A stretch of DNA of 64,000 nucleotides, from assembly GCA_026874595.1 (NCBI GenBank), contig CM049321.1, forward strand, positions 1,176,479 to 1,240,478, written 5' to 3'. The translations under genes and the position numbers were made by a program. Numbering within the stretch: position 1 is the first letter of the stretch; each line of letters starts with the position of its first letter. The stretch is from Sipunculus nudus (lineage: Eukaryota; Annelida; Sipuncula; Golfingiida; Sipunculidae). Shown piece after piece: positions 1 to 64,000 of the stretch. Under the pieces are notes generated by a model. That model did not search any database and was not told where the DNA came from. It saw only the letters and a list, made by a program, of their open reading frames with translations.

Positions 1-971
1 ATATTTTAAAAAAGTGTTTGCAAAGACATTAAACCTGTTCACAGAAATTTGTATAGGTTCCAGATTTTTATCTATTCGTACAAATACAGTAATAACCCGC
101 CTTGCGGCCACATCACAATTTTGACAAACCCATCATTACGAACACTTTTGTTAGTCCCGATTTTATGATCCAGGTTACTTAGAATTTTAAAAATACGACC
201 ACTCCTATATTATTTGGTCAGTCCCAAAGGTGGTCGTTATTATGCGGTTTCACTGTAGTTATATTCGTTAAATAGTGAATGTATATGTGATATACTTATG
301 AAGAATTTTGTCCCTGGTTATCTACCCCCTTTGAATGTTTTTCCCCTTGAAAAAGAAGGAGTTTCCTACATTACCAGACAAGAGCATTTATTAAAAACCC
401 AGGGAGTATACACAAATATTGAAATTTGAATCTGCAAATGAAAGAGAATAGCTTTGTAGTTTTGTGTTATCTACAGTTATTTGTTCTTCGGAGTTGTTTA
501 TATATTCTAGAGATATTTAAGAAACATGTAACTTACATCTCGCTTATTCTTTCAATAACTGCAACAAGTCATTTGATATTCAAAAATACCATTCTGTTTG
601 CAGAGACATTAACTCTGTTCACAAAAATGTGTATAGGTTCCCAATTTTTATCTATTCGTTCATATAAAGTGAAACCCCGCCGTAAGACCACCTTACAATT
701 GCGACCAACCAAGTACTCCTACCCCCATATTACGACCAATTTGGTCAGTTCCCAAGTTGTCCAAGTTTCCCACACCTTCCTTTAAATGTTTCTGCCCTCG
801 AAAAAAAGGGGTTTCCTACATCACCAGACAAAAGCATTTAATAACAACCTAGGAACAAAACTCATTTATAAACTACAAATAGAGTATAGTAGGCACAGTT
901 TATGTAAAAATAGGACAGGTATCTAAAGTAAAACTAAGCAAAGTTAATAGAACAACGGTTTCTCGTAGTAC

Positions 972-3900
972 CTATTTCAGCTTTTGTCAATGAGTGAAAT
1001 GTTTCTTCGGAACTTCCATGTGTAGACGGTGCTTCCGGTTCTGTTGTTGACATATGATTCACCATGACATCTGAGGGTTTTAATGAACTGTTTTCAAATG
1101 GATCTGAAGAGAGGTAATTGCATATCTTCACTACGATCGTCTAAATTTCTGTGGAATTGAAATATCTCAGCGTATTCACGAACGCAGGTTTAATAAGTAA
1201 AAGAGATTAAAAGGGATAAATCAATTTTTATTTCAAATACTTTAATTGCAGAGGGTGCTTGTTCATAACCCCAGATATTATAAATTCTATCTCTTTTCCC
1301 ATAGCCTTTGCTTTGAAGCCCAGCCACCAAGTGATATTTCAACATGATATGACAAAAAAAAATATATGTTTTTGACAAGTCAAATCACTTGTGATTGCTT
1401 ATGGTCACGGACAATCGGTCCAATTTTGGAATTTTACCCTATAGACATACCTGGTTAGTACTACAATCATAATATGCCTCTATGCCTAGCTATCGCTCAT
1501 AGGTATAGACCGACCATCATATAACTACCTATGATCAGTCTTTGAGAGCATGTAGCTCCAGTCACAAAATCTTAAAACCATTATGTAGGTTGACCGCTTA
1601 GAGGACTATCAAAAACTAGCAGGCGAGTTCACGGCACTCATCCGCTAATCACAAGTGTCACGATAACTTCCTAGAGGTTATATTTATAGATTACTCGAAA
1701 AAAATCCCTCATTCCTCAAGCATATGAAGAGGACTGGTCTACCAGTTCAACCAAAATAGCTCCTAATGATGAAATTAAAGTTGAAACAGGAACAGAGATG
1801 TCCTACTTCTGTGAAATTCCTTTAGAAAAGGGAAAAAGCAGTGAGCATGTAGCTCCAGTCACAAAAACTTAAAACCACTATGTAGGTTGACCGCTCGGAA
1901 GAGGCTATGAAAGGTGTTTTGGTTGCGTCAGCGTTCCGAGAAAGAATTTTAGGTGGCTCCTCGCGTTTATGTTTATACCCTTTGGTTAGAAAGGTTTGTT
2001 GTCCCATTGTCCTACGGCTAATTTAGCTAGAAGATTAAAAAGTGTTTCTCAGATGTGGACAACCATTCAAGGACCCATTGGTGAAACCTACCAGCCGTAT
2101 AAATACCACAACAAGTGACCCATGGTTCATGACGCTCAGCTGTAATTGACAAGTATACCTCTGAAGCATGTATCAATTATTGATTCTTTAATCTGGCAAA
2201 AAAATGATAAGTAACCCTGAACAATGGCTAGAATGACTTCTAGATGTTCAAAAACATGTTTTTTCATAGTTCTTGGTATATAGGTAACGGGGAAAAAGAT
2301 TTTACTGGGAACTCCCTAGATGCTAACTTAGAAGTTTCTATTTCACACTGCTATGACTTGTGTTCATCTGACTTATAGGGTACTAAAATCATGCTGTTTC
2401 ACACAATTCACAGCATACAGGTCACAGTGACCTTAATAACCGAGGACTTCCCTGGATTTCACATTAGAAGATTTTATGACTAACAGATCATCTGACCTAT
2501 GGGGTGCTCAAATATTATTTTTGCTATAGAGCACAGAATAAAGGTTTCAGTGACCTTATTTAATATCTCTAAGGGCTTCTAATTTAAGTCAGCATTACTT
2601 AATAATTTCTTAGATTTGCTAAGGACCTCCCTGGATGTACAGTTAGTAGGTTTTAGGTCTAACAGGATTAAATATATTTCCTGTGTTTTGACATAGTGCA
2701 TTATATTTGAGCCCATAACTTCAATAATTTAAGCAATAGTGACCTGATTTATTGTAAGTACATAGAAATATTATGCAGAATTTGTAATGTAAAACAAGAA
2801 TACAATTACCCCAGTGGTTTTTATAATGGGCAGTTTTGAAGTTAAAGAATAGGTTTGTACTGGAAAACGAAGGTTTTCGCCTAATTCCTCAAAGCAACGA
2901 AGTCGTAGTGACCGATTTGTGTATTGTGGTTTGGAAGGATAACTTGGGGACGTCTCACTGGATGTAAAATTTTAGATCCGTAGGTCCGACGGTTTCAAAA
3001 CGGGAACTGTTAACGGACGAACGGGCCGGACGGACAAAAGGAAAAGGACCATCCCTGTAGCTCAGATGACTTATTATCACCTGAGCTAAAAACACTCATG
3101 TTCAGTGAGTTGACGGGACATTTTGCCTGTCAAACAGAATTCTAGCCGATGAAAATGATAATAAACACAACCACCTCTTAAATCCGATAAAGTTTTTCAA
3201 AGGTCTTTTAAAACTTCCGGCTCTCACTGAGTGGTTAGCTAGTCGTAAAGTATGTGGGAACCAAATCTTTGCATGTTGTCACCGCTACTGTGTTAGCCAG
3301 GCAAAATTAAAAGCACGTCACGACAACCGCCTACTTTTTGTGACTAGTGGTAATTGCAGTTTAGGCGAGACAGTGCCTTAAAATGGTTAATAGCGACATT
3401 GCTCCTAAAAGGCTATTTTACTCTAAAAGATTTAGACAGTACATTAGATTGCGACAAATAAATTTTCTACTGTGCACAAAACATCAATAAAACAGTTACA
3501 AGACAAAGTACATGAACAATGAATGAATACTTACAATTAAAACATAAAACTGGGTGTTTTTCATCGCACAAGGCGGGTTCCCACATCACACCGTCGTTTA
3601 TGACAGACACCACTGCGCATGAGCCTCCATCATACCTGTGCCACCGGTAAGACCTTGCAATATCAGATTCTTCGGAGAAATATCCACATAATATAAACAT
3701 TTTACATAATATGTAAAATATATATGCATACATGTTTCTGAAGACGTTTGAAACATTCACATTTCCATATTCCAGTATGTTAACAACATTTATATCTGCC
3801 CCCGGGCTAAAATTTAAATCCCAAACCAGTAGGGTCAATAACAATAAATCACAATTTCAACTTTATTCTTTCATGTTACGTCTTATAAATAGTTGTGAAC

Positions 3901-4309
3901 TACTGTTTCCAGGGAACTGCGTCGTTTATACATATGTATCGTACAGCTAGGAAAAATTTAAACAAACTGATTGCAACAAATGATATTACGAACAAATGAA
4001 TAAATATTTCGAATTTTATAGTTAAACCAATAAATTTAATTTACATATTAGATCATGGAAAACTTACTTCCCCTAGGCAATAATAAATTCCATCTGGCTC
4101 TGGCTAACCCAATCCATACTTCTTTACAGTTTTCATTGGTAAGTGTTTTGTTCAATACGTGATCTGGCTGAACTGATAGCTTCATATTGTCCCTGAAGCA
4201 ACTTGAACTTGCGTCATACCAGTTCAGCTTTTTACAATGAATCGATAAGCAAACACCGCCGTAACACCGACCTGAGGGAAAACCCCCGCATCCTGAAGAA
4301 ACACATCCA

Positions 4310-4366
<57 letters not shown>

Positions 4367-5495
4367 TTATAAAATCGCACAAAATAATGGAAAAAATACA
4401 CAGCAGAGCTTTTCTTAGAATATGACATGAATGTTGATGAATTTAAAAAACGAAATAGCCCTTACCTTTTCTCTCGCAAATATATCCATCTACTCTTTTT
4501 GAACATTCTGTTGCATATAATCCCTACAGCCTCAGAGCAGCACAATCCATATTATTCCGCTCAGATCTTCTAATCTTATCTATGATAAGAAAAACTGAAA
4601 GTCTATATCATGTTGGGGTTAGTGATAAATCCTTAAAGACATCTAACATTTGGAAGAACAAAATCAAAATAAAAAATCTTTCTCCCGAATGAATCATTTA
4701 ACATACTATAATTAGTAAAATTTCTCATTCATTGCCATCATTTTTGTTTGTAATTTATTCAGTTCCAACTTTTTGCGCCTGATGCTTTGTTCAACGATTA
4801 TTTAAAGTCTCGATAGGGCATAAACTTAAATACCGCGTTTACACCCGTCAATATACGACTAAGGTTCTGTTTCCTCCCGTCGTAATCAAAGTTAAGGATA
4901 TTTGGTTATACCAGGCCATTCGGTAAAAAAAGACATATACAGTTCTTTATTGGTTGTATTTTGCCAGTTACAAAACTTTCCACCTTATCCCCTGTCAAAC
5001 ATTTTGACAACCGGCTATGTAGAGAATAAACCCAAATACCGTGTTTTCGCCCATCTATATATAACCATTGCTCTGTTTCCACACGCCGTAATCCAAACCA
5101 GGCTTTATTTAACCCAAGACTTCGCAATGTCTTCTGTATTTTACCAAGGTTTCCTCTCCCTTGTTCAATAGGCAGTAACTTCCCTTGCTCTTTGCATTTT
5201 CCGTGTGCTTTGCTAAATGTCTGTGAGGTACTTTCAAAAGTGTTGGCCCCTGAAATATATGGCAGAAAAGGTATGAAAGAAATTTAAAGCGAGAAAATTC
5301 AATTCTACACATTCAAAAAACGTCCGTGTATGCAATCAATCTTCCTGCAGCGAAATTAAACGAAACAGGACTGCAGCTTTTGTCTGTATGGTCAATATGT
5401 TTTATATAATATTCGTAAATTTTCTTACCAAGAATAATGTGGGTGGCGAAGACATATTTGAGACAGTACAGTAATAGAATAGCCCTTAGCAACAT
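972..5495 (-). CDS. Copy A: two-CTLD membrane receptor-like gene, 3' part off window
   Basis: Exons visible in transcription order are 5429-5495, 4984-5249, 4466-4523, 4068-4292, 3535-3669 and 972-1103. The transmembrane and tail exons lie left of the window. The signal peptide begins MLLRAILLLY, the form shared with copies F and G. Unlike every other copy, residue 135 in the cysteine-rich start of CTLD2 is Phe instead of Cys (text GCGGFPSG), so one of five closely spaced cysteines is lost. All four canonical CTLD1 cysteines (41, 106, 118, 127) and all four CTLD2 ones (162, 223, 240, 248) are kept. All six splice donors and acceptors are intact. See copy B for the full architecture. Confidence 0.75.
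1546..1598. repeat. Direct repeat in intron 5, left copy
   Basis: The text gagcatgtagctccagtcac to gttgaccgct recurs at 1843-1895 with few changes, 297 bases away, in each unit. Copy I shows one recognisable counterpart at about 61745. Confidence 0.7.
1843..1895. repeat. Direct repeat in intron 5, right copy
   Basis: Partner of 1546-1598; differs by aaaactt for aaatctt and ccactatg for ccattatg. Confidence 0.7.
2311..2760. repeat. Degenerate ~135-180-bp tandem repeats in intron 5
   Basis: Three diverged monomers begin near 2311 (actccctaga), 2446 (acttccctgg) and 2625 (acctccctgg). Each continues with a ttagaag/ttagtagg element and then an AGTGACCT element. Every array unit carries the same block. 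Confidence 0.6.
2419..2433. promoter_or_regulatory. Perfect AGGTCAnnnTGACCT palindrome in intron 5
   Basis: AGGTCACAGTGACCT is an exact inverted repeat with a 3-base spacer, the consensus arrangement for oestrogen-receptor-type nuclear receptors. It recurs unchanged in all eight units: 10520-10534, 18618-18632, 26713-26727, 34812-34826, 42905-42919, 50996-51010 and 58433-58447. Degenerate neighbours of the same minisatellite keep single TGACCT half-sites. The segment is absent from copy I. Function is unproven. Confidence 0.4.
3059..3087. repeat. Hairpin-forming inverted repeat
   Basis: AGCTCAGATGA and TCACCTGAGCT form an 11-bp stem with one mismatch around a 7-base loop. It lies beside a locally GC-rich stretch (acgggccggacggac) in intron 5 and occurs in every unit. 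Confidence 0.5.
4315..4363. repeat. (TA)n tract, intron 3, unit 1
   Basis: Pure dinucleotide run directly upstream of the exon 4 acceptor (21 bases away). Length varies between units, making it the fastest-changing site in the gene; read on either strand it produces artificial Ile-Tyr repeats. Confidence 0.95.
4815..4890 (-). pseudogene. Remnant of a second exon 2, in intron 2
   Basis: The plus-strand text taaataccgcgtttacaccc through cctcccgtcgtaatcaaagt resembles 5030-5098 inside real exon 2 (caaataccgtgttttcgccc). On the minus strand it reads roughly like the GLRRVETEQW region with frame damage. It resembles copy I exon 2 (cctcccgccgtaat) and shares its flank, so exon 2 was partly duplicated and the old half decayed. 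All full units carry it. Confidence 0.5.
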
Positions 5496-5943
5496 TTTTA
5501 TAAAGAATGATGGCGTGGTCAGAGAGAAAAAGGAAGTAACGAATATATATACAGCTTTAATATATATGAGGTTAACGTCCGGGTGTAAAGATAAACGACA
5601 CCCTATCAAAACCAGCATAATAACTCGGGTTGCCAAAAAAAGGATAATAGGGAAATTATCTACATATTAGCATTATTTACATTTTCATTAGGTTCAACTT
5701 TAGAGAAAATAACCAATGATGGAATGATTATATAAACTATATTGTTTCTGGATAATTGTTTTATAAAAAAAATCAATCTTGTCAAATCAATAAAGAAACT
5801 TCATCTATATTGATGTCACAAGTTCACGTGATATTTAAAAGAAAGATGTTCTTAACATATTTTAATCCGGACGAAAAATGTCCATATCCTGTCACTGAAA
5901 ACTACTTTGACTATTCTGTTAGGAAAACATGCGATAATCAACA
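5496..5943 (-). promoter_or_regulatory. Intergenic spacer A/B: promoter of A, 3' end of B
   Basis: These 448 bp are all that separates the copy A start codon from the copy B stop. A TATA-like tatatatatt lies at 5543-5552 (minus), about 50 bases before the ATG; a perfect E-box CACGTG is at 5825-5830; ATTAAA (minus) at 5861-5866 may end copy B. If these are right, the promoter and the upstream gene's 3' UTR abut or overlap. Positions are motif matches only. Confidence 0.4.
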
Positions 5944-6076
5944 TCAGGAAAAGTGATATAATTTTGCATTATCGCAGTCATATTTATTGCAGTTTTTAGT
6001 ACATTTAAGGGGGTCGGTTTTACTGCGTATGTCTCTGTTCCTTTCAGTTACATGTTTCCTCTTCGGTGTCCCAGAC
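5944..6076 (-). CDS. Copy B exon 8: basic cytoplasmic tail and stop
   Basis: Acceptor catattctag|GTCTGG. With the phase-2 AG from exon 7 it reads RSGTPKRKHVTERNRDIRSK and continues through a Cys/Asn/Asp-rich end to TGA at 5946-5944. The tail is strongly basic next to the membrane. I see no ITAM/ITIM spacing of tyrosines. This copy has DPLK and ends in FS; copies C-F have DLFK and end in FC; copies G and H have DLFK and end in FS. A possible poly(A) signal ATTAAA follows at 5861-5866. Confidence 0.72.
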
Positions 6077-7565
6077 CTAGAATATGATAAAAAACATAAA
6101 AACCAAAATTGTATATTGTTCTTTGATTTTCGTCCCGTTTGATAATATTTAATAGTACTGCTGAAACGCAACCTTAAACGTGTTTTATTTAAATTTAAGG
6201 ATGTAGTGTTAACCCATTGGGATTACATAATATTATGACCGTGATTGACCGTGAGATAACCTCCACTCTCAGTTACGAAAATTATAAAATACAGAACGAC
6301 ATGTCTAAACCTAATAGGTTTAGCTTCATGAAAAGTATATTTGGCAATGATGAGACGGGTAACCAAACAAAGATACCAATGATTTCTTAATATATCAAAG
6401 TTATGTTATAAGTATTGTTACATGTTTAACGGGTAAATCCCTATTTCTTATATCAGTTATCTCAGCTAATCAGTTATAACCCAACTCTGGCAATATAATA
6501 TAGTATAATACAAAGCAACAGAAAATAAAATACCATTACTTCCTCGTATGAAATAATGTACAAATAACATATGATGACAGAAACAAATACTGAGAAAAGA
6601 TAACCTCAGGTAAATTATTTGAAGCTGTGTTTTCCTAACTATCTTGCTTTCCTAGTCACTCGTGTAAACCAAGTTAGTTACCGCTATCAAGTGCCCAGGG
6701 GATCAATTTATCACGTTTATCTTTTCGGAAAGTGTCAGCTCTCTGACAGACAAATGGCGATGTTGGAGGCTTCCGATTGAGAGTAAACAACTATTATTGT
6801 TGAGGAATGGGTTTTACTCAATGCTTCTGAAGCGTTGACATTTATGGACTAGGTGATGTCTAACATCAGCATATGTTCAGTCATGAATAAGTAGAGATTA
6901 TAATGAGTACAGAGTACAAAACGAGGTCGAAAAGTATCAGGATATATGATGTAGGGTGTGCTTAGCCACAATGTGCAGGGAGGGTAAAAAAATCTCCTTG
7001 TAAAAGGAAGTCGGAATTATAGCCATGTCAAATAGACATATTTATATCAACAACAATAATATATTAAGTGATAAAGGAAGTCACTAAAATTCTTGAGCAT
7101 TTTCAAGTGAAATACTTGCAAATGTCGTAACATCTTGAAAGACATGGTCTATTTCTACGAAACTGAAGTGCTCCCAAAAATATATAATTTAAAATGGTGA
7201 TATCTGTACGACAACATTAATATCAAACATATTATATTCAGTAAACTTAACAAAAGCTTAAGCTTTGTGTGCGAAAGTACCATCTTGTACATGTTTTGTA
7301 CCTCCGTTTTCTTCTGACAGCTTCTTTAAATAATCGGGTAAGATTTGTTCTTAAGCATTCTGAATTAGTTTAATTCATAATAGTTACATTCGTCCATCAG
7401 GATCTGATCGATCTATGAACTAGATTTATTTGTTAACCGTACACCAAACAAAAATATCTTACGGTCCAGGCTGTGTTGTCGGTGAAATGTAAATATAAAG
7501 AGGGCACTTTAGCAGAATGCTCAAGTATGCTATCCTAAGATTAGGAAATCGATATGACTTATGAT

Positions 7566-7624
<59 letters not shown>

Positions 7625-10600
7625 GTTAGAGCATAAGGTTAATAGGACATTATGAGGATTTTCTGCATGAAACCTGTCCCAGCAATATCTCAATTTCCTC
7701 TATTATCTACTTTCCTACCTCTGCCTTTTCCCGAGACAGCTTGTCAGAAAACATTCCAATAATGCAATCACAATAACTGATCCAGTGATACCGTTTAGGG
7801 CATAGATGATCAACCAATGAGAACCTAGAACGTAATAAACAAGAAAAATCCAGTTTTTCATGATCTATAGACGAAATATTGAAATTTGAATCTGGAATTA
7901 AAAAGAAAATAGCTTTGTGTTTCCTAGTTATGTTGTTCACCGGAGCTGTTTTTATATTCTAGAGATATTTAAGAAAAATGTAACATACGTTACGCTTATT
8001 CTTTCAATAACTGTACAAGTCATTTGATATTTTAAAAAAGTGTTTGCAAAGACATTAAACCTGTTCACAGAAATTTGTATAGGTTCCAGATTTTTATCTA
8101 TTCGTACAAATACAGTAATAACCCGCCTTGCGGCCACATCACAATTTTGACAAACCCATCATTACGAACACTTTTGTTAGTCCCGATTTTATGATCCAGG
8201 TTACTTAGAATTTTAAAAATACGACCACTCCTATATTATTTGGTCAGTCCCAAAGGTGGTCGTTATTATGCGGTTTCACTGTAGTTATATTCGTTAAATA
8301 GTGAATGTATATGTGATATACTTATGAAGAATTTTGTCCCTGGTTATCTACCCCCTTTGAATGTTTTTCCCCTTGAAAAAGAAGGAGTTTCCTACATTAC
8401 CAGACAAGAGCATTTATTAAAAACCTAGGGAGTATACACAAATATTGAAATTTGAATCTGCAAATGAAAGAGAATAGCTTTGTAGTTTTGTGTTATCTAC
8501 AGTTATTTGTTCTTCGGAGTTGTTTATATATTCTAGAGATATTTAAGAAACATGTAACTTACATCTCGCTTATTCTTTCAATAACTGTAACAAGTCATTT
8601 GATATTCAAAAATACCATTCTGTTTGCAGAGACATTAACTCTGTTCACAAAAATGTGTATAGGTTCCCAATTTTTATCTATTCGTTCATATAAAGTGAAA
8701 CCCCGCCGTAAGACCACCTTACAATTGCGACCAACCAAGTACTCCTACCCCCATATTACGACCAATTTGGTCAGTTCCCAAGTTTTTCGTTTTGGGGGAG
8801 TTCCACTGTACTTATTCTCGTGAAATAGTGAATGTATATGTGATATACTTATAGAGAATTTTGTCCCTGTTAACACCTTCCTTTAAATGTTTCTGCCCTC
8901 GAAAAAAAGGGGTTTCCTACATCACCAGACAAAAGCATTTAATAACAACCTAGGAACAAAACTCATTTATAAACTACAAATAGAGTATAGTAGGCACAGT
9001 TTATGTAAAAATAGGACAGGTATCTAAAGTAAAACTAAGCAAAGTTAATAGAACAACGGTTTCTCGTAGTACCTATTTCAGCTTTTGTCAATGAGTAAAA
9101 TGTTTCTTCGGAACTTCCATGTGTAGACGGTGCTTCCGGTTCTGTTGTTGACATATGATTCACCATGACATCTGAGGGTTTTAATGAACTGTTTTCAAAT
9201 GGATCTGAAGAGAGGTAATTGCATATCTTCACTACGATCGTCTAAATTTCTGTGGAATTGAAATATCTCAGCGTATTCACGAACGCAGGTTTAATAAGTA
9301 AAAGAGATTAAAAGGGATAAATCAATTTTTATTTCAAATACTTTAATTGCAGAGGGTGCTTGTTCATAACCCCAGATATTATAAATTCTATCTCTTTTCC
9401 CATAGCCTTTGCTTTGAAGCCCAGCCACCAAGTGATATTTCAACATGATATGACAAAAAAAAATATATGTTTTTGACAAGTCAAATCACTTGTGATTGCT
9501 TATGGTCACGGACAATCGGTCCAATTTTGGAATTTTACCCTATAGACATACCTGGTTAGTACTACAATCATAATATGCCTCTATGCCTAGCTATCGCTCA
9601 TAGGTATAGACCGACCATCATATAACTACCTATGATCAGTCTTTGAGAGCATGTAGCTCCAGTCACAAAATCTTAAAACCATTATGTAGGTTGACCGCTT
9701 AGAGGACTATCAAAAACTAGCAGGCGAGTTCACGGCACTCATCCGCTAATCACAAGTGTCACGATAACTTCCTAGAGGTTATATTTATAGATTACTCGAA
9801 AAAAATCCCTCATTCCACAAGCATATGAAGAGGACTGGTCTACCAGTTCAACCAAAATAGCTCCTAATGATGAAATTAAAGTTGAAACAGGAACAGAGAT
9901 GTCCTACTTCTGTGAAATTCCTTTAGAAAAGGGAAAAAGCAGTGAGCATGTAGCTCCAGTCACAAAAACTTAAAACCACTATGTAGGTTGACCGCTCGGA
10001 AGAGGCTATGAAAGGTGTTTTGGTTGCGTCAGCGTTCCGAGAAAGAATTTTAGGTGGCTCCTCGCGTTTATGTTTATACCCTTTGGTTAGAAAGGTTTGT
10101 TGTCCCATTGTCCTACGGCTAATTAAGCTAGAAGATTAAAAAGTGTTTCTCAGATGTGGACAACCATTCAAGGACCCATTGGTGAAACCTACCAGCCGTA
10201 TAAATACCACAACAAGTGACCCATGGTTCATGACGCTCAGCTGTAATTGACAAGTATACCTCTGAAGCATGTATCAATTATTGATTCTTTAATCTGGCAA
10301 AAAATTGATAAGTAACCCTGAACAATGGCTAGAATGACTTCTAGATGTTCAAAAACATGTTTTTTCATAGTTCTTGGTATATAGGTAACGGGGAAAAAGA
10401 TTTTACTGGGAACTCACTAGATGCTAACTTAGAAGTTTCTATTTCACACTGCTATGACTTGTGTTCATCTGACTTATAGGGTACTCAAATCATGCTGTTT
10501 CACACAATTCACAGCATACAGGTCACAGTGACCTTAATAACCGAGGACTTCCCTGGATTTCACATTAGAAGATTTTATGACTAACAGATCATCTGACCTA

Positions 10601-12407
10601 TGGGGTGCTCAAATATTATTTTTGCTATAGAGCACAGAATAAAGGTTTCAGTGACCTTATTTAATATCTCTAAGGGCTTCTAATTTAAGTCAGCATTACT
10701 TAATAATTTCTTAGATTTGCTAAGGACCTCCCTGGATGTACAGTTAGTAGGTTTTAGGTTTAACAGGATTAAATATATTTCCTGTGTTTTGACATAGTGC
10801 ATTATATTTGAGCCCATAACTTCAATAATTTAAGCAATAGTGACCTGATTTATTGTAAGTACATAGAAATATTATGCAGAATTTGTAATGTAAAACAAGA
10901 ATACAATTACCCCAGTGGTTTTTATAATGGGCAGTTTTGAAGTTAAAGAATAGGTTTGTACTGGAAAACGGAGGTTTTCGCCTAATTCCTCAAAGCAACG
11001 AAGTCGTAGTGACCGATTTGTGTATTGTGGTTTGGTAGGATAACTTGGGGACGTCTCACTGGATGTAAAATTTTAGATCCGTAGGTCCGACGGTTTCAAA
11101 ACGGGAACTGTTAACGGACGAACGGGCCGGACGGACAAAAGGAAAAGGATCATCCCTGTAGCTCAGATGACTTATTATCACCTGAGCTAAAAACACTCAT
11201 GTTCAGTGAGTTGACGGGACATTTTGCCTGTCAAACAGAATTCTAGCCGATGAAAATGATAATAAACACAACCACCTCTTAAATCCGATAAAGTTTTTCA
11301 AAGGTCTTTTAAAACTTCCGGCTCTCACTGAGTGGTTAGCTAGTCGTAAAGTATGTGGGAACCAAATCTTTGCATGTTGTCACCGCTACTGTGTTAGCCA
11401 GGCAAAATTAAAAGCACGTCACGACAACCGCCTACTTTTTGTGACTAGTCGTAATTGCAGTTTAGGCGAGACAGTGCCTTAAAGTGGTTAATAGCGACAT
11501 TGCTCCTAAAAGGCTATTTTACTCTAAAAGATTTAGACAGTACATTAGATTGCGACAAATAAATTTTCTACTGTGCACAAAACATCAATAAAACAGTTAC
11601 AAGACAAAGTACATGAACAATGAATGAATACTTACAATTAAAACATAAAACTGGGTGTTTTTCATCGCACAAGGCGGGTTCCCACATCACACCGTCGTTT
11701 ATGACAGACACCACTGCGCATGAGCCTCCATCATACCTGTGCCACCGGTAAGACCTTGCAATATCAGATTCTTCGGAGAAATATCCACATAATATAAACA
11801 TTTTACATAATATGTAAAATATATATGCATACATGTTTCTGAAGACGTTTGAAACATTCACATTTCCATATTCCAGTATGTTAACAACATTTATATCTGC
11901 CCCCGGGCTAAAATTTAAATCCCAAACCAGTAGGGTCAATAACAATAAATCACAATTTCAACTTTTCTTCTTTCATGTTACGTCTTATAAATAGTTGTGA
12001 ACTACTGTTTCCAGGGAACTTCGTCGTTTATACATATGTATCGTACAGCTAGGAAAAATTTAAACAGATTGCAACAAATGATATTACGAACAAATGAATA
12101 AATATTTCGAATTTTATAGTTAAACCAATAAATTTAATTTACATATTAGATCATGGAAAACTTACTTCCCCTAGGCAATAATAAATTCCATCTGGCTCTG
12201 GCTAACCCAATCCATACTTCTTTACAGTTTTCATTGGTAAGTGTTTTGTTCAATACGTGATCTGGCTGAACTGATAGCTTCATATTGTCCCTGAAGCAAC
12301 TTGAACTTGCGTCATACCAGTTCAGCTTTTTACAATGAATCGATAAGCAAACACCGCCGTAACACCGACCTGAGGGACAACCCCCGCATCCTGAAGAAAC
12401 GCATCCA

Positions 12408-12470
<63 letters not shown>

Positions 12471-13595
12471 TTATAAAATCGCACAAAATAATGGAAAAAA
12501 TACACAGCAGAGCTTTTCTTAGAATATGACATGAATGTTGATGAATTTATAAAAACGAAATAGCCCTTACCTTTTCTCTCGCAAATATATCCATCTACTC
12601 TTTTTGAACATTCTGTTGCACATAATCCCTACAGCCTCAGAGCAGCACAATCCATATTATTCCGCTCAGATCTTCTAATCTTATCTATGATAAGAAAAAC
12701 AAAGTCTATATCATGTTGGGGTTAGTGATAAATCCTTAAAGACATCTAACATTTGGAAGAACAAAATCAAAATAAAAAATCTTTCTCCCGAATGAATCAT
12801 TTAACATACTATAATTAGTAAAATTTCTCATTCATTGCCATCATTTTTGTTTGTAATTTAGTTCCAACTTTTTGCGCCTGATGCTTTGTTCAACTATTAT
12901 TTAAAGTCTCGATAGGGCATAAACTTAAATACCGCGTTTACACCCGTCAATATACGACTAAGGTTCTGTTTCCTCCCGTCGTAATCAAAGTTAAGGATAT
13001 TTGGTTATACCATGCCATTCGGTAAAAAAAGACATATACAGTTCTTTATTGGTTGTATTTTGCCAGTTACAAAACTTTCCACCTTATCCCCTGTCAAACA
13101 TTTTGACAACCGGCTATGTAGAGAATAAACCCAAATACCGTGTTTTCGCCCATCTATATATAACCATTGCTCTGTTTCCACACGCCGTAATCCAAACCAG
13201 GCTTTATTTAACCCAAGACTTCGCAATGTCTTCTGTATTTTACCAAGGTTTCCTCTCCCTTGTTCAATAGGCAGTAACTTCCCTTGCTCTTTGCATTTTC
13301 CGTGTGCTTTGCTAAATGTCTGTGAGGTACTTTCAAAAGTGTTGGCCCCTGAAATATATGGCAGAAAAGGTATGAAAGAAATTTAAAGCGAGAAAATTCA
13401 ATTCTACACATTCAAAAAAACGTCCGTGTATGCAATCAATCTTCCTGCAGCGAAATTAAACGAAACAGGACTGCAGCTTTTGTCTGTATGGTCAATATGT
13501 TTTATATAATATTCGTAAATTTTCTTACCAAGAATAATGTGGGTGGCGAAGACATATTTGAGACAGTACAGTGATAGAATAGCCCTTAGCACCAT
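5944..13595 (-). CDS. Copy B: complete signal peptide-CTLD1-CTLD2-stalk-TM-tail gene
   Basis: Exons are 13529-13595, 13083-13348, 12571-12628, 12166-12390, 11636-11770, 9073-9204, 7719-7864 and 5944-6076; the stop is at 5944-5946. Their lengths (67, 266, 58, 225, 135, 132, 146, 133) predict about 387 residues: signal peptide 1 to ~18, CTLD1 ~30-130, CTLD2 ~131-250, stalk 251-294, hydrophobic segment ~300-339, basic tail 340-387. The CTLD signatures FSKAHGKC/AWFGL and WYDASSSC/VWIGL and four canonical cysteines per domain are present. No WND-type calcium/sugar site is visible, so ligand binding is probably not classical carbohydrate recognition. Sequons are N178 (NKT) and N255 (NSS). Private changes: Y114C in CTLD1, H-to-Y in the stalk, and DPLK in the tail where other copies have DLFK. 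Phase fits at every junction except exon 6-7. A surface receptor or adhesion role is inferred from architecture only. Confidence 0.8.
7568..7622. repeat. (TA)n tract, intron 7, unit 1
   Basis: A second independent dinucleotide run, about 100 bases downstream of the transmembrane exon on the minus strand; 55 bases here. Confidence 0.95.
7719..7864 (-). CDS. Copy B exon 7: transmembrane segment
   Basis: Acceptor ttcgtctatag|ATCATG, donor GGCAGAG|GTAGGA. In one frame it encodes a long hydrophobic run containing SHWLIIYALNGITGSVIVIA and LLECFLTSCLGKRQR, a membrane span followed by a basic stop-transfer cluster, ending in phase 2, which joins exactly to exon 8. The relative at 60656-60785 conserves this frame (LIIYTLVGFIGSVI) with several third-position synonymous changes. 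The entry phase expected from exon 6 is one base off; in that register the exon is also open but hydrophilic. Confidence 0.65.
7872..8960. repeat. Internal 566-bp tandem duplication in intron 6
   Basis: Two diverged copies, about 7872-8437 and 8438-8960, align through attgaaatttgaatct, ctagagatatttaagaaa, ctttcaataactgt and tgaatgtatatgtgatatac. Both copies hold an acceptor-like site before ATTCAAATTTC on the minus strand. The duplication is present in units 2-7 at the equivalent place; unit 1 shows its right half with a ~70-bp deletion near 755, and unit 8 has lost about 0.66 kb across it. Copy I has a single counterpart. Confidence 0.75.
9073..9204 (-). CDS. Copy B exon 6: Ser/Thr-rich stalk
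   Basis: Acceptor ctcttcag|ATCCATT and donor GAAATAG|GTACTA, phase 1 at both ends. It encodes residues 252-294, rich in Ser, Thr, Pro and Glu (MSTTEPEAPSTHGSSEE), with one N-glycosylation sequon NSS. This looks like an extended, probably O-glycosylated stalk between CTLD2 and the membrane. The diverged relative at 61301-61418 keeps the same frame and both splice sites (QMTTTEADATST). Confidence 0.7.
11636..11770 (-). CDS. Copy B exon 5: CTLD2 C-terminus
   Basis: The acceptor ttctccgaag|AATCTG and donor TTAATT|GTAAGT bound 135 bases encoding residues 207-250, with RWHRYDGGSC, MWEPALCDE and PVLCFN supplying the last three canonical CTLD cysteines (223, 240, 248). Trp235 sits where the WND motif would be, but the Asn-Asp pair is absent. 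The encoded residues are identical in all eight array copies. An alternative acceptor 12 bases downstream (gcaag|GTC) breaks the phase and is disfavoured. Confidence 0.75.
12166..12390 (-). CDS. Copy B exon 4: cysteine-rich start and first half of CTLD2
   Basis: The acceptor tttcttcag|GATGCG lies just beyond the (TA)n tract and the donor is GGGGAA|GTAAGT. The exon encodes residues 131-206. Five cysteines (132, 135, 140, 145, 150) precede the CTLD helix NWYDASSSC; then come a sequon NKT, an extra Cys186 and VWIGL. Extra N-terminal cysteines resemble long-form CTLDs, which carry an additional disulfide. Phase 1 at both ends. Confidence 0.78.
12413..12467. repeat. (TA)n tract, intron 3, unit 2
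   Basis: 55 bases. Confidence 0.95.
12571..12628 (-). CDS. Copy B exon 3: CTLD1 C-terminus
   Basis: This 58-base exon is too short to stand out as an ORF. Between ctgtag| and AAAAG|GTAAGG it encodes 19 residues ending CSKRVDGYICERK, the classic closing strand of a CTLD, with two cysteines at 118 and 127. Copy B reads GLCATEC where the other copies read GLYATEC, which adds an unpaired cysteine. It enters in phase 0 and leaves in phase 1, matching both neighbours. Confidence 0.75.
13083..13348 (-). CDS. Copy B exon 2: first part of CTLD1
   Basis: The acceptor is tatttcag|GGGCC and the donor GATAAG|GTGGAA. The exon enters in phase 1 and leaves in phase 0. It encodes residues 23-111, including FSKAHGKC (the WxxAxxxC helix of the fold, with Phe for Trp), AWFGLRR (equivalent of WIGL), QWLYIDG, and the third-strand cysteine in KCLTG. 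The donor is the least certain edge; it is supported because phase 0 joins exactly to exon 3. Confidence 0.72.
13529..13595 (-). CDS. Copy B exon 1: signal peptide
   Basis: The 22 codons begin MVLRAILSLYCLKYVFATHI, a short basic n-region, a hydrophobic core and a likely cleavage after the Ala of VFA. The ATG has AAA before it, a good initiation context, and I prefer it over the in-frame upstream ATG of a longer ORF because only this start puts the hydrophobic core at the N-terminus. The donor is CTTG|GTAAGA, phase 1. Confidence 0.75.
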
Positions 13596-14042
13596 TTTTA
13601 TAAAGAATGATGGCGTGGTCAGAGAGAAAAAGGAAGTAACGAATATATATACAGCTTTAATATATATGAGGTTAACGTCCGGGTGTAAAGATAAACGACA
13701 CCCTATCAAAACCAGCATAATAACTCGGGTTGCCAAAAAAAGGATAATAGGGAAATTATCTACATATTAGCATTATTTACATTTTCATTAGGTTCAACTT
13801 TAGAGAAAATAACCAATGATGGAATGATTATATAAACTATATTGTTTCTGGATAATTGTTTTATAAAAAAATCAATCTTGTCAAATCAATAAAGAAACTT
13901 CATCTATATTGATGTCACAAGTTCACGTGATATTTAAAAGAAAGATGTTCTTAACATATTTTAATCCGGACGAAAAATGTCCATATCCTGTCACTGAAAA
14001 CTACTTTGACTATTCTGTTAGGAAAACATGCGATAATCAACA
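13596..14042 (-). promoter_or_regulatory. Intergenic spacer B/C
   Basis: Equivalent spacer; TATA-like motif at 13643-13652 and E-box CACGTG at 13924-13929. Central-subtype sequence. Confidence 0.38.
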
Positions 14043-15666
14043 TCAGCAAAAATGATATAATTTTGCATTATCGCAGTCATATTTATTGCAGTTTTTAGTA
14101 CATTTAAAGAGGTCGGTTTTACTGCGTATGTCTCTGTTCCTTTCAGTTACATGTTTCCTCTTCGGTGTCCCAGACCTAGAATATGATAAAAAACATAAAA
14201 ACCAAAATTGTATATTGTTCTTTGATTTTCGTCCCGTTTGATAATATTTAATAGTACTGCTGAAACGCAACCTTAAACGTGTTTTATTTAAATTTAAGGA
14301 TGTAGTGTTAACCCATTGGGGATTACATAATATTATGACCGTGATTGACCATGAGAATAACCTCCACTCTCAGTTACGAAAATTATAAAATACAGAACGA
14401 CATGTCTAAACCTAATAGGTTTAGCTTCATGAAAAGTATATTTGGCAATGATGAGACGGGTAACCAAACAAAGATACCAATGATTTCTTAATATATCAAA
14501 GTTATGTTATAAGTATTGTTACATGTTTAACGGGTAAATCCCTATTTCTTATATCAGTTATCTCAGCTAATCAGTTATAACCCAGCTCTGGCAATATAAT
14601 ATAGTATAATACAAAGCAACAGAAAATAAAATACCATTACTTCCTCGTATGAAATAATGTACAAATAACATATGATGACAGAAACAAATACTGAGAAAAG
14701 ATAACCTCAGGTAAATTATTTGAAGCTGTGTTTTCCTAACTATCTTGCTTTCCTAGTCACTCGTGTAAACCAAGTTAGTTACCGCTATCAAGTGCCCAGG
14801 GGATCAATTTATCACGTTTATCTTTTCGGAAAGTGTCAGCTCTCTGACAGACAAATGGCGATGTTGGAGGCTTCCGATTGAGAGTAAACAACTATTATTG
14901 TTGAGGAATGGGTTTTACTCAATGCTTCTGAAGCGTTGACATTTATGGACTAGGTGATGTCTAACATCAGCATATGTTCAGTCATGAATAAGTAGAGATT
15001 ATAATGAGTACAGAGTACAAAACGAGGTCGAAAAGTATCAGGATATATGATGTAGGGTGTGCTTAGCCACAATGTGCAGGGAGGGTAAAAAAATCTCCTT
15101 GTAAAAGGAAGTCGGAATTATAGCCATGTCAAATAGACATATTTATATCAACAACAATAATATATTAAGTGATAAAGGAAGTCACTAAAATTCTTGAGCA
15201 TTTTCAAGTGAAATACTTGCAAATGTCGTAACATCTTGAAAGACATGGTCTATTTCTACGAAACTGAAGTGCTCCCAAAAATATATAATTTAAAATGGTG
15301 ATATCTGTACGACAACATTAATATCAAACATATTATATTCAGTAAACTTAACAAAAGCTTAAGCTTTGTGTGCAAAAGTACCATCTTGTACATGTTTTGT
15401 ACCTCCGTTTTCTTCTGACAGCTTCTTTAAATAATCGGGTAAGATTTGTTCTTAAGCATTCTGAATTAGTTTAATTCATAATAGTTACATTCGTCCATCA
15501 GGATCTGATCGATCTATGAACTAGATTTATTTGTTAACCGTACACCAAACAAAAATATCTTACGGTCCAGGCTGTGTTGTCGGTGAAATGTAAATATAAA
15601 GAGGGCACTTTAGCAGAATGCTCAAGTATGCTATCCTAAGATTAGGAAATCGATATGACTTATGAT

Positions 15667-15721
<55 letters not shown>

Positions 15722-18700
15722 GTTAGAGCATAAGGTTAATAGGACATTATGAGGATTTTCTGCATGAAACCTGTCCCAGCAATATCTCAATTTCCTCTAT
15801 TATCTACTTTCCTACCTCTGCCTTTTCCCGAGACAGCTTGTCAGAAAACATTCCAATAATGCAATCACAATAACTGATCCAGTGATACCGTTTAGGGCAT
15901 AGATGATCAACCAATGAGAACCTAGAACGTAATAAACAAGAAAAATCCAGTTTTTCATGATCTATAGACGAAATATTGAAATTTGAATCTGGAATTAAAA
16001 AGAAAATAGCTTTGTGTTTCCTAGTTATGTTGTTCACCGGAGCTGTTTTTATATTCTAGAGATATTTAAGAAAAATGTAACATACGTTACGCTTATTCTT
16101 TCAATAACTGTACAAGTCATTTGATATTTTAAAAAAGTGTTTGCAAAGACATTAAACCTGTTCACAGAAATTTGTATAGGTTCCAGATTTTTATCTATTC
16201 GTACAAATACAGTAATAACCCGCCTTGCGGCCACATCACAATTTTGACAAACCCATCATTACGAACACTTTTGTTAGTCCCGATTTTATGATCCAGGTTA
16301 CTTAGAATTTTAAAAATACGACCACTCCTATATTATTTGGTCAGTCCCAAAGGTGGTCGTTATTATGCGGTTTCACTGTAGTTATATTCGTTAAATAGTG
16401 AATGTATATGTGATATACTTATGAAGAATTTTGTCCCTGGTTATCTACCCCCTTTGAATGTTTTTCCCCTTGAAAAAGAAGGAGTTTCCTACATTACCAG
16501 ACAAGAGCATTTATTAAAAACCTAGGGAGTATACACAAATATTGAAATTTGAATCTGCAAATGAAAGAGAATAGCTTTGTAGTTTTGTGTTATCTACAGT
16601 TATTTGTTCTTCGGAGTTGTTTATATATTCTAGAGATATTTAAGAAACATGTAACTTACATCTCGCTTATTCTTTCAATAACTGTAACAAGTCATTTGAT
16701 ATTCAAAAATACCATTCTGTTTGCAGAGACATTAACTCTGTTCACAAAAATGTGTATAGGTTCCCAATTTTTATCTATTCGTTCATATAAAGTGAAACCC
16801 CGCCGTAAGACCACCTTACAATCGCGACCAACCAAGTACTCCTACCCCCATATTACGACCAATTTGGTCAGTTCCCAAGTTTTTCGTTTTAGGGGAGTTC
16901 CACTGTACTTATTCTCGTGAAATAGTGAATGTATATGTGATATACTTATAGAGAATTTTGTCCCTGTTAACACCTTCCTTTAAATGTTTCTGCCCTCGAA
17001 AAAAAGGGGTTTCCTACATCACCAGACAAAAGCATTTAATAACAACCTAGGAACAAAACTCATTTATAAACTACAAATAGAGTATAGTAGGCACAGTTTA
17101 TGTAAAAATAGGACAGGTATCTAAAGTAAAACTAAGCAAAGTTAATAGAACAACGGTTTCTCGTAGTACCTATTTCAGCTTTTGTCAATGAGTGAAATGT
17201 TTCTTCGGAACTTCCATGTGTAGACGGTGCTTCCGGTTCTGTTGTTGACATATGATTCACCATGACATCTGAGGGTTTTAATGAACTGTTTTCAAATGGA
17301 TCTGAAGAGAGGTAATTGCATATCTTCACTACGATCGTCTAAATTTCTGTGGAATTGAAATATCTCAGCGTATTCACGAACGCAGGTTTAATAAGTAAAA
17401 GAGATTAAAAGGGATAAATCAATTTTTATTTCAAATACTTTAATTGCAGAGGGTGCTTGTTCATAACCCCAGATATTATAAATTCTATCTCTTTTCCCAT
17501 AGCCTTTGCTTTGAAGCCCAGCCACCAAGTGATATTTCAACATGATATGACAAAAAAAAATATATGTTTTTGACAAGTCAAATCACTTGTGATTGCTTAT
17601 GGTCACGGACAATCGGTCCAATTTTTGGAATTTTACCCTATAGACATACCTGGTTAGTACTACAATCATAATATGCCTCTATGCCTAGCTATCGCTCATA
17701 GGTATAGACCGACCATCATATAACTACCTATGATCAGTCTTTGAGAGCATGTAGCTCCAGTCACAAAATCTTAAAACCATTATGTAGGTTGACCGCTTAG
17801 AGGACTATCAAAAACTAGCAGGCGAGTTCACGGCACTCATCCGCTAATCACAAGTGTCACGATAACTTCCTAGAGGTTATATTTATAGATTACTCGAAAA
17901 AAATCCCTCATTCCACAAGCATATGAAGAGGACTGGTCTACCAGTTCAACCAAAATAGCTCCTAATGATGAAATTAAAGTTGAAACAGGAACAGAGATGT
18001 CCTACTTCTGTGAAATTCCTTTAGAAAAGGGAAAAAGCAGTGAGCATGTAGCTCCAGTCACAAAAACTTAAAACCACTATGTAGGTTGACCGCTCGGAAG
18101 AGGCTATGAAAGGTGTTTTGGTTGCGTCAGCGTTCCGAGAAAGAATTTTAGGTGGCTCCTCGCGTTTATGTTTATACCCTTTGGTTAGAAAGGTTTGTTG
18201 TCCCATTGTCCTACGGCTAATTAAGCTAGAAGATTAAAAAGTGTTTCTCAGATGTGGACAACCATTCAAGGACCCATTGGTGAAACCTACCAGCCGTATA
18301 AATACCACAACAAGTGACCCATGGTTCATGACGCTCAGCTGTAATTGACAAGTGTACCTCTGAAGCATGTATCAATTATTGATTCTTTAATCTGGCAAAA
18401 AATTGATAAGTAACCCTGAACAATGGCTAGAATGACTTCTAGATGTTCAAAAACATGTTTTTTCATAGTTCTTGGTATATAGGTAACGGGGAAAAAGATT
18501 TTACTGGGAACTCACTAGATGCTAACTTAGAAGTTTCTATTTCACACTGCTATGACTTGTGTTCATCTGACTTATAGGGTACTCAAATCATGCTGTTTCA
18601 CACAATTCACAGCATACAGGTCACAGTGACCTTAATAACCGAGGACTTCCCTGGATTTCACATTAGAAGATTTTATGACTAACAGATCATCTGACCTATG

Positions 18701-20505
18701 GGGTGCTCAAATATTATTTTTGCTATAGAGCACAGAATAAAGGTTTCAGTGACCTTATTTAATATCTCTAAGGGCTTCTAATTTAAGTCAGCATTACTTA
18801 ATAATTTCTTAGATTTGCTAAGGACCTCCCTGGATGTACAGTTAGTAGGTTTTAGGTTTAACAGGATTAAATATATTTCCTGTGTTTTGACATAGTGCAT
18901 TATATTTGAGCCCATAACTTCAATAATTTAAGCAATAGTGACCTGATTTATTGTAAGTACATAGAAATATTATGCAGAATTTGTAATGTAAAACAAGAAT
19001 ACAATTACCCCAGTGGTTTTTATAATGGGCAGTTTTGAAGTTAAAGAATAGGTTTGTACTGGAAAACGGAGGTTTTCGCCTAATTCCTCAAAGCAACGAA
19101 GTCGTAGTGACCGATTTGTGTATTGTGGTTTGGTAGGATAACTTGGGGACGTCTCACTGGATGTAAAATTTTAGATCCGTAGGTCCGACGGTTTCAAAAC
19201 GGGAACTGTTAACGGACGAACGGGCCGGACGGACAAAAGGAAAAGGATCATCCCTGTAGCTCAGATGACTTATTATCACCTGAGCTAAAAACACTCATGT
19301 TCAGTGAGTTGACGGGACATTTTGCCTGTCAAACAGAATTCTAGCCGATGAAAATGATAATAAACACAACCACCTCTTAAATCCGATAAAGTTTTTCAAA
19401 GGTCTTTTAAAACTTCCGGCTCTCACTGAGTGGTTAGCTAGTCGTAAAGTATGTGGGAACCAAATCTTTGCATGTTGTCACCGCTACTGTGTTAGCCAGG
19501 CAAAATTAAAAGCACGTCACGACAACCGCCTACTTTTTGTGACTAGTCGTAATTGCAGTTTAGGCGAGACAGTGCCTTAAAGTGGTTAATAGCGACATTG
19601 CTCCTAAAAGGCTATTTTACTCTAAAAGATTTAGACAGTACATTAGATTGCGACAAATAAATTTTCTACTGTGCACAAAACATCAATAAAACAGTTACAA
19701 GACAAAGTACATGAACAATGAATGAATACTTACAATTAAAACATAAAACTGGGTGTTTTTCATCGCACAAGGCGGGTTCCCACATCACACCGTCGTTTAT
19801 GACAGACACCACTGCGCATGAGCCTCCATCATACCTGTGCCACCGGTAAGACCTTGCAATATCAGATTCTTCGGAGAAATATCCACATAATATAAACATT
19901 TTACATAATATGTAAAATATATATGCATACATGTTTCTGAAGACGTTTGAAACATTCACATTTCCATATTCCAGTATGTTAACAACATTTATATCTGCCC
20001 CCGGGCTAAAATTTAAATCCCAAACCAGTAGGGTCAATAACAATAAATCACAATTTCAACTTTTCTTCTTTCATGTTACGTCTTATAAATAGTTGTGAAC
20101 TACTGTTTCCAGGGAACTTCGTCGTTTATACATATGTATCGTACAGCTAGGAAAAATTTAAACAGATTGCAACAAATGATATTACGAACAAATGAATAAA
20201 TATTTCGAATTTTATAGTTAAACCAATAAATTTAATTTACATATTAGATCATGGAAAACTTACTTCCCCTAGGCAATAATAAATTCCATCTGGCTCTGGC
20301 TAACCCAATCCATACTTCTTTACAGTTTTCATTGGTAAGTGTTTTGTTCAATACGTGATCTGGCTGAACTGATAGCTTCATATTGTCCCTGAAGCAACTT
20401 GAACTTGCGTCATACCAGTTCAGCTTTTTACAATGAATCGATAAGCAAACACCGCCGTAACACCGACCTGAGGGACAACCCCCGCATCCTGAAGAAACAC
20501 ATCCA

Positions 20506-20572
<67 letters not shown>

Positions 20573-21697
20573 TTATAAAATCGCACAAAATAATGGAAAA
20601 AATACACAGCAGAGCTTTTCTTAGAATATGACATGAATGTTGATGAATTTATAAAAACGAAATAGCCCTTACCTTTTCTCTCGCAAATATATCCATCTAC
20701 TCTTTTTGAACATTCTGTTGCATATAATCCCTACAGCCTCAGAGCAGCACAATCCATATTATTCCGCTCAGATCTTCTAATCTTATCTATGATAAGAAAA
20801 ACAAAGTCTATATCATGTTGGGGTTAGTGATAAATCCTTAAAGACATCTAACATTTGGAAGAACAAAATCAAAATAAAAAATCTTTCTCCCGAATGAATC
20901 ATTTAACATACTATAATTAGTAAAATTTCTCATTCATTGCCATCATTTTTGTTTGTAATTTAGTTCCAACTTTTTGCGCCTGATGCTTTGTTCAACTATT
21001 ATTTAAAGTCTCGATAGGGCATAAACTTAAATACCGCGTTTACACCCGTCAATATACGACTAAGGTTCTGTTTCCTCCCGTCGTAATCAAAGTTAAGGAT
21101 ATTTGGTTATACCATGCCATTCGGTAAAAAAAGACATATACAGTTCTTTATTGGTTGTATTTTGCCAGTTACAAAACTTTCCACCTTATCCCCTGTCAAA
21201 CATTTTGACAACCGGCTATGTAGAGAATAAACCCAAATACCGTGTTTTCGCCCATCTATATATAACCATTGCTCTGTTTCCACACGCCGTAATCCAAACC
21301 AGGCTTTATTTAACCCAAGACTTCGCAATGTCTTCTGTATTTTACCAAGGTTTCCTCTCCCTTGTTCAATAGGCAGTAACTTCCCTTGCTCTTTGCATTT
21401 TCCGTGTGCTTTGCTAAATGTCTGTGAGGTACTTTCAAAAGTGTTGGCCCCTGAAATATATGGCAGAAAAGGTATGAAAGAAATTTAAAGCGAGAAAATT
21501 CAATTCTACACATTCAAAAAAACGTCCGTGTATGCAATCAATCTTCCTGCAGCGAAATTAAACGAAACAGGACTGCAGCTTTTGTCTGTATGGTCAATAT
21601 GTTTTATATAATATTCGTAAATTTTCTTACCAAGAATAATGTGGGTGGCGAAGACATATTTGAGACAGTACAGTGATAGAATAGCCCTTAGCACCAT
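14043..21697 (-). CDS. Copy C: two-CTLD membrane receptor-like gene
   Basis: Exons are 21631-21697, 21185-21450, 20673-20730, 20264-20488, 19734-19868, 17170-17301, 15816-15961 and 14043-14175. Signal peptide form MVLRAILSLY, tail DLFK ending FC. I find no private amino-acid change, and all splice sites match the consensus of the array, so this copy is a good representative of the central (units 2-5) subtype. Confidence 0.78.
15671..15719. repeat. (TA)n tract, intron 7, unit 2
   Basis: 49 bases. Confidence 0.95.
20511..20569. repeat. (TA)n tract, intron 3, unit 3
   Basis: 59 bases. Confidence 0.95.
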
Positions 21698-22144
21698 TTT
21701 TATAAAGAATGATGGCGTGGTCAGAGAGAAAAAGGAAGTAACGAATATATATACAGCTTTAATATATATGAGGTTAACGTCCGGGTGTAAAGATAAACGA
21801 CACCCTATCAAAACCAGCATAATAACTCGGGTTGCCAAAAAAAGGATAATAGGGAAATTATCTACATATTAGCATTATTTACATTTTCATTAGGTTCAAC
21901 TTTAGAGAAAATAACCAATGATGGAATGATTATATAAACTATATTGTTTCTGGATAATTGTTTTATAAAAAAATCAATCTTGTCAAATCAATAAAGAAAC
22001 TTCATCTATATTGATGTCACAAGTTCACGTGATATTTAAAAGAAAGATGTTCTTAACATATTTTAATCCGGACGAAAAATGTCCATATCCTGTCACTGAA
22101 AACTACTTTGACTATTCTGTTAGGAAAACATGCGATAATCAACA
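21698..22144 (-). promoter_or_regulatory. Intergenic spacer C/D
   Basis: Equivalent spacer in unit 3, same TATA-like motif about 50 bases before the copy C start; no distinguishing change seen. Confidence 0.38.
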
Positions 22145-23768
22145 TCAGCAAAAATGATATAATTTTGCATTATCGCAGTCATATTTATTGCAGTTTTTAG
22201 TACATTTAAAGAGGTCGGTTTTACTGCGTATGTCTCTGTTCCTTTCAGTTACATGTTTCCTCTTCGGTGTCCCAGACCTAGAATATGATAAAAAACATAA
22301 AAACCAAAATTGTATATTGTTCTTTGATTTTCGTCCCGTTTGATAATATTTAATAGTACTGCTGAAACGCAACCTTAAACGTGTTTTATTTAAATTTAAG
22401 GATGTAGTGTTAACCCATTGGGGATTACATAATATTATGACCGTGATTGACCATGAGAATAACCTCCACTCTCAGTTACGAAAATTATAAAATACAGAAC
22501 GACATGTCTAAACCTAATAGGTTTAGCTTCATGAAAAGTATATTTGGCAATGATGAGACGGGTAACCAAACAAAGATACCAATGATTTCTTAATATATCA
22601 AAGTTATGTTATAAGTATTGTTACATGTTTAACGGGTAAATCCCTATTTCTTATATCAGTTATCTCAGCTAATCAGTTATAACCCAGCTCTGGCAATATA
22701 ATATAGTATAATACAAAGCAACAGAAAATAAAATACCATTACTTCCTCGTATGAAATAATGTACAAATAACATATGATGACAGAAACAAATACTGAGAAA
22801 AGATAACCTCAGGTAAATTATTTGAAGCTGTGTTTTCCTAACTATCTTGCTTTCCTAGTCACTCGTGTAAACCAAGTTAGTTACCGCTATCAAGTGCCCA
22901 GGGGATCAATTTATCACGTTTATCTTTTCGGAAAGTGTCAGCTCTCTGACAGACAAATGGCGATGTTGGAGGCTTCCGATTGAGAGTAAACAACTATTAT
23001 TGTTGAGGAATGGGTTTTACTCAATGCTTCTGAAGCGTTGACATTTATGGACTAGGTGATGTCTAACATCAGCATATGTTCAGTCATGAATAAGTAGAGA
23101 TTATAATGAGTACAGAGTACAAAACGAGGTCGAAAAGTATCAGGATATATGATGTAGGGTGTGCTTAGCCACAATGTGCAGGGAGGGTAAAAAAATCTCC
23201 TTGTAAAAGGAAGTCGGAATTATAGCCATGTCAAATAGACATATTTATATCAACAACAATAATATATTAAGTGATAAAGGAAGTCACTAAAATTCTTGAG
23301 CATTTTCAAGTGAAATACTTGCAAATGTCGTAACATCTTGAAAGACATGGTCTATTTCTACGAAACTGAAGTGCTCCCAAAAATATATAATTTAAAATGG
23401 TGATATCTGTACGACAACATTAATATCAAACATATTATATTCAGTAAACTTAACAAAAGCTTAAGCTTTGTGTGCAAAAGTACCATCTTGTACATGTTTT
23501 GTACCTCCGTTTTCTTCTGACAGCTTCTTTAAATAATCGGGTAAGATTTGTTCTTAAGCATTCTGAATTAGTTTAATTCATAATAGTTACATTCGTCCAT
23601 CAGGATCTGATCGATCTATGAACTAGATTTATTTGTTAACCGTACACCAAACAAAAATATCTTACGGTCCAGGCTGTGTTGTCGGTGAAATGTAAATATA
23701 AAGAGGGCACTTTAGCAGAATGCTCAAGTATGCTATCCTAAGATTAGGAAATCGATATGACTTATGAT

Positions 23769-23817
<49 letters not shown>

Positions 23818-26800
23818 GTTAGAGCATAAGGTTAATAGGACATTATGAGGATTTTCTGCATGAAACCTGTCCCAGCAATATCTCAATTTCCTCTATTATC
23901 TACTTTCCTACCTCTGCCTTTTCCCGAGACAGCTTGTCAGAAAACATTCCAATAATGCAATCACAATAACTGATCCAGTGATACCGTTTAGGGCATAGAT
24001 GATCAACCAATGAGAACCTAGAACGTAATAAACAAGAAAAATCCAGTTTTTCATGATCTATAGACGAAATATTGAAATTTGAATCTGGAATTAAAAAGAA
24101 AATAGCTTTGTGTTTCCTAGTTATGTTGTTCACCGGAGCTGTTTTTATATTCTAGAGATATTTAAGAAAAATGTAACATACGTTACGCTTATTCTTTCAA
24201 TAACTGTACAAGTCATTTGATATTTTAAAAAAGTGTTTGCAAAGACATTAAACCTGTTCACAGAAATTTGTATAGGTTCCAGATTTTTATCTATTCGTAC
24301 AAATACAGTAATAACCCGCCTTGCGGCCACATCACAATTTTGACAAACCCATCATTACGAACACTTTTGTTAGTCCCGATTTTATGATCCAGGTTACTTA
24401 GAATTTTAAAAATACGACCACTCCTATATTATTTGGTCAGTCCCAAAGGTGGTCGTTATTATGCGGTTTCACTGTAGTTATATTCGTTAAATAGTGAATG
24501 TATATGTGATATACTTATGAAGAATTTTGTCCCTGGTTATCTACCCCCTTTGAATGTTTTTCCCCTTGAAAAAGAAGGAGTTTCCTACATTACCAGACAA
24601 GAGCATTTATTAAAAACCTAGGGAGTATACACAAATATTGAAATTTGAATCTGCAAATGAAAGAGAATAGCTTTGTAGTTTTGTGTTATCTACAGTTATT
24701 TGTTCTTCGGAGTTGTTTATATATTCTAGAGATATTTAAGAAACATGTAACTTACATCTCGCTTATTCTTTCAATAACTGTAACAAGTCATTTGATATTC
24801 AAAAATACCATTCTGTTTGCAGAGACATTAACTCTGTTCACAAAAATGTGTATAGGTTCCCAATTTTTATCTATTCGTTCATATAAAGTGAAACCCCGCC
24901 GTAAGACCACCTTACAATCGCGACCAACCAAGTACTCCTACCCCCATATTACGACCAATTTGGTCAGTTCCCAAGTTTTTCGTTTTAGGGGAGTTCCACT
25001 GTACTTATTCTCGTGAAATAGTGAATGTATATGTGATATACTTATAGAGAATTTTGTCCCTGTTAACACCTTCCTTTAAATGTTTCTGCCCTCGAAAAAA
25101 AGGGGTTTCCTACATCACCAGACAAAAGCATTTAATAACAACCTAGGAACAAAACTCATTTATAAACTACAAATAGAGTATAGTAGGCACAGTTTATGTA
25201 AAAATAGGACAGGTATCTAAAGTAAAACTAAGCAAAGTTAATAGAACAACGGTTTCTCGTAGTACCTATTTCAGCTTTTGTCAATGAGTGAAATGTTTCT
25301 TCGGAACTTCCATGTGTAGACGGTGCTTCCGGTTCTGTTGTTGACATATGATTCACCATGACATCTGAGGGTTTTAATGAACTGTTTTCAAATGGATCTG
25401 AAGAGAGGTAATTGCATATCTTCACTACGATCGTCTAAATTTCTGTGGAATTGAAATATCTCAGCGTATTCACGAACGCAGGTTTAATAAGTAAAAGAGA
25501 TTAAAAGGGATAAATCAATTTTTATTTCAAATACTTTAATTGCAGAGGGTGCTTGTTCATAACCCCAGATATTATAAATTCTATCTCTTTTCCCATAGCC
25601 TTTGCTTTGAAGCCCAGCCACCAAGTGATATTTCAACATGATATGACAAAAAAAAATATATGTTTTTGACAAGTCAAATCACTTGTGATTGCTTATGGTC
25701 ACGGACAATCGGTCCAATTTTGGAATTTTACCCTATAGACATACCTGGTTAGTACTACAATCATAATATGCCTCTATGCCTAGCTATCGCTCATAGGTAT
25801 AGACCGACCATCATATAACTACCTATGATCAGTCTTTGAGAGCATGTAGCTCCAGTCACAAAATCTTAAAACCATTATGTAGGTTGACCGCTTAGAGGAC
25901 TATCAAAAACTAGCAGGCGAGTTCACGGCACTCATCCGCTAATCACAAGTGTCACGATAACTTCCTAGAGGTTATATTTATAGATTACTCGAAAAAAATC
26001 CCTCATTCCACAAGCATATGAAGAGGACTGGTCTACCAGTTCAACCAAAATAGCTCCTAATGATGAAATTAAAGTTGAAACAGGAACAGAGATGTCCTAC
26101 TTCTGTGAAATTCCTTTAGAAAAGGGAAAAAGCAGTGAGCATGTAGCTCCAGTCACAAAAACTTAAAACCACTATGTAGGTTGACCGCTCGGAAGAGGCT
26201 ATGAAAGGTGTTTTGGTTGCGTCAGCGTTCCGAGAAAGAATTTTAGGTGGCTCCTCGCGTTTATGTTTATACCCTTTGGTTAGAAAGGTTTGTTGTCCCA
26301 TTGTCCTACGGCTAATTAAGCTAGAAGATTAAAAAGTGTTTCTCAGATGTGGACAACCATTCAAGGACCCATTGGTGAAACCTACCAGCCGTATAAATAC
26401 CACAACAAGTGACCCATGGTTCATGACGCTCAGCTGTAATTGACAAGTGTACCTCTGAAGCATGTATCAATTATTGATTCTTTAATCTGGCAAAAAATTG
26501 ATAAGTAACCCTGAACAATGGCTAGAATGACTTCTAGATGTTCAAAAACATGTTTTTTCATAGTTCTTGGTATATAGGTAACGGGGAAAAAGATTTTACT
26601 GGGAACTCACTAGATGCTAACTTAGAAGTTTCTATTTCACACTGCTATGACTTGTGTTCATCTGACTTATAGGGTACTCAAATCATGCTGTTTCACACAA
26701 TTCACAGCATACAGGTCACAGTGACCTTAATAACCGAGGACTTCCCTGGATTTCACATTAGAAGATTTTATGACTAACAGATCATCTGACCTATGGGGTG

Positions 26801-28600
26801 CTCAAATATTATTTTTGCTATAGAGCACAGAATAAAGGTTTCAGTGACCTTATTTAATATCTCTAAGGGCTTCTAATTTAAGTCAGCATTACTTAATAAT
26901 TTCTTAGATTTGCTAAGGACCTCCCTGGATGTACAGTTAGTAGGTTTTAGGTTTAACAGGATTAAATATATTTCCTGTGTTTTGACATAGTGCATTATAT
27001 TTGAGCCCATAACTTCAATAATTTAAGCAATAGTGACCTGATTTATTGTAAGTACATAGAAATATTATGCAGAATTTGTAATGTAAAACAAGAATACAAT
27101 TACCCCAGTGGTTTTTATAATGGGCAGTTTTGAAGTTAAAGAATAGGTTTGTACTGGAAAACGGAGGTTTTCGCCTAATTCCTCAAAGCAACGAAGTCGT
27201 AGTGACCGATTTGTGTATTGTGGTTTGGTAGGATAACTTGGGGACGTCTCACTGGATGTAAAATTTTAGATCCGTAGGTCCGACGGTTTCAAAACGGGAA
27301 CTGTTAACGGACGAACGGGCCGGACGGACAAAAGGAAAAGGATCATCCCTGTAGCTCAGATGACTTATTATCACCTGAGCTAAAAACACTCATGTTCAGT
27401 GAGTTGACGGGACATTTTGCCTGTCAAACAGAATTCTAGCCGATGAAAATGATAATAAACACAACCACCTCTTAAATCCGATAAAGTTTTTCAAAGGTCT
27501 TTTAAAACTTCCGGCTCTCACTGAGTGGTTAGCTAGTCGTAAAGTATGTGGGAACCAAATCTTTGCATGTTGTCACCGCTACTGTGTTAGCCAGGCAAAA
27601 TTAAAAGCACGTCACGACAACCGCCTACTTTTTGTGACTAGTCGTAATTGCAGTTTAGGCGAGACAGTGCCTTAAAGTGGTTAATAGCGACATTGCTCCT
27701 AAAAGGCTATTTTACTCTAAAAGATTTAGACAGTACATTAGATTGCGACAAATAAATTTTCTACTGTGCACAAAACATCAATAAAACAGTTACAAGACAA
27801 AGTACATGAACAATGAATGAATACTTACAATTAAAACATAAAACTGGGTGTTTTTCATCGCACAAGGCGGGTTCCCACATCACACCGTCGTTTATGACAG
27901 ACACCACTGCGCAGGAGCCTCCATCATACCTGTGCCACCGGTAAGACCTTGCAATATCAGATTCTTCGGAGAAATATCCACATAATATAAACATTTTACA
28001 TAATATGTAAAATATATATGCATACATGTTTCTGAAGACGTTTGAAACATTCACATTTCCATATTCCAGTATGTTAACAACATTTATATCTGCCCCCGGG
28101 CTAAAATTTAAATCCCAAACCAGTAGGGTCAATAACAATAAATCACAATTTCAACTTTTCTTCTTTCATGTTACGTCTTATAAATAGTTGTGAACTACTG
28201 TTTCCAGGGAACTTCGTCGTTTATACATATGTATCGTACAGCTAGGAAAAATTTAAACAGATTGCAACAAATGATATTACGAACAAATGAATAAATATTT
28301 CGAATTTTATAGTTAAACCAATAAATTTAATTTACATATTAGATCATGGAAAACTTACTTCCCCTAGGCAATAATAAATTCCATCTGGCTCTGGCTAACC
28401 CAATCCATACTTCTTTACAGTTTTCATTGGTAAGTGTTTTGTTCAATACGTGATCTGGCTGAACTGATAGCTTCATATTGTCCCTGAAGCAACTTGAACT
28501 TGCGTCATACCAGTTCAGCTTTTTACAATGAATCGATAAGCAAACACCGCCGTAACACCGACCTGAGGGACAACCCCCGCATCCTGAAGAAACACATCCA

Positions 28601-28661
<61 letters not shown>

Positions 28662-29786
28662 TTATAAAATCGCACAAAATAATGGAAAAAATACACAGCA
28701 GAGCTTTTCTTAGAATATGACATGAATGTTGATGAATTTATAAAAACGAAATAGCCCTTACCTTTTCTCTCGCAAATATATCCATCTACTCTTTTTGAAC
28801 ATTCTGTTGCATATAATCCCTACAGCCTCAGAGCAGCACAATCCATATTATTCCGCTCAGATCTTCTAATCTTATCTATGATAAGAAAAACAAAGTCTAT
28901 ATCATGTTGGGGTTAGTGATAAATCCTTAAAGACATCTAACATTTGGAAGAACAAAATCAAAATAAAAAATCTTTCTCCCGAATGAATCATTTAACATAC
29001 TATAATTAGTAAAATTTCTCATTCATTGCCATCATTTTTGTTTGTAATTTAGTTCCAACTTTTTGCGCCTGATGCTTTGTTCAACTATTATTTAAAGTCT
29101 CGATAGGGCATAAACTTAAATACCGCGTTTACACCCGTCAATATACGACTAAGGTTCTGTTTCCTCCCGTCGTAATCAAAGTTAAGGATATTTGGTTATA
29201 CCATGCCATTCGGTAAAAAAAGACATATACAGTTCTTTATTGGTTGTATTTTGCCAGTTACAAAACTTTCCACCTTATCCCCTGTCAAACATTTTGACAA
29301 CCGGCTATGTAGAGAATAAACCCAAATACCGTGTTTTCGCCCATCTATATATAACCATTGCTCTGTTTCCACACGCCGTAATCCAAACCAGGCTTTATTT
29401 AACCCAAGACTTCGCAATGTCTTCTGTATTTTACCAAGGTTTCCTCTCCCTTGTTCAATAGGCAGTAACTTCCCTTGCTCTTTGTATTTTCCGTGTGCTT
29501 TGCTAAATGTCTGTGAGGTACTTTCAAAAGTGTTGGCCCCTGAAATATATGGCAGAAAAGGTATGAAAGAAATTTAAAGCGAGAAAATTCAATTCTACAC
29601 ATTCAAAAAAACGTCCGTGTATGCAATCAATCTTCCTGCAGCGAAATTAAACGAAACAGGACTGCAGCTTTTGTCTGTATGGTCAATATGTTTTATATAA
29701 TATTCGTAAATTTTCTTACCAAGAATAATGTGGGTGGCGAAGACATATTTGAGACAGTACAGTGATAGAATAGCCCTTAGCACCAT
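22145..29786 (-). CDS. Copy D: two-CTLD gene with CTLD1 Cys41-to-Tyr
   Basis: Exons are 29720-29786, 29274-29539, 28762-28819, 28359-28583, 27829-27963, 25266-25397, 23912-24057 and 22145-22277. At 29485 a plus-strand c-to-t change turns TGC into TAC in exon 2, so HGKCKEQ becomes HGKYKEQ. Cys41 is the first canonical CTLD cysteine and normally pairs with the last (Cys127), so CTLD1 of this copy should lack one disulfide. Otherwise it matches the central subtype (MVLRAILSLY, tail ending FC). Confidence 0.76.
23772..23815. repeat. (TA)n tract, intron 7, unit 3
   Basis: 44 bases. Confidence 0.95.
28606..28658. repeat. (TA)n tract, intron 3, unit 4
   Basis: 53 bases. Confidence 0.95.
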
Positions 29787-30233
29787 TTTTATAAAGAATG
29801 ATGGCGTGGTCAGAGAGAAAAAGGAAGTAACGAATATATATACAGCTTTAATATATATGAGGTTAACGTCCGGGTGTAAAGATAAACGACACCCTATCAA
29901 AACCAGCATAATAACTCGGGTTGCCAAAAAAAGGATAATAGGGAAATTATCTACATATTAGCATTATTTACATTTTCATTAGGTTCAACTTTAGAGAAAA
30001 TAACCAATGATGGAATGATTATATAAACTATATTGTTTCTGGATAATTGTTTTATAAAAAAATCAATCTTGTCAAATCAATAAAGAAACTTCATCTATAT
30101 TGATGTCACAAGTTCACGTGATATTTAAAAGAAAGATGTTCTTAACATATTTTAATCCGGACGAAAAATGTCCATATCCTGTCACTGAAAACTACTTTGA
30201 CTATTCTGTTAGGAAAACATGCGATAATCAACA
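29787..30233 (-). promoter_or_regulatory. Intergenic spacer D/E
   Basis: Equivalent spacer in unit 4, upstream of copy D and downstream of the copy E stop. Confidence 0.38.
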
Positions 30234-31857
30234 TCAGCAAAAATGATATAATTTTGCATTATCGCAGTCATATTTATTGCAGTTTTTAGTACATTTAAAG
30301 AGGTCGGTTTTACTGCGTATGTCTCTGTTCCTTTCAGTTACATGTTTCCTCTTCGGTGTCCCAGACCTAGAATATGATAAAAAACATAAAAACCAAAATT
30401 GTATATTGTTCTTTGATTTTCGTCCCGTTTGATAATATTTAATAGTACTGCTGAAACGCAACCTTAAACGTGTTTTATTTAAATTTAAGGGTGTAGTGTT
30501 AACCCATTGGGGATTACATAATATTATGACCGTGATTGACCATGAGAATAACCTCCACTCTCAGTTACGAAAATTATAAAATACAGAACGACATGTCTAA
30601 ACCTAATAGGTTTAGCTTCATGAAAAGTATATTTGGCAATGATGAGACGGGTAACCAAACAAAGATACCAATGATTTCTTAATATATCAAAGTTATGTTA
30701 TAAGTATTGTTACATGTTTAACGGGTAAATCCCTATTTCTTATATCAGTTATCTCAGCTAATCAGTTATAACCCAGCTCTGGCAATATAATATAGTATAA
30801 TACAAAGCAACAGAAAATAAAATACCATTACTTCCTCGTATGAAATAATGTACAAATAACATATGATGACAGAAACAAATACTGAGAAAAGATAACCTCA
30901 GGTAAATTATTTGAAGCTGTGTTTTCCTAACTATCTTGCTTTCCTAGTCACTCGTGTAAACCAAGTTAGTTACCGCTATCAAGTGCCCAGGGGATCAATT
31001 TATCACGTTTATCTTTTCGGAAAGTGTCAGCTCTCTGACAGACAAATGGCGATGTTGGAGGCTTCCGATTGAGAGTAAACAACTATTATTGTTGAGGAAT
31101 GGGTTTTACTCAATGCTTCTGAAGCGTTGACATTTATGGACTAGGTGATGTCTAACATCAGCATATGTTCAGTCATGAATAAGTAGAGATTATAATGAGT
31201 ACAGAGTACAAAACGAGGTCGAAAAGTATCAGGATATATGATGTAGGGTGTGCTTAGCCACAATGTGCAGGGAGGGTAAAAAAATCTCCTTGTAAAAGGA
31301 AGTCGGAATTATAGCCATGTCAAATAGACATATTTATATCAACAACAATAATATATTAAGTGATAAAGGAAGTCACTAAAATTCTTGAGCATTTTCAAGT
31401 GAAATACTTGCAAATGTCGTAACATCTTGAAAGACATGGTCTATTTCTACGAAACTGAAGTGCTCCCAAAAATATATAATTTAAAATGGTGATATCTGTA
31501 CGACAACATTAATATCAAACATATTATATTCAGTAAACTTAACAAAAGCTTAAGCTTTGTGTGCAAAAGTACCATCTTGTACATGTTTTGTACCTCCGTT
31601 TTCTTCTGACAGCTTCTTTAAATAATCGGGTAAGATTTGTTCTTAAGCATTCTGAATTAGTTTAATTCATAATAGTTACATTCGTCCATCAGGATCTGAT
31701 CGATCTATGAACTAGATTTATTTGTTAACCGTACACCAAACAAAAATATCTTACGGTCCAGGCTGTGTTGTCGGTGAAATGTAAATATAAAGAGGGCACT
31801 TTAGCAGAATGCTCAAGTATGCTATCCTAAGATTAGGAAATCGATATGACTTATGAT

Positions 31858-31916
<59 letters not shown>

Positions 31917-34900
31917 GTTAGAGCATAAGGTTAATAGGACATTATGAGGATTTTCTGCATGAAACCTGTCCCAGCAATATCTCAATTTCCTCTATTATCT
32001 ACTTTCCTACCTCTGCCTTTTCCCGAGACAGCTTGTCAGAAAACATTCCAATAATGCAATCACAATAACTGATCCAGTGATACCGTTTAGGGCATAGATG
32101 ATCAACCAATGAGAACCTAGAACGTAATAAACAAGAAAAATCCAGTTTTTCATGATCTATAGACGAAATATTGAAATTTGAATCTGGAATTAAAAAGAAA
32201 ATAGCTTTGTGTTTCCTTGTTATGTTGTTCACCGGAGCTGTTTTTATATTCTAGAGATATTTAAGAAAAATGTAACATACGTTACGCTTATTCTTTCAAT
32301 AACTGTACAAGTCATTTGATATTTTAAAAAAGTGTTTGCAAAGACATTAAACCTGTTCACAGAAATTTGTATAGGTTCCAGATTTTTATCTATTCGTACA
32401 AATACAGTAATAACCCGCCTTGCGGCCACATCACAATTTTGACAAACCCATCATTACGAACACTTTTGTTAGTCCCGATTTTATGATCCAGGTTACTTAG
32501 AATTTTAAAAATACGACCACTCCTATATTATTTGGTCAGTCCCAAAGGTGGTCGTTATTATGCGGTTTCACTGTAGTTATATTCGTTAAATAGTGAATGT
32601 ATATGTGATATACTTATGAAGAATTTTGTCCCTGGTTATCTACCCCCTTTGAATGTTTTTCCCCTTGAAAAAGAAGGAGTTTCCTACATTACCAGACAAG
32701 AGCATTTATTAAAAACCTAGGGAGTATACACAAATATTGAAATTTGAATCTGCAAATGAAAGAGAATAGCTTTGTAGTTTTGTGTTATCTACAGTTATTT
32801 GTTCTTCGGAGTTGTTTATATATTCTAGAGATATTTAAGAAACATGTAACTTACATCTCGCTTATTCTTTCAATAACTGTAACAAGTCATTTGATATTCA
32901 AAAATACCATTCTGTTTGCAGAGACATTAACTCTGTTCACAAAAATGTGTATAGGTTCCCAATTTTTATCTATTCGTTCATATAAAGTGAAACCCCGCCG
33001 TAAGACCACCTTACAATTGCGACCAACCAAGTACTCCTACCCCCATATTACGACCAATTTGGTCAGTTCCCAAGTTTTTCGTTTTGGGGGAGTTCCACTG
33101 TACTTATTCTCGTGAAATAGTGAATGTATATGTGATATACTTATAGAGAATTTTGTCCCTGTTAACACCTTCCTTTAAATGTTTCTGCCCTCGAAAAAAA
33201 GGGGTTTCCTACATCACCAGACAAAAGCATTTAATAACAACCTAGGAACAAAACTCATTTATAAACTACAAATAGAGTATAGTAGGCACAGTTTATGTAA
33301 AAATAGGACAGGTATCTAAAGTAAAACTAAGCAAAGTTAATAGAACAACGGTTTCTCGTAGTACCTATTTCAGCTTTTGTCAATGAGTGAAATGTTTCTT
33401 CGGAACTTCCATGTGTAGACGGTGCTTCCGGTTCTGTTGTTGACATATGATTCACCATGACATCTGAGGGTTTTAATGAACTGTTTTCAAATGGATCTGA
33501 AGAGAGGTAATTGCATATCTTCACTACGATCGTCTAAATTTCTGTGGAATTGAAATATCTCAGCGTATTCACGAACGCAGGTTTAATAAGTAAAAGAGAT
33601 TAAAAGGGATAAATCAATTTTTATTTCAAATACTTTAATTGCAGAGGGTGCTTGTTCATAACCCCAGATATTATAAATTCTATCTCTTTTCCCATAGCCT
33701 TTGCTTTGAAGCCCAGCCACCAAGTGATATTTCAACATGATATGACAAAAAAAAATATATGTTTTTGACAAGTCAAATCACTTGTGATTGCTTATGGTCA
33801 CGGACAATCGGTCCAATTTTGGAATTTTACCCTATAGACATACCTGGTTAGTACTACAATCATAATATGCCTCTATGCCTAGCTATCGCTCATAGGTATA
33901 GACCGACCATCATATAACTACCTATGATCAGTCTTTGAGAGCATGTAGCTCCAGTCACAAAATCTTAAAACCATTATGTAGGTTGACCGCTTAGAGGACT
34001 ATCAAAAACTAGCAGGCGAGTTCACGGCACTCATCCGCTAATCACAAGTGTCACGATAACTTCCTAGAGGTTATATTTATAGATTACTCGAAAAAAATCC
34101 CTCATTCCACAAGCATATGAAGAGGACTGGTCTACCAGTTCAACCAAAATAGCTCCTAATGATGAAATTAAAGTTGAAACAGGAACAGAGATGTCCTACT
34201 TCTGTGAAATTCCTTTAGAAAAGGGAAAAAGCAGTGAGCATGTAGCTCCAGTCACAAAAACTTAAAACCACTATGTAGGTTGACCGCTCGGAAGAGGCTA
34301 TGAAAGGTGTTTTGGTTGCGTCAGCGTTCCGAGAAAGAATTTTAGGTGGCTCCTCGCGTTTATGTTTATACCCTTTGGTTAGAAAGGTTTGTTGTCCCAT
34401 TGTCCTACGGCTAATTAAGCTAGAAGATTAAAAAGTGTTTCTCAGATGTGGACAACCATTCAAGGACCCATTGGTGAAACCTACCAGCCGTATAAATACC
34501 ACAACAAGTGACCCATGGTTCATGACGCTCAGCTGTAATTGACAAGTATACCTCTGAAGCATGTATCAATTATTGATTCTTTAATCTGGCAAAAAATTGA
34601 TAAGTAACCCTGAACAATGGCTAGAATGACTTCTAGATGTTCAAAAACATGTTTTTTCATAGTTCTTGGTATATAGGTAACGGGGAAAAAGATTTTACTG
34701 GGAACTCACTAGATGCTAACTTAGAAGTTTCTATTTCACACTGCTATGACTTGTGTTCATCTGACTTATAGGGTACTCAAATCATGCTGTTTCACACAAT
34801 TCACAGCATACAGGTCACAGTGACCTTAATAACCGAGGACTTCCCTGGATTTCACATTAGAAGATTTTATGACTAACAGATCATCTGACCTATGGGGTGC

Positions 34901-36699
34901 TCAAATATTATTTTTGCTATAGAGCACAGAATAAAGGTTTCAGTGACCTTATTTAATATCTCTAAGGGCTTCTAATTTAAGTCAGCATTACTTAATAATT
35001 TCTTAGATTTGCTAAGGACCTCCCTGGATGTACAGTTAGTAGGTTTTAGGTTTAACAGGATTAAATATATTTCCTGTGTTTTGACATAGTGCATTATATT
35101 TGAGCCCATAACTTCAATAATTTAAGCAATAGTGACCTGATTTATTGTAAGTACATAGAAATATTATGCAGAATTTGTAATGTAAAACAAGAATACAATT
35201 ACCCCAGTGGTTTTTATAATGGGCAGTTTTGAAGTTAAAGAATAGGTTTGTACTGGAAAACGGAGGTTTTCGCCTAATTCCTCAAAGCAACGAAGTCGTA
35301 GTGACCGATTTGTGTATTGTGGTTTGGTAGGATAACTTGGGGACGTCTCACTGGATGTAAAATTTTAGATCCGTAGGTCCGACGGTTTCAAAACGGGAAC
35401 TGTTAACGGACGAACGGGCCGGACGGACAAAAGGAAAAGGATCATCCCTGTAGCTCAGATGACTTATTATCACCTGAGCTAAAAGCACTCATGTTCAGTG
35501 AGTTGACGGGACATTTTGCCTGTCAAACAGAATTCTAGCCGATGAAAATGATAATAAACACAACCACCTCTTAAATCCGATAAAGTTTTTCAAAGGTCTT
35601 TTAAAACTTCCGGCTCTCACTGAGTGGTTAGCTAGTCGTAAAGTATGTGGGAACCAAATCTTTGCATGTTGTCACCGCTACTGTGTTAGCCAGGCAAAAT
35701 TAAAAGCACGTCACGACAACCGCCTACTTTTTGTGACTAGTCGTAATTGCAGTTTAGGCGAGACAGTGCCTTAAAGTGGTTAATAGCGACATTGCTCCTA
35801 AAAGGCTATTTTACTCTAAAAGATTTAGACAGTACATTAGATTGCGACAAATAAATTTTCTACTGTGCACAAAACATCAATAAAACAGTTACAAGACAAA
35901 GTACATGAACAATGAATGAATACTTACAATTAAAACATAAAACTGGGTGTTTTTCATCGCACAAGGCGGGTTCCCACATCACACCGTCGTTTATGACAGA
36001 CACCACTGCGCATGAGCCTCCATCATACCTGTGCCACCGGTAAGACCTTGCAATATCAGATTCTTCGGAGAAATATCCACATAATATAAACATTTTACAT
36101 AATATGTAAAATATATATGCATACATGTTTCTGAAGACGTTTGAAACATTCACATTTCCATATTCCAGTATGTTAACAACATTTATATCTGCCCCCGGGC
36201 TAAAATTTAAATCCCAAACCAGTAGGGTCAATAACAATAAATCACAATTTCAACTTTTCTTCTTTCATGTTACGTCTTATAAATAGTTGTGAACTACTGT
36301 TTCCAGGGAACTTCGTCGTTTTTACATATGTATCGTACAGCTAGGAAAAATTTAAACAGATTGCAACAAATGATATTACGAACAAATGAATAAATATTTC
36401 GAATTTTATAGTTAAACCAATAAATTTAATTTACATATTAGATCATGGAAAACTTACTTCCCCTAGGCAATAATAAATTCCATCTGGCTCTGGCTAACCC
36501 AATCCATACTTCTTTACAGTTTTCATTGGTAAGTGTTTTGTTCAATACGTGATCTGGCTGAACTGATAGCTTCATATTGTCCCTGAAGCAACTTGAACTT
36601 GCGTCATACCAGTTCAGCTTTTTACAATGAATCGATAAGCAAACACCGCCGTAACACCGACCTGAGGGACAACCCCCGCATCCTGAAGAAACACATCCA

Positions 36700-36762
<63 letters not shown>

Positions 36763-37887
36763 TTATAAAATCGCACAAAATAATGGAAAAAATACACAGC
36801 AGAGCTTTTCTTAGAATATGACATGAATGTTGATGAATTTATAAAAACGAAATAGCCCTTACCTTTTCTCTCGCAAATATATCCATCTACTCTTTTTGAA
36901 CATTCTGTTGCATATAATCCCTACAGCCTCAGAGCAGCACAATCCATATTATTCCGCTCAGATCTTCTAATCTTATCTATGATAAGAAAAACAAAGTCTA
37001 TATCATGTTGGGGTTAGTGATAAATCCTTAAAGACATCTAACATTTGGAAGAACAAAATCAAAATAAAAAATCTTTCTCCCGAATGAATCATTTAACATA
37101 CTATAATTAGTAAAATTTCTCATTCATTGCCATCATTTTTGTTTGTAATTTAGTTCCAACTTTTTGCGCCTGATGCTTTGTTCAACTATTATTTAAAGTC
37201 TCGATAGGGCATAAACTTAAATACCGCGTTTACACCCGTCAATATACGACTAAGGTTCTGTTTCCTCCCGTCGTAATCAAAGTTAAGGATATTTGGTTAT
37301 ACCATGCCATTCGGTAAAAAAAGACATATACAGTTCTTTATTGGTTGTATTTTGCCAGTTACAAAACTTTCCACCTTATCCCCTGTCAAACATTTTGACA
37401 ACCGGCTATGTAGAGAATAAACCCAAATACCGTGTTTTCGCCCATCTATATATAACCATTGCTCTGTTTCCACACGCCGTAATCCAAACCAGGCTTTATT
37501 TAACCCAAGACTTCGCAATGTCTTCTGTATTTTACCAAGGTTTCCTCTCCCTTGTTCAATAGGCAGTAACTTCCCTTGCTCTTTGCATTTTCCGTGTGCT
37601 TTGCTAAATGTCTGTGAGGTACTTTCAAAAGTGTTGGCCCCTGAAATATATGGCAGAAAAGGTATGAAAGAAATTTAAAGCGAGAAAATTCAATTCTACA
37701 CATTCAAAAAAACGTCCGTGTATGCAATCAATCTTCCTGCAGCGAAATTAAACGAAACAGGACTGCAGCTTTTGTCTGTATGGTCAATATGTTTTATATA
37801 ATATTCGTAAATTTTCTTACCAAGAATAATGTGGGTGGCGAAGACATATTTGAGACAGTACAGTGATAGAATAGCCCTTAGCACCAT
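30234..37887 (-). CDS. Copy E: two-CTLD membrane receptor-like gene
   Basis: Exons are 37821-37887, 37375-37640, 36863-36920, 36458-36682, 35928-36062, 33365-33496, 32011-32156 and 30234-30366. It belongs to the central subtype, with MVLRAILSLY and a tail ending FC. All exons and splice sites are intact and I see no private coding change; unit 5 differs mainly in intron substitutions and (TA)n length. Confidence 0.78.
31861..31914. repeat. (TA)n tract, intron 7, unit 4
   Basis: 54 bases. Confidence 0.95.
36705..36759. repeat. (TA)n tract, intron 3, unit 5
   Basis: 55 bases. Confidence 0.95.
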
Positions 37888-38334
37888 TTTTATAAAGAAT
37901 GATGGCGTGGTCAGAGAGAAAAAGGAAGTAACGAATATATATACAGCTTTAATATATATGAGGTTAACGTCCGGGTGTAAAGATAAACGACACCCTATCA
38001 AAACCAGCATAATAACTCGGGTTGCCAAAAAAAGGATAATAGGGAAATTATCTACATATTAGCATTATTTACATTTTCATTAGGTTCAACTTTAGAGAAA
38101 ATAACCAATGATGGAATGATTATATAAACTATATTGTTTCTGGATAATTGTTTTATAAAAAAATCAATCTTGTCAAATCAATAAAGAAACTTCATCTATA
38201 TTGATGTCACAAGTTCACGTGATATTTAAAAGAAAGATGTTCTTAACATATTTTAATCCGGACGAAAAATGTCCATATCCTGTCACTGAAAACTACTTTG
38301 ACTATTCTGTTAGGAAAACATGCGATAATCAACA
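37888..38334 (-). promoter_or_regulatory. Intergenic spacer E/F
   Basis: Equivalent spacer in unit 5, the last of the central subtype on the right. Confidence 0.38.
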
Positions 38335-39958
38335 TCAGCAAAAATGATATAATTTTGCATTATCGCAGTCATATTTATTGCAGTTTTTAGTACATTTAAA
38401 GAGGTCGGTTTTACTGCGTATGTCTCTGTTCCTTTCAGTTACATGTTTCCTCTTCGGTGTCCCAGACCTAGAATATGATAAAAAACATAAAAACCAAAAT
38501 TGTATATTGTTCTTTGATTTTCGTCCCGTTTGATAATATTTAATAGTACTGCTGAAACGCAACCTTAAACGTGTTTTATTTAAATTTAAGGATGTAGTGT
38601 TAACCCATTGGGGATTACATAATATTATGACCGTGATTGACCATGAGAATAACCTCCACTCTCAGTTACGAAAATTATAAAATACAGAACGACATGTCTA
38701 AACCTAATAGGTTTAGCTTCATGAAAAGTATATTTGGCAATGATGAGACGGGTAACCAAACAAAGATACCAATGATTTCTTAATATATCAAAGTTATGTT
38801 ATAAGTATTGTTACATGTTTAACGGGTAAATCCCTATTTCTTATATCAGTTATCTCAGCTAATCAGTTATAACCCAGCTCTGGCAATATAATATAGTATA
38901 ATACAAAGCAACAGAAAATAAAATACCATTACTTCCTCGTATGAAATAATGTACAAATAACATATGATGACAGAAACAAATACTGAGAAAAGATAACCTC
39001 AGGTAAATTATTTGAAGCTGTGTTTTCCTAACTATCTTGCTTTCCTAGTCACTCGTGTAAACCAAGTTAGTTACCGCTATCAAGTGCCCAGGGGATCAAT
39101 TTATCACGTTTATCTTTTCGGAAAGTGTCAGCTCTCTGACAGACAAATGGCGATGTTGGAGGCTTCCGATTGAGAGTAAACAACTATTATTGTTGAGGAA
39201 TGGGTTTTACTCAATGCTTCTGAAGCGTTGACATTTATGGACTAGGTGATGTCTAACATCAGCATATGTTCAGTCATGAATAAGTAGAGATTATAATGAG
39301 TACAGAGTACAAAACGAGGTCCAAAAGTATCAGGATATATGATGTAGGGTGTGCTTAGCCACAATGTGCAGGGAGGGTAAAAAAATCTCCTTGTAAAAGG
39401 AAGTCGGAATTATAGCCATGTCAAATAGACATATTTATATCAACAACAATAATATATTAAGTGATAAAGGAAGTCACTAAAATTCTTGAGCATTTTCAAG
39501 TGAAATACTTGCAAATGTCGTAACATCTTGAAAGACATGGTCTATTTCTACGAAACTGAAGTGCTCCCAAAAATATATAATTTAAAATGGTGATATCTGT
39601 ACGACAACATTAATATCAAACATATTATATTCAGTAAACTTAACAAAAGCTTAAGCTTTGTGTGCAAAAGTACCATCTTGTACATGTTTTGTACCTCCGT
39701 TTTCTTCTGACAGCTTCTTTAAATAATCGGGTAAGATTTGTTCTTAAGCATTCTGAATTAGTTTAATTCATAATAGTTACATTCGTCCATCAGGATCTGA
39801 TCGATCTATGAACTAGATTTATTTGTTAACCGTACACCAAACAAAAATATCTTACGGTCCAGGCTGTGTTGTCGGTGAAATGTAAATATAAAGAGGGCAC
39901 TTTAGCAGAATGCTCAAGTATGCTATCCTAAGATTAGGAAATCGATATGACTTATGAT

Positions 39959-40009
<51 letters not shown>

Positions 40010-43000
40010 GTTAGAGCATAAGGTTAATAGGACATTATGAGGATTTTCTGCATGAAACCTGTCCCAGCAATATCTCAATTTCCTCTATTATCTACTTTCC
40101 TACCTCTGCCTTTTCCCGAGACAGCTTGTCAGAAAACATTCCAATAATGCAATCACAATAACTGATCCAGTGATACCGTTTAGGGCATAGATGATCAACC
40201 AATGAGAACCTAGAACGTAATAAACAAGAAAAATCCAGTTTTTCATGATCTATAGACGAAATATTGAAATTTGAATCTGGAATTAAAAAGAAAATAGCTT
40301 TGTGTTTCCTAGTTATGTTGTTCACCGGAGCTGTTTTTATATTCTAGAGATATTTAAGAAAAATGTAACATACGTTACGCTTATTCTTTCAATAACTGTA
40401 CAAGTCATTTGATATTTTAAAAAAGTGTTTGCAAAGACATTAAACCTGTTCACAGAAATTTGTATAGGTTCCAGATTTTTATCTATTCGTACAAATACAG
40501 TAATAACCCGCCTTGCGGCCACATCACAATTTTGACAAACCCATCATTACGAACACTTTTGTTAGTCCCGATTTTATGATCCAGGTTACTTAGAATTTTA
40601 AAAATACGACCACTCCTATATTATTTGGTCAGTCCCAAAGGTGGTCGTTATTATGCGGTTTCACTGTAGTTATATTCGTTAAATAGTGAATGTATATGTG
40701 ATATACTTATGAAGAATTTTGTCCCTGGTTATCTACCCCCTTTGAATGTTTTTCCCCTTGAAAAAGAAGGAGTTTCCTACATTACCAGACAAGAGCATTT
40801 ATTAAAAACCTAGGGAGTATACACAAATATTGAAATTTGAATCTGCAAATGAAAGAGAATAGCTTTGTAGTTTTGTATTATCTACAGTTATTTGTTCTTC
40901 GGAGTTGTTTATATATTCTAGAGATATTTAAGAAACATGTAACTTACATCTCGCTTATTCTTTCAATAACTGTAACAAGTCATTTGATATTCAAAAATAC
41001 CATTCTGTTTGCAGAGACATTAACTCTGTTCACAAAAATGTGTATAGGTTCCCAATTTTTATCTATTCGTTCATATAAAGTGAAACCCCGCCGTAAGACC
41101 ACCTTACAATTGCGACCAACCAAGTACTCCTACCCCCATATTACGACCAATTTGGTCAGTTCCCAAGTTTTTCGTTTTGGGGGAGTTCCACTGTACTTAT
41201 TCTCGTGAAATAGTGAATGTATATGTGATATACTTATAGAGAATTTTGTCCCTGTTAACACCTTCCTTTAAATGTTTCTGCCCTCGAAAAAAAGGGGTTT
41301 CCTACATCACCAGACAAAAGCATTTAATAACAACCTAGGAACAAAACTCATTTATAAACTACAAATAGAGTATAGTAGGCACAGTTTATGTAAAAATAGG
41401 ACAGGTATCTAAAGTAAAACTAAGCAAAGTTAATAGAACAACGGTTTCTCGTAGTACCTATTTCAGCTTTTGTCAATGAGTGAAATGTTTCTTCGGAACT
41501 TCCATGTGTAGACGGTGCTTCCGGTTCTGTTGTTGACATATGATTCACCATGACATCTGAGGGTTTTAATGAACTGTTTTCAAATGGATCTTAAGGGAGG
41601 TAATTGCATATCTTCACTACGATCGTCTACATTTCTGTGGAATTGAAATATCTCAGCGTATTCACGAACGCAGGTTTAATAAGTAAAAGAGATTAAAAGG
41701 GATAAATCAATTTTTATTTCAAATACTTTAATTGCAGAGGGTGCTTGTTCATAACCCCAGATATTATAAATTCTATCTCTTTTCCCATAGCCTTTGCTTT
41801 GAAGCCCAGCCACCAAGTGATATTTCAACATGATATGACAAAAAAAAATATATGTTTTTGACAAGTCAAATCACTTGTGATTGCTTATGGTCACGGACAA
41901 TCGGTCCAATTTTGGAATTTTACCCTATAGACATACCTGGTTAGTACTACAATCATAATATGCCTCTATGCCTAGCTATCGCTCATAGGTATAGACCGAC
42001 CATCATATAACTACCTATGATCAGTCTTTGAGAGCATGTAGCTCCAGTCACAAAATCTTAAAACCATTATGTAGGTTGACCGCTTAGAGGACTATCAAAA
42101 ACTAGCAGGCGAGTTCACGGCACTCATCCGCTAATCACAAGTGTCACGATAACTTCCTAGAGGTTATATTTATAGATTACTCGAAAAAAATCCCTCATTC
42201 CACAAGCATATGAAGAGGACTGGTCTACCAGTTCAACCAAAATAGCTCCTAATGATGAAATTAAAGTTGAAACAGGAACAGAGATGTCCTACTTCTGTGA
42301 AATTCCTTTAGAAAAGGGAGAAAGCAGTGAGCATGTAGCTCCAGTCACAAAAACTTAAAACCACTATGTAGGTTGACCGCTCGGAAGAGGCTATGAAAGG
42401 TGTTTTGGTTGCGTCAGCGTTCCGAGAAAGAATTTTAGGTGGCTCCTCGCGTTTATGTTTATACCCTTTGGTTAGAAAGGTTTGTTGTCCCATTGTCCTA
42501 CGGCTAATTAAGCTAGAAGATTAAAAAGTGTTTCTCAGATGTGGACAACCATTCAAGGACCCATTGGTGAAACCTACCAGCCGTATAAATACCACAACAA
42601 GTGACCCATGGTTCATGACGCTCAGCTGTAATTGACAAGTATACCTCTGAAGCATGTATCAATTATTGATTCTTTAATCTGGCAAAAAATTGATAAGTAA
42701 CCCTGAACAATGGCTAGAATGACTTCTAGATGTTCAAAAACATGTTTTTTCATAGTTCTTGGTATATAGGTAACGGGGAAAAAGATTTTACTGGGAACTC
42801 ACTAGATGCTAACTTAGAAGTTTCTATTTCACACTGCTATGACTTGTGTTCATCTGACTTATAGGGTACTCAAATCATGCTGTTTCACACAATTCACAGC
42901 ATACAGGTCACAGTGACCTTAATAACCGAGGACTTCCCTGGATTTCACATTAGAAGATTTTATGACTAACAGATCATCTGACCTATGGGGTGCTCAAATA

Positions 43001-44792
43001 TTATTTTTGCTAAAGAGCACAGAATAAAGGTTTCAGTGACCTTATTTAATATCTCTAAGGGCTTCTAATTTAAGTCAGCATTACTTAATAATTTCTTAGA
43101 TTTGCTAAGGACCTCCCTGGATGTACAGTTAGTAGGTTTTAGGTTTAACAGGATTAAATATATTTCCTGTGTTTTGACATAGTGCATTATATTTGAGCCC
43201 ATAACTTCAATAATTTAAGCAATAGTGACCTGATTTATTGTAAGTACATAGAAATATTATGCAGAATTTGTAATGTAAAACAAGAATACAATTACCCCAG
43301 TGGTTTTTATAATGGGCAGTTTTGAAGTTAAAGAATAGGTTTGTACTGGAAAACGGAGGTTTTCGCCTAATTCCTCAAAGCAACGAAGTCGTAGTGACCG
43401 ATTTGTGTATTGTGGTTTGGTAGGATAACTTGGGGACGTCTCATTGGATGTAAAATTTTAGATCCGTAGGTCCGACGGTTTCAAAACGGGAACTGTTAAC
43501 GGACGAACGGGCCGGACGGACAAAAGGAAAAGGACCATCCCTGTAGCTCAGATGACTTATTATCACCTGAGCTAAAAACACTCATGTTCAGTGAGTTGAC
43601 GGGACATTTTGCCTGTCAAACAGAATTCTAGCCGATGAAAATGATAATAAACACAACCACCTCTTAAATCCGATAAAGTTTTTCAAAGGTCTTTTAAAAC
43701 TTCCGGCTCTCACTGAGTGGTTAGCTAGTCGTAAAGTATGTGGGAACCAAATCTTTGCATGTTGTCACCGCTACTGTGTTAGCCAGGCAAAATTAAAAGC
43801 ACGTCACGACAACCGCCTACTTTTTGTGACTAGTCGTAATTGCAGTTAAGGCGAGACAGTGCCTTAAAATGGTTAATAGCGACATTGCTCCTAAAAGGCT
43901 ATTTTACTCTAAAAGATTTAGACAGTACATTAGATTGCGACAAATAAATTTTCTACTGTGCACAAAACATCAATAAAACAGTTACAAGACAAAGTACATG
44001 AACAATGAATGAATACTTACAATTAAAACATAAAACTGGGTGTTTTTCATCGCACAAGGCGGGTTCCCACATCACACCGTCGTTTATGACAGACACCACT
44101 GCGCAGGAGCCTCCATCATACCTGTGCCACCGGTAAGACCTTGCAATATCAGATTCTTCGGAGAAATATCCACATAATATAAACATTTTACATAATATGT
44201 AAAATATATATGCATACATGTTTCTGAAGACGTTTGAAACATTCACATTTCCATATTCCAGTATGTTAACAACATTTATATCTGCCCCCGGGCTAAAATT
44301 TAAATCCCAAACCAGTAGGGTCAATAACAATAAATCACAATTTCAACTTTTCTTCTTTCATGTTACGTCTTATAAATAGTTGTGAACTACTGTTTCCAGG
44401 GAACTTCGTCGTTTATACATATGTATCGTACAGCTAGGAAAAATTTAAACAGATTGCAACAAATGATATTACGAACAAATGAATAAATATTTCGAATTTT
44501 ATAGTTAAACCAATAAATTTAATTTACATATTAGATCATGGAAAACTTACTTCCCCTAGGCAATAATAAATTCCATCTGGCTCTGGCTAACCCAATCCAT
44601 ACTTCTTTACAGTTTTCATTGGTAAGTGTTTTGTTCAATACGTGATCTGGCTGAACTGATAGCTTCATATTGTCCCTGAAGCAACTTGAACTTGCGTCAT
44701 ACCAGTTCAGCTTTTTACAATGAATCGATAAGCAAACACCGCCGTAACACCGACCTGAGGGACAACCCCCGCATCCTGAAGAAACACATCCA

Positions 44793-44859
<67 letters not shown>

Positions 44860-45984
44860 TTATAAAATCGCACAAAATAATGGAAAAAATACACAGCAGA
44901 GCTTTTCTTAGAATATGACATGAATGTTGATGAATTTATAAAAACGAAATAGCCCTTACCTTTTCTCTCGCAAATATATCCATCTACTCTTTTTGAACAT
45001 TCTGTTGCATATAATCCCTACAGCCTCAGAGCAGCACAATCCATATTATTCCGCTCAGATCTTCTAATCTTATCTATGATAAGAAAAACAAAGTCTATAT
45101 CATGTTGGGGTTAGTGATAAATCCTTAAAGACATCTAACATTTGGAAGAACAAAATCAAAATAAAAAATCTTTCTCCTGAATGAATCATTTAACATACTA
45201 TAATTAGTAAAATTTCTCATTCATTGCCATCATTTTTGTTTGTAATTTAGTTCCAACTTTTTGCGCCTGATGCTTTGTTCAACGATTATTTAAAGTCTCG
45301 ATAGGGCATAAACTTAAATACCGCGTTTACACCCGTCAATATACGACTAAGGTTCTGTTTCCTCCCGTCGTAATCAAAGTTAAGGATATTTGGTTATACC
45401 ATGCCATTCGGTAAAAAAAGACATATACAGTTCTTTATTGGTTGTATTTTGCCAGTTACAAAACTTTCCACCTTATCCCCTGTCAAACATTTTGACAACC
45501 GGCTATGTAGAGAATAAACCCAAATACCGTGTTTTCGCCCATCTATATATAACCATTGCTCTGTTTCCACACGCCGTAATCCAAACCAGGCTTTATTTAA
45601 CCCAAGACTTCGCAATGTCTTCTGTATTTTACCAAGGTTTCCTCTCCCTTGTTCAATAGGCAGTAACTTCCCTTGCTCTTTGCATTTTCCGTGTGCTTTG
45701 CTAAATGTCTGTGAGGTACTTTCAAAAGTGTTGGCCCCTGAAATATATGGCAGAAAAGGTATGAAAGAAATTTAAAGCGAGAAAATTCAATTCTACACAT
45801 TCAAAAAAACGTCCGTGTATGCAATCAATCTTCCTGCAGCGAAATTAAACGAAACAGGACTGCAGCTTTTGTCTGTATGGTCAATATGTTTTATATAATA
45901 TTCGTAAATTTTCTTACCAAGAATAATGTGGGTGGCGAAGACATATTTGAGACAGTACAGTAATAGAATAGCCCTTAGCAACAT
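38335..45984 (-). CDS. Copy F: two-CTLD gene with altered stalk acceptor
   Basis: Exons are 45918-45984, 45472-45737, 44960-45017, 44551-44775, 44021-44155, 41458-41589, 40104-40249 and 38335-38467. It is a mosaic: the 5' part is the flanking subtype (MLLRAILLLY) while the tail is the central subtype (ends FC). The exon 6 acceptor has changed from ctcttcag to cccttaag, keeping the AG but losing the preferred pyrimidine before it, which may reduce inclusion of the stalk exon. Skipping exon 6 (132 bases, phase 1 to 1) would not change the frame. Confidence 0.74.
39962..40007. repeat. (TA)n tract, intron 7, unit 5
   Basis: 46 bases. Confidence 0.95.
44798..44856. repeat. (TA)n tract, intron 3, unit 6
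   Basis: 59 bases. Confidence 0.95.
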
Positions 45985-46431
45985 TTTTATAAAGAATGAT
46001 GGCGTGGTCAGAGAGAAAAAGGAAGTAACGAATATATATACAGCTTTAATATATATGAGGTTAACGTCCGGGTGTAAAGATAAACGACACCCTATCAAAA
46101 CCAGCATAATAACTCGGGTAGCCAAAAAAAGGATAATAGGGAAATTATCTACATATTAGCATTATTTACATTTTCATTAGGTCCAACTTTAGAGAAAATA
46201 ACCAATGATGGAATGATTATATAAACTATATTGTTTCTGGATAATTGTTTTATAAAAAAATCAATCTTGTCAAATCAATAAAGAAACTTCATCTATATTG
46301 ATGTCACAAGTTCACGTGATATTTAAAAGAAAGATGTTCTTAACATATTTTAATCCGGACGAAAAATGTCCATATCCTGTCACTGAAAACTACTTTGACT
46401 ATTCTGTTAGGAAAACATGCGATAATCAACA
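45985..46431 (-). promoter_or_regulatory. Intergenic spacer F/G
   Basis: Equivalent spacer in unit 6. It carries flanking-subtype variants (gtagcc near 46118, gtccaac near 46181) shared with unit 7. Confidence 0.38.
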
Positions 46432-48055
46432 TCAGGAAAAGTGATATAATTTTGCATTATCGCAGTCATATTTATTGCAGTTTTTAGTACATTTAAAGAG
46501 GTCGGTTTTACTGCGTATGTCTCTGTTCCTTTCAGTTACATGTTTCCTCTTCGGTGTCCCAGACCTAGAATATGATAAAAAACATAAAAACCAAAATTGT
46601 ATATTGTTCTTTGATTTTCGTCCCGTTTGATAATATTTAATAGTACTGCTGAAACGCAACCTTAAACGTGTTTTATTTAAATTTAAGGATGTAGTGTTAA
46701 CCCATTGGGGATTACATAATATTATGACCGTGATTGACCGTGAGAATAACCTCCACTCTCAGTTACGAAAATTATAAAATACAGAACGACATGTCTAAAC
46801 CTAATAGGTTTAGCTTCATGAAAAGTATATTTGGCAATGATGAGACGGGTAACCAAACAAAGATACCAATGATTTCTTAATATATCAAAGTTATGTTATA
46901 AGTATTGTTACATGTTTAACGGGTAAATCCCTATTTCTTATATCAGTTATCTCAGCTAATCAGTTATAACCCAACTCTGGCAATATAATATAGTATAATA
47001 CAAAGCAACAGAAAATAAAATACCATTACTTCCTCGTATGAAATAATGTACAAATAACATATGATGACAGAAACAAATACTGAGAAAAGATAACCTCAGG
47101 TAAATTATTTGAAGCTGTGTTTTCCTAACTATCTTGCTTTCCTAGTCACTCGTGTAAACCAAGTTAGTTACCGCTATCAAGTGCCCAGGGGATCAATTTA
47201 TCACGTTTATCTTTTCGGAAAGTGTCAGCTCTCTGACAGACAAATGGCGATGTTGGAGGCTTCCGATTGAGAGTAAACAACTATTATTGTTGAGGAATGG
47301 GTTTTACTCAATGCTTCTGAAGCGTTGACATTTATGGACTAGGTGATGTCTAACATCAGCATATGTTCAGTCATGAATAAGTAGAGATTATAATGAGTAC
47401 AGAGTACAAAACGAGGTCCAAAAGTATCAGGATATATGATGTAGGGTGTGCTTAGCCACAATGTGCAGGGAGGGTAAAAAAATCTCCTTGTAAAAGGAAG
47501 TCGGAATTATAGCCATGTCAAATAGACATATTTATATCAACAACAATAATATATTAAGTGATAAAGGAAGTCACTAAAATTCTTGAGCATTTTCAAGTGA
47601 AATACTTGCAAATGTCGTAACATCTTGAAAGACATGGTCTATTTCTACGAAACTGAAGTGCTTCCAAAAATATATAATTTAAAATGGTGATATCTGTACG
47701 ACAACATTAATATCAAACATATTATATTCAGTAAACTTAACAAAAGCTTAAGCTTTGTGTGCAAAAGTACCATCTTGTACATGTTTTGTACCTCCGTTTT
47801 CTTCTGACAGCTTCTTTAAATAATCGGGTAAGATTTGTTCTTAAGCATTCTGAATTAGTTTAATTCATAATAGTTACATTCGTCCATCAGGATCTGATCG
47901 ATCTATGAACTAGATTTATTTGTTAACCGTACACCAAACAAAAATATCTTACGGTCCAGGCTGTGTTGTCGGTGAAATGTAAATATAAAGAGGGCACTTT
48001 AGCAGAATGCTCAAGTATGCTATCCTAAGATTAGGAAATCGATATGACTTATGAT

Positions 48056-48100
<45 letters not shown>

Positions 48101-51100
48101 GTTAGAGCATAAGGTTAATAGGACATTATGAGGATTTTCTGCATGAAACCTGTCCCAGCAATATCTCAATTTCCTCTATTATCTACTTTCCTACCTCTGC
48201 CTTTTCCCGAGACAGCTTGTCAGAAAACATTCCAATAATGCAATCACAATAACTGATCCAGTGATACCGTTTAGGGCATAGATGATCAACCAATGAGAAC
48301 CTAGAACGTAATAAACAAGAAAAATCCAGTTTTTCATGATCTATAGACGAAATATTGAAATTTGAATCTGGAATTAAAAAGAAAATAGCTTTGTGTTTCC
48401 TAGTTATTTTGTTCACCGGAGCTGTTTTTATATTCTAGAGATATTTAAGAAAAATGTAACATACGTTACGCTTATTCTTTCAATAACTGTACAAGTCATT
48501 TGATATTTTAAAAAAGTGTTTGCAAAGACATTAAACCTGTTCACAGAAATTTGTATAGGTTCCAGATTTTTATCTATTCGTACAAATACAGTAATAACCC
48601 GCCTTGCGGCCACATCACAATTTTGACAAACCCATCATTACGAACACTTTTGTTAGTCCCGATTTTATGATCCTGGTTACTTAGAATTTTAAAAATACGA
48701 CCACTCCTATATTATTTGGTCAGTCCCAAAGGTGGTCGTTATTATGCGGTTTCACTGTAGTTATATTCGTTAAATAGTGAATGTATATGTGATATACTTA
48801 TGAAGAATTTTGTCCCTGGTTATCTACCCCCTTTGAATGTTTTTCCCCTTGAAAAAGAAGGAGTTTCCTACATTACCAGACAAGAGCATTTATTAAAAAC
48901 CTAGGGAGTATACACAAATATTGAAATTTGAATCTGCAAATGAAAGAGAATAGCTTTGTAGTTTTGTATTATCTACAGTTATTTGTTCTTCGGAGTTGTT
49001 TATATATTCTAGAGATATTTAAGAAACATGTAACTTACATCTCGCTTATTCTTTCAATAACTGTAACAAGTCATTTGATATTCAAAAATACAATTCTGTT
49101 TGCAGAGACATTAACTCTGTTCACAAAAATGTGTATAGGTTCCCAATTTTTATCTATTCGTTCATATAAAGTGAAACCCCGCCGTAAGACCACCTTACAA
49201 TTGCGACCAACCAAGTACTCCTACCCCCATATTACGACCAATTTGGTCAGTTCCCAAGTTGTTCGTTTTGGGGGAGTTCCACTGTACTTATTCTCGTGAA
49301 ATAGTGAATGTATATGTGATATACTTATAGAGAATTTTGTCCCTGTTAACACCTTCCTTTAAATGTTTCTGCCCTCGAAAAAAGGGGTTTCCTACATCAC
49401 CAGACAAAAGCATTTAATAACAACCTAGGAACAAAACTCATTTATAAACTACAAATAGAGTATAGTAGGCACAGTTTATGTAAAAATAGGACAGGTATCT
49501 AAAGTAAAACTAAGCAAAGTTAATTGAACAACGGTTTCTCGTAGTACCTATTTCAGCTTTTGTCAATGAGTGAAATGTTTCTTCGGAACTTCCATGTGTA
49601 GACGGTGCTTCCGGTTCTGTTGTTGACATATGATTCACCATGACATCTGAGGGTTTTAATGAACTGTTTTCAAATGGATCTTAAGGGAGGTAATTGCATA
49701 TCTTCACTACGATCGTCTACATTTCTGTGGAATTGAAATATCTCAGCGTATTCACGAACGCAGGTTTAATAAGTAAAAGAGATTAAAAGGGATAAATCAA
49801 TTTTTATTTCAAATACTTTAATTGCAGAGGGTGCTTGTTCATAACCCCAGATATTATAAATTCTATCTCTTTTCCCATAGCCTTTGCTTTGAAGCCCAGC
49901 CACCAAGTGATATTTCAACATGATATGACAAAAAAAAATATATGTTTTTGACAAGTCAAATCACTTGTGATTGCTTATGGTCACGGACAATCGGTCCAAT
50001 TTTGGAATTTTACCCTATAGACATACCTGGTTAGTACTACAATCATAATATGCCTCTATGCCTAGCTATCGCTCATAGGTATAGACCGACCATCATATAA
50101 CTACCTATGATCAGTCTTTGAGAGCATGTAGCTCCAGTCACAAAATCTTAAAACCATTATGTAGGTTGACCGCTTAGAGGACTATCAAAAACTAGCAGGC
50201 GAGTTCACGGCACTCATCCGCTAATCACAAGTGTCACGATAACTTCCTAGAGGTTATATTTATAGATTACTCGAAAAAAAATCCCTCATTCCACAAGCAT
50301 ATGAAGAGGACTGGTCTACCAGTTCAACCAAAATAGCTCCTAATGATGAAATTAAAGTTGAAACAGGAACAGAGATGTCCTACTTCTGTGAAATTCCTTT
50401 AGAAAAGGGAGAAAGCAGTGAGCATGTAGCTCCAGTCACAAAAACTTAAAACCACTATGTAGGTTGACCGCTCGGAAGAGGCTATGAAAGGTGTTTTGGT
50501 TGCGTCAGCGTTCCGAGAAAGAATTTTAGGTGGCTCCTCGCGTTTATGTTTATACCCTTTGGTTAGAAAGGTTTGTTGTCCCATTGTCCTACGGCTAATT
50601 AAGCTAGAAGATTAAAAAGTGTTTCTCAGATGTGGACAACCATTCAAGGACCCATTGGTGAAACCTACCAGCCGTATAAATACCACAACAAGTGACCCAT
50701 GGTTCATGACGCTCAGCTGTAATTGACAAGTATACCTCTGAAGCATGTATCAATTATTGATTCTTTAATCTGGCAAAAAATTGATAAGTAACCCTGAACA
50801 ATGGCTAGAATGACTTCTAGATGTTCAAAAACATGTTTTTTCATAGTTCTTGGTATATAGGTAACGGGGAAAAAGATTTTACTGGGAACTCACTAGATGC
50901 TAACTTAGAAGTTTCTATTTCACACTGCTATGACTTGTGTTCATCTGACTTATAGGGTACTCAAATCATGCTGTTTCACACAATTCACAGCATACAGGTC
51001 ACAGTGACCTTAATAACCGAGGACTTCCCTGGATTTCACATTAGAAGATTTTATGACTAACAGATCATCTGACCTATGGGGTGCTCAAATATTATTTTTG

Positions 51101-52883
51101 CTAAAGAGCACAGAATAAAGGTTTCAGTGACCTTATTTAATATCTCTAAGGGCTTCTAATTTAAGTCAGCATTACTTAATAATTTCTTAGATTTGCTAAG
51201 GACCTCCCTGGATGTACAGTTAGTAGGTTTTAGGTTTAACAGGATTAAATATATTTCCTGTGTTTTGACATAGTGCATTATATTTGAGCCCATAACTTCA
51301 ATAATTTAAGCAATAGTGACCTGATTTATTGTAAGTACATAGAAATATTATGCAGAATTTGTAATGTAAAACAAGAATACAATTACCCCAGTGGTTTTTA
51401 TAATGGGCAGTTTTGAAGTTAAAGAATAGGTTTGTACTGGAAAACGGAGGTTTTCGCCTAATTCCTCAAAGCAACGAAGTCGTAGTGACCGATTTGTGTA
51501 TTGTGGTTTGGTAGGATAACTTGGGGACGTCTCATTGGATGTAAAATTTTAGATCCGTAGGTCCGACGGTTTCAAAACGGGAACTGTTAACGGACGAACG
51601 GGCCGGACGGACAAAAGGAAAAGGACCATCCCTGTAGCTCAGATGACTTATTATCACCTGAGCTAAAAACACTCATGTTCAGTGAGTTGACGGGACATTT
51701 TGCCTGTCAAACAGAATTCTAGCCGATGAAAATGATAATAAACACAACCACCTCTTAAATCCGATAAAGTTTTTCAAAGGTCTTTTAAAACTTCCGGCTC
51801 TCACTGAGTGGTTAGCTAGTCGTAAAGTATGTGGGAACCAAATCTTTGCATGTTGTCACCGCTACTGTGTTAGCCAGGCAAAATTAAAAGCACGTCACGA
51901 CAACCGCCTACTTTTTGTGACTAGTCGTAATTGCAGTTAAGGCGAGACAGTGCCTTAAAATGGTTAATAGCGACATTGCTCCTAAAAGGCTATTTTACTC
52001 TAAAAGATTTAGACAGTACATTAGATTGCGACAAATAAATTTTCTACTGTGCACAAAACATCAATAAAACAGTTACAAGACAAAGTACATGAACAATGAA
52101 TGAATACTTACAATTAAAACATAAAACTGGGTGTTTTTCATCGCACAAGGCGGGTTCCCACATCACACCGTCGTTTATGACAGACACCACTGCGCAGGAG
52201 CCTCCATCATACCTGTGCCACCGGTAAGACCTTGCAATATCAGATTCTTCGGAGAAATATCCACATAATATAAACATTTTACATAATATGTAAAATATAT
52301 ATGCATACATGTTTCTGAAGACGTTTGAAACATTCACATTTCCATATTCCAGTATGTTAACAACATTTATATCTGCCCCCGGGCTAAAATTTAAATCCCA
52401 AACCAGTAGGGTCAATAACAATAAATCACAATTTCAACTTTTCTTCTTTCATGTTACGTCTTATAAATAGTTGTGAACTACTGTTTCCAGGGAACTTCGT
52501 CGTTTATACATATGTATCGTACAGCTAGGAAAAATTTAAACAGATTGCAACAAATGATATTACGAACAAATGAATAAATATTTCGAATTTTATAGTTAAA
52601 CCAATAAATTTAATTTACATATTAGATCATGGAAAACTTACTTCCCCTAGGCAATAATAAATTCCATCTGGCTCTGGCTAACCCAATCCATACTTCTTTA
52701 CAGTTTTCATTGGTAAGTGTTTTGTTCAATACGTGATCTGGCTGAACTGATAGCTTCATATTGTCCCTGAAGCAACTTGAACTTGCGTCATACCAGTTCA
52801 GCTTTTTACAATGAATCGATAAGCAAACACCGCCGTAACACCGACCTGAGGGACAACCCCCGCATCCTGAAGAAACACATCCA

Positions 52884-52958
<75 letters not shown>

Positions 52959-54083
52959 TTATAAAATCGCACAAAATAATGGAAAAAATACACAGCAGAG
53001 CTTTTCTTAGAATATGTCATGAATGTTGATGAATTTATAAAAACGAAATAGCCCTTACCTTTTCTCTCGCAAATATATCCATCTACTCTTTTTGAACATT
53101 CTGTTGCATATAATCCCTACAGCCTCAGAGCAGCACAATCCATATTATTCCGCTCAGATCTTCTAATCTTATCTATGATAAGAAAAACAAAGTCTATATC
53201 ATGTTGGGGTTAGTGATAAATCCTTAAAGACATCTAACATTTGGAAGAACAAAATCAAAATAAAAAATCTTTCTCCTGAATGAATCATTTAACATACTAT
53301 AATTAGTAAAATTTCTCATTCATTGCCATCATTTTTGTTTGTAATTTAGTTCCAACTTTTTGCGCCTGATGCTTTGTTCAACGATTATTTAAAGTCTCGA
53401 TAGGGCATAAACTTAAATACCGCGTTTACACCCGTCAATATACGACTAAGGTTCTGTTTCCTCCCGTCGTAATCAAAGTTAAGGATATTTGGTTATACCA
53501 TGCCATTCGGTAAAAAAAGACATATACAGTTCTTTATTGGTTGTATTTTGCCAGTTACAAAACTTTCCACCTTATCCCCTGTCAAACATTTTGACAACCG
53601 GCTATGTAGAGAATAAACCCAAATACCGTGTTTTCGCCCATCTATATATAACCATTGCTCTGTTTCCACACGCCGTAATCCAAACCAGGCTTTATTTAAC
53701 CCAAGACTTCGCAATGTCTTCTGTATTTTACCAAGGTTTCCTCTCCCTTGTTCAATAGGCAGTAACTTCCCTTGCTCTTTGCATTTTCCGTGTGCTTTGC
53801 TAAATGTCTGTGAGGTACTTTCAAAAGTGTTGGCCCCTGAAATATATGGCAGAAAAGGTATGAAAGAAATTTAAAGCGAGAAAATTCAATTCTACACATT
53901 CAAAAAAACGTCCGTGTATGCAATCAATCTTCCTGCAGCGAAATTAAACGAAACAGGACTGCAGCTTTTGTCTGTATGGTCAATATGTTTTATATAATAT
54001 TCGTAAATTTTCTTACCAAGAATAATGTGGGTGGCGAAGACATATTTGAGACAGTACAGTAATAGAATAGCCCTTAGCAACAT
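46432..54083 (-). CDS. Copy G: two-CTLD gene with altered stalk acceptor
   Basis: Exons are 54017-54083, 53571-53836, 53059-53116, 52642-52866, 52112-52246, 49548-49679, 48195-48340 and 46432-46564. Signal peptide form MLLRAILLLY; tail DLFK ending FS. It shares with copy F the cccttaag acceptor for the stalk exon and a cluster of intron variants, so the two units descend from a recent common unit. It has the longest intron-3 (TA)n tract in the window (52889-52955). It is the last copy on the right with all eight exons. Confidence 0.74.
48060..48099. repeat. (TA)n tract, intron 7, unit 6
   Basis: 40 bases, the shortest. Confidence 0.95.
52889..52955. repeat. (TA)n tract, intron 3, unit 7
   Basis: 67 bases, the longest intron 3 tract. 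Confidence 0.95.
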
Positions 54084-54529
54084 TTTTATAAAGAATGATG
54101 GCGTGGTCAGAGAGAAAAAGGAAGTAACGAATATATATACAGCTTTAATATATATGAGGTTAACGTCCGGGTGTAAAGATAAACGACACCCTATCAAAAC
54201 CAGCATAATAACTCGGGTAGCCAAAAAAAGGATAATAGGGAAATTATCTACATATTAGCATTATTTACATTTTCATTAGGTCCAACTTTAGAGAAAATAA
54301 CCAATGATGGAATGATTATATAAACTATATTGTTTCTGGATAATTGTTTTATAAAATATCAATCTTGTCAAATCAATAAAGAAACTTCATCTATATTGAT
54401 GTCACAAGTTCACGTGATATTTAAAAGAAAGATGTTCTTAACATATTTTAATCCGGACGAAAAATGTCCATATCCTGTCACTGAAAACTACTTTGACTAT
54501 TCTGTTAGGAAAACATGCGATAATCAACA
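54084..54529 (-). promoter_or_regulatory. Intergenic spacer G/H
   Basis: Equivalent spacer in unit 7, promoter of copy G. The poly-A run near 54355 is shortened compared with other units. Confidence 0.38.
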
Positions 54530-56153
54530 TCAGGAAAAGTGATATAATTTTGCATTATCGCAGTCATATTTATTGCAGTTTTTAGTACATTTAAAGAGGT
54601 CGGTTTTACTGCGTATGTCTCTGTTCCTTTCAGTTACATGTTTCCTCTTCGGTGTCCCAGACCTAGAATATGATAAAAAACATAAAAACCAAAATTGTAT
54701 ATTGTTCTTTGATTTTCGTCCCGTTTGATAATATTTAATAGTACTGCTGAAACGCAACCTTAAACGTGTTTTATTTAAATTTAAGGATGTAGTGTTAACC
54801 CATTGGGGATTACATAATATTATGACCGTGATTGACCGTGAGAATAACCTCCACTCTCAGTTACGAAAATTATAAAATACAGAACGACATGTCTAAACCT
54901 AACAGGTTTAGCTTCATGAAAAGTATATTTGGCAATGATGAGACGGGTAACCAAACAAAGATACCAATGATTTCTTAATATATCAAAGTTATGTTATAAG
55001 TATTGTTACATGTTTAACGGGTAAATCCCTATTTCTTATATCAGTTATCTCAGCTAATCAGTTATAACCCAACTCTGGCAATATAATATAGTATAATACA
55101 AAGCAACAGAAAATAAAATACCATTACTTCCTCGTATGAAATAATGTACAAATAACATATGATGACAGAAACAAATACTGAGAAAAGATAACCTCAGGTA
55201 AATTATTTGAAGCTGTGTTTTCCTAACTATCTTGCTTTCCTAGTCACTCGTGTAAACCAAGTTAGTTACCGCTATCAAGTGCCCAGGGGATCAATTTATC
55301 ACGTTTATCTTTTCGGAAAGTGTCAGCTCTCTGACAGACAAATGGCGATGTTGGAGGCTTCCGATTGAGAGTAAACAACTATTATTGTTGAGGAATGGGT
55401 TTTACTCAATGCTTCTGAAGCGTTGACATTTATGGACTAGGTGATGTCTAACATCAGCATATGTTCAGTCATGAATAAGTAGAGATTATAATGAGTACAG
55501 AGTACAAAACGAGGTCCAAAAGTATCAGGATATATGATGTAGGGTGTGCTTAGCCACAATGTGCAGGGAGGGTAAAAAAATCTCCTTGTAAAAGGAAGTC
55601 GGAATTATAGCCATGTCAAATAGACATATTTATATCAACAACAATAATATATTAAGTGATAAAGGAAGTCACTAAAATTCTTGAGCATTTTCAAGTGAAA
55701 TACTTGCAAATGTCGTAACATCTTGAAAGACATGGTCTATTTCTACGAAACTGAAGTGCTTCCAAAAATATATAATTTAAAATGGTGATATCTGTACGAC
55801 AACATTAATATCAAACATATTATATTCAGTAAACTTAACAAAAGCTTAAGCTTTGTGTGCAAAAGTACCATCTTGTACATGTTTTGTACCTCCGTTTTCT
55901 TCTGACAGCTTCTTTAAATAATCGGGTAAGATTTGTTCTTAAGCATTCTGAATTAGTTTAATTCATAATAGTTACATTCGTCCATCAGGATCTGATCGAT
56001 CTATGAACTAGATTTATTTGTTAACCGTACACCAAACAAAAATATCTTACGGTCCAGGCTGTGTTGTCGGTGAAATGTAAATATAAAGAGGGCACTTTAG
56101 CAGAATGCTCAAGTATGCTATCCTAAGATTAGGAAATCGATATGACTTATGAT

Positions 56154-56204
<51 letters not shown>

Positions 56205-59200
56205 GTTAGAGCATAAGGTTAATAGGACATTATGAGGATTTTCTGCATGAAACCTGTCCCAGCAATATCTCAATTTCCTCTATTATCTACTTTCCTACCT
56301 CTGCCTTTTCCCGAGACAGCTTGTCAGAAAACATTCCAATAATGCAATCACAATAACTGATCCAGTGATACCGTTTAGGGCATAGATGATCAACCAATGA
56401 GAACCTAGAACGTAATAAACAAGAAAAATCCAGTTTTTCATGATCTATAGACGAAATATTGAAATTTGAATCTGGAATTAAAAAGAAAATAGCTTTGTGT
56501 TTCCTAGTTATGTTGTTCACCGGAGCTGTTTTTATATTCTAGAGATATTTAAGAAAAATGTAACATACGTTACGCTTATTCTTTCAATAACTGTACAAGT
56601 CATTTGATATTTTAAAAAAGTGTTTGCAAAGACATTAAACCTGTTCACAGAAATTTGTATAGGTTCCAGATTTTTATCTATTTATGGTCAGTTCCCAAGT
56701 TGTTCGTTTTGGGGGAGTTCCACTGTTCCACTGTACTTATTCTCGTGAAATAGTGAATGTATATGTGATATACTTATAGAGAATTTTGTCCCTGTTAACA
56801 CCTTCCTTTAAATGTTTCTGCCCTCGAAAAAAGGGGTTTCCTACATCACCAGACAAAAGCATTTAATAACAACCTAGGAACAAAACTCATTTATAAACTA
56901 CAAATAGAGTATAGTAGGCACAGTTTATGTAAAAATAGGACAGGTATCTAAAGTAAAACTAAGCAAAGTTAATTGAACAACGGTTTCTCGTAGTACCTAT
57001 TTCAGCTTTTGTCAATGAGTGAAATGTTTCTTCGGAACTTCCATGTGTAGACGGTGCTTCCGGTTCTGTTGTTGACATATGATTCACCATGACATCTGAG
57101 GGTTTTAATGAACTGTTTTCAAATGGATCTGAAGAGAGGTAATTGCATATCTTCACTACGATCGTCTACATTTCTGTGGAATTGAAATATCTCAGCGTAT
57201 TCACGAACGCAGGTTTAATAAGTAAAAGAGATTAAAAGGGATAAATCAATTTTTATTTCAAATACTTTAATTGCAGAGGGTGCTTGTTCATAACCCCAGA
57301 TATTATAAATTCTATCTCTTTTCCCATAGCCTTTGCTTTGAAGCCCAGCCACCAAGTGATATTTCAACATGATATGACAAAAAAAAATATATGTTTTTGA
57401 CAAGTCAAATCACTTGTGATTGCTTATGGTCACGGACAATCGGTCCAATTTTGGAATTTTACCCTATAGACATACCTGGTTAGTACTACAATCATAATAT
57501 GCCTCTATGCCTAGCTATCGCTCATAGGTATAGACCGACCATCATATAACTACCTATGATCAGTCTTTGAGAGCATGTAGCTCCAGTCACAAAATCTTAA
57601 AACCATTATGTAGGTTGACCGCTTAGAGGACTATCAAAAACTAGCAGGCGAGTTCACGGCACTCATCCGCTAATCACAAGTGTCACGATAACTTCCTAGA
57701 GGTTATATTTATAGATTACTCGAAAAAAATCCCTCATTCCACAAGCATATGAAGAGGACTGGTCTACCAGTTCAACCAAAATAGCTCCTAATGATGAAAT
57801 TAAAGTTGAAACAGGAACAGAGATGTCCTACTTCTGTGAAATTCCTTTAGAAAAGGGAAAAAGCAGTGAGCATGTAGCTCCAGTCACAAAAACTTAAAAC
57901 CACTATGTAGGTTGACCGCTCGGAAGAGGCTATGAAAGGTGTTTTGGTTACGAGAAAGAATTTTAGGTGGCTCCTCGCGTTTATGTTTATACCCTTTGGT
58001 TAGAAAGGTTTGTTGTCCCATTGTCCTACGGCTAATTAAGCTAGAAGATTAAAAAGTGTTTCTCAGATGTGGACAACCATTCAAGGACCCATTGGTGAAA
58101 CCTACCAGCCGTATAAATACCACAACAAGTGACCCATGGTTCATGACGCTCAGCTGTAATTGACAAGTGTACCTCTGAAGCATGTATCAATTATTGATTC
58201 TTTAATCTGGCAAAAAATTGATAAGTAACCCTGAACAATGGCTAGAATGACTTCTAGATGTTCAAAAACATGTTTTTTCATAGTTCTTGGTATATAGGTA
58301 ACGGGGAAAAAGATTTTACTGGGAACTCACTAGATGCTAACTTAGAAGTTTCTATTTCACACTGCTATGACTTGTGTTCATCTGACTTATAGGGTACTCA
58401 AATCATGCTGTTTCACACAATTCACAGCATACAGGTCACAGTGACCTTAATAACCGAGGACTTCCCTGGATTTCACATTAGAAGATTTTATGACTAACAG
58501 ATCATCTGACCTATGGGGTGCTCAAATATTATTTTTGCTAAAGAGCACAGAATAAAGGTTTCAGTGACCTTATTTAATATCTCTAAGGGCTTCTAATTTA
58601 AGTCAGCATTACTTAATAATTTCTTAGATTTGCTAAGGACCTCCCTGGATGTACAGTTAGTAGGTTTTAGGTTTAACAGGATTAAATATATTTCCTGTGT
58701 TTTGACATAGTGCATTATATTTGAGCCCATAACTTCAATAATTTAAGCAATAGTGACCTGATTTATTGTAAGTACATAGAAATATTATGCAGAATTTGTA
58801 ATGTAAAACAAGAATACAATTACCCCAGTGGTTTTTATAATGGGCAGTTTTGAAGTTAAAGAATAGGTTTGTACTGGAAAACGGAGGTTTTCGCCTAATT
58901 CCTCAAAGCAACGAAGTCGTAGTGACCGATTTGTGTATTGTGGTTGGGTAGGATAACTTGGGGACGTCTCACTGGATGTAAAATTTTAGATCCGTAGGTC
59001 CGACGGTTTCAAAACGGGAACTGTTAACGGACGAACGGGCCGGACGGACAAAAGGAAAAGGACCATCCCTGTAGCTCAGATGACTTATTATCACCTGAGC
59101 TAAAAACACTCATGTTCAGTGAGTTGACGGGACATTTTGCCTGTCAAACAGAATTCTAGCCGATGAAAATGATAATAAACACAACCACCTCTTAAATCCG

Positions 59201-59683
59201 ATAAAGTTTTTCAAAGGTCTTTTAAAACTTCCGGCTCTCACTGAGTGGTTAGCTAGTCGTAAAGTATGTGGGAACCAAATCTTTGCATGTTGTCACCGCT
59301 ACTGTGTTAGCCAGGCAAAATTAAAAGCACGTCACGACAACCGCCTACTTTTTGTGACTAGTCGTAATTGCAGTTAAGGCGAGACAGTGCCTTAAAATGG
59401 TTAATAGCGACATTGCTCCTAAAAGGCTATTTTACTCTAAAAGATTTAGACAGTACATTAGATTGCGACAAATAAATTTTCTACTGTGCACAAAACATCA
59501 ATAAAACAGTTACAAGACAAAGTACATGAACAATGAATGAATACTTACAATTAAAACATAAAACTGGGTGTTTTTCATCGCACAAGGCGGGTTCCCACAT
59601 CACACCGTCGTTTATGACAGACACCACTGCGCAGGAGCCTCCATCATACCTGTGCCACCGGTAAGACCTTGCAATATCAGATT
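54530..59683 (-). pseudogene. Copy H: 5'-truncated copy, exons 5-8 only
   Basis: Exons 59549-59683, 56997-57128, 56299-56444 and 54530-54662 are present with good splice sites, including the normal ctcttcag stalk acceptor. The unit breaks off at 59907 in the intron upstream of exon 5, so exons 1-4, the signal peptide, CTLD1 and the promoter are missing. The intron between exons 6 and 7 lacks about 0.66 kb, removing most of one internal duplicate near 56681. Unless transcription enters from the diverged relative to the right, this is a dead fragment; read-through could make a chimeric transcript. Confidence 0.75.
56158..56202. repeat. (TA)n tract, intron 7, unit 7
   Basis: 45 bases, in the intron of truncated copy H. 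Confidence 0.95.
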
Positions 59684-59907
59684 CTTCGGAGAAATATCCA
59701 CATAATATAAACATTTTACATAATATGTAAAATATATATGCATACATGTTTCTGAAGACGTTTGAAACATTCACATTTCCATATTCCAGTATGTTAACAA
59801 CATTTATATCTGCCCCCGGGCTAAAATTTAAATCCCAAACCAGTAGGGTGAATAACAATAAATCACAATTTCAACTTTTCTTCTTTCATGTTACGTCTTA
59901 TAAATAG

Positions 59908-60523
59908 TCGCTGCAGTATAAATAATAAAATATAAACCTTTTTCATGTGCATACGCTTAATCATTAACAGGTATTGGCATATTTTATGTATGTTAGCAGA
60001 ATTACACAATTTCTATTTCAAGCTTTTGACGTCCCATATTTCACACTTGGAGTCTAAGACATAAATTCTCTTATCAATCAAGACTTTTTCTGTATGGGAG
60101 CCCGACATGACCTAGACAAAGGCCACAAAATCTCACCGAATACACATGGAAGTTTCATATGGATCACGCCTATCTTCATTTTTATATGAGCAATTATCTA
60201 GCCCAATTCTTCTGACAGTAAAATAGTTTCCTCTATTTAAACACTGCTGCCAATAATTTGGGACGCCTTAATTGTCTCAACTGCAGTATGTACGTAGTAA
60301 CAATTTTTTTTATATAAAAATGATGAATGAATTATCGCCAATTGTCAAATTTATATTAACTACCATAATATGTTGACTTTTATACTAGGAAGTCATAAAG
60401 TGCTCCCGAAATTTCAATATTTTTATATATCGATATTTCCATGAGAGCATTGTTTTTAAAACTTTAATATTCATAATTTTTAACAACCGCTTAAAATTAG
60501 TCTAGATAAACCTGCATTAGGGG
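59908..60523. other. Junction segment between array and copy I, no gene recognised
   Basis: Sequence right of the array break. The first ~330 bases match nothing else in the window and contain no convincing exon. From about 60390 (aaagtgctcccgaaatttca) there is weak similarity to array intron 7 (gaagtgctcccaaaaatata), so the copy I alignment may begin a little earlier than 60524. The expected copy I tail exon is not visible here. Confidence 0.5.
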
Positions 60524-60655
60524 ATCGATCTGACTAGTGATATTGGTATATTTTATTAATGAGCATGGCGTAATCTTACAGGACATTAGGGGATTTTCTG
60601 AACTTAACCCTTACCCAGATATAGATCAGTTATCCCTAAATATAAACTTCCCTAC

Positions 60656-60785
60656 CTTAGACTTTGTCAGGAAACAGTCCAATGAGTCATAATTACTGAT
60701 CCAATGAAACCAACCAGGGTATAGATGATCAATTGCTTGGAGCCTAGAACATGATACACAAGGAAATCCAATGTTTTTCAGCCAT
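60656..60785 (-). pseudogene. Copy I remnant of transmembrane exon
   Basis: Bounded by ctacag and AAG|GTAGGG like the array exon. It keeps LIIYTLVGFIGSVIM in the hydrophobic frame, with synonymous changes relative to the array at several Phe, Val, Gly, Ser and Leu codons. A 1-base insertion near the start and TGA after WTVS break it. Confidence 0.65.
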
Positions 60786-61300
60786 CTGTAGCTGTGATCA
60801 TACAATTAGAGAATCTGAGCATGAAATACAATAGTTTTAAAGACAAATGTTTGGTTAGTTGTTATTGTTTATATATCATAGACATATTTAAGAAAAAAAG
60901 TAAAATGCATTTCGTTTATTCTTTCAATAAACGTGATAAGTAATGTGACGTTTAAAAAATATTGAGTTTGCTGAAACATAAACCTTTTCAGAAATACTTG
61001 GAGCGTAAAAGCCCCTACACATATTTATATTCAGTAAATAATTAATGCATTTGTGATATATTTATAACCGATTAGGTCAATGTTAAGGTCCTCCCCTTAA
61101 ATGTTCCCAAAAACGGGATTCACAACATAACGATGTAATGTACTTCTCGAGATAAAAGCAATGAATAAAAGGCTGAGAACTGGAAAGAGTTTGTTCTTTT
61201 TCTCAAATGCAAGTTCGTCATTTATAGAGTAATGTCAGATTTTTTTTAAATAACTGAAGGTATGAAACAGATTTAATAGACGGATTTGTTGTTGTTACAC

Positions 61301-61418
61301 CTAATTCAGCTTTTGCCAATAAGGAGTCCTCATTTGTTGAGGTTGCATCCGCTTCTGTAGTTGTCATCTGATTTAGCACGACCTTTGAGTGTTTGGATGA
61401 GGTGATTTTTAGTGGAAT
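61301..61418 (-). pseudogene. Copy I remnant of stalk exon
   Basis: Acceptor cttctcatcag|ATTCC and donor GAATTAG|GTGTAA are kept. The latter half reads QMTTTEADATST then LLAKAEL, matching the array's MSTTEPEAPST and LTKAEI; the first half is shifted by small indels. Confidence 0.65.
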
Positions 61419-62639
61419 CTGATGAGAAGAAACTACACATTTACACTAAGATCCTCTGAAAACTTTGTAGAATGAGATACAGTGTACTCCAGAACTCATG
61501 CTTAGATATTTATGGTTTAAAGAAGTTATTGGGATAATGCACAGTGTATGTAACGTACGATTTTGCAGGACCATATAAATAACCATTTTAAACATCTATT
61601 TACTATTGCAACCAAAATATTGGTCTATGCCAAACTATCCGTCATATGACTAACTGTGATCAGGCGCATAGTATTTTTCATTTTCAAAAGTCACAATAAA
61701 TAGTGATGTAGCTATATCCCAGTGATAATCATAAAGTCTCATGACAGCATGTAGCTCCGGTCACGTTCACTGTAGGCCATATCGCGGCAACTGGCGGCAA
61801 GAAAACGCGGCACCCAAAGTCACCCGATGTCATCAAAATCTCACACGTGGGTTGTCCGACTATTTCAAACAGAGGCGACCACTCGTACAAATATCAGCGA
61901 CCGATAGGCGAGTTAACAGCCCGCTTAGCACAGAAAGGTAGACCCCAGGGCTCATGGTCTCACAACCCCTCATTTTTTTAAACATATGGAAAGGTGAAAC
62001 TTAAGGATAGATCTTTAAGTTCAAGCAAAACAGCTTCTGGATCTAGAATCGAAGTTGCTACAAGAGAAGAAAGATGCCACTGCTGTTATTCTCCTTCTGG
62101 GAAAAAAAGATTATGAATTTAGCGAATTAGGCCGTTGAAGCGCCATTTAAGTCGTTGACTGGTCAGAGAGCGGAGTAAGAATAATGCGAGCTGCTTCGAG
62201 CTAATGTTTATACTCTCAGGTCAAACAGATTCATTGCTCGGTTTGTACATCAGCTAATGAAGCTCGAGTACAAATCCAGTCAGAGAACCGTTGGTGAACG
62301 GTCACCCGTTCAATGCCAACCGAAATAAAGCCACAATGGCGCTCATGTTCAGTCTGTTCGACAGGACTTTTTGCCTGTACCAGCTAGATTTTAATTCTAG
62401 CCAACCAAAATCATCTTAAAACCAATCACCCGTTAAAGATATCCAATGGCCTTTTAAAGTAACTGACCACTACTCGTTAAAAAAAGATTTCCACCTATAC
62501 CAATCTTGAATTTTAGTTCTTATTATAAGGCAACACAATATATTGCGACAAGAGAAATTCCTGCGCTCAAAGCATCTATGCAACATGTACATTTACACAA
62601 GACCAAATATTTATGAGCTGAGTTATACATTTTACCTCA

Positions 62640-62735
62640 AACAATCAAAACAGACAACTGGTTGCTCTTCGACGCACTATACAGATTCCTACATAACACC
62701 CCATACGCTGTCAACATTTATATGGGCTTCTGTTT
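62640..62735 (-). pseudogene. Copy I remnant of exon 5 (CTLD2 end)
   Basis: The plus-strand text acaatcaaaacagacaactg matches the array's acaattaaaacataaaactg around the exon 5 donor, and the match continues into the Trp-Glu-Pro region. It then jumps to text equivalent to the intron upstream of exon 5, so the first part of the exon, with its first cysteine, is deleted. Confidence 0.55.
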
Positions 62736-62989
62736 AGATGCAAGTCCAAGCACATACGGGTCAATTCACGTGAACAGTGACCTTCGGTTAAAATTTTTTA
62801 TACTGTTCTTAATGCTCCTAATATTTTTTGGGACAAGTTTAATTTCTTTTATACATATGCTAAAGAATACCTAGAACAAACATAAACGAACTGGTTGCGA
62901 AAAATTGTAAAATAGTAAGGTACAAATGAACAAACTTTTCAATTTAAAAACATATAACACACCAAATTAAATATATGCTAAAGGGAAAC

Positions 62990-63213
62990 CTTCTTTTATC
63001 AGGCAATAATACCTTCAAATTGGCTGTGGCTGACCCAATGATACATCCGTACATTTATCTTTCAGTAGTTTGTTTAAGACATGATCTGATTGATCCGACA
63101 GCCTCATATTTTCTGTGAAGCAATTTGAACTGGCGTCAGCCAAGGTCAGCTTTTCACATTGGATTAATAGGCAAACGCCATCGTTACAGTGACCTGGGGA
63201 ACAGCAGACGCAT
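62990..63213 (-). pseudogene. Copy I remnant of exon 4 (CTLD2 start)
   Basis: GHCNDGVCLLIQCEKL, ADASSNCF and DHVLNKLLKD align with the array's GRCYGGVCLSIHCKKL, YDASSSCF and DHVLNKTLTN. The acceptor AG has become CG, the donor GTAAG has become GGTTT, and one base is missing before the WIGL codons. Confidence 0.68.
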
Positions 63214-63403
63214 CGTAAAGAAATAGAAAATATACCTATATTCGTGTACAAACGTCTGTTTGACCTATCAGATAAATATATGTGGTAGTATTTTATCTCT
63301 TTAGGTATGAAGTAATTACATATAAACATTCATACTGTTAATTGAAAAGAGCATTTGATAACCGGGCCTTTCGAAATGAAATATCTAAACAAAACTGTAG
63401 CAT

Positions 63404-63455
63404 CTCTCGCGCGAATATATCCAGTCACGTTTTTGGAACATGCATACACATCACA
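63404..63455 (-). pseudogene. Copy I remnant of exon 3 (CTLD1 end)
   Basis: CSKNVTGYIRAR aligns with CSKRVDGYICER of the array: the last CTLD1 cysteine is Arg and the AAAAG|GTAAGG donor is gone. Confidence 0.6.
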
Positions 63456-63724
63456 TCTCCCTTAGAATCCATATCCGTTTTAGTCTTCTTTTCTGATCTG
63501 TGATAACGCTGGGGTTATAATTATTCATCCCCTATAACATTTGGAATAACATTTGTATAAAATATATATAAATATATACATTATTCTGTGAAGAATCATC
63601 TAAAAGCCTAAAACTGTTAGACTTTCTTATTCATGCATTAATCATGATTGTTTGCCATTATTCAGTTCCAACCTTTGCACAAAATGCTTGGTGAAACTTT
63701 TATTTAAAGGGTAGACAGAACATG

Positions 63725-63937
63725 GACATAATTGCAATGTTTACGCTCGTCAATAACCGTTGCTCAGTTTCCTCCCGCCGTAATTCAAACCAGGCTTTCC
63801 TTAGGCAATGCCTTCTGTATTTGATAAAAGTTCCTTCCCTTTGTACAATAAGCAGTATCTTCCCTTGCAACTTGCATTTTTCACGTGCTTTACCAAATGT
63901 CTGTGAGGTACCATCGAATGTATGAATGTATTGTTTT
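63725..63937 (-). pseudogene. Copy I remnant of exon 2 (CTLD1 start)
   Basis: After an acceptor catttcag, the text TSQTFGKAREKCKLQGK and RKAWFELRREETEQ aligns with array CTLD1. The Trp of EQW is Arg and a following 4-base deletion shifts the frame, so the DG motif and everything after it are lost. Confidence 0.65.
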
Positions 63938-64000
63938 CTGAAATGTATGACGAAGAAAGGTTATAATAGAAACTTTTAAAGCAAACCATTTCGATTCTGC

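Follow-up and report, generated by a model that had tools for sequence, protein, structure and literature searches.

A tandem array of near-identical C-type-lectin-like receptor copies with a common premature stop, probably duplicated pseudogenes, beside one open gene in Sipunculus nudus

Arrays of duplicated (unprocessed) pseudogenes arise by unequal crossing over. In bivalves, the text of a recent report describes the C-type lectin-like (CTL) families as lineage-specific, with about 200 CTLs, and as many as 300-500, in many bivalves, and records their signal peptides, transmembrane (TM) domains and number of C-type-lectin-like domains (CTLDs) (Saco et al. 2023, PMC10140915). The locus analyzed here holds seven full copies and one fragment of a CTLD receptor gene, and we consider it quite probable that these are duplicated pseudogenes, that is, amplified copies of a stopped and tail-less gene, lying beside one open gene that we call gA. 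No earlier report of this array was found in literature text searches.

The window, meaning the whole stretch of 64,000 nucleotides analyzed, corresponds to C16 (CM049321.1):1176479-1240478, so that a C16 position equals 1176478 plus the window position and values below 1 lie to the left of the window. It was read together with 80 kb on either side (224 kb), in an assembly of 1.43 Gb and 153 contigs where C16 accounts for 63.5 Mb. Self-comparison confirmed what an earlier note on this DNA had claimed, namely seven near-identical repeat units of about 8.1 kb; these lie head-to-tail on the minus strand together with a shorter eighth, at a start-to-start spacing of 8091-8101 bases (8101, 8098, 8095, 8099, 8093, 8091) and then a shorter 7437. 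The right end of the array is exact at 59907/59908 and the left end lies outside the window, at about window -1074 (C16:1175404), with a locus order on C16 of gA, P, g1-g8 (the array copies), P' and gZ. Also in agreement with the note, no other gene was seen in the repeat on looking at open reading frames (ORFs), tandem repeats and exon homology. Beside the TM exon, a stretch of about 560 bp is present as a tandem double (7866-8429 and 8433-8954, about 73% identity) and occurs at the same place in the other units; this is an older duplication within the units. Elsewhere in the assembly, long oxidase frames that are open in the standard code were seen in C60, C61, C62, C66, C72, C74, C75, C89 and C123; judged by its translation, the one on C123 appears to be a cbb3-type bacterial oxidase, and the assembly seems to hold contigs of a bacterial symbiont or contaminant.

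The repeated gene encodes a type I receptor that contains two CTLDs. According to an exon model based on homology, splice sites and phase, the order on the minus strand is signal peptide (SP), CTLD1 in two exons (C1a, C1b), CTLD2 in two exons (C2a, C2b), stalk and TM, with phase 1 at all junctions up to the TM exon, which ends in phase 2. Exons 1-7 are present in all of g1-g7, flanked throughout by GT and AG. In g2 (7719..13595) they are SP 13529-13595, C1a 13139-13348, C1b 12571-12684, C2a 12166-12390, C2b 11636-11770, stalk 9073-9204 and TM 7719-7824; in g1, whose in-window part is 1..5495, they are SP 5429-5495, C1a 5040-5249, C1b 4466-4579, C2a 4068-4292, C2b 3535-3669 and stalk 972-1103, with the TM exon (C16:1176171-1176276) and a native tail exon (C16:1174845-1174992) to the left of the window. 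From SP to TM exon, g3 spans 15816..21697, g4 23912..29786, g5 32011..37887, g6 40104..45984 and g7 48195..54083. The eighth copy (about 55538..59908, also on the minus strand) is a 5'-truncated fragment that matches the C2b, stalk and TM exons only, as a search by exon homology gave no match for its first four exons; it has lost about 0.67 kb internally, at about 56682/56685, and ends abruptly against P', an older diverged paralogue, part of which occupies 59909..64000 on the minus strand. ORFs at 937-1134 and their repeats (VVKICNY...), considered as the C-terminus, were replaced by the stalk exon, for which an acceptor and a phase-1 donor were found.

The spliced gA protein matches Lectin_C (PF00059) over two stretches (E 8.3e-12, 46.2 bits, cut-off 22.6). 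Among pieces from the window, the joined CTLD2 scores 24.6 bits and the first half of CTLD1 alone 14.2, which is below the cut-off. Sequence comparison with the PDB gives weak relatives, NKG2-D at E 8.1e-06 and flavocetin-A at 1.7e-04. Hydropathy peaks at residue 299 (2.24 in g3 and 2.88 in gA) and the N-terminus is hydrophobic, a profile that, on hydropathy only, is that of a single-pass protein with a signal peptide. The Ca- and sugar-binding motifs EPN/QPD and WND were not seen by eye in either CTLD in the translations of g1-g7 and gA; members of the wider CTLD fold need not bind sugar.

The open gene gA lies 11 kb to the left of the window (C16:1158495-1165263, minus strand), with a coding sequence of 1335 nt in 8 exons, one terminal stop and 444 amino acids, and, across the 224 kb analyzed, it is the only copy that was found with an open eight-exon frame. 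The other neighbors are damaged by stops or by the loss of splice sites: gZ, to the right of the window, has lost its signal-peptide donor and carries a stop at a different place and a deletion in C1b, and stops interrupt exon-like parts of P and P', which are about 95% alike. Compared with the array, gA is far more diverged in its TM exon than in the remaining ones, and the gA tail is similar to the broken remnant of a tail at about window -32.4 kb, so that gA may be a chimera to which two lineages contributed. Another contig possibly holds a second tandem CTLD array: four CTLD matches of near-equal score, all weak (E about 0.002, 27% identity), are found at C17:54760407-54794657, about 10.9, 10.9 and 12.2 kb apart.

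In all seven full copies, codon 111 is an in-frame TAG; it lies in the third exon, C1b, which closes CTLD1. The context is CTG TAG GGA in g1-g7 versus CTG GTG GGA in both gA and gZ, which indicates that TAG is the derived state, and because the most distant unit, g1, has it as well, the stop would be older than the amplification. The codon was read directly at 12629..12631 in g2 and calculated manually, counting from the starts of the exons, in the other copies (4524-4526 in g1, 20731-20733 in g3, 28820-28822 in g4, 36921-36923 in g5, 45018-45020 in g6 and 53117-53119 in g7, all on the minus strand). No further stop or frameshift was found in exons 1-7 of any of these copies. An acceptor at the TAG itself (ctgtag/GG) was also considered and rejected, as its phase does not fit the neighboring exons and the frame, followed by hand, closes soon after.

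To examine coding constraint, the 46 exon differences between gA and g3 were polarized with gZ, itself broken, as outgroup. Leaving aside the TM exon, which was set apart because the 3' end of gA looks like another lineage, the array lineage shows 11 nonsynonymous (N) and 3 synonymous (S) changes plus two stop-codon changes, matching neutral expectation (binomial P=1.0), and the gA branch 3 N and 6 S, departing from it (P=0.005). On these sequences, the changes of the array lineage look neutral and those of gA constrained, although a Fisher test gives no significant difference between lineages (P=0.077, or 0.087 without two signal-peptide changes confined to g2-g5). The TM exon alone holds 2 N in the array and 13 N and 6 S in gA, and its inclusion gives 13:3 in the array versus 16:12 in gA (Fisher P=0.185; gA branch P=0.011). 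Within the array, the exon changes number seven; six are nonsynonymous, and in two a cysteine is lost, once in g1 and once in g4, where codon 41, a CTLD1 cysteine elsewhere, encodes Tyr. Some of this evidence tells against a reading of the copies as pseudogenes, and so do the otherwise intact exons 1-7 and splice sites of all seven: the N:S contrast falls short of significance and leans on a broken outgroup, exons are no more conserved than introns between gA and g3 (46/989 versus 127/4300, with 21 of the 46 in the TM exon), and whole-gene dN/dS between gA and single array copies, with both branches mixed, is 0.43-0.53, implying some constraint somewhere between gA and the array.

A further point against the pseudogene reading is that C1a and C1b, 210 and 114 bases long, both start and end in phase 1, so that skipping of exon 3, or of exons 2 and 3, would preserve the frame. 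If such skipping occurred, the array could encode a shortened, tail-less decoy of the gA receptor with a single CTLD (or one and a half), and a read-through past the TM donor would indeed meet an immediate stop (...CAG AGG TAG) and thus leave a very short tail. The C2a protein is also identical in six of the seven copies, but such identity is expected from the youth of the array alone, and the neutral look of the array-lineage changes and the cysteine missing from g1 and from g4 argue against a maintained product, making this alternative an unlikely one. More doubtful again is its bolder form, where the stop and the lost tail would not be mere decay, and the tail-less unit would serve as an exon-skipped, single-CTLD decoy of gA with a dose that depends on the length of the array.

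A related cytoplasmic exon lies behind TGCAG, 3' of the TM exon, in gA, g1 and gZ, and is phase-matched in gA and g1; the native tail measures 115 residues, with several tyrosines, in gA, and 49 residues in g1. This exon is absent from the remaining six of the seven copies (g2-g7). One common breakpoint is found at all seven unit joins, falling after the TM exon and before the lost tail exon at 15051..15052 and, in the other repeats, at about 6950, 23153, 31242, 39343, 47440 and 55538. There, the joins depart from the sequence shared by g1 and gZ at the point where ...cacaccctac meets ATCATATATCC, and similarity to the 5' flank of gA begins, by eye, within about a base of the breakpoint. Given this position between TM and tail exons, g2-g7 would have lost the tail exon at the founding event.

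These findings bear on the suggestion that every unit holds a whole eight-exon gene and that the array could change receptor dose. An eighth exon can in fact be drawn for g2 at 5944..6076 (minus strand), in the 5' flank of g1, as it is phase-compatible, has an acceptor (ttctag) and closes with a stop, and the repeats of this candidate have their first bases at 14175, 22277, 30366, 38467, 46564 and 54662. Such a 44-codon open stretch, drawable in units 2-7, may be the eighth exon that the earlier note had in mind. It is, however, the 5' flank of the next copy, its equivalent is also found upstream of gA, where it is open, and upstream of gZ, where the acceptor is broken and the frame shifted, and at E<=1 neither of the older paralogues, P and P', gave it a protein match. 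We rejected the eight-exon model because the tail exon retained in gA and g1 is another one, phase-matched and with a relative in gZ, and because the drawn exon is broken in gZ. The near identity of the seven units and the preservation of their exons 1-7 and splice sites speak for an array of complete, dose-varying receptor genes, but this is improbable, even more so than the decoy in either form: the stop interrupts all seven copies, six lack the native cytoplasmic exon, and g8 is a fragment. Unless the frame is rescued by exon skipping, the array is unlikely to affect receptor dose. As a kind of repeat it is ordinary, and the earlier reading of it was too generous.

Pairwise substitutions among g1-g7 amount to 0.02-0.62%, with 0.02-0.42% among g2-g7 and 0.46-0.62% between g1 and these, compared to 5.1-5.3% between g1-g7 and gA over the aligned unit, and 4.9% between g8 and gA. 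The closest pairs include neighbors (g3-g4, 2/8089 substitutions; g6-g7, 12/8089). In ungapped columns of g1-g7, 7 of the 989 exon bases are variable, as are 42 of the 4,932 intron columns and 10 positions in the remainder of the unit, which makes 59 sites. Exons are hence not clearly more conserved than introns inside the array, and this near equality, along with the near-identical neighbors, bears out the proposal that the array is either of recent origin or homogenized by exchange. Shared variants unite g6 and g7 at 11 sites and g3 and g4 at 2, and 19 of 190 pairs fail the four-gamete test (20 informative sites, from an input list that includes one singleton site), all through two sites, which fits either a few exchanges or conversion events between neighbors or repeat mutation at these sites. 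Variation in copy number between individuals would be plausible, judging from this one assembly. That the assembler multiplied one or two real units is, despite their near identity, the least credible explanation, as no two units were identical among the pairs compared, the pair of AT-microsatellite lengths (40-67 bases) is distinct in each of the seven, the variable sites mostly follow a nested pattern, and the units sit inside a contig of 63.5 Mb, where alone, among the candidates scored, a unit probe found a match.

We therefore return to duplicated pseudogenes as the best explanation. The copies retain their introns and have a disabling lesion in common, none of the seven has an open frame, and the full set of exons is not found in each copy; a common stop, together with a tail missing from six of seven, suggests that a broken gene was copied again and again, and not that working receptors are kept in store. 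The process probably started with a two-CTLD type I receptor gene that already had a nonsense codon in its third exon, the stop having arisen before or at the duplication. A founding tandem duplication, with one breakpoint 5' of the signal-peptide exon and the other after the TM exon but before the cytoplasmic-tail exon, would then have deprived all copies but the terminal g1 of the tail exon. Unequal crossing over and/or conversion probably amplified and homogenized the truncated unit afterwards to seven copies and one fragment, and we infer that protein function has been lost in the array.

Such a locus has implications for annotation, as near-perfect repeats can mislead, and seven clean-looking genes could be counted as an immune-gene expansion in spite of their common stop. 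An open gA beside an array that shares its sequence also offers a small natural test of whether such arrays can vary in number and leave receptor dose unchanged, and the common breakpoint at which the tail exon was lost marks a single founding event, which could be dated in relatives.

Like the bivalve CTL families, this genome has many CTLD genes, with a CTLD2 half-exon found at no fewer than 149 places genome-wide (150 of 379 candidates scored), 11 of them at this locus and the best match outside it, among the candidates scored, being 34% identical. Unlike here, no comparable array was found in the text of the bivalve report, and the word pseudogene is absent from its main text (PMC10140915). 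The retained introns, the common lesion, the near-identical tandem units and the fragment at one end are all features of pseudogene arrays produced by unequal crossing over. Where this array differs from them is in a lesion that is present in all units and would be older than the amplification, and in a founding breakpoint that itself removed the last exon.
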